From the NCBI GenBank assembly GCA_017991635.1, contig JAGOQE010000002.1, positions 1 to 35,017 on the forward strand: DNA of 35,017 bases, given 5' to 3'. Positions within the stretch are counted from its first letter, which is position 1. Each line of letters begins with the position of its first letter. The position numbers and the translations under genes are program-made. This document shows positions 1 to 35,017 of the stretch, one piece after another. The notes under the pieces are model-generated. The model had not been told where the DNA came from. It was given only the letters and a program-made list of their open reading frames with translations, and searched no databases. Origin of the DNA: Minisyncoccota bacterium (lineage in GTDB: Bacteria; Patescibacteriota; Minisyncoccia; Phycocordibacterales; Phycocordibacteraceae).

Positions 1-233
1 ACACATCTATTTCCGAGCGCGCCCTTATTGAGGCTGAACTTTCCTACGGGGAATCGCCTACTGAAGAGGACATACAAGATCTCATCCGCTCCTTTGAGCG
101 TGCGGTCTTAGAGCAAGAGCTACGAGAAGCAACTATCACACTCCGCAGAGCTGAGGTCGCCAAGGACGACGCCCTCATCACGGATGCCACCACTAAGGTG
201 CAAGAGCTCTCCCGAAAGCTTGCTTCAACTTAG
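1..233 (+). CDS. dnaG: DNA primase, C-terminal end (partial)
   Basis: The reading frame is open from base 3 to the TAG at 231-233 and gives about 76 residues; the gene begins left of the window. The segment is strongly helical and charged (pattern [11 protein letters not shown], then [18 protein letters not shown]), as expected of the C-terminal helical domain of bacterial primase that contacts replicative helicase. It sits 23 bases upstream of rpoD in the same direction, which matches the classical dnaG-rpoD macromolecular-synthesis order. The call rests on the helical tail and this neighbourhood, because the catalytic zinc and TOPRIM domains are outside the window. Another helical protein remains possible. 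Confidence 0.7.
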
Positions 234-256
234 ACGTTTCAATAATCTCAAGAACT

Positions 257-1600
257 ATGCCGAAGAAGACACCTGCCAAGAAAAAGGCGGTTAAAGCGCC
301 TGTTAAGAAAGTTGTGAAAGCGACCGTGAAGAAAAGTGCACCAAAAAAGACCGTGAAAAAAACTACCCCTAAAAAACCTGTAAAGAAGACCGCACCTAAG
401 AAGGTGGTAAAGAAAGCCGTCAAGAAAGCTGCCCCTAAGAAGGTGGTGAAGAAGGCTCCTGCAAAAGCAGGGAAGTCAGGACGCGCGATGGCCGTTGTTC
501 GTGTTGCCGTAAAGGGAGCAAAAGCAAAGGCTGAAGCCGATCGCCAGGACAAAGCAGAACTTCTCATCCAGAAGGGTAAGGAGCGTGGCTACATTACCTA
601 CAGCGAAATTCTCAAAGAATTTCCTCACGTTGAGGAGGACGTCTCATTTCTTGATGAGCTCTACGAGCGCTTCTCAGTAAGTGGTATCGACATTCTCGAA
701 GGAGGCATGCTTGAAGACAATGCTGACCAGTACCTCGCTACCCGAAACATCAAGGGACGCGAGTCTTCAGGCTACGACTCAATTCAGATTTACCTCCGTG
801 AAATTGGACAGTACCCACTTTTGACAGCCGCTGAAGAGCGTGAGCTCGCCAAGCGTATTGATGCAGGGGACGATGAGGCACGAAATATCCTCGCCCGTTC
901 AAACCTTCGTCTTGTGGTGTCTATCGCTAAGAAGTACGTAGGACGCTCTCCAGACCTTACGCTTCTCGACCTTATTCAGGAGGGAAACCTCGGACTCTTT
1001 AAGGCCGTTGATAAGTTCGATTGGAAGAAGGGGTACAAGTTCTCAACCTACGCTACCTGGTGGATTCGTCAGGCTATCACCCGCGCTCTTGCCGACCAGT
1101 CTCGTACCATCCGTATTCCTGTACACATGGTTGAGACCATTGCCAAATACAAGCAGGTCTCCCGCCGTCTCTCACAGGCACTTGGTCGTGATCCTCAGCC
1201 AGAGGAAATTGCTATTGAGATGGGTGTTGAAGTAGACAAGATTTACCAGATTGAAAAAATCAATCAGGACACCCTCTCACTTGAAAACCCAATCGGTTCT
1301 GATGATGATGAGAAGTCTACTCTTGGTGACTTCATCGCCGACGATAAGATTCCGTCTCCAATTCAGGAATCTTCAGAGCGTATTCTTTCAGAGCAGGTCA
1401 AAGATATTCTTGATGATCTTTCTCAGAAGGAGCGCAAGATTTTGGAAATGCGCCATGGTCTCTTGGATGGTGTGTATCACACACTGGAGGAGGTGGGGAA
1501 GGAGTTTGGAGTAACCCGTGAGCGTATTCGCCAAATCGAGGCGAAGGCTTTGGAAAAAATTCGTACTCATGAGAAGGCTCGCCGTCTCAAGAGTTACTAA
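257..1600 (+). CDS. rpoD: Primary sigma factor RpoD (SigA) with lysine-rich N-terminal tail
   Basis: This is the housekeeping sigma subunit of RNA polymerase, 447 aa. Residues 1 to about 95 are a low-complexity tail of PKKxVKK-type repeats resembling histone H1. A region 1.1-like helical segment follows (about 100-150). Region 1.2/2 is textbook: [37 protein letters not shown], and the -10-binding [13 protein letters not shown]. Region 3 follows ([10 protein letters not shown]). Region 4 ends the protein with an HTH around [14 protein letters not shown] and the tail KARRLKSY. The ATG at 257 has no clear Shine-Dalgarno and lies 23 bases after dnaG, so the two are probably cotranscribed. Core identity is certain; the N-terminal tail is the unusual part. 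Confidence 0.97.
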
Positions 1601-1675
1601 TTTTTTCGAAGATTCGTCGCCCTCCGGGCACTCCGATTCTCTAGCTCGTTCCACTCGCAACAGAATCTAGTCGCT

Positions 1676-1708
1676 CACTCAAAAGCGCGCAGACTGAAAA
1701 GCTACTAA
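1676..1708 (+). repeat. Recoded echo of the RpoD C-terminus
   Basis: Downstream of the rpoD stop this stretch reads [10 protein letters not shown]-stop in one frame. The real C-terminus is [10 protein letters not shown]-stop. Over the shared KARRLKSY-stop the bases match at only 20 of 27 positions, and nearly all differences are synonymous (for example CGT against AGA for Arg, AGT against AGC for Ser). The similarity stops abruptly upstream of the His codon. The rpoD terminator follows one base after this second stop codon. It is most simply a leftover 3' end of an older rpoD allele, separated from the present gene by about 75 bases of hairpin-rich sequence. Confidence 0.75.
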
Positions 1709-1735
1709 CAAAAGACCCCCTACAGGGGTCTTTTG
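1709..1735 (+). terminator. Rho-independent terminator after rpoD
   Basis: An 11-bp perfect stem (CAAAAGACCCC / GGGGTCTTTTG) encloses a 5-nt loop and ends in a short T stretch. It abuts the recoded RpoD tail, which suggests this is the original rpoD terminator. Confidence 0.9.
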
Positions 1736-1742
1736 TTATAAT
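1734..1742 (+). promoter_or_regulatory. Extended -10 promoter for the HNH gene
   Basis: TGTTATAAT fits the extended -10 consensus TGnTATAAT and overlaps the last bases of the rpoD terminator. No good -35 is visible. A six-codon micro-ORF (MSKEPS) starts at 1752, where a transcript would begin, and stops before the HNH start at 1787. Confidence 0.55.
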
Positions 1743-1786
1743 TTAAGCGTTATGAGTAAAGAACCAAGTTAATTACTTCTTCGCAA

Positions 1787-2683
1787 ATGAAGCTATCGAG
1801 GATATATGAGGAAGAGCTGGCCAAAGAGGAAACTAATTTCTTTGTCCTTGACTCTGGTCAACATACTAAGGATGTAGATTTTGAAACCTATGAATGGAAA
1901 AAGTCTATAAATAATAAAATAAAAACCGGTGACCTATTCATTTATCGTAAGCCACAAAAAATGATGGGCAGGAAGGAATTCATGCTCTTTGGCGCCGGAA
2001 AGATTGGCGAGATCACAGGTAATGACAGTGTTGCAGCGGTGATTGAGAAACCACACCCATTTGTGAATCCAATTTTTCAGTCACAGCTAGATACGTATAG
2101 TTGGAACTGGAAACAACGTGGAAGTAATTGGGAGCATTTCTGGAACCAGTATGGAATAAACTCTATACCAAAGCAGGACTTCACGAACCTTTTGCAAATG
2201 GTAGATGGAGAGTACGACCCTGCTGATGATGTTCAGGCGATAGTTGAAGATCTACAAATAGCCGAAGGAGACTATTCTGTAGATGATTCTCAGGCGATCG
2301 TGTCATCACGGCCATGGCAGAGTGCGTGGTCACGAAGAGTTAAGGAAAATTACGGGTATATGTGTGCAGTATGCGACCTTAAAGTCCCTGCTTTTCTTGT
2401 TGGATCACACATAGTTCCTGTCAGGGATAGGGAGTTCAAGAATACACGAAAGGATCCAGCGAACGGTATTTGTTTGTGTGCCTTACATGACAAGGCATTT
2501 GACGTTGGTTATTTGGGAATTACGGAGTCGGGATTGATCAGAATATCGGAACAGGCACAGCATGATCCTGTTTTATGGAAGAATTTGAGTTCTTTCTCAG
2601 GAAAAAGAATGCGTAATCCTGTACGCTTCAAGCCAAAAGAAGAATACCTTGCGTATCATAGAGATAGAATATTTCTCAGCTGA
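1787..2683 (+). CDS. HNH endonuclease with N-terminal PUA/EVE-like domain (putative restriction nuclease)
   Basis: 298 aa. The C-terminal part (about 190-245) is an HNH nuclease: CAVC at 193-196, then SHIVPVRD, then ANGICLCALHDKAFD, which supplies the His, Asn and His of the ββα-metal fold plus a likely zinc site. The N-terminal 130 residues (GDLFIYRKP, then LFGAGKIGEI, later FWNQYG) are patterned like an EVE/PUA-type domain that reads modified bases; that assignment is by pattern only. Such fusions occur in modification-dependent restriction enzymes. It is the first gene of the island after rpoD and is AT-rich like the helicase and methyltransferase. It could cut foreign modified DNA independently or be an accessory of the helicase-methylase pair. 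Confidence 0.8.
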   Translation: MKLSRIYEEELAKEETNFFVLDSGQHTKDVDFETYEWKKSINNKIKTGDLFIYRKPQKMMGRKEFMLFGAGKIGEITGNDSVAAVIEKPHPFVNPIFQSQLDTYSWNWKQRGSNWEHFWNQYGINSIPKQDFTNLLQMVDGEYDPADDVQAIVEDLQIAEGDYSVDDSQAIVSSRPWQSAWSRRVKENYGYMCAVCDLKVPAFLVGSHIVPVRDREFKNTRKDPANGICLCALHDKAFDVGYLGITESGLIRISEQAQHDPVLWKNLSSFSGKRMRNPVRFKPKEEYLAYHRDRIFLS

Positions 2684-2860
2684 TCAGTTGGAAGTTTAGC
2701 TTCCTAAGAAAACGTAACAGCTGAACTGCTCATTCGGAAGAGTGTATTATCAAAATCGAGCCTATATTCGAATCCTAGATTCCTAGCAGTCATGGTTGGC
2801 GGTCATCAGACCACGACATGTAAGGAAGAATGGGGATTTTCGGACAAAGAAGTTCGTGCC

Positions 2861-3052
2861 TTAAGCGTTCTCGTATTCTTCTTCTGTTATTTCCTTACCT
2901 CGCGTGAGAATATCTACAGCTAGGTTTGTGTGTGGACTGAGAGTATACGGTTCACCACCTTTAAACTTAACAGTGTACCCGTCTGGTCTAGGCTCTGCTT
3001 TCATGTAAGCATCCTCAAAGTCGTAGTAGAAGTATTTAGTGCTAGTAGTCAT
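2861..3052 (-). CDS. Small hypothetical acidic protein (63 aa)
   Basis: The family is not recognised. The protein is soluble, acidic and rich in aromatic residues at the N-terminus (TKYFYYDFEDAYMKAEP), then VKFKGGEPYTL and an acidic end TEEEYENA. It looks like a folded mini-protein rather than a random ORF. A -10-like TATAGT lies 7 bases before the ATG, giving a leaderless arrangement. It is the only minus-strand gene between the HNH nuclease and the helicase. An antitoxin, inhibitor or regulator role would be speculation from position. Confidence 0.6.
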   Translation of the reverse strand: MTTSTKYFYYDFEDAYMKAEPRPDGYTVKFKGGEPYTLSPHTNLAVDILTRGKEITEEEYENA

Positions 3053-3059
3053 ACAACTT

Positions 3060-3065
3060 ACTATA
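3060..3065 (-). promoter_or_regulatory. -10 element of the 63-aa gene
   Basis: On the minus strand TATAGT (overlapping an alternative TATTAT) lies 7 bases upstream of the ATG at 3052. The -35 region is weak (TTCAAA-like). The promoter points away from the helicase promoter at 3300-3308. Confidence 0.4.
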
Positions 3066-3140
3066 ATACATTTTGCTATTATTGTTTGAATAGAGTAGTT
3101 CGTGGCGAAACCAGCACATGAAGCGACAAACCTAAATTAA

Positions 3141-3290
3141 ATGATAAGACCCGCCTGTGGCGTACCCCCCCCTCCTGAGCACTTCGATTTTTGGCGCTCT
3201 CTGACCGCCTCATCCGCCGTACATATGTACGTCTCCTTCGGCGAACTTCCCACGCCTAGCATCTGGGGCCTTTTTGCTTCGCTTGATTTG
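3141..3290. other. GC-rich non-coding segment with C8 tract and 14-nt palindrome
   Basis: This stretch differs sharply from the AT-rich sequence on both sides. It holds a run of eight C (3165-3172), a perfect 14-nt palindrome centred on CATATG (3218-3231), and 5-bp CGCCG/CGGCG arms around it. The frame upstream of the helicase is open here, but the encoded peptide (proline run, Trp/Ser-rich) does not look like a protein. It ends just before an extended -10 promoter. It could be a mobile or repeated intergenic element or an operator region. Confidence 0.45.
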
Positions 3291-3299
3291 GCGTATGAT

Positions 3300-3308
3300 T
3301 GGTATACT
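3300..3308 (+). promoter_or_regulatory. Extended -10 promoter of the helicase-methyltransferase operon
   Basis: TGGTATACT matches TGnTATAAT-type extended -10 elements. A TTGATT at 3283-3288 is only 14 bases upstream, so it is a poor -35. The in-frame GTG at 3321 lies 12 bases after the -10, implying a very short leader. Confidence 0.55.
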
Positions 3309-3320
3309 AAGTCTATAAAC

Positions 3321-6300
3321 GTGAGTCTACCTCGAATCATAGATAATAAAAGAAAAACCCTCCTCGATTCTGTAATTGAGGTTAGTAAGTCGCACACCGA
3401 ACTGTCACTCGCGACCGGCTACTGGGATCTTGAGGCAATGAGGTTGGTTATGCCGCACCTCGGCAAGTTTGAGAAAATTCGTCTTTTAATCGGACGTGAG
3501 CCGCTTATTCCTCGCCACCAACTCCAACAGCCAGAGCTCGACTTCCCAGATCAAGACTTTAAATTTGATCTCTCTATGCTCGCACCAGGTTCTGACTTGC
3601 GAGATGTTGTAACCGAGATCAAAAAATGGATTGCGGACGGTAAATTCGAGGTGCGAGTGTACCGCAAGAGTTTCCTGCATGCGAAGTGTTATATCTTTGG
3701 CTCGTACGAATCAAGTGAGGCTGTGGGTATTATAGGTTCTTCAAATTTCACTAAAAACGGTCTCACACACAACTCAGAGCTTAATGCGCTCGAGTCTGAT
3801 CATCGTGTTGTCGTCTTCCAACCCAAAAATGAATCGCAAGAAGTTGGGCACCTCTTTTGGTTTGACGAACTTTGGAATGACGAGACGACCGAAAAATGGA
3901 ATGAAGAGTTTGGAGCGATCCTTGAAACTTCACCTGTCGGCGACAAGCTCTATAGCCCATACGAAACCTACATCAAGACCCTGTATGAGCTCTACAAGGA
4001 AGAAATAGAAGATAATATCGAGGAGTTATCAGAAAACGGTCACGGAAAAACTCTGTTTGATTTCCAGCAAAAGAACGTTCGCGCTCTTTTACGCCGATTA
4101 AGAAAGTACAAGGTTGCAATGCTGGCTGACTCTGTAGGTCTAGGAAAAACGACTACGGCTATCAGTGTGCTTAAGCAATATATTGATAATTCTGAGGGTA
4201 AAAAGCGAGTTGAGATAATCTGTCCCAAATCCCTTGTGCAACAATGGGAAAAAGAACTTACAACTGAGGGCGTATACGGATTAAAACCAATTACTCTCCA
4301 GAACTCAAGAGAAATTGAAAATAGAAAGGAACTCGATAGTATTGCGAGTGTCTCGTTGTTTGTTATCGATGAATCTCACAATCTTAGACAGACTTCTGGA
4401 TCTCGATTTAAGCTCTTGCTTGATTGGGTAAGAGCAAATCCAAAGGCACAAGTGTTGCTTCTCACTGCCACTCCAATCAATAACCATCTCAGCGATCTAA
4501 CAAATCAAATTCTCCTTGGAACTGGCGGAGATGCTGAGGTATTGAAAGTCACCATCGCTGATGAGCAAAAGCAAACGGTACAGATCAGTTTCCATCAAGC
4601 AGTTGAGAACCTTAAGAAAAAGATCAACCAAGATATTAAGCGTGATGGGAAGATAGATTACGACTATATCAAGCAGGTAATGACTCCTATTATCCGTACC
4701 TTTGTAGTGCGCCGAACGAGACAGGGTATCGAAAATGAGTATGGTTCTTTAACTATCAATGGTGTAGAGAAGAAATTCCCAAGGGTTATTCCTGAGGTTA
4801 CTGAATATGAACTTGATAAGAAACTCGTTGAGTCAATCAGAAAGATTGAGAGCCCAGCCATTTCACTATCCTCAGTGTATGAACTAGATCCGAACGAGAT
4901 AATTGAAAAATGTAAGGATCTTAAACACCCTCTAAACCAGCTTGATAGGGTTACGAAGAAACAAGACGAGAAGACCTTAGCTGAAGAGAATCCGATGTAC
5001 TTCGTATTCCAGCTTATCTTGATGCTCGGGTTCATTCCTTACCGCTGGATGATGTATCAAACGAAATATTACGGTAAGACTCGAGATGAAATTAAGGAGA
5101 TCGGACTTAGCTCAGAGAACAGTAAAAAACTACTTCTGCAGTTGGGTATATTCGGTATTCTACGAACGGTCTTCCTTAAGCGTATGGAATCTTCAGTCAG
5201 TGCTTTGCGCTCATCTCTTGAAGCGTATAGTCGAAAATTGGAGCTCTTTGAAAAAGGTATTGAGGAGGGGAAAATCGTATCTCTTAAAGATATTCAAGCA
5301 CTCGAGCTTAGTTTTGGTGATGAAGATCTTGAGGTAGACGAAGAGGCTCTTGAGGAAAATACCCTGGAAACTATTGATGAAAAGAGCTATGAGCTCGAAA
5401 TAATGAAGCAGGATCTGATAAAAGAGAAGGAGCTCGTCTCGGTTATCCGTGCTCAGTTAGAGATACTGGCTAAAGACGACTCAAAGATCAAATGCTTCGG
5501 AACCCTGCTTGATAAGCTTGAGAAAGAGAATCCAGATAAAAAGGTTCTCGTCTTCTCTTACTATGCAGACACTATCAATTATATTCAGGACTCAATCTCA
5601 AAATACTCCTCAAGCATTAATGCAGAAAATACTGGTTTTGTTTCTTCGAAAAATAGGAGTGACGCTGAAAACCTGGCGTCTCGATTCTCACCAATCTCAA
5701 AGAGTTATGTATTGAAGGAGGGAGAATCATCACTACAATATCTGTTTTCTACAGATGTGCTCTCGGAAGGCCAAAACCTTCAAGATGCTGGTATTCTCGT
5801 GAACTACGATCTTCACTGGAACCCTGTTCGTATGATCCAGAGAAACGGTCGTGTTAACCGTCTTGGATCACTCTTTGACGAAGTTTATATCTACAATATG
5901 CGTCCTGAAGCAAAGCTCGATTCTTACCTCAAACTCATCCAACGCCTAGAAGGAAAAATTAATCTCATTAAAAACACTATTGGTACAGATACTCCAGTAC
6001 TTGCTGAACCAGAAAACCCAATCGAATATACAGATTCGGTGAGTGATATTTACAGTGCTGATATGCAAAAGAGAATGCAGGCACTTGAGGATGCTGAGAA
6101 AGCATCAGACTTCCTCCTTTCGGAAGATGAGTTTGTCCTTGACTTAAAACGCTTTAATGAAAGTGATCTATACCCAGCAGAATATAAGGAGAAAATCTAC
6201 AATATCTCTGATGGGAAGTGGGCACTTACGCCAAGTACACTTTCTCGTGGGCAATCAAGACCTGAAGTTTTTGGTCTAACAAAGCTGTTTTCCGATGAAG

Positions 6301-6803
6301 GTGATCTAACTGGTTTTCAGTTTACAAAGACAGACAAAACTGCTTCTCGGCTGTTCGCGGTATCTCAACTTCAAGCATTGGAGTGGCTACGAACAACCCC
6401 TCAAGATAATGAGAGATCACTAGACAAGATAACTATTGATAAGGTTGCTGTTAAAAATCAACTTGAATCAAAGGTTATTCAATACTACAACGATGAGGAA
6501 ACTGGATCACTGATTGGTCAAGAAAATGAAGTACTTCGCATTCTCTTTGCTAATGACTATGAAGAAGAGGATATTGATACAGTCCGAGACGCATTTAAGA
6601 CAAGAGATGTCTTTTACAAGAGAGAGATTTCTCAGTTGAAGCGCAAAGTGATGGCTGAGAAAAACAGAGGTGATGCATATCAAGAAACGCTCAAAAAGCT
6701 GGTGTCTTTGGCAAAAGACCTAAATAAATACAAGCAAACTGCTGTTGCAGAGCTTCCGACAACCTCAACAAGCATTCTGTTCTTCGTAAACAATAATGAG
6801 TAA
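3321..6803 (+). CDS. PLD-nuclease / SNF2-type helicase fusion, defence system
   Basis: 1160 aa from the GTG at 3321. This start is chosen because it follows an extended -10; the frame is open back to an ATG at 3141, but that extension is not protein-like. Residues 15-160 form a phospholipase-D-type nuclease domain with LHAKCYIF (HxK at 120-122) and GSSNFTKNGL. An SF2 helicase core follows: Walker A ADSVGLGKTTTA (near 273), DESH (350), LLLTATPINN, and a second RecA domain with STDVLSEGQNLQ and QRNGRVNRLG (near 840). Coiled-coil-like charged segments separate the lobes. It overlaps the methyltransferase by 8 bases, so they are translated together. DISARM-type and related systems also use SNF2 helicases, PLD nucleases and adenine methylases; here the PLD and helicase are one chain. 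Confidence 0.88.
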   Translation: MSLPRIIDNKRKTLLDSVIEVSKSHTELSLATGYWDLEAMRLVMPHLGKFEKIRLLIGREPLIPRHQLQQPELDFPDQDFKFDLSMLAPGSDLRDVVTEIKKWIADGKFEVRVYRKSFLHAKCYIFGSYESSEAVGIIGSSNFTKNGLTHNSELNALESDHRVVVFQPKNESQEVGHLFWFDELWNDETTEKWNEEFGAILETSPVGDKLYSPYETYIKTLYELYKEEIEDNIEELSENGHGKTLFDFQQKNVRALLRRLRKYKVAMLADSVGLGKTTTAISVLKQYIDNSEGKKRVEIICPKSLVQQWEKELTTEGVYGLKPITLQNSREIENRKELDSIASVSLFVIDESHNLRQTSGSRFKLLLDWVRANPKAQVLLLTATPINNHLSDLTNQILLGTGGDAEVLKVTIADEQKQTVQISFHQAVENLKKKINQDIKRDGKIDYDYIKQVMTPIIRTFVVRRTRQGIENEYGSLTINGVEKKFPRVIPEVTEYELDKKLVESIRKIESPAISLSSVYELDPNEIIEKCKDLKHPLNQLDRVTKKQDEKTLAEENPMYFVFQLILMLGFIPYRWMMYQTKYYGKTRDEIKEIGLSSENSKKLLLQLGIFGILRTVFLKRMESSVSALRSSLEAYSRKLELFEKGIEEGKIVSLKDIQALELSFGDEDLEVDEEALEENTLETIDEKSYELEIMKQDLIKEKELVSVIRAQLEILAKDDSKIKCFGTLLDKLEKENPDKKVLVFSYYADTINYIQDSISKYSSSINAENTGFVSSKNRSDAENLASRFSPISKSYVLKEGESSLQYLFSTDVLSEGQNLQDAGILVNYDLHWNPVRMIQRNGRVNRLGSLFDEVYIYNMRPEAKLDSYLKLIQRLEGKINLIKNTIGTDTPVLAEPENPIEYTDSVSDIYSADMQKRMQALEDAEKASDFLLSEDEFVLDLKRFNESDLYPAEYKEKIYNISDGKWALTPSTLSRGQSRPEVFGLTKLFSDEGDLTGFQFTKTDKTASRLFAVSQLQALEWLRTTPQDNERSLDKITIDKVAVKNQLESKVIQYYNDEETGSLIGQENEVLRILFANDYEEEDIDTVRDAFKTRDVFYKREISQLKRKVMAEKNRGDAYQETLKKLVSLAKDLNKYKQTAVAELPTTSTSILFFVNNNE

Positions 6804-9800
6804 ATTACCCACTAAAATCCAAGGCATTCAAGATGAGCTGAGCAAGCTCTCTGAACATAAAACCTTTGAACAAACACAGAGGGTTATTTTGTCAGTCATA
6901 AGGCTTGTTGATGACACGGTTTCAGTAGACGATTTGGACTTGTTCCAGTTGTTTAATGATAGCGATGGAAAAATACGAGCCAATGCATCGTGGTTCTATG
7001 AAGATCAAGTAATAGCTGATCGCAAAGCAACCTATAAGGTACACGCAGATAACAAAATTAATCTTGATTTCAAAGTATATGGAGTAAACAGAGCAAAGAA
7101 GCAGGTAATCTCTTGGGCTACCGCTCTAACTCCAAACTTTGAGGATGAGCCGTTCAACACCAAGTTCAATATTGGTATTGATTTTGTTGTACCAAAATCA
7201 ACCGATCGAGTCATCATTGTACTTACTAACAATTATGTAATTCGTACGCTTGAGTTAAAGGATGACATTACCGCTACGTATCAAGAGATTCTTGCAAAGT
7301 GGGCAGAGATTAAGGACTTTTCCAAAAAGCCAGCAGTCCATACTGCTTTATGGGAAAGTTTCGATCTACAGCCTCTTAATAAGAAATTCTACGCTGGCAT
7401 TAGTGAACTCTTTATCATTCTTCGTCAGTATTTAATCAAAGAGAATATTCTTGATGAAAAACAAGCTTCAATGTTTGCGAACCGTCTCATTGGTCGTGTC
7501 ATCTTCACTTGGTTCTTGGACAAGAAAGGCATTATCAACAGAGATCTTAAGTATTTTGACTCTCAATCTTTTGAATCCGATACTGAGTACTACAAAACAA
7601 AGCTCGAACGACTCTTTTTTGGTGTACTGAATACACCAACAGATGAACGTGAGTACAAAGATGAGGTAACACCTTTCTTAAACGGAGGCTTATTTGAAGT
7701 GCGAAACAATGATCTCTACAAGGATAACAAGTTGAGTTTCCCTAAGAATTATTTCGATGACTTATTTGAGTTTCTTTCGGGATATAACTTCACTACTGAC
7801 GAGAGCACTAGTCAATTCCAGCAAGTAGCAATTGATCCTGAAATGTTGGGTCGTATATTTGAAAACCTGCTTGCAGAAATTACTGAAGAGACAGGAGAAC
7901 AAGCCCGCAAGGCTAAAGGTGCATTTTATACACCTCGAGAAGTCGTGGACTATATGTGCAAGGAGTCTTTAAAGGAATATCTCAAGACAAAACTTCCTGA
8001 GGATACTTATAGAGATCAACGTCTTTACCAGCTCATAGAGGCTCCTGATAAAGATTTCCAAGATCAAGACCATAACTGGCGTAGAGATTGGAAGCCCTAT
8101 AAGGACGCTATCCTGTCAGCTCTTGATGATCTGAAAGTCCTTGACCCAGCCTGCGGGTCAGGAGCTTTTCCAATAGGGATGTTACAGCTCCTAGTACGGG
8201 TCTACGAGCGTCTCGAGCCCCGTTTTGATGGGTATAAGGCAAAGCTACAGATCATAGAGAGAAATATCTATGGTGTTGATATTGAGCCAATGGCAGTTGA
8301 AATTGCACGCCTTAGAACGTGGCTCTCAATCATTGTGGACGAGGAGTCAGATTCAAAGAAGATAAAACCTCTACCTAACCTCGAGTTTAAGTTTGTATGC
8401 GCTAATTCGTTAATTGACCTTGATCAGGACGGAGCTACCACATTTGGAGACGATCCTGATCTTGAAAATAAACTTCGAATCATACGAGATGCCTATTTCA
8501 ATACCGAAAGCTTAGCTAAGAAAAAGAAGCTAAGGAGTGATTACAACTTGTTGGTAAACACGAGCCTTAATCTCTTTGGAGAATCAGAAAGATCTTTACA
8601 GCTCAAGACATACAGACCCTTTGACAACGAGTCGTCAGCAAGCTTCTTTAACCCTGATTTTATGTTTGGAGTAAATCACTTCAACATAGTCATTGGTAAT
8701 CCACCTTATTTGAGAATACAGGGTCTTCAAAAGACTAATGCATTATTAGTTGAGCAGTACAAGAAAAGTTATATATCTGCAACAGGATCTTTCGACCTGT
8801 ATGTGCTTTTTGCAGAAAGGGGTCTTAAACTCTTGAATACAGATGGGTTTCTGAATTTCATAATGCCAGACAAATGGCTAAACTCTTCATTTGGTCTTGG
8901 GCTCAGAAAGGTAGCAAAACAATCAGGCTCATTGCATAAAGTAATTTCTTTTAAGGAAAGTCAAATTTTCAACGCTTCGACATATTCTTCTCTTGTTTGG
9001 TTTACTAAAGCAAAGCATTCTGGAATTCAATTCTTCGAGTTTCCAAGCGGAATCTCGGGGGCAACTATTCTCGGACAACTTTCAAGTCTCTCAGACGAAA
9101 AAATGAAGTTTCATCTCATTGATTCCTCGGTTCTTGATCAGGATAAGTGGACATTTACTCCAACCACAAATCAAGCAATACTAAAGAAAATCAGTGGCAA
9201 TTCACCAAAATTGAAAGATGTTTTTTCAGGAGTCTTTCAAGGTATCGCAACGGGAATGGATGACGTTTTCTTCGTAACACAAATATCAGATGGCGAAAAT
9301 GGTTTAATCAAGGTTTATTCAAAAGCAGGTAATAAAGAGTACTTGCTAGAGGAAGATATGCTCATGCCTGTGCTAAAAGGAAATCAGGTACATCGATACG
9401 AAAAACTTGAGACGAGTGTCAGAGTTGTATTTCCTTATACCAGAGCGAAAAAAGATAATGCTTCTTTTGGGGTTAAGCTAATTCCTCACAATGATCTTGA
9501 AAGTAAGTACCCATCAACTTTTGCTTATTTTAAAGAGTTTGAAAAAGAATTAAGAGCAAGAGAGAAGTCTTCTTTTGACGATGATCAGTGGTTTCGCTTT
9601 AGTAGGAATCAAGGTATTTCATTTCCAGCTGTCAAGAAACTGGTAGCACCTTATTTATCATTGGGCAGTCAGTTCACTTTTGATCGTAGTGGGCATTTTT
9701 TAACCAATACAAAATGCTATTCGTACTTACCGAAAGATGAAGAAAAACACAGTCTTTTGCTCCTGTTGGGTATCCTTAACTCAAAACTGACTTGGTTCTT

Positions 9801-10047
9801 CATTAGTAGTACAAGTTCAGTAATGAGAGGAGGTTACTGTGTCTACTCACCTGAATACTTAAAAAGCTTTTCATTTCCTGAAAAAAATGATTTGTCGATA
9901 GGAATTGAAGAACTAACTGAGAAAAGGCTCTCTGTTCAAGACAGGGATCAAGCCAAAGAAATAGAAAAGAAGATTGATGAACTTGTTCTTGATCTTTACG
10001 GTCTTACTGACGAAGAAAAAGAGGTAGTAAGAAGTAGTCTAAAATAA
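6796..10047 (+). CDS. Eco57I-type N6-adenine DNA methyltransferase with target-recognition domain
   Basis: 1083 aa. The methyltransferase core has motif I DPACGSGAFPIG (near residue 450) for S-adenosylmethionine and motif IV NPPYLRIQG (near 635), the N6-adenine signature. Residues 1-430 are a long helical region with no obvious PD-(D/E)XK site, and residues 800-1083 look like a TaqI/Eco57I-type DNA-recognition domain. The ATG overlaps the helicase stop by 8 bases. The likely role is to mark host DNA so that the helicase-nuclease partner spares it, or to act within a restriction complex. Composition is AT-rich (one 60-nt row counted at 37% GC). The stop TAA is followed directly by TAG and then an in-frame remnant of another gene. 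A type IIG enzyme carrying its own nuclease cannot be excluded by eye. Confidence 0.88.
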   Translation: MSKLPTKIQGIQDELSKLSEHKTFEQTQRVILSVIRLVDDTVSVDDLDLFQLFNDSDGKIRANASWFYEDQVIADRKATYKVHADNKINLDFKVYGVNRAKKQVISWATALTPNFEDEPFNTKFNIGIDFVVPKSTDRVIIVLTNNYVIRTLELKDDITATYQEILAKWAEIKDFSKKPAVHTALWESFDLQPLNKKFYAGISELFIILRQYLIKENILDEKQASMFANRLIGRVIFTWFLDKKGIINRDLKYFDSQSFESDTEYYKTKLERLFFGVLNTPTDEREYKDEVTPFLNGGLFEVRNNDLYKDNKLSFPKNYFDDLFEFLSGYNFTTDESTSQFQQVAIDPEMLGRIFENLLAEITEETGEQARKAKGAFYTPREVVDYMCKESLKEYLKTKLPEDTYRDQRLYQLIEAPDKDFQDQDHNWRRDWKPYKDAILSALDDLKVLDPACGSGAFPIGMLQLLVRVYERLEPRFDGYKAKLQIIERNIYGVDIEPMAVEIARLRTWLSIIVDEESDSKKIKPLPNLEFKFVCANSLIDLDQDGATTFGDDPDLENKLRIIRDAYFNTESLAKKKKLRSDYNLLVNTSLNLFGESERSLQLKTYRPFDNESSASFFNPDFMFGVNHFNIVIGNPPYLRIQGLQKTNALLVEQYKKSYISATGSFDLYVLFAERGLKLLNTDGFLNFIMPDKWLNSSFGLGLRKVAKQSGSLHKVISFKESQIFNASTYSSLVWFTKAKHSGIQFFEFPSGISGATILGQLSSLSDEKMKFHLIDSSVLDQDKWTFTPTTNQAILKKISGNSPKLKDVFSGVFQGIATGMDDVFFVTQISDGENGLIKVYSKAGNKEYLLEEDMLMPVLKGNQVHRYEKLETSVRVVFPYTRAKKDNASFGVKLIPHNDLESKYPSTFAYFKEFEKELRAREKSSFDDDQWFRFSRNQGISFPAVKKLVAPYLSLGSQFTFDRSGHFLTNTKCYSYLPKDEEKHSLLLLLGILNSKLTWFFISSTSSVMRGGYCVYSPEYLKSFSFPEKNDLSIGIEELTEKRLSVQDRDQAKEIEKKIDELVLDLYGLTDEEKEVVRSSLK

Positions 10048-10050
10048 TAG

Positions 10051-10242
10051 GCAGTTTGGGGCATTGTAATAGGCATATTACTTGCTGGTATCGGCGTCTA
10101 CATTACGGCCATTTTGGCAGCACTTTTCTCCGGTGAATTTGCGATAGCTGGGATAATAATTCTGACTTTGGCCATTATTATGGGAATTCAAGCGCTTGGC
10201 TTGTGGATCAGCACAAAGCATGAATCGAAGTACAGAGCATAG
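10051..10242 (+). pseudogene. 5'-truncated two-helix membrane protein remnant
   Basis: After the TAA-TAG of the methyltransferase the same frame runs 63 codons to a TAG at 10240-10242. It encodes two hydrophobic helices (IVIGILLAGIGVY, then IIILTLAIIMGI) and a basic end WISTKHESKYRA. There is no ATG, GTG or TTG before the first helix; the only Met is inside the second helix. The best reading is a small membrane-protein gene that lost its 5' end when the methyltransferase side of the island arrived. Translation by coupling from a rare start (ATT) is the alternative. Confidence 0.55.
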
Positions 10243-10274
10243 CCACAAATACCCGCGCAGGCGGGTGTTTGTGG
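10243..10274 (+). terminator. Strong hairpin before tRNA-Arg
   Basis: Arms of 14 nt (CCACAAATACCCGC / GCGGGTGTTTGTGG, one G-U pair) enclose a GCAG loop. It begins right after the stop of the membrane-protein remnant and lacks a following T-run, so termination may be partial. Confidence 0.6.
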
Positions 10275-10287
10275 TGATTCTCACTTC

Positions 10288-10359
10288 GCCCTCGTAAGCT
10301 AATGGATAAACTGTCGGGATTCTACCCCGAATTTGGGAGTTCGAATCTCTCCGAGGGCA
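10288..10359 (+). tRNA. tRNA-Arg (anticodon UCU)
   Basis: The acceptor stem GCCCTCG/CGAGGGC pairs perfectly. The anticodon stem TCGGG/CCCGA encloses the loop ATTCTAC, giving anticodon TCT, which reads AGA. The T-arm is GGGAG-TTCGAAT-CTCTC. The D-arm has one mismatch (AGCT against AACT) but carries the GG of the D-loop. The variable loop is short (4 nt), the discriminator is A, and CCA is not encoded. Loop position 32 is A, which is unusual. The convergent CDS on the minus strand ends at the very next base. Confidence 0.9.
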
Positions 10360-10785
10360 CTATAGACCTTGTGTGAAAGTTTTGGCGGAGGCTTGGAGCC
10401 AGTAGGTGATAGAGTCTTCCATTCCGTTTTCGATACGCTTCTCGAGTTTGTTGAATGGGTTCAACTCTACGCGGTCGTTGTTGGGGAGGGTGAAGGCAAG
10501 GACCCAGCGGTCTTGGCGCTCAGAGAATACCCAGTCGGCGCTAAAAATCATGCGTAGTGCTTCGCCAAGCGGGCTTCCGAAAATAAGAATAGTCTCTGGT
10601 GTGTACAGAAGGTTCTGTTTCTTCATCGTGTCGGTGATGGCGTCCACGAGAGTGTCCATAATGTAGACAAGACCCACAGCCTCTTCGGGATTGGTGAAAG
10701 GGGGAATAGTATAGACCTCAAAAAATTGAGCAGTGTACTCAGAAAACAGGTCGGGGCTAATGCTTGGGTCGCGTGTCGTGTCCAT
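10360..10785 (-). CDS. Hypothetical protein, possibly DUF3806-like
   Basis: 141 aa, soluble. The second half (ILIFGSPLGEALRM, ADWVFSERQDRWVLAF, VELNPFNKLEKRIENG, then SITYWLQ) resembles the LG-xx-LGE, Trp, Pro-Phe, KRxxxG pattern that I associate with DUF3806. This is a low-confidence family call and no catalytic residues are apparent. The start overlaps the upstream nuclease gene by 29 bases, so the two are cotranscribed and may act together. Its stop is adjacent to the tRNA-Arg end, so its transcript must terminate inside or beyond the tRNA on the opposite strand. Confidence 0.6.
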   Translation of the reverse strand: MDTTRDPSISPDLFSEYTAQFFEVYTIPPFTNPEEAVGLVYIMDTLVDAITDTMKKQNLLYTPETILIFGSPLGEALRMIFSADWVFSERQDRWVLAFTLPNNDRVELNPFNKLEKRIENGMEDSITYWLQASAKTFTQGL

Positions 10786-11524
10786 AGATTTGCACTAGTT
10801 TCTCAGAGTTCTCCAGAATATAGGATTTTTTAATAAAACTCCACTTTAATTTCTCAATACTGATGAGATAGACCTCCTTAGGTTTTTCTGCTGCGCCACC
10901 AATGCCAAGGGCGAGACGCACCTTCACACCGTGCTCCTTTCCAAATTCGCCATAGCGGACAGTCCACTCAGGCTTCCACATAAATCCTGTCTCTGGATAG
11001 CCCTCCTTTTTAGTCCAAGTGCTTCTGTATTTACACTCAACAGCAAACTTATCTCCAGACTTTAAGTCTCTGAAAAGGAGGTCAGGGTTTTTGTCTGACT
11101 CAACATAACGCCCTAGGTACTTTCCGTTGTCACGAGTACGGTCGATTATGACAAACTTATCCTCAGGGAAAAGTGAAGCAACAAACTTCTCGAAACGAGC
11201 ACCTTTTTGATATGAGTTCGTTGCCCAAAACAAATAAAAGGAAAGCCCCGCCATCAAGAGTACGTCGACAATTATCCATAAGTCTCTCCTCAAACTGAAT
11301 GGAAGAAGCGGATTAAAGAGAACTGCGCAGGCTACGAAGAATATGGCGAATTGCTTGTAGTGTTGCAGAAAGGCAATAAAAGCTAGCGCAACAAAAAGGA
11401 CGAAGGCAGCCATTTTGAGATCTGCGTAGTGAGGGTAGATTCCAAGTGCTGCTATGAGCAATATAGCGGAGCAGGCAAGTGCTAGAAGTTTGCCGAGCTT
11501 CAGTCGTGAATTTATGAGATGCAT
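10757..11524 (-). CDS. Membrane-anchored PD-(D/E)XK nuclease-like protein (DUF6804-like N-terminus)
   Basis: 255 aa. Four hydrophobic segments occupy about residues 10-105. They include LFNPLLPFSLRRDLW followed by IIVDVLLMAG, a pattern like the DUF6804 membrane family. A cytoplasmic domain follows: GARFEKFVASLF, then KNPDLLF with the Asp, and FAVECKYR with the E-x-K, which together make a restriction-endonuclease-type (NERD/Mrr-like) active site. The C-terminal part is soluble and mixed. It could be a membrane-tethered DNA-processing or defence enzyme. It is divergent from the DUF1905 gene across 58 bases, and the following DUF3806-like gene overlaps its end. Confidence 0.75.
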   Translation of the reverse strand: MHLINSRLKLGKLLALACSAILLIAALGIYPHYADLKMAAFVLFVALAFIAFLQHYKQFAIFFVACAVLFNPLLPFSLRRDLWIIVDVLLMAGLSFYLFWATNSYQKGARFEKFVASLFPEDKFVIIDRTRDNGKYLGRYVESDKNPDLLFRDLKSGDKFAVECKYRSTWTKKEGYPETGFMWKPEWTVRYGEFGKEHGVKVRLALGIGGAAEKPKEVYLISIEKLKWSFIKKSYILENSEKLVQIYGHDTRPKH

Positions 11525-11548
11525 ATCAATAACTATACTACGTCACTT

Positions 11549-11576
11549 TTGTGCAGTTTTGGTTGAGGTATATAGT
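11549..11576 (+). promoter_or_regulatory. Promoter of the DUF1905 gene
   Basis: TTGTGC (11549-11554) and TATAGT (11571-11576) are separated by 16 bases. The ATG at 11583 is 6 bases after the -10, so the mRNA is leaderless or nearly so. A divergent -10-like TATAGT serves the nuclease gene on the other strand. Confidence 0.5.
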
Positions 11577-11582
11577 ACGGTT

Positions 11583-11876
11583 ATGGCGAAGTATAGCTTT
11601 GAGGGGGAAGTGTGGCGGTGGACTGGGGTAAGTGCCTGGCACTTTATTTCAGTAAGTGGGGAGGTCTCCGACGCTATCAAAAAGAGCAGGGAAGGTGTGC
11701 CTCGGGTAGGCTGGGGAGCAATTCCTGTGTCGGTGCGTGTAGGAGAGTCTCAATGGAAGACCTCAATTTTTCCAGACAAAAAGTCAGGGACATTTCTGCT
11801 CCCCCTTAAGGTAGATATCAGAAAGAAAGAAGGGCTTGTTGCGAGGAATAAGGTTGAGGTGCATTTAGACGTGTAG
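11583..11876 (+). CDS. DUF1905 family protein
   Basis: 97 aa from the internal ATG at 11583; the frame is open further upstream but the promoter lies inside that part. The sequence has the DUF1905 pattern: FEGEVWRW at the start, WHFISV, a mid-protein GWGAIPVSVRVG, WKTSIFP, then YLLPLK-like TFLLPLKVDIRKK and a final NKVEVHLDV. The family is a small beta-barrel domain of unproven function, often found alone or with a YdeI-type domain. A minus-strand terminator follows and no clear terminator of its own is seen. Confidence 0.85.
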   Translation: MAKYSFEGEVWRWTGVSAWHFISVSGEVSDAIKKSREGVPRVGWGAIPVSVRVGESQWKTSIFPDKKSGTFLLPLKVDIRKKEGLVARNKVEVHLDV

Positions 11877-11890
11877 ACATATAAAAAGAA

Positions 11891-11924
11891 GTCGCCCGGG
11901 GAGTCGGACGACTTCCCGGGCGAC
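11891..11924 (-). terminator. Terminator of the 94-aa orphan gene
   Basis: A 15-bp stem with one wobble pair (arms beginning GTCGCCCGGG) encloses a 4-nt loop. On the minus strand it is followed by TTCTTTTT, so it terminates the 11931-12215 gene. Confidence 0.85.
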
Positions 11925-11930
11925 GTACGC

Positions 11931-12215
11931 CTAGAGCTTCACGCCGAGCATTTGAGCCCCGGCGCGCAATTTATGTTCGACGAATTCCTTTCGGCCTTCG
12001 TCGCCCTGTGCTTCTGCCGTAACGGCGCGCATGATGCACTCGAGGGCTTGGGCCCTGGTGAGCACCTTCCTCGTGTTCGGAAGACTGAGCGTCATCTGGA
12101 GCGCCGTGGCCATGCCAACGATTCGCGCATGAATAACGCGCGGATCTTCGGAACTTTCCAGGTGCGAAAGGAAGCCGTCGCGTTCTTTGAGCATTAGGCT
12201 GTGATCAAGGGACAT
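11931..12215 (-). CDS. GC-rich orphan, helical 94-aa protein
   Basis: The family is not recognised. The protein is soluble and mostly helical (SLDHSLMLKERDGFLSHLES, VIHARIVGMATALQMTLSL, then RAQALECIMRAVTAEAQ). One coding row counted by eye is about 62% GC, above neighbouring ordinary genes. It is a self-contained unit: -35 TTGACT and -10 TATACT 17 bases apart, GAGG 5 bases before the ATG, and a GC hairpin plus T-run just after the stop. This layout recurs at 14942, 20636 and 28063. Confidence 0.7.
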   Translation of the reverse strand: MSLDHSLMLKERDGFLSHLESSEDPRVIHARIVGMATALQMTLSLPNTRKVLTRAQALECIMRAVTAEAQGDEGRKEFVEHKLRAGAQMLGVKL

Positions 12216-12248
12216 TTAATCCTCGTGGGTTTGAGATGTACTGATTAT

Positions 12249-12277
12249 AGTATACACTAAAACTACATTTTAGTCAA
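12249..12277 (-). promoter_or_regulatory. Consensus promoter of the 94-aa orphan
   Basis: On the minus strand TTGACT (12272-12277) and TATACT (12249-12254) have the ideal 17-bp spacer. The -35 lies inside the 3' end of the EVE-domain gene. A Shine-Dalgarno GAGG is at 12221-12224. Confidence 0.75.
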
Positions 12278-12718
12278 TATTTCGTATTCGGGTTTGAGGA
12301 CGCGGGTGATGGAGAGGCGGTTGCCTTGGGAGAGTATTTTGAGCGCAGAGAGTTTCTTGTCGGCGCGCATAGCTTCAAGGGTGATGGGCTCCTTGAGTGT
12401 ACTTACATAGGCAACATCAACGAGGTACCAAAGGGGATTCTCTGGAGTGCATCGTTTATCAAAATATTCTGATTCAGTATCAAATTGTGCTGGGTCGGGG
12501 TACGGTTCTGAAGCTACCTTTGCCATGCCGTAAATACCCGGGACCTTGCAGTTTGAATGATAGAAAAAAATAGGATCACCCCTCTGCATGTCGTACATCA
12601 TGAAGTTCCGAGCCTGAAAATTTCTGACGCCTGTCCAGGGCGTCTTTTTGTCTTTCTTCAAGTGCTCTATGCCGTAGGTCTCGGGCTCAGATTTGATGAG
12701 CCAGTATTTGGGTTCCAT
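12263..12718 (-). CDS. EVE domain-containing protein
   Basis: 151 aa, a full-length single-domain EVE protein. The hallmark opening is KYWLIKSEPETYGIEHL, followed by PWTGVRNFQARNFMMYDMQRGDPIFFYHS, GIYGMAKV and PWYLVD-like PLWYLVDVAYV. EVE proteins have a PUA-like fold and are thought to bind modified bases in DNA or RNA. The ATG is 10 nt from a -10 TATACT. The gene is divergent from the DUF45 protease with only 31 bases between them. Confidence 0.93.
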   Translation of the reverse strand: MEPKYWLIKSEPETYGIEHLKKDKKTPWTGVRNFQARNFMMYDMQRGDPIFFYHSNCKVPGIYGMAKVASEPYPDPAQFDTESEYFDKRCTPENPLWYLVDVAYVSTLKEPITLEAMRADKKLSALKILSQGNRLSITRVLKPEYEILTKM

Positions 12719-12726
12719 TACTCTTC

Positions 12727-12742
12727 AGTATACGGGTATAGT
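12727..12742. promoter_or_regulatory. Back-to-back divergent -10 elements
   Basis: A minus-strand TATACT (12727-12732) for the EVE gene and a plus-strand TATAGT (12737-12742) for the DUF45 gene are separated by four bases, so RNA polymerase can probably occupy only one at a time. Confidence 0.55.
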
Positions 12743-12749
12743 AAGGAAA

Positions 12750-13295
12750 ATGATATTTAATGACTTTGAGGTGAAAGAATCAGTCCGCGCACGCAGTGCG
12801 CGGATAACAGTTCATCCTGATGGGCGAGTGGTGGTCACGAAGCCGAAGCGGGTGAGCGAGTCGCAGATTCAAGCGTTTGTAGACAAGCACACAGACTGGA
12901 TTGAACGGCGGCAGAAATCATTTCTCAAGCGAGGCGCACCGGTGGCGCTTCCTATGCCCCGCAGAAACTCAAAGGCATATAAGGAACTCCGCGCCCGCGC
13001 TCGCACGCTTGCATGTGAACGCCTAGAGTATTTCAATACGTTCTACAATTTTTCATACACGACTATTTCCATACGTGACCAGAAGACCCGATGGGGAAGT
13101 TGCTCCAAGGCAGGAGGTCTCTCCTTTAACCTACGCATAGCACTACTGCCAAGCGAGCTTGCAGACTATGTCGTCGTGCACGAGCTCTGCCACACCAAGG
13201 AGCATAATCACTCTGAAAAATTCTGGGCACAGGTGGAGCGCACACTACCAAACTGGAAAGAGCTCCGTCGAAAACTTCACACCTATAGTTTATAA
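12750..13295 (+). CDS. YgjP/DUF45-type zinc metalloprotease
   Basis: 181 aa from the ATG at 12750, which follows the -10 by 7 bases; an upstream in-frame ATG lies inside the divergent EVE gene. The zinc site is VVVHELCHTKEHNHSEKFW, with HELCH at 144-148 and a third His near 154. It is preceded by the family signature TRWGSCS (113-119) and FNLRIALLP. This is the WLM/SprT-like M48-related group known as YgjP, predicted to be a cytosolic peptidase often linked to restriction or repair loci. A strong hairpin follows the stop. Confidence 0.92.
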   Translation: MIFNDFEVKESVRARSARITVHPDGRVVVTKPKRVSESQIQAFVDKHTDWIERRQKSFLKRGAPVALPMPRRNSKAYKELRARARTLACERLEYFNTFYNFSYTTISIRDQKTRWGSCSKAGGLSFNLRIALLPSELADYVVVHELCHTKEHNHSEKFWAQVERTLPNWKELRRKLHTYSL

Positions 13296-13301
13296 AGTGA
13301 A

Positions 13302-13333
13302 GCGCCCGCTTGAACCAGTGTTCAAGCGGGCGC
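13302..13333 (+). terminator. Hairpin after the DUF45 gene
   Basis: Perfect 14-bp arms (GCGCCCGCTTGAAC / GTTCAAGCGGGCGC) with loop CAGT start 6 bases after the stop. No T-run follows on the plus strand, so efficiency is uncertain. Confidence 0.65.
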
Positions 13334-13360
13334 ATTGGTGAGTCGCGTTTCCATTGGATT

Positions 13361-13550
13361 TTGCGATGGGGACCCACGGTAGTCGTGTGAGTAGGGAGCG
13401 AGCGGTCTCGACTCCCCGAGTGCGCGAACCAGACATCACCCTGTCCCATCGTCTTTCAGTCATCGAGCCCCTATGCATGCATACGCTCTCGAGTAGCTCT
13501 CGTGAAAGACCTGTGGTGTCAACCTCACCTCCCGAAGGAGATCTCTCCTT
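13361..13550. ncRNA. Candidate structured RNA or structured intergenic region
   Basis: No convincing protein is encoded here. Nested complementarity is dense. CGATGGGGAC near 13362 pairs with GTCCCATCG near 13442 (one bulge) and encloses a hairpin GGGAG-CGAG-CGGT-CTCG-A-CTCCC. Then GTCTTTCA (from about 13450) pairs with TGAAAGAC (to about 13510) around a 12-nt palindrome TATGCATGCATA. Then TCCCG/CGGGA encloses AAGGAGA/TCTCCTT. The strand is undetermined. I see no tmRNA, RNase P or SRP signature. It may be an unassigned ncRNA or a remnant. Confidence 0.35.
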
Positions 13551-13598
13551 TCATCTAACGGGAGTGTCTCTACTATACCGAAAACTGAAAAAGGGAAA

Positions 13599-13622
13599 AG
13601 GCGTTGTGTTTCCACAACGCCT
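13599..13622 (-). terminator. Terminator of the NUDIX gene
   Basis: A 10-bp perfect stem AGGCGTTGTG with a GAAA tetraloop (minus strand) is followed by TTTTCCCTTTTT on the minus strand. Confidence 0.85.
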
Positions 13623-13644
13623 CCCGTATCAACGTCGTCGATAC

Positions 13645-14124
13645 TTACTTCTTCTTGCGCTTCGCGCTTTTCGCGAGAAGCTTCTTCAGGGGCTTCTTGA
13701 GGGCGATGAGCGCTTTTCTGACCTCGGGGGTGAGTTCGCACTCGAGCGCCTTCTTGTAGGACACCCATGCAGAATCATCGTGCTCGTCGCTCAGCTTGAG
13801 CACGCCGCCCTTGGACTTCATGATGCCGAAGAGAACGACATAGGGCAGACCCTTGTATCTGCCTTCGCTCCCGATGACGTAGCTGTCGGCGAAGACGAGC
13901 GGATGAATGGGGGACACGAGAAGTCCCGTTTCTTCCATCACCTCACGCTCGAGGGCGTGGGTGAGGTCTTGCCCTTCGTCGAGCTTGCCGCCGGGACCTT
14001 CCCAAAGGCCGGGGTGATGCGTGTCGGTGGCGCTTCGCTTCACGAGCAAGAGCTTGCTCTTGCGAATGATGAAGCTTCTGTTTACCAGCACCACCTTCGG
14101 GCGTTTCGTTCTGGGCGTCGTCAT
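13645..14124 (-). CDS. NUDIX hydrolase
   Basis: 159 aa. The NUDIX box spans about residues 46-68, with GGKLDEGQ and REVMEETGL. The three catalytic glutamates of RExxEE are present, but the first Glu of the GX5E part is Gln. The preceding HPGLWEGPGG is typical of MutT/NUDIX enzymes that hydrolyse nucleoside diphosphates linked to X; the substrate cannot be read. The C-terminus is a lysine-rich tail (KKLLAKSAKRKKK). The gene has its own promoter (TTGACA-17-TATAAC), a strong GGAGG 5 bases before the ATG, and its own terminator, like the GC-rich orphans nearby, although its GC is nearer ordinary. Confidence 0.93.
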   Translation of the reverse strand: MTTPRTKRPKVVLVNRSFIIRKSKLLLVKRSATDTHHPGLWEGPGGKLDEGQDLTHALEREVMEETGLLVSPIHPLVFADSYVIGSEGRYKGLPYVVLFGIMKSKGGVLKLSDEHDDSAWVSYKKALECELTPEVRKALIALKKPLKKLLAKSAKRKKK

Positions 14125-14129
14125 GACTG

Positions 14130-14182
14130 CCTCCTTTCAGTACCTCTGTTATGGTTATACTTAGAAAATTACTATTTGTCAA
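14130..14182 (-). promoter_or_regulatory. Promoter and RBS of the NUDIX gene
   Basis: On the minus strand TTGACA (14177-14182), a 17-bp spacer and TATAAC (14154-14159) are followed by GGAGG at 14130-14134 before the ATG at 14124. Confidence 0.75.
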
Positions 14183-14201
14183 AATGTATGAAAAGGGAAA
14201 A

Positions 14202-14223
14202 GGCGCCAAGTTTCCAAGGCGCC
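14202..14223 (-). terminator. Terminator of the 169-aa orphan
   Basis: GGCGCC arms 10 bases apart are followed on the minus strand by TTTTCCCTTTT. That tail is nearly the same as at the NUDIX terminator (13599). Confidence 0.6.
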
Positions 14224-14235
14224 CTCTCGAGGTAA

Positions 14236-14745
14236 TTACGTCGGTGTCAGACTACGAACTTCAATTGCACCGAACGTACCTGGAACATCAAGCCGGTGCA
14301 CTGGCGTTTTGTCTTCTCGAACATGCTCTCTGTCAGAGAGAATGATGAGCTTGTGCTTAGGTTGCCTGCGTTCCATATCAAGTGCAAAGGAAACCATGAG
14401 CTTTCGCTCAATCGTCTCAGAGTTTGGAAGGCGTACCTGCTCATCGAGCAGGCTCGCAACACCGAATATTTTTTTACCAGTATTCAGTACTCGAAGAAGT
14501 TCTGCCGGCCGACCTGGGAAGAAAATCCAGGCAGGACCACCTCTAAGGCCAACACGAGCAAAGACTCCAAGCATAGCGTTGTGCTCGGCTTCAAAGACAG
14601 GCGTATTGTTGCGGAACATGTACTCGACGTGCCCGGTCCAAAGCGTGCGGTACGTGAGCACTTTTCCACGCCTGCTTATTTCACGCTCTGCCGTTATTGT
14701 GCCTGCTCTTGGTGCTTGGCGTTTGTTTACGTGACTATTTGACAC
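14236..14745 (-). CDS. Hypothetical protein, 169 aa
   Basis: The family is not recognised. The start is a GTG at 14745 after a G-rich stretch (GGGGGATGAAGA). The protein is soluble and basic at the N-terminus (NKRQAPRAGTITAEREISRRGK), with a central hydrophobic core AWIFFPGRPAELLRVL and a C-terminal DVPGTFGAIEVRSL. No catalytic motif is apparent. A promoter (TTGAAA-18-TATAGT) and a terminator flank it, making a monocistronic unit. GC is about 52% in one counted row, so it resembles the native class. Confidence 0.65.
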   Translation of the reverse strand: MSNSHVNKRQAPRAGTITAEREISRRGKVLTYRTLWTGHVEYMFRNNTPVFEAEHNAMLGVFARVGLRGGPAWIFFPGRPAELLRVLNTGKKIFGVASLLDEQVRLPNSETIERKLMVSFALDMERRQPKHKLIILSDREHVREDKTPVHRLDVPGTFGAIEVRSLTPT

Positions 14746-14794
14746 TCTTCATCCCCCGATATAAAGGCCAAAAGGCTGACTTAGACTAATGGCG

Positions 14795-14873
14795 ACTATA
14801 GCACAGATATACTTGCTTTTTCAAGCTTTCGTGGGGTAGATACTTGACAAAAGGGCTAAAATATGTATATAAT
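14795..14873. promoter_or_regulatory. Divergent sigma70-type promoters
   Basis: Minus strand: TTGAAA (14819-14824) and TATAGT (14795-14800), 18-bp spacer, for the 169-aa gene. Plus strand: TTGACA (14844-14849) and TATAAT (14868-14873), 18-bp spacer, for the secreted orphan. The plus promoter has perfect consensus hexamers, the strongest in the window. Its leader (about 14880-14941) has a GAGGA/TCCTC hairpin. Confidence 0.75.
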
Positions 14874-14941
14874 ATATACAGAGGAATCTCCTCAAGCTCT
14901 GGCCAGATGGTCATCTCAACTTGTATCTCGGAGACTACATC

Positions 14942-15538
14942 ATGAACCGCATGGTTCTGGCCATCATGGCCGCCGCTCTTTCCATTTTCGCTGCTTCGAC
15001 CGCTTCGGCTCAACAGCGGGTCGTCGTCAACACGGCGGCGCAGTGCCAGACCATCCGGGGTACGCTCCAGGTGGAAAACGGTACGACGCTCGTCTGTGTG
15101 GTCGGCGCTTCGGCTCCCGCCCGCTCCGATCCCACGGCTCGCTTCGCTCCGGCGCCGGCCCCTCGCGTTGAGGGTGCGGTTCCGCCGAATCTGGCTCGCC
15201 TCGTCTTCGTCCCGACTTCCCGGGGGAACCAAGTGTTCTTCTCGGGCGAGCGGGTCTACCTTGAGGGTGGGCCGCAAGCCTATCTCCGGGCCATCGAGGC
15301 CTCGCGGAACCTGTGCCTCACGGACCGTTATCGTCCGCGGCAACAGATCGCTGGCCGAGACTACCCGGCAGTGGGTTACCGCGACCGTCGTCGTGGTTCG
15401 GACGGATTCGACATCCGCGCCGACGACCTGCTTCGGATGGGCTCTGCTCGCTCGCGAGCGGCCCAGGAGGAAGCTCGGGCCATGGTCCGCGACTTCTGCC
15501 GCGACTTCGAACCCTGGGACCGTCGCCAGAACCGCTAA
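14942..15538 (+). CDS. GC-rich orphan, secreted or periplasmic protein
   Basis: 198 aa from the ATG at 14942, chosen because GGAG lies just upstream and the N-terminus is a clean signal peptide: MNRMVLAIMAAALSIFAAS then a likely cut after ASA before QQ. The mature protein has a Pro/Ala-rich linker (ARFAPAPAPRVEGAVPP) and an Arg/Asp-rich C-terminal half with three Cys in all, ending RDFCRDFEPWDRRQNR. The family is not recognised. One coding row counts as about 77% GC, far above the neighbours. It has a consensus promoter, structured leader and terminator, so it is an autonomous cassette. A long antisense frame over it is a composition artefact. Confidence 0.75.
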   Translation: MNRMVLAIMAAALSIFAASTASAQQRVVVNTAAQCQTIRGTLQVENGTTLVCVVGASAPARSDPTARFAPAPAPRVEGAVPPNLARLVFVPTSRGNQVFFSGERVYLEGGPQAYLRAIEASRNLCLTDRYRPRQQIAGRDYPAVGYRDRRRGSDGFDIRADDLLRMGSARSRAAQEEARAMVRDFCRDFEPWDRRQNR

Positions 15539-15562
15539 GCGAAAACCGCACATCATGTGCAA

Positions 15563-15595
15563 AGCCCCCGATTTCCTTTTAGGAAACCGGGGGCT
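15563..15595. terminator. Bidirectional terminator
   Basis: AGCCCCCG/CGGGGGCT plus TTTCC/GGAAA with one A-C mismatch and a 5-nt loop lie between two convergent genes and can serve both. Confidence 0.8.
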
Positions 15596-15602
15596 CAGTC
15601 AT

Positions 15603-16031
15603 TTAGTGGCCACCATGACCACTTCCGCCATGGCTTCGCTTGTGGAAGATGAGCGAGACCAGTGTGCCAAGGACGGCGGCGATAATTGAAGGCATAAGAA
15701 TGGCCGTAGCTTGAAGCCAGTTCTCCGCATTGCTCCACACATGATCCCTGAAGGGAATGTTCATGAGGAAGTAGGCAAAGGTCGAGACTGCAAGCGTAAG
15801 GCCCATGCCACGATTCACCCAGGAGAGCATGCCTGAGACGGCAGCCACTATCGGGAAGACGAGCTTGAAGGCTTCCTTGTGGGGAATGCCCTCAACGGCC
15901 CATGCCGTCGTCAAAAACAGACTTCCCATATAGCGCGCAACTAGGAATGTGAGCACGCCAAAGCAAAGGGCAAGGGGAACACGTTTGGTTTTCTCCCACA
16001 GGACGTGGAAGGGCGTGTGCTTCGATGACAT
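15603..16031 (-). CDS. Small membrane protein with His-rich C-terminus
   Basis: 142 aa from the ATG at 16031, preceded by GGAGGA; a longer frame upstream lacks a ribosome-binding site. Four hydrophobic segments are visible: ALCFGVLTFLVARYMGSLFL, LVFPIVAAVSGMLSWV, LTLAVSTFAYFLMNIPF and ILMPSIIAAVLGTLVSLIF. The end is HKRSHGGSGHGGH, which could bind metal or only be a tag-like cytosolic tail. The family is not recognised. A TTGAAA (16083-16088) with a weak TACGCT gives a possible promoter. It is convergent with the secreted orphan and shares its terminator. Confidence 0.65.
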   Translation of the reverse strand: MSSKHTPFHVLWEKTKRVPLALCFGVLTFLVARYMGSLFLTTAWAVEGIPHKEAFKLVFPIVAAVSGMLSWVNRGMGLTLAVSTFAYFLMNIPFRDHVWSNAENWLQATAILMPSIIAAVLGTLVSLIFHKRSHGGSGHGGH

Positions 16032-16111
16032 CGATTCCTCCATCAAGCCTATCCAGAATAAGCGTACGCCCTTTCTCGGGCTTTTCAACCTCTGGGGTAT
16101 ACTATTTTTAT

Positions 16112-17044
16112 ATGGAGAAAAAGACCCCAACTGTAGATATTCCAAAGAAGCCTCGTTTTGGTATCCCACACATTCACCTATCAGTAAGTGATGGTTTGCG
16201 TCAGTTTCTTATCATTTTCTTTTCCGTATTCTTCTCCATGACTGTGGCAGTCGTAGCAATTTATCTATTGAGTGAGTCCGCAGGTGGTGATGAGGACCCT
16301 TATGCTGAGTCGTACTCCGAGAGAGGATTCTTTGGTGAAGAGTGTAACGTTACCTCAATCGCACTTCGTGATTGCTTGGTCACCTACACGACAGGCGAAG
16401 AGGGAGAGGCAGAATCTCAGGGCTGTTACGCTCTCACCTCATCTGAGTCAGTTGCCACAATGGTTGAGGAGGCAAACAAAGACTCACATATCCATGCAAT
16501 TTTGCTTGATGTTGATTCCTACGGCGGTTCTCCCGTAGCGGGAGAAGAAATGGCAGAAGCGGTAAAGGCAAGTGAGAAGCCTGTGGTGGCGTGGGTCAGA
16601 AGTGGCGCTGCCTCTGCTGCGTATTGGGCGATTAGTCCAGCTGACGTGATTGTTGCTTCTAAGAATTCTGACATCGGTAGTATCGGTGTCACTGCGTCAT
16701 ATCTTGATAACGCGCAGTCTAACGAGGATTCTGGATACACGTATAACCAGCTCTCAACAGGTGTATTCAAAGACTTAGGGAATCCAGACAAACCTCTAAC
16801 TGATGATGAGCGTACACTCATAAAGAAACAGCTCAACATTATTTTCGATAACTTCATTGGCGAAGTTGCTTTAAATAGAAACGTCCCAGAAGCAACCGTG
16901 CGTGAAATTGCAGACGGTTCAACCATGCTCGGTGAAGAGGCGCTTGAGTTCAAACTTATTGATATGATTGGTGGAAAGAAGGAAGCATACGCAACACTTC
17001 AAGAGCTCACCAAGCATGAACCGGTGGTGTGTGGGCCCTACTAG
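16112..17044 (+). CDS. sppA: Signal peptide peptidase SppA-like serine protease
   Basis: 310 aa from the ATG at 16112, 8 bases after a TATACT -10. One transmembrane helix (about 33-55) anchors the protein. The S49 protease domain follows, with LLDVDSYGGSPVAGEEMAEA, then KPVVAWVRSGAASAAYW carrying the nucleophilic Ser, and SKNSDIGSIGVTASY. The catalytic Lys lies further on in the single S49 repeat, as in the short bacterial SppA form. It degrades cleaved signal peptides in the membrane. Two bases separate it from the downstream helicase gene, so they form an operon. Confidence 0.9.
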   Translation: MEKKTPTVDIPKKPRFGIPHIHLSVSDGLRQFLIIFFSVFFSMTVAVVAIYLLSESAGGDEDPYAESYSERGFFGEECNVTSIALRDCLVTYTTGEEGEAESQGCYALTSSESVATMVEEANKDSHIHAILLDVDSYGGSPVAGEEMAEAVKASEKPVVAWVRSGAASAAYWAISPADVIVASKNSDIGSIGVTASYLDNAQSNEDSGYTYNQLSTGVFKDLGNPDKPLTDDERTLIKKQLNIIFDNFIGEVALNRNVPEATVREIADGSTMLGEEALEFKLIDMIGGKKEAYATLQELTKHEPVVCGPY

Positions 17045-17046
17045 GT

Positions 17047-19872
17047 ATGGATACACACGCGTTTGACGAAGCATACAAAACCTTAACCAAGGCGCAGAAG
17101 GAGGCAGTCGATACTGTAGAAGGTCCTGTCCTTGTCGTTGCAGGTCCCGGAACAGGGAAGACGCACGTCCTTACGCTCCGTATTGCAAACATTCTTAAAA
17201 CAACAGACGCAAAGCCCGAGCAGATACTCGTCCTTACCTTTACTGATTCGGCAGCACATACGGCAAGAACACGCGTAAAGAAATATGTAGGAGAGCGCAC
17301 GGGAGAGAAGATTATGTTTAGTACCTTCCATGGCTTTGCTGACCGTGTCATACACGAGCATCTTGAATCATTTCCGCAGTGGAAGGAGAAGCGACTCATG
17401 AGTGATGTGGAAGCTACTATTCTTTGGCGTGAAGTCTTTGAGACCGTACCGCTCTCCTTGCTCGCTTCTGCAAAATCACCCTTCCATGCTTTGCCAGAGA
17501 TTTCAAAACTCTACGATGACCTTCGTCGTGAGTGCGTGAGTCATGATGACTATCGCGCCTTTAAGAAGGAGGAAGAGGAGCGTCTACTCGCTGACCCCAA
17601 GCTTCGCTATATACGCGGAGGAAAAGGTGGAGAGGCTGGTGAGCTTAAGCCAGAGGGTCATGAGAAAATTGCGCGTCTCAATAAAATTGATGAAGCGATT
17701 ACGTTGATGGAAGCCTATGAGGCACTCAAGGACGAACGAGGGCTTGCCGACTTCTCTGATGTTCTGTTTGCGCTTGTTGAAGCGCTCGAGCATGACCCAG
17801 TTCTCGTAGCTGATTTACAAGAGACCTTTCAATACATTCTCGCTGACGAGCACCAAGACGCAAACCGTCTTCAGCATGCACTTCTGGACGCTCTTTCATA
17901 TGACGAGCATCCAAACCTCTTTGTAGTGGGAGACGAGAAGCAGGCAATTTATAGATTCCAAGGCGCCGACAGTTCGCACTTTGAAGAATTTGCCAGGAAG
18001 TATCCGCGAGCACTCGTGGTGACACTGACCGATAGCTTCCGCTCAAATGAAGGCATTCTAGAGCTCGCGTATGATTTTGCTGTATCGATGCTCTCAACGT
18101 CTACACGTGAGCATGCGCGTCTCACCGCATTTCGTGAAGCTGAAGCTTCTAGACTTCTACTTCGTGCACCTGACCCACTTCAAGAGCGTGAGCAGATTGC
18201 TACGATGGTCGCTCATCTCATCGCCTCTGGAGTAGCGCCTCATGAAATTGCAGTTATAGGAAGCACGAACAAAACGATTACGCTCTTTAGTCAGCACCTA
18301 AGTGCGCGTGGAGTTCCAACGCTTAAGGCGGGTGACATGTCACTCACCGAGCGCGCTAGTATTCGTGCGCTACTGGCTCTATGTAAAACCATTGCTGACC
18401 CTCTTGATACTGCGTCGCTTCGCGAGTCTTTGCTCGCGCCGTGGATTACGACTTCTCTTGAAGAGCGCGCACGCTTCCTTCGTACCACACGAGACAAAGA
18501 GTTGTGGGAAGCTCTACATGAAGCCTTACCTCATGAGCAAGAGCTAATACAGGAGCTACGTCAGGATGCTCTCTCACTTTCACCTATTGAAGTATTTACC
18601 AAGCTCCTCGCTCGCTCAGGAGCGCGTAACTGGTACCTCGCACACCCTGAAGGTATGGCCGAACTTCCGCTCGTACATAAGCTGTTCTCACATATTGAAA
18701 ACATTGGCGCGGAGAAAGGATACGAGTCATTTGCACGCGTCATTGACGCTCTTTCAAAGGGACTTTCGCACGGATATTCAACGGTTAAAACGACACTGCT
18801 TTCTGAGGAGGGGAAGGTTACGGTTATTACTGCACACAAGGCAAAGGGTATGGAATTCGAGCACGTCTTTATTGTGGGTCTTACCGAAAGCGAATGGGAG
18901 AAAGGGGGACGCGCTAAGACAGTGCCATCACCTATTGATACTAAGAAAACTCTCGATGACGCTGCACGACAGTTCTATGTAGCACTTACTCGTGCAAAAG
19001 ACGCTGTCGTTCTTTCGTACCCGCTTGAGTCCGTAGAGGGTAGAGCCAAGAAACCTTCTGTCCTTATTCCAGAAGGGCTAACTGAGATAGAGGCCGAGAC
19101 GGTGCCTACGCTCCCGCTCATGCACGAGACCCGAAAGGGAAGTGAACTTATTGGAGAACTTACGCGGCGCTACCTCACGCATGACGGTCTTTCTCCGTCT
19201 GCGCTTAATGAGTATCTCATTTCACCGCCTACGTTTTTTGCTAAGCGTGTCTTGCGTTTGAAAGAGGCCGAGAGTCAACCAATGGTTATTGGTACTGCCG
19301 TGCATGCCGGTGTGGCGTCCTTCCTCGCTCACAAGGATGAGGACCGTGCCTTTGGTACTCTTCATGCAAGTATTCAAAAATCACTTCTGGCACGAAATTC
19401 GACCTATGATGCCTTGACTGTTGGCGCAGTGCGGAGACTCCACGCCTTCCTTGCTTCACCATTTAGGGAAGTGTCTGCACCGTATGTTGAGGAAACATTC
19501 TCAAAGAAAGAAACGCACGAGGGTATTGAAGTGCTCTTGTCTGGAAAGGCAGACGCCATTATTTCTTACGGCGGACGCACGCTTCTTGTTGACTTCAAGA
19601 CGTCATCAAAAGGAAAGGCCGGAGTCAAGGAATACCAGCTCCAGCTCGCCTTTTATGACTACCTTTTGAAAGAGACAGGAATCGCTATTGATGGTGCCGC
19701 TATCATTGAAATTGGAGAGAGCGACGTGGCGCTCTATGATGTGCCACTTACTGAGGTGCGCACAGAACTCACGGGAACACTCAACGATGTCCTTAGTGAG
19801 ATGATTCTAAATACCTGGAGAGCGGGTGAGGAGAGTGAGTACGATGCACTATTGTCCCACTTCGGTGCGTAG
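17047..19872 (+). CDS. UvrD/Rep-type helicase fused to PD-(D/E)XK nuclease (AddA/RecB-like)
   Basis: 941 aa. The SF1A helicase has Walker A GPGTGKT (33-39), motif II DEHQD at 267 (normally DEYQD or DEFQD), motif III GDEKQAIYRFQGAD, motif V ITAHKAKGMEFEHVF, and motif VI QFYVALTRAKDAV. The C-terminal 220 residues form a RecB-type nuclease: GTAVHAG near 749, then GKADAI with the Asp, and LLVDFKTS near 849. It therefore combines unwinding and cutting in one chain, as in AddA, AddB or Cas4-like end-resection enzymes, and probably processes double-strand breaks. It follows sppA by 2 bases and its end overlaps the convergent DsbA-like gene by 24 bases. Confidence 0.92.
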   Translation: MDTHAFDEAYKTLTKAQKEAVDTVEGPVLVVAGPGTGKTHVLTLRIANILKTTDAKPEQILVLTFTDSAAHTARTRVKKYVGERTGEKIMFSTFHGFADRVIHEHLESFPQWKEKRLMSDVEATILWREVFETVPLSLLASAKSPFHALPEISKLYDDLRRECVSHDDYRAFKKEEEERLLADPKLRYIRGGKGGEAGELKPEGHEKIARLNKIDEAITLMEAYEALKDERGLADFSDVLFALVEALEHDPVLVADLQETFQYILADEHQDANRLQHALLDALSYDEHPNLFVVGDEKQAIYRFQGADSSHFEEFARKYPRALVVTLTDSFRSNEGILELAYDFAVSMLSTSTREHARLTAFREAEASRLLLRAPDPLQEREQIATMVAHLIASGVAPHEIAVIGSTNKTITLFSQHLSARGVPTLKAGDMSLTERASIRALLALCKTIADPLDTASLRESLLAPWITTSLEERARFLRTTRDKELWEALHEALPHEQELIQELRQDALSLSPIEVFTKLLARSGARNWYLAHPEGMAELPLVHKLFSHIENIGAEKGYESFARVIDALSKGLSHGYSTVKTTLLSEEGKVTVITAHKAKGMEFEHVFIVGLTESEWEKGGRAKTVPSPIDTKKTLDDAARQFYVALTRAKDAVVLSYPLESVEGRAKKPSVLIPEGLTEIEAETVPTLPLMHETRKGSELIGELTRRYLTHDGLSPSALNEYLISPPTFFAKRVLRLKEAESQPMVIGTAVHAGVASFLAHKDEDRAFGTLHASIQKSLLARNSTYDALTVGAVRRLHAFLASPFREVSAPYVEETFSKKETHEGIEVLLSGKADAIISYGGRTLLVDFKTSSKGKAGVKEYQLQLAFYDYLLKETGIAIDGAAIIEIGESDVALYDVPLTEVRTELTGTLNDVLSEMILNTWRAGEESEYDALLSHFGA

Positions 19873-20544
19873 TGCCTCGTCTACAATCTGCTTCAATCCG
19901 TCATAGGGGATAGAGCCCGTGAGTGCTGCAGGCTTCTTACCCTCAACTACAAGGATGCTGTAGGGAGAGGCGGTCGCACCTGAATCAATGGCATTTGCAA
20001 AGTCCTCGTTTACTCTCGCCTTGTATGCGCGCTTGGTAGTACATGCTACAAAATCTGATTCTGAAATACCAAGACCCTTTGCGATAAGGGTGTAGCCTGA
20101 GGGATCAAAGGTGGCGCCTCCAGGAGCACTTGCGTGCACAGCATCAATAAAGCCCCAGAACGCACGTTCTCCGCCAAGCGCTGCTGCACACTCTGATGCT
20201 TCGGCATGTTTTATGGAGTTGATGTTCTTATCTACGAGTGGGAAGTGACGGTATACCCACGCAACCTTTCCAGTACTTCCGTATTCGTTCATGAGTCTTC
20301 CCATTGATTCGTGGAAAGATTTTGCATGCTCAGAATCAATGTCCGCGTACTCAATGATGATGACTTGTGCTTCTGGGTTTCCGACTAGATGGTCGTCCTC
20401 ACTAAGAGGTCGGAAGCTTGCCGGGTCTCCTTTGGGCGTACCGAGGATATCTGATGAGCGAACAATAAAAAGCGAAATGGCAATGAGTGCACCAGCGAGA
20501 ATTATGGCTGTTGGAATAAGCCAAGGCTTTTGAAGCGGTTCCAT
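19849..20544 (-). CDS. DsbA-fold protein lacking the CxxC active site
   Basis: 231 aa with an N-terminal signal-anchor (IPTAIILAGALIAISLFIV) followed by a thioredoxin-fold domain of the DsbA/BdbD type. The strand that normally carries the Cys pair reads IIIEYADIDSEHAKSFHESM, so CPFC-like residues are replaced by DSEH. The later TSPYSILVVEGKKP-like cis-Pro region (ASPYSILVVEGKKP) is intact, as is VAWVYRHFPL. Two other Cys occur but not as CxxC. It is likely exported and may be a non-catalytic chaperone or binding protein rather than an oxidoreductase. A TGCTATCCT extended -10 precedes the ATG. The gene overlaps the convergent helicase by 24 bases. Confidence 0.85.
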   Translation of the reverse strand: MEPLQKPWLIPTAIILAGALIAISLFIVRSSDILGTPKGDPASFRPLSEDDHLVGNPEAQVIIIEYADIDSEHAKSFHESMGRLMNEYGSTGKVAWVYRHFPLVDKNINSIKHAEASECAAALGGERAFWGFIDAVHASAPGGATFDPSGYTLIAKGLGISESDFVACTTKRAYKARVNEDFANAIDSGATASPYSILVVEGKKPAALTGSIPYDGLKQIVDEALRTEVGQ

Positions 20545-20595
20545 ACAAAAAGGATAGCATGCACGAGTAGTAGTTCTTGTTCGTTATATACAAAG

Positions 20596-20620
20596 CGCCC
20601 GCGCTTTAAGGGCGCGGGCG
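20596..20620 (-). terminator. Terminator of the GC-rich 106-aa orphan
   Basis: A 9-bp GC stem (CGCCCGCGC/GCGCGGGCG) with a 7-nt loop lies 16 bases past the stop on the minus strand, followed by a weak CTTTG. Confidence 0.7.
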
Positions 20621-20635
20621 AGGGGACGTCCCCAT

Positions 20636-20956
20636 CTAGTCGATGATGCGCTCACGCGCGTGACGGGGAGGCGGAAGTTCGCGAACAGGAACGCCGTCTC
20701 CGAAATGCTTCTTCGCTCCGTCGATTGCTGACGTGAGCGCTCCTTCAGCGTACCCTCTGGGGCACCCGTCGACGATGTGCAGGCGGACCTGATTGTCGTC
20801 AGGAGCACGCAGGGTCGGCACGATGTCGATGCAGACAATGGACCTCAGTTCTTCCGTTTGGAAGTAGGTCTCAACTGACAGCTTGATGCTTCGGCCGGCG
20901 AGTTCGAGCTCGCGGTCCGTAAACATTCCTTTTCTGACGTGCATTATTAACTGCAC
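20636..20956 (-). CDS. GC-rich orphan, 106-aa protein
   Basis: The family is not recognised. I place the start at the GTG at 20956 because GGAGG lies 5 bases before it; an ATG four codons later (20944) is the alternative. The protein is soluble, mixed alpha/beta (MFTDRELELAGRSIKLSVET, SIVCIDIVPTL, VRLHIVDGCPRGYAEGA) with a Pro/Arg end VRELPPPRHARERIID. One coding row is about 67% GC. A promoter TTGCGA-16-TAGAAT and a terminator give it the same autonomous layout as the other orphans. Confidence 0.7.
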   Translation of the reverse strand: MQLIMHVRKGMFTDRELELAGRSIKLSVETYFQTEELRSIVCIDIVPTLRAPDDNQVRLHIVDGCPRGYAEGALTSAIDGAKKHFGDGVPVRELPPPRHARERIID

Positions 20957-21004
20957 GTATACCTCCCGAAAATTACAATCCGCCCACAATGAGCGGAAGA
21001 GCGT

Positions 21005-21032
21005 ATTCTACCCTTCAGAAGACTTCTCGCAA
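21005..21032 (-). promoter_or_regulatory. Promoter of the 106-aa orphan
   Basis: On the minus strand TTGCGA (21027-21032) and TAGAAT (21005-21010) have a 16-bp spacer. The leader is about 40 nt, with GGAGG at 20962-20966. Confidence 0.6.
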
Positions 21033-21038
21033 GGGTAT

Positions 21039-21617
21039 TTAAAACGGTAGGGTGTGGGTAAGTGAGGGAAGATCTTGCTCAATGAGCCACGCGCTCGTAT
21101 CAATTTTCACATCGCGCTTCTGTTTGAAATCTTTATACTTCAGACCCTGATGGGTGATGGCGTAATCAAAAAGTTCACGGGTGAGTCGTACATCTTCAAT
21201 ACAATACTCACGAACCTTATCAACGAGTCCTTGTTGCCACCACTCAATTGATTTAAGCCCGTCACCCTTCTTTCCTCGTCCAAGCGTTGCCTCAGCGAGT
21301 GATTGTAGGCGCAGTCTTCGTCCGAGTACCTTCTGTACTTCAATCATCAAATCGAGCGAGCGAATCGTTGAAAGGTCTCCCGGATAGTAACGATTTAATA
21401 GGGGAATATCAAAGGCGTCAGAGTTGTACCCAATCAACATGTCCGCACGTTCAAGAATGGGCCAGAGCTTTGGGAGCTCTTCTTTGGTGTATGAAGAAAA
21501 CTCATTATTCTCCGAGTCATGAATGCCTACGAGGGCAAGCTCAAGTTTTGCCAAGTTCCCGCGATCAAAACTGGGAAGGGTGTTTGCGGTCTCAATATCA
21601 AACGTAATCTGTCGCAT
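21039..21617 (-). CDS. DnaQ-fold 3'-5' exonuclease (PolB-exonuclease-like)
   Basis: 192 aa from the ATG at 21617, which follows the hisS stop by one base (TAG-T-ATG). RNase H-fold exonuclease motifs are present: Exo I DIETAN at the N-terminus, Exo II YNSDAFDIPLL, and Exo III YCIEDVRLTRELFDY. The domain resembles the stand-alone predicted exonucleases related to the DNA polymerase B proofreading domain (YprB group). It probably trims DNA or RNA 3' ends with two metals. Translational coupling to hisS is likely. Confidence 0.88.
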   Translation of the reverse strand: MRQITFDIETANTLPSFDRGNLAKLELALVGIHDSENNEFSSYTKEELPKLWPILERADMLIGYNSDAFDIPLLNRYYPGDLSTIRSLDLMIEVQKVLGRRLRLQSLAEATLGRGKKGDGLKSIEWWQQGLVDKVREYCIEDVRLTRELFDYAITHQGLKYKDFKQKRDVKIDTSAWLIEQDLPSLTHTLPF

Positions 21618-21618
21618 A

Positions 21619-22878
21619 CTACGAACGGACTTCAGCAGAAAGTGCACTATAGGTAATGACGCGCTCCTCACCACTTTCAAGATGTTTAAGCTTTACGCTT
21701 TGACTTGTGTCCTCGCTCTCACCAACTGCAGCGAAATACTGAATCCCTCGCTTAGACGCTTCCTTGATTTGGTCTCCGAGTCCCTTGGTGCCGGTATACA
21801 CAAGCACGCTGATACGTGCTCTACGCAAAAGATTTGCGAGCGCTTCTGCGCGTGGCAAATCTTCTTTTGAGGGAATACCAAGGAACAGATGAGGAGCAGA
21901 GGATGCTCGGGGTAGGTAGTTGTGCGTCGTAAGAAAATCTACCAGGGTTACGTCACCAAAAGCAAAACCAATTGCTGGGACTGCGTCGCCTCCAAACAGT
22001 GAGACCAGGCCGTCATAGCGTCCACCTCCCATAAGGGCACGAGGGTTTTCAGGGTCAGTATCAAATACCTCAAATACGAGTCCTGTGTAATAGAGGAATC
22101 CGCGAACTACCGTAGGATCAAAAATGACATTATCTATACCTTCGTTTTTACAGGTTGTGATGAGTGCGAGTAGGGTCTCATACTCAGCATCAACATCCTT
22201 ATTTGTACGCGCAAGAATGAGGGCGAGTGGGTCCATGCCACCTTTGGAAAAAGGCTCGCGCGCCTCTTCAAACTTTTCCGCCGGCATCTTGTTTTTTCTA
22301 TCAAGAAGTCCGAGGTAGTCCTTGGTCTCTTCCTCAGTAAGTCCAACAGCCTTGCACGCAGTATTCATAAGCGTGCGTGAGTTAATGCGAATGGCGTAGT
22401 CAGCATCTTCAGCATTGAACGATTTCATCACTCCAGAGACGAGACGAATCATCTCGCGCTCGGCTCCCTCAGTCGCACCGATGAGGTCAACATTTACCTG
22501 GTAGTGCTCACGCAAGCGTCCACGCTGTGGGCGTTCATAGCGAAATACGTTCGGGATGGAAAACCAGCGAAGCGGGAAGGTGAGTTCACGGCGCTTGGCA
22601 GCTACCATGCGCGCGAGGGTCGGCGTCATTTCTGGGCGAAGGGTAACACGACGGTCTCCTCGGTCAGTGAAGGTGTACGTCTGCTCGTTCACAATTTCTT
22701 CACTCGTCTTAGATTCATAGAGTTCAGCGCGCTCAAGGGGAGAGGCGTTATATTCTTCATAGCCGTAGAGGCGAAGTGTGTTTCGTACATTTGCGAACAC
22801 TGACTGAAGCCGCGCCCACTCTTCTGGGTAGAAATCGCGCACTCCTTTATATGGTTCAGTTCCTAGAGGCTCACTCAT
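21619..22878 (-). CDS. hisS: Histidyl-tRNA synthetase
   Basis: 419 aa, the usual bacterial length. Class II motif 1 region is GVRDFYPEEWARLQSVF. Motif 2 is FRYERPQRGRLREHYQVNVD. The histidine-specific loop and motif 3 region read ALMGGGRYDGLVSLFGG, with the C-terminal anticodon-binding domain from about 325 (HLFLGIPSKEDLPRAEALANLL). It charges tRNA-His. A TACACT -10-like element lies close to the start. The exonuclease follows one base later. Confidence 0.97.
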   Translation of the reverse strand: MSEPLGTEPYKGVRDFYPEEWARLQSVFANVRNTLRLYGYEEYNASPLERAELYESKTSEEIVNEQTYTFTDRGDRRVTLRPEMTPTLARMVAAKRRELTFPLRWFSIPNVFRYERPQRGRLREHYQVNVDLIGATEGAEREMIRLVSGVMKSFNAEDADYAIRINSRTLMNTACKAVGLTEEETKDYLGLLDRKNKMPAEKFEEAREPFSKGGMDPLALILARTNKDVDAEYETLLALITTCKNEGIDNVIFDPTVVRGFLYYTGLVFEVFDTDPENPRALMGGGRYDGLVSLFGGDAVPAIGFAFGDVTLVDFLTTHNYLPRASSAPHLFLGIPSKEDLPRAEALANLLRRARISVLVYTGTKGLGDQIKEASKRGIQYFAAVGESEDTSQSVKLKHLESGEERVITYSALSAEVRS

Positions 22879-22917
22879 AGTCCTAGTGTAGCAAATTACA
22901 AAATGAGATGACAGGAC

Positions 22918-23475
22918 TTATACGCCGGTTTCTGTGTGTCGCAAGTCTGCAATCTCTTTCATGATGAGGTCGCGTAGTCCTGTTGCATCTGGAATACCGC
23001 GCATGGAGAAGTAGTCGGTAGTACCAGCACTTTGCACTATCAAGGTGCCGTAACCCACAATGGTTGGAAAGAATCCGTGCACATCAGTGGTGACGTCTTG
23101 AACACGGTTTAATAGAAGACTCGAGACTTCACGGCTAAAGAAACCACGCTGTTCAATTTCAATGATGCGGTGAGTCGTGATAATCCACTGATTAAGGAAG
23201 TAGCTGGTGTAGAGGTTAAAAGCACAAATCCATAGGACGAGCCAATAGAGGCCAAGCAAAAAGCGCACAAAAGGATTCTCGTCGGTGAGAAAGTTTATGA
23301 TAGGCGCAAATACATCACCTCGATTAGCGCCAAGGAAAGAGAGCAGGTCAGGAACAATGAGTGGCGCCACTGCAAGAATGGCAAAGGGAAGTAGTTCAAG
23401 GAAGAACACAAACCAGTGTTTTCGTACTGCCTTGGTAATGCGCTCTCCTGGTTCTAGGTTAAATTCTTCGTGCAT
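22918..23475 (-). CDS. Bacterial PH-domain membrane protein (YdbS/bPH2-like)
   Basis: 185 aa. Two hydrophobic segments occupy residues 25-50 and 74-95, followed by a bPH2 domain with WIITTHRIIEIEQRGFFSREVSSLLLNRVQDVTTD and a GYGTLIVQSAGTTDYFSMRGIPD end. These proteins are membrane-bound with a cytosolic PH-like barrel; their ligand is unknown. It sits 6 bases after the 86-aa gene and 39 bases before hisS, inside a run of minus-strand genes from prmC to the exonuclease. Confidence 0.85.
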   Translation of the reverse strand: MHEEFNLEPGERITKAVRKHWFVFFLELLPFAILAVAPLIVPDLLSFLGANRGDVFAPIINFLTDENPFVRFLLGLYWLVLWICAFNLYTSYFLNQWIITTHRIIEIEQRGFFSREVSSLLLNRVQDVTTDVHGFFPTIVGYGTLIVQSAGTTDYFSMRGIPDATGLRDLIMKEIADLRHTETGV

Positions 23476-23481
23476 AGAAAA

Positions 23482-23742
23482 TTAATGAAGTCCTGCCGTT
23501 GCGTAAAACATAAGGGCAATGGATACCACTATGTGCACTGCAATTGAGGGAGCTGCGAGCCATGAGTTTCTGCTGTAGCGCACCCAATGGTAGATAGAGA
23601 TAACGGTATAGATTGCCCAGATGGCAAAGAGAATAAGAAATAGAAAGGGAACTAGGTCATAGAATCCTGAGAGCTCCAAGGTTTGAGAAAATCCACCAGG
23701 CAAGGCATCAATTGTGGGTGCGTTGGGTAGCGTTGAGGCCAT
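23482..23742 (-). CDS. Small two-helix membrane protein
   Basis: 86 aa with two predicted membrane helices (FLFLILFAIWAIYTVISIY and IAVHIVVSIALMFYA) and a Pro-rich N-terminus. The family is not recognised. Its ATG overlaps the prmC stop (TAATG), so it is translated with prmC. It lies between prmC and the PH-domain gene and may be a partner of the latter. Confidence 0.75.
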   Translation of the reverse strand: MASTLPNAPTIDALPGGFSQTLELSGFYDLVPFLFLILFAIWAIYTVISIYHWVRYSRNSWLAAPSIAVHIVVSIALMFYATAGLH

Positions 23743-24518
23743 TACGTATATGATACCAAGAGGCGGGGACGTCCATACTGGTCGAGGTGGAGAGCGCTTT
23801 GCGGTAGAGTGGCTTCCTGTGCGAGTGCGAGCACCACATCTGCGTGCTCGCTATCGCACTCAAGCCATAGTGAGCCACCAGCATGTAACCGCGTTGTTAC
23901 TTCTTTGAGAATTGTCCGAATCACGGAAAGTCCATCCGTGCCTGCAAACAGGGCGAGTGACGGCTCAAAACCTGTAACACTGTGTTCAAGCCTGCGCGCC
24001 TCTGGAATGTAGGGCGGGTTGGTGGCGATTACATCAAACGTTTTTGATTGGGGAAGTGAACTCCATACGTCTCCTTCATATATATATGCACGACTGAGTT
24101 CTAGGTCGTTGGCTAAAATATTCTTCTCAATAAGAGGGAGGTGCTCGGGGTCCTTTTCTACAAAGGTCACCATGCTCTTGGGGAATGCTTTCATAAGCGC
24201 AATACCAATTGCGCCACTGCCCGCACACAGATCGAGTATTTCGTAGGGAGATTCAACTCCTTTAGTGCTCTGTTCTTGTATGAGCTTCTCTACCCACCAT
24301 TCTGTTTCAGGGCGGGGGATGAGTGGATGGGTATCAAGGTGAATGGTGAGTCCAAGGAAGGGCTGTGTGTTTAGGACGTACGCCAATGGCTCGCCAGATT
24401 GTAAACGTGCAATATCAACGCTCATGTTGGCGTCCTTGTCTCCGTTATATTTCTCCTCTCGCAAGGAGCGAAGGTCGTGTGCGTCTATGTTGTCCACGTT
24501 GTTTCTTTTCAAGCTCAT
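23742..24518 (-). CDS. prmC: Peptide chain release factor N5-glutamine methyltransferase
   Basis: 258 aa from the ATG at 24518. The frame extends to an ATG at 24548, but that would run into the divergent promoter region. The SAM motif is ILDLCAGSGAIGIAL, and the substrate-binding motif NPPYIPEAR is the HemK/PrmC signature; PRPETEWWV precedes them. It methylates the GGQ glutamine of release factors. The start lies 18 bases from the divergent DUF1360-like gene. Confidence 0.93.
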   Translation of the reverse strand: MSLKRNNVDNIDAHDLRSLREEKYNGDKDANMSVDIARLQSGEPLAYVLNTQPFLGLTIHLDTHPLIPRPETEWWVEKLIQEQSTKGVESPYEILDLCAGSGAIGIALMKAFPKSMVTFVEKDPEHLPLIEKNILANDLELSRAYIYEGDVWSSLPQSKTFDVIATNPPYIPEARRLEHSVTGFEPSLALFAGTDGLSVIRTILKEVTTRLHAGGSLWLECDSEHADVVLALAQEATLPQSALHLDQYGRPRLLVSYT

Positions 24519-24520
24519 CG

Positions 24521-24532
24521 TACACTTATACG
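24521..24532. promoter_or_regulatory. Overlapping divergent -10 elements (prmC / DUF1360-like)
   Basis: Only 18 bases separate the two start codons. A plus TACACT (24521-24526) or TATACG (24527-24532) and a minus TATAAG (24525-24530) overlap, so both mRNAs would be leaderless and the -35 regions lie inside the opposite genes. Confidence 0.4.
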
Positions 24533-24536
24533 TACT

Positions 24537-24998
24537 ATGCGTATACACTTCTGGAACCTCATGTTCTCTTTGTTCTTTTTAGTACTCGTCTTACTCGGTG
24601 CAGTAGTGCTTCTACAAAGCGGTCGCATGCCTCAGACGATTACCTTCGGTAATGTCTTCTTGCTCTCACTCGCTATCTTTAGATTGGTACGACTCTTCAC
24701 CTACGACCACATCACTGAGTTTATTCGCGCTTGGTTTGTAGGCGCTCCAAAAGAATCATTTAGAGGAACGATGGGCGCACTCCTTAACTGTCCGTGGTGC
24801 ACGGGACTATGGTTTAGTTTTATCGTAGTCTTCTTTGCCTTTATGACGGCACTTGCGTGGCCGATTATCCTCGTTCTCGCCCTTGCAGCACTGGCCTCAT
24901 TTTTCCAGCTCGTCGCGAACCTTATTGGGTGGCATGCTGAAGCTAAGAAACAAGAGAGCCAAGTTGGACGAGAGACTCCTGGTAAGTGTCAGATCTAA
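24537..24998 (+). CDS. DUF1360-like membrane protein
   Basis: 153 aa. Three to four membrane helices (MFSLFFLVLVLLGAVVLL, FLLSLAIFRLVRLFTYD, LWFSFIVVFFAFM, IILVLALAALASFF). The conserved DUF1360 core is present: RLVRLFTYD, then FRGTMGALLNCPWCTGLWFS with the CPWC pair. Function is unknown; a related Bacillus protein is spore-associated. The start at 24537 is chosen because it follows the shared divergent promoter. A terminator shared with the RRM gene follows. Confidence 0.83.
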   Translation: MRIHFWNLMFSLFFLVLVLLGAVVLLQSGRMPQTITFGNVFLLSLAIFRLVRLFTYDHITEFIRAWFVGAPKESFRGTMGALLNCPWCTGLWFSFIVVFFAFMTALAWPIILVLALAALASFFQLVANLIGWHAEAKKQESQVGRETPGKCQI

Positions 24999-25013
24999 GT
25001 CTACTCACGTAAA

Positions 25014-25046
25014 CAAAAAACTCCCGATTTTACTCGGGAGCTTTTT
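25014..25046. terminator. Bidirectional terminator
   Basis: CTCCCGA/TCGGGAG stem with a 6-nt loop has A-run and T-run flanks on both sides, between two convergent genes. Confidence 0.9.
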
Positions 25047-25058
25047 GTAAGAGAGAGA

Positions 25059-25391
25059 TTAGTAGCTGCCGTAGCCTCCACCGTTTCCACCTCCGTTTCC
25101 GTAGCCACCACCTCCGCCTTCACGGCGAGGAGGGCGATCACCTTGTGGGCGAGCAAAAGAAACTGAAAGCGTTCGGCCATCAAATTCCTTTCCGTCCCAA
25201 CGGTCTACTGCAGCCTGAGCCTGAGCCTCGTCTGCCATTTCTACGAAGCCGAAGCCACGAGAACGACCAGTCATGCGATCGCTAATAATGCTTACGGAAG
25301 TAACGGTACCAGCCTCTTCAAAGGCGGTACGCATTTCGTCCTCGGTCGTGCGGTAAGGAATACCACCGACATAGAGTTTGTTGCTTGACAT
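25059..25391 (-). CDS. RRM RNA-binding protein with Gly-rich tail
   Basis: 110 aa. One RNA-recognition motif: RNP2 LYVGGI near the N-terminus and RNP1 RGFGFVEM near 45, with the aromatic residues that stack on RNA. The C-terminus (residues 88-110) is a GGGGGYGNGGGNGGGYGSY-type tail, as in cyanobacterial Rbp cold-shock proteins and eukaryotic glycine-rich RNA-binding proteins. It probably acts as an RNA chaperone. A TATAAC -10 lies shortly before the ATG, so the leader is short. Confidence 0.95.
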   Translation of the reverse strand: MSSNKLYVGGIPYRTTEDEMRTAFEEAGTVTSVSIISDRMTGRSRGFGFVEMADEAQAQAAVDRWDGKEFDGRTLSVSFARPQGDRPPRREGGGGGYGNGGGNGGGYGSY

Positions 25392-25604
25392 GCGTGTGCG
25401 TAATACGAGTTATAACTCTCGCTTTCAAACCTGTGGAGCTTACGCTAAACACCTGCTTTTCCTGCGAGCTATCTATCACTATGCTATAGAATCACTATTT
25501 CTGCAAGGCGCTCTGGGGATGGTGTGGATTGCGGAGCGAACCTTTTCCTGCCTGTGCGCTTTGCACCCTAATGAGTCTTTAGCATGCTACATTTTGAGGA
25601 GTAT
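25392..25604. promoter_or_regulatory. Intergenic region and long cydA leader
   Basis: The 213 bases hold the minus-strand RRM promoter near 25410 (TATAAC) and a plus-strand -10-like TATAGA around 25485. About 110 nt of leader precede cydA, including CGCTC/GAGCG arms near 25510-25540. The only plausible Shine-Dalgarno is GAGGAG a few bases before the cydA ATG. No gene is convincing here. Confidence 0.4.
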
Positions 25605-26972
25605 ATGGACCCACTGACGCTCTCCCGAATCCAATTTGGCGATACTGCCGCCTTTCACATTTTGTGGCCACTTCTCTCAATCGGTTTGGCATTCTTCATG
25701 TTCATTATGGAAGTCCTTTGGCTCAAGACGAAAGATGTACGGTACTACCGTCAGCTTCGATTCTGGATAAAAATCTTCCTTCTGTCTTTTGCAATTGGCG
25801 TTGCTAGTGGATTTCCGCTCTCATTTCAGTTTGGTACTAACTGGGCAGCATTCTCTGCCGCTGCCGGAAGCTTCTTTGGAAACATTCTAGGGTTTGAAAC
25901 TACGATTGCTTTTACGCTTGAAACTGCGTCCTTGGGAATATTGGTGTTTGGGTGGAAGAGAGTGCCGAAGCTCGTGCACCTTTTAGCAAACCTTGGCGTA
26001 CTCGTAGGTTCGTCACTTTCTGGTTTCTGGATTGTGGCAGCGAACTCATGGATGCAAATTCCTCATGGCGTCATTTTGGAAGGCGGAAAGATTGTAGTCG
26101 TTGACTACATGGCAGCAATCTTTAATCCCTCTACAGTCGTCTCGTTCGCGCACATGTGGATTGCCTGCATTACCTCAACGCTGTTCTTTATGGCAGGAAT
26201 CTCTGCAATCGTGTTGCTTTCAAAAAAAGCAGACGAGGCTAAGAAAGCGTTTTTCTTGCACACGTTTAAGTTTACGCTTGGACTTGCTCTAGTACTCACC
26301 CCAATTCAAATTGGTGTAGGAGATTTGATTGGAGAAGTCATTGCAAAGCATCAGCCAGCAAAGCTTGCCGCCGTTGAACTTCATTGGGATACCAATATGC
26401 CTGGCGAGGGTGCTGATTGGGCAGTGCTTGCGTGGCCAAATAAGGAGGGAGGGAAGAATGATGTAGAGTTCGCACTTCCTGATGCGCTCTCTCTCATTGT
26501 GACGAAGACACAGACAGGAGAAGTGAAAGGGTTGAATGAATTTGCACCTGAGGACCGTCCATCAATTCTTAACTCCATCATGGTTTTCTACTCGTTTAGG
26601 ATTATGGTCGGTATTGGCATGCTTATGTTCGCGCTCACGCTTTGGGGTGCGTGGCTCTGGAAGAAAAAGAAGCTCGTCCTTCCGACTATCACCAAGCATC
26701 GCTGGTTCTTGCGGGCATTTGTACTTTCTATTCCTATTGGCTTTATCGCAACAGAGGCAGGATGGATGGTGCGTGAAATTGGACGACAGCCCTGGGTTAT
26801 TTATGGACTTATGCGAACTAAAGATGCGCTTTCTGCGCACCTTGAAATTCCCGTCATCTTCTCAGTCATTGCTTCCATCACTGCGCTCTATCTCGCCATG
26901 TTCATCGCTTTTGTGTACTTTACGGTGCGTCTTGTGCAAGAAGGGCCTGACTTAACGAGTCCTGCACCATGA
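25605..26972 (+). CDS. cydA: Cytochrome bd ubiquinol oxidase subunit I
   Basis: 455 aa from the ATG at 25605, preceded by GAGGAG. The N-terminal SRIQFGDTAAFHILWPLL carries His18, the equivalent of the heme b595 ligand. GFPLSFQFGTNW, SGFWIVAANSWMQIPHG and FAHMWIACITS (second His) are typical, and the conserved GRQPW lies near residue 393. The loop between the central helices is short, so this is the short-Q-loop type. The protein oxidises quinol and reduces oxygen in the membrane. It overlaps cydB at ATGA. Terminal oxidases are uncommon in Patescibacteria. Confidence 0.97.
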   Translation: MDPLTLSRIQFGDTAAFHILWPLLSIGLAFFMFIMEVLWLKTKDVRYYRQLRFWIKIFLLSFAIGVASGFPLSFQFGTNWAAFSAAAGSFFGNILGFETTIAFTLETASLGILVFGWKRVPKLVHLLANLGVLVGSSLSGFWIVAANSWMQIPHGVILEGGKIVVVDYMAAIFNPSTVVSFAHMWIACITSTLFFMAGISAIVLLSKKADEAKKAFFLHTFKFTLGLALVLTPIQIGVGDLIGEVIAKHQPAKLAAVELHWDTNMPGEGADWAVLAWPNKEGGKNDVEFALPDALSLIVTKTQTGEVKGLNEFAPEDRPSILNSIMVFYSFRIMVGIGMLMFALTLWGAWLWKKKKLVLPTITKHRWFLRAFVLSIPIGFIATEAGWMVREIGRQPWVIYGLMRTKDALSAHLEIPVIFSVIASITALYLAMFIAFVYFTVRLVQEGPDLTSPAP

Positions 26973-27967
26973 CCGAACTACTTCCAATCATTTGGTACGT
27001 CATCATCTGTGCGGAGCTCGCGCTCTACATCATGCTCGATGGTGCGAATCTTGGTGTCGGTATCTTGACCCTTATACCTCAGAAGGAGAAGGTACGTGCA
27101 CGTATTCTAGATACACTCGGTCCTATTTGGAACGCAAACGAGACATGGCTTTTGGTTGCAGCGGGAACTCTCTTTGGTGCGTTCCCGCTTGCCTACAGTG
27201 TTGGTTTGAATGCGCTCTATGTTCCGGGAGTCATAGTCCTTGTCGGGCTCGCTCTTCGCGCAGTCTCTTTTGAGTTCCATTCGCTCGCACGCAAAAAGCA
27301 GTTTTGGAGTTTTCTTTTTGGATTTGGAAGTTTGATTACCGTTGTGGGACAGGGGGCCATGCTTGGCGGATTGGTAAGTGGAATTCCTGTTGTAGAGGGT
27401 GTGTTTGCAGGAACAGCTTTTGGATTCCTTACTCCTATTACCGTGCTTATGGTTATTGGAACCGTGGGAAGTTATCTCGTGCTTGGATACGCGTACCTTA
27501 TTAAGCGTATGGATTATGAAAACGCGAAGGAAAGTTTCCGAGACCTCCTGCTTTCTGTGGGGCTCACGTTTCTTGCCCTTCTCTCAGCAACGTTCTTTCT
27601 ACCAAATACGAGCTATGTGTTCTTTGAGCGTTGGACGACTGCACCTTCCATGTACTATCTCATCGCGATAGGACTCGGTATTGCAGTGACAGGGCTGTTG
27701 CTTGGCATTTCTGTACTCACGGGAAAGCTTCACAAGCACCTGCACACCATGTGCCTTATTATCTTTGGCCTTGGTTTTGTAGGAATGCTTATTGGAACCT
27801 ATCCGTACCTTCTCCCTCCTTCAGTAACGCTCTTTGAGGCAGCGTCACCTTCTAATACGCTGCAGTTCATGCTTTGGGGTATCGGTCCTATTTTGCCAAT
27901 TATTCTCGTATACAACTTCTATCTACACCGCATTTTCTCAAGAAGGGGAGAGGAAGAGGCATATTGA
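26969..27967 (+). CDS. cydB: Cytochrome bd ubiquinol oxidase subunit II
   Basis: 332 aa with eight or nine membrane helices. Family marks are YIMLDGANLGVGIL at the N-terminus, IWNANETWLLVAAGTLFGAFP, RAVSFEFH and the later YTYLVPP-like YPYLLPPSVTLFEAASP. It pairs with CydA. The ATG overlaps the cydA stop by four bases, indicating coupled translation. The TGA stop overlaps the -35 of the next gene's promoter. No cydX or cydCD is seen in the window. Confidence 0.96.
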   Translation: MTELLPIIWYVIICAELALYIMLDGANLGVGILTLIPQKEKVRARILDTLGPIWNANETWLLVAAGTLFGAFPLAYSVGLNALYVPGVIVLVGLALRAVSFEFHSLARKKQFWSFLFGFGSLITVVGQGAMLGGLVSGIPVVEGVFAGTAFGFLTPITVLMVIGTVGSYLVLGYAYLIKRMDYENAKESFRDLLLSVGLTFLALLSATFFLPNTSYVFFERWTTAPSMYYLIAIGLGIAVTGLLLGISVLTGKLHKHLHTMCLIIFGLGFVGMLIGTYPYLLPPSVTLFEAASPSNTLQFMLWGIGPILPIILVYNFYLHRIFSRRGEEEAY

Positions 27968-27992
27968 CTTTAACCTAAAAATCTGCTATACT
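27964..27992 (+). promoter_or_regulatory. Consensus promoter of the membrane orphan
   Basis: TTGACT (27964-27969) and TATACT (27987-27992) have a 17-bp spacer plus an upstream TGC extended -10. The -35 overlaps the cydB stop codon. The hexamers and spacing equal those at 12249-12277. Confidence 0.8.
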
Positions 27993-27996
27993 GTAT

Positions 27997-28062
27997 GCGG
28001 AACTTGTATTTCCGCGTTGCTTGAAAATCTGAACAGCACGGCCCTAAGGAGGGGCTTTCATC
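27997..28062 (+). promoter_or_regulatory. Structured leader with partly hidden Shine-Dalgarno
   Basis: GCGGAA/TTCCGC forms a hairpin at 27997-28015. AAGGAGG (28046-28052) lies in a GCCC/GGGC hairpin whose loop holds most of the ribosome-binding site, 10 bases before the ATG. The hairpin could control initiation; no known riboswitch class is recognised. Confidence 0.45.
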
Positions 28063-28875
28063 ATGTCGAACGACGTCACCTATCCCGGCGCGTCCCCGTT
28101 CCCGATCAACAAGGGCGATGACCCCAAGCTGATGAAGAGGCTCATCCTCGCTCTCGTCATCATTGCCGGCATCGCGGCCCTGATCGTGGCGGTCCTCACG
28201 GCCATCACGCCCAAGGCGCTCCCGCTCTCGACCTCGGTCCAGGCCGAGTCGGGCGAGTACCTGGCCTCGATCGGCCGGGACTCCGGCGGAGTTTCCATCC
28301 GCGCGATGGGTCTCGCCAACCTCTTCCCGAGGTCGGCGGCCTACGAGAGCAACTGTGGCGACGGACGGCAGGGCGTGATGCTCTGCAATCCCCGCTATGA
28401 GCTCTCGCAGCTGAACACCCTTCGCCCCGGCGAAGCGGTCTTCATCCCGAGCCAGATCGACCTGACCCAGCGCTTCGCCCAAATGGGCAGTGCGCCGGTC
28501 GCCATCGTCGTCGACACGCGCTCGCCCCAAGCTGCCGCCATCGCGGCCGTCTACGTTCGCGAGAGCGAACGCTTGGGACGCTCGGACACCGTCTGGCTCA
28601 CCGACGGCAGGATGGTTCGGCAGTATCTGCCGAACCGCATCGACGACCAGATGTCGGTGTCCGGCATTCCTGGCGCCGTCAACGTGGCCGTCGGCTCTTC
28701 TGGCGCCGAGACGGCCTTCCTGATCACGACCCGTGACCTCACGGGTATCGAACAGGGTGGCTACCTCGGCGTGCGGCGGCTGTTCGGGCACTGTGCGACG
28801 CCCGAGTGCAAGCGCCTCAACAGTGAGGTGCGCGCCAACCACGGCCGGATGTTCCCGGTCGAGTTCAGGCCCTAG
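28063..28875 (+). CDS. GC-rich orphan, single-pass membrane protein
   Basis: 270 aa. A 30-residue cytosolic N-terminus is followed by one membrane helix (LILALVIIAGIAALIVAVLTAI) and a soluble C-terminal part outside. That part contains four Cys and the segments VAIVVDTRSPQAAAIAAVYV, DTVWLTDGRMVRQYLP and GYLGVRRLFGHCATPECKRL. The family is not recognised. One row of coding sequence counts as 70% GC, against 52% in cydB immediately upstream. It has its own consensus promoter, a strong Shine-Dalgarno and a palindromic terminator. Confidence 0.78.
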   Translation: MSNDVTYPGASPFPINKGDDPKLMKRLILALVIIAGIAALIVAVLTAITPKALPLSTSVQAESGEYLASIGRDSGGVSIRAMGLANLFPRSAAYESNCGDGRQGVMLCNPRYELSQLNTLRPGEAVFIPSQIDLTQRFAQMGSAPVAIVVDTRSPQAAAIAAVYVRESERLGRSDTVWLTDGRMVRQYLPNRIDDQMSVSGIPGAVNVAVGSSGAETAFLITTRDLTGIEQGGYLGVRRLFGHCATPECKRLNSEVRANHGRMFPVEFRP

Positions 28876-28916
28876 GGCACAGACAAAATCCACTTCACGA
28901 GTTTTGTGAAGCTGGT

Positions 28917-28956
28917 ATGGGCGCAACGTTCTTCGGCCGAAGAACGTTGCGCCCAT
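28917..28956 (+). terminator. 40-nt perfect palindrome, probable terminator
   Basis: Twenty-base arms are perfectly complementary with no spacer; each arm runs from ATGGGCGC to CTTCGG. ATTTTT overlaps and follows the right arm on the plus strand, so it can terminate the orphan gene. A smaller CTTCAC/GTGAAG hairpin lies just before it. Confidence 0.75.
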
Positions 28957-28972
28957 TTTTCATATCTACCAA

Positions 28973-30649
28973 CTACGATTTCGTAATAATGTCGCGCTCG
29001 ATGTCTGCAAACGTTCCGTGCACCTTCTTTCCTGGATTGAATATATTCTGAGGATCAAATATATCTTTTGTTTGATTGAAGAGATCAACCATGTCTGCGC
29101 CAAAGAGCTGACTCAAATATGGTGTTCTGATGATTCCGTCATTATGCTCACCAGTGGTAGTGCCCCCATGCTCAATGACGAGGTCATACACTCTCGGAGA
29201 CAGTCCAAGAATAATCTTTCTGGTTTCAGGTTTGCTCAAGTCCATGAGAGGAATGATGTGGAAGTTTCCATTTCCAATGTGGCCGGCCATCGTGTAAATC
29301 AAATCATACTCGCTCATAAGCGCGTTCAATTTTGGTAGGAAGGTAGGGTAGTCCTTTGGAGAGACGACGAAGTCATCAATGAAGGGTGCAGCGTAGTAGC
29401 CTGAGAGATTCTTACGAAGTAGGGCAAAACTCTCACGACGTACTATCCAATACTTCTCTGAAGCTGCTTCAGTCTCAAGTACCTTTGTCGGAAGGTTCAT
29501 GTCTGCGAGCGCTTCGTGCGCTTCTTTCGCTCTGCGTACTGCTTCTTCATGGGTATCCTCAGAGAATTCAGCCATCAGCACTAACTTAGGAACACCACCG
29601 GTGAGGACCATGCCCACCTCAGGCAAGAAGGAGAGTCCGAGACGTGCCGCCTTTACAAGTCCCATTTGCGAGAGCATTTGAGGAAGGAAACGAAGCGCAA
29701 GCTTGAAGGTGTGGTCGTCGTAGGACTCAAACGATTCAGGATTGCTTTTAAGTACACGTGCCACAACTTCAGGCAGTGTCTCCAAATCCTTCATAAACAC
29801 TACAAGCATTGCACGGTAAGGCTGAGGCTTTATGAGTCGAAGTTTTGCTTGTGTAACCATCGCAAGCGTACCTTGCGCTCCACAGATAAGCTTCGCAAGA
29901 TTCATAGTCTTTGCTACAGGGTCAATAATGTCCCAGAGTGCATAGCCCGCTGAATTCTTGGATACGCGAGGTTTCGCCTTTTGAATGCGTTCTCCGTGGT
30001 CTTTAAGAAGTGCACTCATCTCTCGATAAATCTTGCCCTCAAAATTTTGCAGTGCCTTTTTTTTCTCAACTTCCTCTTCAGTGAGTGCACTAAAGGTAGT
30101 TATAGTGCCGTCTGAGAGGACAACATCAACTGCTTCAATGTAGTCGTGGGTTTTTCCGTACTCAAGTGTGCGTTCACCTCCTGAGTCATTGTTTACGATG
30201 CCACCAAGGGCACATATGGATTTAGAAGCGGGGTATGAAGGAAGAATCAGATTCTTCTCAAGCGTCGCTTTCTCAAAGTCTCGGTAGTAGCATCCAGGCT
30301 CAACAGTAGCGTACCCTTCGCGCTTGTTTGTCTCGCTTCGTTCAACAGAAATAATCTTGTTGCAGTACTTGGTGAACACGGCAACCACTGATGTGGTGAG
30401 AGAACCTCCCGACATACAGGTGCCCGCCGCGCGCGCAGTGAGAGAGATATCATGACCTTCAGCCTTAAGCTCACTAATGGTCTTCACGAGCTGTGAGACG
30501 TCTTTTGCATGCTTTGGATACACGACGCTGCTTGGTACTCGTTTAAAAAGACTGGTGTCGCGAGAATATTTCTCGCGCTCCTCTTGACTATCTACAACGT
30601 CTCCTTCTAAACGTCCTTGCAGGCGGTGGGTCAGGTCAAATGGCGTCAT
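28973..30649 (-). CDS. FAD-linked oxidase, GlcD / D-lactate dehydrogenase type
   Basis: 558 aa. The N-terminal PCMH-type FAD domain is evident (VVYPKHAKDVSQLVKTI, TARAAGTCMSGGSLT, PGCYYRDFEKATLEKN, ALGGIVNNDSGGERTLEYG). The C-terminal cap has HIGNGNFHIIPLM and GGTTTGEHNDGIIRTPYL, with the His residues of the vanillyl-alcohol-oxidase superfamily, and ends IFDPQNIFNPGKKV. It probably oxidises a 2-hydroxy acid such as D-lactate or glycolate and passes electrons to quinone. It overlaps the ROK kinase by four bases and is the last gene of the glucan operon. Cytochrome bd lies about 1 kb away. Confidence 0.9.
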   Translation of the reverse strand: MTPFDLTHRLQGRLEGDVVDSQEEREKYSRDTSLFKRVPSSVVYPKHAKDVSQLVKTISELKAEGHDISLTARAAGTCMSGGSLTTSVVAVFTKYCNKIISVERSETNKREGYATVEPGCYYRDFEKATLEKNLILPSYPASKSICALGGIVNNDSGGERTLEYGKTHDYIEAVDVVLSDGTITTFSALTEEEVEKKKALQNFEGKIYREMSALLKDHGERIQKAKPRVSKNSAGYALWDIIDPVAKTMNLAKLICGAQGTLAMVTQAKLRLIKPQPYRAMLVVFMKDLETLPEVVARVLKSNPESFESYDDHTFKLALRFLPQMLSQMGLVKAARLGLSFLPEVGMVLTGGVPKLVLMAEFSEDTHEEAVRRAKEAHEALADMNLPTKVLETEAASEKYWIVRRESFALLRKNLSGYYAAPFIDDFVVSPKDYPTFLPKLNALMSEYDLIYTMAGHIGNGNFHIIPLMDLSKPETRKIILGLSPRVYDLVIEHGGTTTGEHNDGIIRTPYLSQLFGADMVDLFNQTKDIFDPQNIFNPGKKVHGTFADIERDIITKS

Positions 30650-31458
30650 AGTGTGGGTGGTGTGTATACACTTCCTCCATAGAGTCCAGGCTCTACGAGT
30701 GATGCATACGCAAGAGGGGGAAGGGAAGGAATAATACGATTAATAGCGCTCAGGTGTGTCGCAATAGATTCTTTCTTCATACCGATTCCTTTAAATAGAG
30801 AACCTCCAAGGACAACCATGCTTGGGGACCAGTGTAAGAGCGTATTGTAGAGGCCGTAAGCAAATTCCTTTGAACGTTCATCCCAGAAGATTTCGTCATG
30901 AATGTCTGAAGCACGCTTGCCCATGGTAGCCAGAATAGATGAGCCTGAAACGAGCTCTTCAAGTTCCTTGGCGCCGTCACTGCTTCCTAAATATTGATGA
31001 CCAATTTCAAACCCGCGTACGTTCCGATCAATCTCACCATCAACGACTCGAGCGCCACCAATACCCGTGCCCACAGCAACGTAGGCAACAATAGGTTCAC
31101 CTTTACCTGCTCCAAACACTGCTTCTCCCAAGGCACCAAGCATCGTGTCATTTTCAAGGTGCGTCTTGATACCTAAGGCGTTCTCAAATTCTGCTTTGAG
31201 GTTGTGTCCGTGATATCCCGGTAAATGCTTGGCAATAACGAGTGATTCTTTACGAGTATCAAGAATGCCTGCAATGCCGATGACTGCTTCGGTTGCCTGT
31301 TCACTTCCGTCAAGATGTGATGCAAGGAGTTTAATCATGGCGACGCTGTCTGTTATAGATGCAGGTGTCTCGGCAACCTTATGTTCTCCAATGTGGCCGG
31401 GCGCCTCTGAAAGCGCTACGCGCATCGTGGTTCCTCCAATATCAGCAACGATTCTCAT
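30646..31458 (-). CDS. ROK family sugar kinase (glucokinase-like)
   Basis: 270 aa. ATP-binding loop DIGGTTMRVAL at the N-terminus, LENDTMLGALGEA with the catalytic Asp region, VAVGTGIGGARVVDG, and FEIGHQYL, where the Glu and His contact sugar. The usual CxCGxxGCxE zinc motif after the EIGH is absent; the sequence there is GSSDGAKELEELVSG. It probably phosphorylates the glucose released by the GH15 and GH57 enzymes. It overlaps genes on both sides by four bases (ATGA). Confidence 0.88.
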   Translation of the reverse strand: MRIVADIGGTTMRVALSEAPGHIGEHKVAETPASITDSVAMIKLLASHLDGSEQATEAVIGIAGILDTRKESLVIAKHLPGYHGHNLKAEFENALGIKTHLENDTMLGALGEAVFGAGKGEPIVAYVAVGTGIGGARVVDGEIDRNVRGFEIGHQYLGSSDGAKELEELVSGSSILATMGKRASDIHDEIFWDERSKEFAYGLYNTLLHWSPSMVVLGGSLFKGIGMKKESIATHLSAINRIIPSLPPLAYASLVEPGLYGGSVYTPPTL

Positions 31459-32378
31459 GATGCATTCAATGATTTTTTTAATGAGGCAATAAGTGGTGTC
31501 TCGTGTGACGTAATGCCAGCATGGCGTGCTACAGCATCACCTATCATGTTTGAGAGCAGTACACCCTCAAGCATGCGTTCTTCTGGCGTCTCTCCCTGAA
31601 GTGTGAACATGCGCGTTTGAATACCTTTCTCGTTGAGAATGTCTTCAAGGAGTGATGCGCGAAGTGCTACGCGTGGGTGATCACTTGGATCAATTAGAAA
31701 TACAGGAGCAACGGGTACGTTCTGCGCTGACGCAAACGCTTCGAGCTCGTTATGGCAAAGCTCGGGAAGGGTGTTCACGAAGGCGTGTGTCTTGGCCGTC
31801 TCGTTAAGGGTGATTTTGAGATAGTAGGCAACGCCAGTCTGGTGGACACCACTATAGATAAGAGGAACACGCGTTGCAAAGAACGAGGCGAGTGATTCGG
31901 CACGCTCCCCAAAATGTTCTTCTTTAATTTCAAGTGTGGCGAGTCGGTGAATCGATTCCTTCATATGAAGAGCGTGCATGAGTGCCTTGGTCAGATACCC
32001 AACTGCATCACGAGGTTCTTGGTTTGTTGTAGGAATAACATACGCGGTGATGTTGTGCTCTCGTGCATAGGCGAGGAGTGCTCCACCAGTAGTTATAACT
32101 GCACTATCGAGCGTCTTGTGGTATTTGATTGCCTCAAGCACTTCCTCAGTGTCTCCTGAGTAGGAAATGAAAATGGTGCGATCTGATTCGTGAATGCGGT
32201 GCTGTTGTCCCGGAGCATAGTCACTCAGTAGCGTTATCTTGGGTGCATCAGGCAAAGAAGCAATCAAACGAGCAGGAAGGGAAGAGCCGCCCATGCCAAA
32301 AATCACAGCATGAGAGGGAGACGTGGTGCTCGACCAGGCATCGCTCTCGTATCTAAATCCTTCAAGTAAGGTATTCAT
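31455..32378 (-). CDS. Bifunctional phosphoglucose/phosphomannose isomerase (SIS domain)
   Basis: 307 aa with two SIS domains. VIFGMGGSSLPARLIA and ISYSGDTEEVLEAIKY are the sugar-phosphate-binding loops. LPELCHNELEAF matches the NHNE catalytic signature of the PGI/PMI family. The C-terminal Ser/His-rich segment follows. It converts glucose-6-phosphate to fructose-6-phosphate (and possibly mannose-6-phosphate). It sits 21 bases after the GH15 gene and overlaps the ROK kinase by four bases, completing a short glycolytic entry. Confidence 0.9.
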   Translation of the reverse strand: MNTLLEGFRYESDAWSSTTSPSHAVIFGMGGSSLPARLIASLPDAPKITLLSDYAPGQQHRIHESDRTIFISYSGDTEEVLEAIKYHKTLDSAVITTGGALLAYAREHNITAYVIPTTNQEPRDAVGYLTKALMHALHMKESIHRLATLEIKEEHFGERAESLASFFATRVPLIYSGVHQTGVAYYLKITLNETAKTHAFVNTLPELCHNELEAFASAQNVPVAPVFLIDPSDHPRVALRASLLEDILNEKGIQTRMFTLQGETPEERMLEGVLLSNMIGDAVARHAGITSHETPLIASLKKSLNAS

Positions 32379-32399
32379 AGAAGTAGTATACCCCGCACC

Positions 32400-34364
32400 T
32401 CAGGGGGCTGGATTACACGCTACACACACCCCAAATGCTTCCAATTTATTTAAGTACTCAATAACGACACGCACGTAGCCAGCATGGCTCCAGGCAAGAG
32501 GGGCTACAGACGCTGCCTTTCTGGTGGTGGCGTCAATCTGTTCAGCGAGCATGCCTGAAGGTAATGCATTATTTGCAGTAAAGGAGAGTAGTGCCCGCAC
32601 CGTATTCAGATCAGCTTCGCTTTTAGCGCATGCAACTAGGTACTCTGCATACCAAAGTGTCGTAATAAACCACGGATTACTTTTTGAGCCGTTTCGATAA
32701 TACGCGTCACCTTCATATCGAATGATGCCTCCTTCAGGGTCAGTAAGGGTGTGTATGGTTTTGTTAAATGCGTGCACGAGTCGCTCATCATCTGGTGGGA
32801 GTACGCCAAAGGCAAAGACGCCATAACAAGAGGACATATCAATAGTGAGGTCACGCTTGTACGCTTCCGGACTTATTGATTTAACAAAGTATCCGCCTTC
32901 GGCGTCATATAAATGTTTTAGAATGCCTTCGCGCATTTCCTCAGCGCTCTGTGCGTAATACATTGCGCGTTCAGTTTTACCTAAGACCTTGGCGATGGCG
33001 GATACGCGTACAAGGGCACCGTACACTGCGCTTGCTGTAAAGGTAAAGATGCCGCGACCCTCTTCCCACAGGTCGTATGACGGGCCGGGAAGTCCCGTGT
33101 CAGGGTCTCTGTATTGCACGAGAAAGTCAGCTGCTCGTTCAATGAGAGGAGTGTAGAGTGACTCAATAAACTCCAAGTCCTTCGTATGTTCGTAGTAATC
33201 AGAGAGTGCGATGAGCACAAGTGCAGTCTCGTCTTCCTGAATAGGTAATTGTGTTTTTCCATCCTTAACCCAGGGGTGCCAACTTGAACCGAGCGCACCA
33301 TCCGGTAAGTACTTGTGCATGAAATATCCAGATTCAGTAACCGCTTCCTTTGCAAACAGGAAGAATCGCTTGGCAACTGCAGGGTCACCGGCGAGACTGA
33401 GTGCGATGGCGCTTTCTGCAGCGTCTCTCGGCCAAATGTACGCATACGTATCTTTTCCTTGCTGAAGGGTGTCTGAATCGAGAGAGGCGAGGATACCACC
33501 ATCATCATCAGCGTGAGCGCGGACGAGCATCAAGGATTTAGTAAAGAGTGCCTGTTCTTTTTCTCCAAGACCGTAAAAGCTCCACTGATATTTATGTACC
33601 CAGGCTTTCCAGTAATTGCGGGTAGTTTCAATAAGGTGAGCAGGTGTTTTGCTCCTCACATAGGCGTGAAGTTCCTTTGCCTCTTTCATTGAAGTGCCAG
33701 CACAAAGCCAGTAGTATCCGCTCGCTGTCCCGCGCGCTTCAAGAGAAAGGGTGATACGTATCGTTGAGTCAACGGGACCGTGTTCGATAGAGCTCTTTGA
33801 AAGTACGCCATCTTCTGCATCTCGATACGTGCCCTCAAGAGCACCGTATCCAGAAAGCCCGACAGCGTAGTCTTCTACACCTCCAGTAGGACTAGAGGCG
33901 CTCGCCAAAAATACACGAGTACCTTTGTAGTGGACGACTGCTTCAGCCGCGGGATCGTAGTACGCCGTATCGGCAACATGTGATTGAGAAATTTCAAATG
34001 TCTGATTAAAGAATAGAGAGAGTGTACGGGTGCGTTCGTGGTGATTCTCAACTCGCACTTCCCGTACCACAATAGGGCGCTCATTATATACAACTTCCGT
34101 AATGGTAAGGGTGAGTCCAAGACGGTCGTGGTGAGCGCGAGTGATGGCGACAAGAGCGTCGTCTTCAAGTGTTGTTGAGATATCCCAAAGCGCATCATCT
34201 GAGAGAAGTGAGAATGAACCGTCAACAAATACTCCCATACGATGAAATCTTCCATTGGGGATATGATTCTCCTGTCCTACGTGAGGGAAGTAGAAATCAC
34301 GAATCTCGCCCTTGCTTCCAAGCGTGACTGCGAGCGTGCCATTTGATAGGAGTGCTGTGCGCAT
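32400..34364 (-). CDS. GH15 glucoamylase-type glycoside hydrolase
   Basis: 654 aa. An N-terminal beta-sandwich (LSNGTLAVTLGSKGEIRDFYFPHVG) precedes an alpha/alpha6 barrel. YAYIWPRDAAES carries substrate-binding Arg and Asp, SYDLWEEGRGIFTFT has the catalytic acid Glu, and MLAEQIDATTRKAASVAPLAWSHA has the catalytic base Glu. It releases glucose from the non-reducing ends of maltodextrin or similar glucans; trehalase or glucodextranase activity is possible. No signal peptide is seen, so it acts in the cytoplasm. The ATG is one base after the GH57 stop. Confidence 0.92.
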   Translation of the reverse strand: MRTALLSNGTLAVTLGSKGEIRDFYFPHVGQENHIPNGRFHRMGVFVDGSFSLLSDDALWDISTTLEDDALVAITRAHHDRLGLTLTITEVVYNERPIVVREVRVENHHERTRTLSLFFNQTFEISQSHVADTAYYDPAAEAVVHYKGTRVFLASASSPTGGVEDYAVGLSGYGALEGTYRDAEDGVLSKSSIEHGPVDSTIRITLSLEARGTASGYYWLCAGTSMKEAKELHAYVRSKTPAHLIETTRNYWKAWVHKYQWSFYGLGEKEQALFTKSLMLVRAHADDDGGILASLDSDTLQQGKDTYAYIWPRDAAESAIALSLAGDPAVAKRFFLFAKEAVTESGYFMHKYLPDGALGSSWHPWVKDGKTQLPIQEDETALVLIALSDYYEHTKDLEFIESLYTPLIERAADFLVQYRDPDTGLPGPSYDLWEEGRGIFTFTASAVYGALVRVSAIAKVLGKTERAMYYAQSAEEMREGILKHLYDAEGGYFVKSISPEAYKRDLTIDMSSCYGVFAFGVLPPDDERLVHAFNKTIHTLTDPEGGIIRYEGDAYYRNGSKSNPWFITTLWYAEYLVACAKSEADLNTVRALLSFTANNALPSGMLAEQIDATTRKAASVAPLAWSHAGYVRVVIEYLNKLEAFGVCVACNPAP

Positions 34365-34365
34365 A

Positions 34366-35017
34366 CTAGGTTAGACGAAGGGTGAAGTCTTGAAGTGCGT
34401 GCATGAAGGATGTGTGTGCTTCGTGAGGAGTCTTGTAGGGAGAGAAGTATGCGTGGACATCTCCATCAGAGGACCACTTTGTGCACATGTAGTAAAAATG
34501 ATCAGACGTCTGCAATTTACGCCAGGTGGTAAGTGCCTCACCTCCTTGCTTATACACGTGTGGTTTAAGCGCGTAGAGTTTTTCTAGTGCATGTCTCTGC
34601 AAATCGTTACCGACCCATGCAGTCAAATCTCGGTCGGTATCTGCCCACGTCACCACTTCTCGCATGCTAAGCGGTTCGCGTGCAGGGAAGCGACTCAATG
34701 CTTCTGAAGGAGTGACGAAAGAAATATCTTTAGACGCAAGAAGCGCCGGGACCATACCTTCTAGGAAATCGAAGATGCCCGTCGCTTCCCATTGGTGCTC
34801 GCCAAAGGTTTCAAAGTCCATGAAAAGGTTTACTACTTCAGCACTGCCGTTCTTCGCTTCAATCCACGAGGCAAATTTATCTGAAGTGAGGGGCCAGCCT
34901 TCCCATCCTTGTTCTCCAAAACGAAAGGCCACATCGTCTGAGAGTTTGTAATTTTTAAGTAAGAGTTTTGTGCGTGGTGCCTCGGGAACGCTGTACACAG
35001 AATCAGGACTTCTACCA
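34366..35017 (-). CDS. GH57 alpha-amylase-type hydrolase, C-terminal part (partial)
   Basis: The frame is open to the right edge of the window; about 217 residues are visible and the N-terminus is outside. VNLFMDFETFGEHQW matches GH57 region 4, where the Asp is the acid/base. The C-terminal helical part (HALEKLYALKPHVYKQGG, SDHFYYMCTKWSSDGDVHAYFSP) matches GH57 alpha-amylases. A GTG near 34998 is probably not the true start because the frame continues upstream without a stop. It probably shortens internal glucan chains for GH15. The GH15 start follows its stop by one base. Confidence 0.88.
   Translation of the reverse strand, partial: GRSPDSVYSVPEAPRTKLLLKNYKLSDDVAFRFGEQGWEGWPLTSDKFASWIEAKNGSAEVVNLFMDFETFGEHQWEATGIFDFLEGMVPALLASKDISFVTPSEALSRFPAREPLSMREVVTWADTDRDLTAWVGNDLQRHALEKLYALKPHVYKQGGEALTTWRKLQTSDHFYYMCTKWSSDGDVHAYFSPYKTPHEAHTSFMHALQDFTLRLT

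What the first reader, a model, noticed from the sequence alone, without database searches (positions are those of the whole stretch)
1736..10047. Compact island: PLD-helicase fusion plus Eco57I-type methylase with a linked HNH nuclease
The helicase chain carries both a PLD nuclease domain (HxK at 120-122) and a complete SNF2-type helicase core. It overlaps an N6-adenine methyltransferase by 8 bases. An HNH nuclease with a PUA/EVE-like N-terminus precedes them, and no separate specificity gene or DISARM drmA/drmB partner is present. This suggests a reduced two- or three-protein restriction system. The island is AT-rich (one methylase row counted at 37% GC) against about 50% in ordinary genes here.
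Basis: partly seen in the sequence, partly recalled or inferred. Interest (0 to 1): 0.7.

Follow-up and report, generated by a model that had tools for sequence, protein, structure and literature searches.

The report
Two-gene motor-driven restriction-modification pair
This bacterium carries a two-gene defence system, one protein that methylates its own DNA at a chosen sequence and a partner that combines a DNA motor with a cutting domain; the same pair occurs across many bacterial phyla and an archaeon, has been glimpsed before on dairy plasmids but not named, and the neighbouring HNH nuclease gene is not part of it.

Summary
HEL (3321-6803, GTG start) joins an N-terminal single-HKD PLD nuclease domain to an SNF2-type helicase. 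MT (6796-10047) is a gamma-class N6-adenine methylase with a fused C-terminal target-recognition domain (TRD). They overlap by 8 bp. Among 55 close relatives (many phyla, one archaeon), MT is the next gene in 50 of 51 with at least 1 kb downstream. No HNH relative was found in any of 80 loci; in the window an opposite-strand ORF separates HNH from HEL. HEL and MT-core identities co-vary (r 0.85); the TRD does not (r 0.27), e.g. 83/81/22% against the closest relative. Seven or eight relatives carry an inverted second TRD plus a DNA invertase, i.e. switchable specificity. PLD residues H120, K122, N142, E153 are invariant in 54 of 54 homologues; the MT N-terminus keeps no catalytic triad. Best reading: an ATP-dependent restriction-modification pair working like a split Type ISP enzyme with a PLD cutter. 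The architecture was noted in 2018 on Lactococcus plasmid pLd8 and has an unnamed PADLOC candidate model, so this is a new member of a known but unnamed kind.

The parts
3321..6803 (+). HEL: PLD nuclease domain (about aa 1-200, HxK 120-122, GSSN 139-142, E153) + SNF2-type helicase (about aa 243-900) + weakly conserved C-terminal region; GTG start
   Evidence: Pfam PLDc_2, RE_NgoFVII, SNF2-rel_dom, Helicase_C; PADLOC C3a139 'HKD+Snf2' E=1.4e-44; start from relatives; PLD residues invariant in 54/54 homologues; a single HKD motif in 53 of 54
6796..10047 (+). MT: gamma-class N6-adenine DNA methyltransferase with fused TRD (N-terminal domain aa 1-190, helical spacer + MTase aa 190-690 with DPACGSGAF and NPPY, TRD aa about 690-1040)
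   Evidence: Pfam Eco57I, N6_Mtase, TaqI_C; AlphaFold model pLDDT 85; matches CamA, BrxX/PglX, MmeI, LlaBIII
6796..6803 (+). 8-bp overlap of the HEL stop with the MT start
   Evidence: the closest relative has the same 8-bp overlap, and 35 of the 50 close pairs checked overlap
8863..9915 (+). TRD-coding part of MT: the segment exchanged between relatives
   Evidence: sliding identity falls from 82-93% to 18-30% against L046 while HEL stays at 63-97%; correlation analysis
1787..2683 (+). HNH nuclease gene (neighbour, not part of the core system)
   Evidence: Pfam HNH_2; PDB 6yex HNH endonuclease, E=6.4e-8, HNH part only; absent from all 80 relative loci
2861..3052 (-). 63-aa ORF on the opposite strand between HNH and HEL
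3138..3320 (+). dispersed repeat element of the genus, read through by the spurious N-terminal extension of the HEL ORF
   Evidence: partial copies in 5 other genomes of the genus, up to 4 per genome; 52.8% GC inside the AT-rich island
1706..1738 (.). perfect palindromic terminator-like hairpin between rpoD and the island
257..1600 (+). rpoD (sigma-70), upstream flank; in a 95%-identical sister sequence it is followed by a Type I R-M system instead
10288..10360 (+). tRNA-Arg (TCT), downstream flank

Best explanation
A two-gene, ATP-dependent restriction-modification system. MT binds an (asymmetric) target through its C-terminal TRD and methylates an adenine to mark self DNA [domains shown; activity inferred]. 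HEL associates with MT, probably through MT's family-specific N-terminal domain [inferred; that domain co-diverges with HEL, r=0.91]. At an unmethylated target the SNF2 motor moves along DNA using ATP [inferred]. When two complexes meet, two single-HKD PLD domains pair into one active site and cut both strands, as in BfiI-type PLD nucleases [inferred from the single invariant H/K/N/E set]. Specificity lies wholly in the MT TRD, which is exchanged between relatives and, in some, flipped by a site-specific invertase [exchange shown; switching inferred from inverted copies plus invertase]. The HNH gene next door is a separate defence gene at the same site.
For: MT is the next gene in 50 of 51 close relatives with at least 1 kb downstream; 35 of the 50 pairs checked overlap. 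No third gene recurs: upstream and downstream neighbours differ apart from recombinases and extra TRD fragments. Identity matrices: HEL vs MT core r=0.85, HEL vs MT N-terminus r=0.91, HEL vs TRD r=0.27 (44 pairs); window vs L046 83/81/22%, L053 vs L054 88/87/24%. PLD H120, K122, N142, E153 invariant in 54/54; one HKD motif in 53 of 54. The MT N-terminal domain (aa 1-160) has no invariant residue and no conserved D...ExK, so the PLD is the only conserved nuclease. MT aa 190-1083 superposes on MmeI (Z 25.2), BrxX (26.6) and on the MTase+TRD half of Type ISP LlaBIII (24.9; its residues 714-1577). Inverted TRD copies (33 bp at 100% to 307 bp at 91%) downstream of MT with an Mpi-type invertase in L037, L170, L085, L088, L096, L097 and L114, probably also archaeal L071. 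HEL is the only PLDc_2 protein in the genome. The same architecture was read as a restriction-modification system by others (PMC6098607).
Against: No member of this family is known to me to have been tested biochemically or against phage. The PLD motif lacks the canonical HKD aspartate (G at that position in 93%). HEL's helicase is nearest to RapA/DrmD-type SNF2 proteins, which also serve in DISARM/BREX-like systems where direct cutting is not established. L092 has 1.7 kb downstream without a methylase. The HEL C-terminal region (aa 900-1160) and the MT N-terminal domain have no assigned function.
Confidence: 0.8

Rival explanations
1. One reading: the HNH nuclease is a functional third component, for instance cutting modified DNA that the methylase-based arm cannot.
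For: Same strand, within 640 bp, similar AT-rich composition. NCBIfam and PDB matches point to modification-dependent nucleases, a sensible complement to an R-M system.
Against: No relative in any of 80 HEL loci, none beside the pair in L040 or L041 or L037/L038/L170. A 63-aa opposite-strand ORF lies between. Only 2 of 380 other Patescibacteria have even a distant HNH relative, and those genomes showed no HEL match.
Confidence: 0.07
2. BREX/DISARM-like exclusion: MT marks self, and HEL blocks or unwinds phage DNA without making a double-strand break; the PLD domain acts as a nickase or is regulatory.
For: The helicase family includes DrmD and BrxHII relatives, and the MT fold is also close to BrxX/PglX. 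The PLD motif lacks the HKD aspartate.
Against: Hallmark partners are absent from the genome (DUF499, MZB/DrmB-YprA, PglZ). The BfiI-type H/K/N/E set is invariant across phyla, which speaks for catalysis.
Confidence: 0.12
3. Type IIG enzyme plus an unrelated helicase: MT alone cuts and methylates, and HEL is an accessory helicase.
For: PADLOC calls MT a Type IIG REase-MTase (E=1.9e-154).
Against: The MT N-terminal domain keeps no catalytic triad in the family, and the alignment with MmeI starts only at MmeI residue 161, after its nuclease. MT follows HEL in nearly all close relatives and the two co-diverge.
Confidence: 0.04

Closest known systems
Putative Type II/IIG R-M of Lactococcus plasmid pLd8 (orf33-orf34; PMC6098607, 2018), and pJM1D (CP016750), counted as a complete Type II system in PMC6458302
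   Same: PLD + SNF2 + Helicase_C protein followed by a IIG-type methylase with TaqI_C TRD, then a further ORF and a resolvase; CP016750 (L037) is a tested homologue at 36% (HEL) and 34% (MT) identity over most of each protein
   Different: pLd8 itself was not in the collections, so its homology is inferred from the description. The window copy lacks the inverted TRD and the invertase
Type ISP R-M enzymes (LlaGI, LlaBIII)
   Same: nuclease + SF2 motor + gamma-MTase + TRD; the MT fold matches the MTase-TRD half
   Different: two polypeptides instead of one; PLD instead of Mrr-type nuclease; SNF2/RapA-like motor
Type IIG / IIL enzymes (MmeI) and the orphan methylase CamA
   Same: gamma-MTase and TRD with the same fold (MmeI also the helical spacer)
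   Different: MmeI carries its nuclease in the same chain; here it sits on the helicase partner. CamA has no nuclease partner
BR / Hma systems (COG1743 methylase - DUF499 ATPase - SWI2/SNF2 helicase with PD-(D/E)XK or PLD nuclease; PMC7641849, PMC12839542)
   Same: SNF2 helicase fused to a nuclease (PLD in some), beside an N6 methylase
   Different: no DUF499 ATPase in the locus or genome
DISARM class 1 (DrmD + DrmMI) and ARMADA (PMC12458937)
   Same: SNF2/RapA-like helicase with a PglX/Eco57I-like methylase
   Different: no DrmA/DrmB or YprA; the PLD nuclease is fused to the helicase rather than a separate DrmC
VcaM4I-type EVE-HNH nucleases (PDB 6yex), for the HNH neighbour
   Same: C-terminal HNH domain matches; similar length (298 vs 309 aa)
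   Different: N-terminal domain not shown to be EVE here

Membership tests
PLD-SNF2 helicase / gamma-MTase-TRD pair (pJM1D/pLd8 kind) | PLD and SNF2 core in one protein with invariant H/K/N/E | tested here: met
PLD-SNF2 helicase / gamma-MTase-TRD pair (pJM1D/pLd8 kind) | adjacent gamma-MTase with fused TRD downstream on the same strand | tested here: met
Type ISP | single polypeptide with Mrr-type nuclease, motor, MTase and TRD | tested here: not met
   two ORFs, PLD nuclease
Type IIG | nuclease domain in the methylase chain | tested here: inconclusive
   no conserved D...ExK in aa 1-165; that domain was not folded and searched alone
BR / Hma | DUF499 ATPase | tested here: not met
   no PF04465 in the genome, 96% complete
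DISARM / ARMADA | DrmA-DrmB or YprA with DUF1998/MZB | tested here: not met
   no PF09369 in the genome
BREX | PglZ | tested here: not met
   no PF08665 in the genome
Type III R-M | beta-class Mod and Res with PD-(D/E)XK | tested here: not met
   MT is Eco57I/TaqI-like gamma class; HEL has PLD
Single-protein PLD anti-phage helicase (NF042964) | score at or above the curated cut-off | tested here: not met
   144 bits against a cut-off of 1100
Active R-M system | methylation and restriction of DNA | not testable with these tools
   needs methylome and phage assays
EVE-HNH nuclease (for the HNH gene) | HNH domain | tested here: met
EVE-HNH nuclease (for the HNH gene) | N-terminal EVE/PUA domain | tested here: inconclusive
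   no Pfam match; model unusable in aa 1-179; the same module precedes a NOV_C domain in Lactococcus

The most novel reading that the evidence does not exclude
The pair is a distinct, unnamed class of ATP-dependent restriction-modification enzyme: R = PLD-SNF2 (a cutter of the metal-independent nuclease superfamily on a translocating motor), M~S = gamma-MTase with TRD. It is spread across bacteria and at least one archaeon, and in several lineages its target sequence is switched by inversion of a second TRD cassette.
Probability: 0.5. Interest if true: 0.6.

Novelty: new member of a known kind. Interest (0 to 1): 0.4.

Why it matters
It places a compact two-gene R-M system, so far found mentioned only in passing on dairy plasmids, in a reduced-genome Patescibacterium and shows that it is a widespread family. 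If the mechanism holds, the family would be a two-subunit counterpart of the Type ISP enzymes with a nuclease of another fold, and a source of exchangeable and invertible recognition domains (candidate phase-variable methylomes in Bifidobacterium, Coriobacteria, Lactococcus). The current profile libraries split it into 'Type IIG methylase' plus a generic helicase.

Tried and rejected
HNH as third component: rejected (0 of 80 loci). Relatives in viral contigs: none by protein query for HEL or HNH; no phage match for the HNH N-terminus. Empty-site comparison: the region 3' of rpoD is variable in the genus and none of nine relatives reproduces the window's downstream flank, so island ends could not be set. 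AlphaFold of the HNH protein: unusable N-terminus with only 3 sequences. pLd8 could not be fetched, so its homology rests on the published domain list. The 26%-identical Lactococcus/Leuconostoc helicases (L175, L176) were set aside: they sit with DUF4391 and what look like Type III Mod/Res genes, a different system. No structure match was listed for most of MT aa 1-190; that domain was not folded and searched alone.

Full report
What is there. The window is the start of contig C18 of a 726-kb Patescibacteria genome, 96% complete (the phylum is inferred from relatives found). Between rpoD (257-1600) and tRNA-Arg (10288-10360) lie, all on the + strand, an HNH gene (1787-2683), HEL (GTG 3321-6803) and MT (6796-10047). 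HEL and MT overlap by 8 bp. The HEL ORF could be read from 3141, but relatives start at the residue matching GTG 3321, and 3138-3320 is a dispersed repeat with partial copies elsewhere in the genus. From 3321 the HxK motif is at 120-122, as reported. The island is AT-rich: 38-42% GC against 50%.

Domains. HEL has PLDc_2/RE_NgoFVII and SNF2-rel_dom plus Helicase_C; MT has Eco57I, N6_Mtase and TaqI_C. PADLOC's best model for HEL is the unnamed candidate C3a139 'HKD+Snf2' (E=1.4e-44); for MT it is a Type IIG model (E=1.9e-154). The NCBIfam models for DISARM DrmD, PLD anti-phage helicase and BREX PglX match far below their cut-offs.

The pair is the conserved unit. Close relatives in Patescibacteria (51-53% for HEL) carry HEL followed by MT with 20-bp overlaps, as do Lactococcus and Lactiplantibacillus plasmids, with overlaps of 14-17 bp. 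A scan of 84,980 species genomes gave 573 relatives, of which the best 80 were kept. Of the 55 closest, 51 have at least 1 kb downstream and 50 of those have MT next; 35 of 50 checked pairs overlap. By record titles they come from Patescibacteria, Omnitrophota, Bacteroidota, Bacillota, Actinomycetota, Proteobacteria, Nitrospirota and a Methanofastidiosia archaeon, many of them metagenome bins. In the 25 more distant loci (mostly 27-34% identity) the arrangement varies, so the claim is for the close subfamily.

The HNH gene is not part of it. tblastn with the HNH protein found nothing in any of the 80 loci, although upstream sequence is short in some. In the window a 63-aa ORF on the opposite strand lies between HNH and HEL. 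In 380 Patescibacteria genomes only two others have even a distant relative. The HNH domain resembles PDB 6yex, which from my own knowledge is the modification-dependent nuclease VcaM4I. Its N-terminal module also occurs in front of a NOV_C (DUF3883) domain on Lactococcus plasmids, so it looks like a portable module. Whether it is EVE-like could not be settled.

No conserved third gene. Flanking ORFs (98 upstream, 87 downstream or intervening) show no recurrent family except serine recombinases and extra TaqI_C TRD fragments. Individual loci carry different extras, such as SIR2-, Qat- or MutL-like proteins. DUF499, MZB/DUF1998 and PglZ are absent from the genome, which excludes complete Hma/BR, DISARM, ARMADA and BREX systems within the limits of a 96%-complete assembly.

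Specificity sits in the MT C-terminus and is exchanged. Against the closest relative (L046) MT identity runs 63-93% up to about residue 540, then falls to 18-30% from about residue 660, while HEL stays at 63-97% throughout. Over 44 pairs, HEL identity tracks the MT core (r=0.85) and the MT N-terminal domain (r=0.91) but hardly the TRD (r=0.27). Pairs such as L053/L054 (HEL 88%, core 87%, TRD 24%) and the reverse, L067/L069 (core 61%, TRD 77%), show TRD exchange. Seven loci (L037, L170, L085, L088, L096, L097, L114), and probably the archaeal L071, carry an inverted partial TRD copy downstream of MT next to an Mpi-type invertase (56-100% identical to the Lactococcus one). The window copy has neither.

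Nuclease. H120, K122, N142 and E153 are invariant in 54 of 54 homologues, and there is one HKD motif per chain in 53 of 54. From established knowledge of BfiI and similar enzymes, a single-motif PLD nuclease needs a dimer. The first 160 residues of MT have no invariant residue and no conserved D...ExK, so MT is not obviously a nuclease.

Fold of MT. The model (mean pLDDT 85) matches CamA (Z 32.8 over 543 residues), BrxX, MmeI and residues 714-1577 of Type ISP LlaBIII (Z 24.9). MT thus corresponds to the MTase-TRD half of a Type ISP enzyme, and HEL supplies a motor and nuclease of other families. Type ISP enzymes are described as single chains of Mrr nuclease, translocase, gamma-MTase and TRD that cut after two molecules converge (PMC3874165). 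Shown here: pairing, co-divergence, TRD exchange, conserved active sites. Inferred: complex formation, translocation, collision and cleavage.

Literature. The same layout was described for Lactococcus plasmid pLd8: orf33 with PLD, SNF2 and helicase domains, orf34 a REBASE Type IIG methylase with no restriction domain, then orf35 and a resolvase, with a noted resemblance to DISARM domains (PMC6098607). CP016750, named pJM1D in PMC6458302 and pJM1F in the record title, was counted there as a complete Type II system. DUF499 systems with PLD-helicases are described in PMC7641849 and PMC12839542. I found no paper that names or tests the two-gene family; most subscription journals and REBASE itself were not searchable.

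Setting. In the same bin, contig C17 carries a second rpoD (95% identical at the protein level over 298 aa) followed by RadC, a Fic protein and a Type I R-M system. The 3' side of rpoD therefore looks like a place where defence genes are exchanged; C17 may come from a co-assembled relative. L046 and L040 have large serine recombinases near the pair, a plausible route of transfer.

Verdict. Observation confirmed, interpretation partly supported: a real, conserved two-gene R-M system, HNH excluded, new member of a known but unnamed kind.

Noticed in passing
L160 (G000:C17) 1-9858: A second rpoD sequence in the same bin (95% protein identity over 298 aa) is followed by RadC, Fic and a Type I R-M system, so the rpoD 3' side looks like a defence exchange site, or C17 is from a co-assembled relative.
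   Followed up: partly
3138-3320: Dispersed GC-rich repeat of the genus (partial copies 73-94% identical, up to 4 per genome), which creates a spurious N-terminal extension of the helicase ORF.
   Followed up: partly
L037, L170, L085, L088, L096, L097, L114, L071: Inverted TRD fragments with Mpi-type invertases downstream of the methylase: invertible specificity in this family, apparently including an archaeal MAG.
   Followed up: partly
10757-11524: DUF6804 membrane protein with a C-terminal part that by eye resembles a PD-(D/E)XK nuclease ('NPDLLFRD...FAVECKYR').
   Followed up: no
12263-12718: Stand-alone EVE-domain protein about 2 kb beyond the island; only one of nine genus relatives compared has an EVE gene near rpoD.
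   Followed up: no
15001-16000 and 28001-29000: Two stretches of 62-63% GC in an otherwise 48-50% GC window.
   Followed up: no
L041 3458-4546: A 362-aa protein without Pfam match follows MT with a 4-bp overlap in one relative; by eye a possible accessory nuclease.
   Followed up: partly
L175, L176: A more distant helicase of this superfamily sits with DUF4391 and genes that look like Type III Mod/Res in Lactococcus and Leuconostoc.
   Followed up: no

Follow-up and report, generated by a model that had tools for sequence, protein, structure and literature searches.

The window analysed here, the whole stretch of 35,017 nucleotides, comes from a 726 kb Parcubacteria genome assembled in 21 contigs (completeness 96%, contamination 2.2%). 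Four GC-rich orphan genes lie within it and are referred to as cassettes A to D. Cassette A (11931..12215, reverse strand) encodes a 94-aa protein with a GC content of 0.58, a third-position GC content (GC3) of 0.68 and a modest Shine-Dalgarno (SD) sequence, AGGA. Its promoter, TTGACT-N17-TATACT, occupies 12249..12277, and a terminator hairpin with a T run (score 27) occupies 11882..11924, both on the reverse strand. Cassette B (14942..15538, forward strand) encodes a 198-aa protein (GC 0.67, GC3 0.74, modest SD GGAG) whose start, judged by eye, resembles a signal peptide. It is preceded by a TTGACA-N18-TATAAT promoter (14844..14873, forward) and followed by a hairpin (15563..15595, forward) with a poor T run that received an automatic score of 0 on the B strand and may serve the gene on the opposite strand. 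Cassette C (20636..20956, reverse) encodes a 106-aa protein (GC 0.58, GC3 0.67), most likely starts at a GTG at 20956 behind a strong SD (GGAGGT), and fills the gap between an exonuclease-like and a DsbA-like gene; its promoter, TTGCGA-N16-TAGAAT, is at 21005..21032 and its terminator hairpin (score 22) at 20590..20619, again on the reverse strand. Cassette D (28063..28875, forward), flanked by cydB and an FAD-oxidase-like gene, encodes a 270-aa protein with a single N-terminal hydrophobic helix, GC 0.67, GC3 0.88 and a strong SD (AAGGAGG). Its promoter (27964..27992, forward) overlaps the cydB stop, and a hairpin followed by a T run (score 27) lies at 28917..28961 on the same strand. Promoters were identified by scoring, with positions read from the sequence, as were the hairpins.

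The original prediction had described these genes as GC outliers, and all four are (GC3 0.67–0.88), but the GC contents given for them (62, 77, 67 and 70%) were too high against the measured 0.58–0.67. The sigma70-type promoters that it assigned to each gene were located with their hexamers and spacers, and those of A and D are identical, as it had stated. A clear SD applies to C and D, while A and B are modest in this respect; the predicted downstream hairpin is present at all four, with the T run after B being poor.

Three further genes of the window bear on this group. The gene at 13645..14124 (reverse; GC3 0.79, SD AGGAGG) has a TTGACA-N17-TATAAC promoter at 14154..14182 and a terminator (score 25) at 13589..13622, both reverse, and encodes a NUDIX hydrolase (PF00293, E = 5.9e-17, 62.4 bits against a curated cut-off of 21.1). 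It was also the only one of ten proteins matched by PADLOC, to a candidate family. The 14236 gene, with a low GC3 (0.46) and no SD, carries the other two signals, and its mRNA is strongly folded (z −2.9 on the scale defined below); it is at most a possible class member. Both genes had been predicted to have the cassette architecture without extreme GC: the 13645 gene has the architecture and an extreme GC3, and the 14236 gene has an ordinary GC3 and part of the architecture. A 142-aa protein with hydrophobic stretches (15603..16031, reverse; GC3 0.65, SD GGAGG) is probably a further class member. The remaining genes of the window have GC3 values of 0.36–0.61.

In agreement with the claim that the four genes belong to no recognised family, Pfam returned no match at E ≤ 1 for A, B and D and a sub-threshold match for C (DUF3868, E = 0.044), and in NCBIfam all four lacked a match at E ≤ 0.1. 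Profiles of D and A had no match at E ≤ 0.1 among solved structures. Predicted structures were too poor to use (mean pLDDT 48.7 for D with three sequences, 42.0 for C with a single sequence), and a Foldseek search with the low-confidence D model gave nothing at E ≤ 0.001. A likeness of D, seen by eye, to a LysM-like domain joined to an α/β domain was discarded as Pfam gave nothing at E ≤ 1.

Expression signals were scored for 280 genes across 340 kb of the source genome, of which 25 formed a GC-rich class. A home-made gene caller was used whose start choice and score favor SD sequences in both groups, and four window genes, among them the 14942 gene, were entered manually. An SD score of at least 5 was obtained for 16 of the 25 GC-rich genes and 48 of the 255 others (Fisher p = 4e-6), a promoter score of at least 12.5 for 12 and 23 (p = 4e-6), and a terminator score of at least 19 for 19 and 49 (p = 1e-8). 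The scores show that the predicted signal set of promoter, SD-like leader, small ORF and hairpin is over-represented in GC-rich genes. Class genes are also isolated, with both flanking gaps above 60 nt in 85% of 20 genes compared to 25% of 177 others, and an N-terminal hydrophobic stretch is found in 11 of 22 against 50 of 206 (p = 0.02). A continuous range of GC had been named as grounds against a separate class; this holds in part, as GC3 is graded and its distribution has a single peak with a long right tail rather than two separate peaks. A strict pattern search for the 16S 3' end and its anti-SD was uninformative, with no match in 164 loci and in none of 58 genomes.

The class is also present in relatives, where its GC3 stays near 0.7 irrespective of core composition. 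Across 47 class genes, contributed by 14 of the 27 genomes, the slope of class GC3 on core GC3 was 0.14 ± 0.18; the sample includes two ribosomal protein S19 calls from an inner start. In a genome with a median GC3 of 0.72 (G030), the class is no GC-richer than other genes. Codon usage of the class correlates at 0.91 with that of GC-rich relatives and at 0.92 and 0.90 with two GC-rich proteobacteria, compared to 0.44 with its own core; of 16 genes fitted singly, ten were closest to the GC-rich relatives and six to the Alloyangia table.

The genome-wide searches covered cassettes A to D, and these are rare among the 146 other genomes. Cassette A has matches in two genomes of the same genus (39–40% identity, GC3 0.64–0.66), B has none, C has one weak match, and D has matches in two (G075 and G085; 28–30% identity, GC3 0.84 and 0.88) within stretches that are themselves 56 and 62% GC. 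The description of the genes as scattered, self-contained orphan units stands; orthologs throughout the lineage would have spoken against it, and matches occur in at most two of the 146 genomes.

A comparison of empty sites in relatives had been suggested as well, and at one of these sites relatives have either an empty gap or other genes instead. The gap between the exonuclease and DsbA genes is filled in the source genome (G000) and in G051, G062 and G037 by ORFs of 106–130 aa with no mutual BLAST similarity, the promoters being weak in G051 and G062, and measures only 0–67 nt in G023, G024, G013 and G006. Likewise, the gap between cydB and the FAD-oxidase gene holds D in the source genome, its homolog in G075, and an unrelated 199-aa gene with an identical −35 hexamer in G019. 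The ribosomal operon is one of the most conserved bacterial gene orders. Within this S10-spc operon, the L5/S14 joint spans 36–71 nt in four of 13 genomes and 554–1118 nt in the other nine, hosting at least six unrelated ORFs, with a lipoprotein-like protein encoded in this slot; the S10/L3 and L2/S19 joints vary too, and the other seven of the ten joints measured are constant at 0–188 nt. One 163-aa unit is kept in place in three genomes. The sites are slots: one gap between conserved genes is either empty or occupied by unrelated orphans, depending on the relative.

The coding mRNAs were compared with shuffled versions that preserve codons and dinucleotides, and the result was expressed as a folding z. 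The mean was −1.48 for the class (n = 23) versus −0.18 for 25 low-GC genes of the same genome; a set of 25 genes taken from GC-rich relatives gave −0.10. In other genomes, from which the two S19 calls were excluded, class genes averaged −1.52 (36 of 43 negative) versus −0.35 for 40 core genes. The local folding z was −1.66 for the class (n = 23), whereas the 136 conserved genes sampled from GC-rich relatives averaged −0.26 (p = 3e-6) and the two GC-rich proteobacteria 0.05 and −0.48. These comparisons show that class mRNAs have computed local structure beyond what protein sequence, codon usage and dinucleotides demand. The sense strand exceeds the antisense modestly (−1.57 versus −0.95, p = 0.03). 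Short perfect hairpins found no support as the source of the signal (6 bp, 20 versus 14.3 expected; 7 bp, 6 versus 6.0).

Not every class member is folded; two clear members, L060:1417 (GC3 0.92, z 0.96) and L119:8401 (z −0.16), are not, the latter being the unit whose promoter hexamers match the consensus. Among GC-rich relatives, the SD-type genes have only a mild excess of folding (−0.65, n = 12). A regression with 209 genes ties folding to GC3 (t = −4.3), with no dependence on how many expression signals a gene carries (t = −0.1). Five low-GC3 genes with all three signals have no extra folding (z −0.50), and some folding is also seen in the ribosomal region (z −0.80, n = 32 genes). As a result, structure and autonomous expression need not have one cause. 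With codon-only shuffles, GC-rich relatives had a z of −0.48 (p = 0.05) and the core genes of the other genomes one of −0.55 (p = 0.007), from which a weak general folding signal is evident.

Whether the high GC decays was addressed with a cassette shared by relatives. It is under purifying selection (dN/dS = 0.19), and its polarized changes at 4-fold sites number seven GC>AT and seven AT>GC, which differs from a decay expectation of about 80% GC>AT (p = 0.011, from 14 changes in one gene; p = 0.017 and 0.094 in separate Fisher tests). This suggests that the high GC of this one cassette is maintained rather than decaying. Orthologous cassettes in several low-GC genomes have GC3 values of 0.81/0.80, 0.79/0.83 and 0.76/0.75/0.66. 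For the L116/L119 pair, 4-fold divergence is 0.11 against 0.47–0.65 in the flanks, a difference that recent exchange would fit at least as well as constraint.

The original prediction had likened the layout to phage morons, and in this it was not borne out. IMG/VR held no relatives of the 11931, 14942 and 28063 genes, and phage and plasmid records none of the 14942 and 28063 genes; PHROG gave weak matches only (best E = 0.064 for the window genes scanned, 0.0074 among ten proteins). No phage gene was recognized when the window was read by eye and part of its genes were scanned as proteins, the neighbors appearing to be housekeeping and restriction-modification-like genes. The longest direct repeats flanking A, B, C and D are 7–8 nt, within the range of shuffles, in a test to which short duplications are invisible; a 15-nt repeat flanking the NUDIX unit belongs to two terminators. 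Flanks of units at different loci have no 18-base word in common, in a search that degenerate sites would escape, and 16-mers in common at one −10 region only, these being sequence words whereas attC is defined by structure. An apparent excess of 12-mers in flanks (1018 versus a mean of 181) was rejected since, with same-locus pairs excluded, it fell to 46 versus a mean of 31 and a maximum of 52 in the intergenic control.

Taken at roughly even confidence, the preferred reading of these comparisons is that the cassettes are exchangeable accessory single-gene units spread across one Parcubacteria genus, whose mRNAs would be selected to be GC-rich and structured. Selection on the mRNA would keep both GC3 and folding high, most likely to yield a message that is stable, nuclease-resistant and well translated, while the core genome would rest at its own lower-GC equilibrium. 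The products may be exported or envelope proteins that work at the interface with host cells or with competitors. Units would be gained and swapped by ordinary recombination between relatives, with no dedicated integrase, at operon joints, where a self-contained unit would be harmless. More tentatively, Parcubacteria may combine two expression regimes in a single genome, mostly SD-less lower-GC core operons and exchangeable, RNA-selected, GC-rich folded units, with exchange and selection acting on the whole transcript from promoter to terminator. The folded mRNAs could serve as durable stores for making envelope or exported proteins, or have a second role as RNA.

Recent horizontal transfer from GC-rich donors, either members of the same genus (58–64% GC in the stretches covered) or other GC-rich bacteria, is a possible but somewhat doubtful alternative, under which the genes would be unameliorated and their promoter, SD, terminator, codon usage and folding would be donor signatures. 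The patchy presence, the replacement at slots, the graded GC3 tail, the apparently recent L116/L119 exchange, and a codon usage like that of GC-rich relatives and proteobacteria and unlike the core all accord with it. However, the folding excess is absent from the GC-rich relatives and both proteobacterial controls, and no donor was found for the genes tested in the collections tested. High GC3 is also kept by the orthologous cassettes of low-GC genomes, by the shared cassette without GC>AT bias, and by D and its homologs (0.88 here, 0.84 and 0.88 there) despite their 28–30% identity, although those stretches are GC-rich. For D, the homolog that occupies the corresponding gap of one relative further argues against a recent simple insertion.

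An explanation by strong translational selection, with optimal codons used in genes of very high expression, is improbable. The promoters and SD sites are strong and A-ending codons are nearly missing (0.038 of 4-fold sites), but the class favors codons that are rare in the genome (CGG 0.23 versus 0.04, CTG 0.28 versus 0.07), and GC3 is ordinary in the genes for ribosomal proteins, EF-G, EF-Tu and SecY (0.36–0.60 for ribosomal and EF genes), which mostly lack an SD. It is less probable still that the units are phage morons, or that a mobile element not yet sampled, be it a phage, a plasmid or something else, brought them as cargo. Their moron-like single-gene orphan form is in its favor, as is the ease with which short target duplications and degenerate sites escape the tests, but the viral, phage and plasmid searches with the genes tested, the reading of the window and the best PHROG value all speak against it; in addition, gamma-Proteobacteria ORFans, described as AT-rich and phage-like in work cited in a passage of PMC2718499, are opposite in composition. 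An assembly chimera or contaminating GC-rich DNA is hardly credible: the number of contigs and the contamination estimate would allow it, yet slots with the same flanks carry units in several independent assemblies, and the 163-aa unit is in place in three genomes.

A streamlined lineage has GC-rich orphans with their own expression signals, in slots that can be used again and that in some cases lie within the ribosomal operon. The titles and abstract openings searched in the CPR/Parcubacteria literature do not describe such a class. If selection on RNA structure maintains the composition, composition-based detection of foreign genes misreads these units, and whether odd orphan composition reflects origin or function becomes a testable question. 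The units are also candidate surface or exported proteins of bacteria whose host interactions are mostly obscure.

Several known systems resemble these units in part. Morons are single-gene promoter-terminator units of orphan content located between other genes, and the cassettes are likewise independent units of promoter, gene and terminator (the terminator of B being doubtful) with orphan content. Unlike morons, they have no recognized prophage around them and no phage relatives for the genes tested, are GC-rich, and lie between chromosomal operons and within the ribosomal operon. Like integron gene cassettes they are interchangeable single-gene units at defined places; in contrast, they have their own promoters, are scattered over dispersed sites with no array, and have no long word common to their flanks. 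Chromosomal hotspots and ORFans also present unrelated small genes of odd composition at one core junction among relatives, but here there is often one gene per slot with full expression signals, GC-rich rather than AT-rich, with a folded coding mRNA, and in slots that extend into the S10-spc operon. With respect to folding, structural selection has been assigned to about 2.5% of the ORFs in each bacterial species (Gebert et al. 2019, PMC6544989). The genes of that study and of Peeri and Tuller 2020 (PMC7063772) likewise fold locally above their codon-shuffled versions, whereas, compared to Gebert et al., the signal here is concentrated in one compositional, orphan-rich class.

The window covers positions 1–35017 of a 165.5-kb contig in a 726-kb assembly (21 contigs, 96% complete, 2.2% contamination). 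Cassettes A (11931), B (14942), C (20636, probably beginning at GTG 20956) and D (28063), which are GC-rich orphan single-gene units, and the NUDIX gene at 13645 have a third-position GC content (GC3) of 0.67–0.88, and each carries a promoter, a Shine-Dalgarno (SD)-like site and a hairpin. The remaining window genes range from 0.36 to 0.61, except for the 15603 gene at 0.65. After corrections, the original prediction of four GC-rich genes with promoters and hairpins was largely upheld. The NUDIX gene, which had been described as lacking extreme GC, belongs with the four, and the 14236 gene, described likewise, does have ordinary GC3. A 15-base word, AAAAGGGAAAAGGCG, heads the terminators of both genes (13589–13603 and 14191–14205). 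An AT-rich run at 1787–10047 (GC3 0.36–0.41), beside tRNA-Arg, contains HNH-like, large helicase-like and methyltransferase-like genes (named by eye); opposite in composition to the cassettes, it is possibly a defence island.

A census of the class was made with a two-model gene caller over 340 kb of this genome, four window genes being entered by hand. Within those 340 kb, the GC3 survey proposed earlier does yield further candidates, with 25 GC-rich genes among 280 scored. Among genes with sufficient flank, GC-rich genes and others compare as 16/25 and 48/255 for SD of at least 5, 12/25 and 23/255 for a promoter score of at least 12.5, and 19/25 and 49/255 for a terminator of at least 19. 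With looser promoter and terminator cut-offs, all three signals occur in 10/25 and 10/255; therefore, under half of the GC-rich genes pass every signal together. Lone position, with both gaps above 60 nt, describes 85% of the class (n = 20) versus 25% of others (n = 177), and a hydrophobic N-terminus 11/22 versus 50/206. A continuous GC range had been named as evidence against a class; this is partly the case, GC3 having a single peak and a right tail. No Pfam match above the curated cut-off was obtained for ten further class members from this genome or another ten proteins (one from its own L5–S14 slot, nine from relatives). At L019:16871–18243 in this genome, two class genes that are paralogues of 29% identity stand in tandem; their promoters have identical hexamers and spacing, TTGACT-N16-TATAAC, a possible whole-unit duplication.

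Orthologues throughout the lineage, the other observation named against the class, were not found. In a homologue search of 147 genomes, including this one, A and D each matched in two others, C had one weak match (E = 0.0043) and B had none; the D homologues in named records are from Parcubacteria group MAGs. At E ≤ 1e-60, the adjacent UvrD-like gene has matches in 44 of 98 genomes (own included) and the FAD-oxidase-like gene in 60. The stretches fetched from relatives span about 46 to 64% GC. Small SD-type genes are richer in GC3 than other small genes in G051 (p = 0.003), G062 (p = 0.008) and G037 (p = 0.053), and not in G030 (median GC3 0.72; p = 0.82). When class genes were picked by SD plus promoter, ignoring GC3, 14 of 27 sampled genomes supplied 47, two of which are S19 with an internal start call. 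Across the 47, GC3 averaged 0.67, 0.68, 0.71 and 0.71 where mean core GC3 was 0.44, 0.56, 0.61 and 0.72 (slope 0.14 ± 0.18, the two GC-rich bins holding just 11 genes).

The units occupy slots, gaps between conserved genes. The gap between the exonuclease-like and DsbA-like genes holds a site resembling a promoter (weakly so in G051 and G062), an ORF of 106–130 aa and a hairpin in this genome, G051, G062 and G037 (DsbA-like flank recognised by eye), and the four ORFs have no mutual BLAST match at E ≤ 1. In G023, G024, G013 and G006 the gap is 0–67 nt, so the empty sites sought in relatives do exist at this locus. In G030 the slot (L038:7540–8113) retains a promoter, a terminator and a short leader, with no ORF in the sense direction and one on the opposite strand; it may be a small RNA or a unit that has been emptied. 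The gap that separates cydB from the FAD oxidase contains D in this genome and G075 (28–30% identical) and an unrelated gene of 199 aa in G019; cydB itself has matches in just 4/88 genomes, the fourth (G020) over 183/332 residues.

The S10-spc ribosomal operon was compared in 20 relatives (one without an L2 call) and this genome, measuring ten joints in each case where the genes on either side had both been called. Seven joints stay at 0–188 nt in every genome measured; S10–L3, L2–S19 and L5–S14 vary. L5–S14 (13 genomes) is 36–71 nt in four and 554–1118 nt in nine. Six of the nine long gaps contain an ORF with SD of at least 5. Of the other three, the gap in this genome contains a 168-aa ORF (GC3 0.69) whose SD is weaker, that in G084 an ORF of 114 aa starting with TTG, and that in G033 no SD-type ORF. 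Some of these ORFs are not GC-rich (GC3 0.47 in G037, 0.53 in G065). One lipoprotein-like unit is common to G051, G053 and G012; BLAST matched none of the remaining ORFs to that unit or to one another. The S14 promoter downstream is almost unchanged across the seven sequences compared. L2–S19 additionally carries a core-like reverse gene common to many genomes. In this genome, small SD-type ORFs also lie in S10–L3 and L2–S19 (L083:17897–18561 and 13246–13764), with GC3 of merely 0.44–0.54. Overall, the reality of the GC-rich class and its slots is well supported.

Folding of the mRNA was compared with shuffles preserving protein, codon usage and dinucleotides, negative z denoting more folding. 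The 23 class ORFs averaged −1.48 (p = 7e-6); 25 own low-GC genes gave −0.18 and 25 genes of GC-rich relatives −0.10. For 43 class genes of other genomes, chosen by SD plus promoter or, in G051 and G053, SD plus GC3, the mean was −1.52 (36/43 negative) versus −0.35 for core genes (21/40 negative). Locally, z across 209 own genes was −0.3 to −0.5 below GC3 0.52, −0.82 at 0.52–0.60 and −1.6 to −1.7 from 0.60 up, and was predicted by GC3, not by the count of expression signals. Local means were −0.80 for 32 genes of the ribosomal region, −0.26 and −0.65 for conserved (n = 136) and SD-type (n = 12) genes of GC-rich relatives, and 0.05 and −0.48 for the GC-rich proteobacteria Alloyangia (29 genes) and Paraburkholderia (19 genes). 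Sense strands were somewhat more folded than antisense (−1.57 vs −0.95, p = 0.03). A hairpin count did not support short perfect hairpins as the source. The 14236 gene (14236–14745) is among the most folded low-GC3 genes (z −2.9). As a class mean, the computed excess is statistically well supported; any role for the folding or for the class proteins is an inference. Selection on coding structure in general is known: the available parts of Gebert et al. (PMC6544989) put the share of ORFs subject to it at about 2.5% in a bacterial species, and in those of Peeri and Tuller (PMC7063772) the heading of one section refers to weak folding bias in endosymbionts and intracellular organisms. An excess concentrated in one defined gene class was not found described in the literature searched.

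Codon optimisation for high expression does not explain the class, because in this genome the genes for ribosomal proteins, EFs and SecY range from 0.36 to 0.60 in GC3 and mostly lack an SD. Class codon usage correlates at 0.44 with the own core, at 0.91 with GC-rich relatives, and with two proteobacteria of high GC at 0.92 and 0.90. Orthologous cassettes in G051, G053 and G012 keep similar, high GC3, and their lipoprotein-like L5–S14 unit has a dN/dS of 0.19. In this single gene, with G012 as outgroup, 4-fold changes were GC>AT at 7/50 GC sites and AT>GC at 7/25 AT sites; for 12 ribosomal genes they were 96/310 and 115/754. The direction departs from the expectation of decay (p = 0.011; separate Fisher tests 0.017 and 0.094). 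These small numbers suggest that composition is maintained. Other shared units have 4-fold divergences of 0.28–0.57, near core (0.53), at which the pairs alone would still allow decay from yet higher GC. The unit shared by loci L116 and L119 diverges by 0.11 versus 0.47–0.65 in flanking genes, its leader conserved (32/35) and its promoter spacer not (11/19); recent exchange and constraint are both viable. The EF-G gene of G051 (L093:12543–14576) has GC3 of 0.79 versus 0.50 in its sister G053 and G012 (58% identity), apparently a GC-rich xenologue replacing an essential gene.

The original prediction likened the layout to phage morons. This is not supported by the searches, which gave no relatives of A, B or D in IMG/VR or of B or D among phage and plasmid records. 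Direct repeats flanking the four cassettes did not exceed shuffles (short duplications being outside the test's reach), and no 18-base word was shared among the flanks of units on different loci. For groundwater Patescibacteria, the parts of PMC12455944 covered report that a genome has about one transferred gene, describe islands of 2.7–45 kb, and hold no mention of the class. In the 5' leader of one shared unit (L059:13147–13701 and L120:16503–17030), a long conserved hairpin is present and the leader continues beyond it, an arrangement similar to an attenuator. According to a view cited by Cortez et al. (PMC2718499, seen in part), the ORFans of gamma-Proteobacteria are small and AT-rich as well as phage-like; the cassettes are likewise small, but GC-rich.
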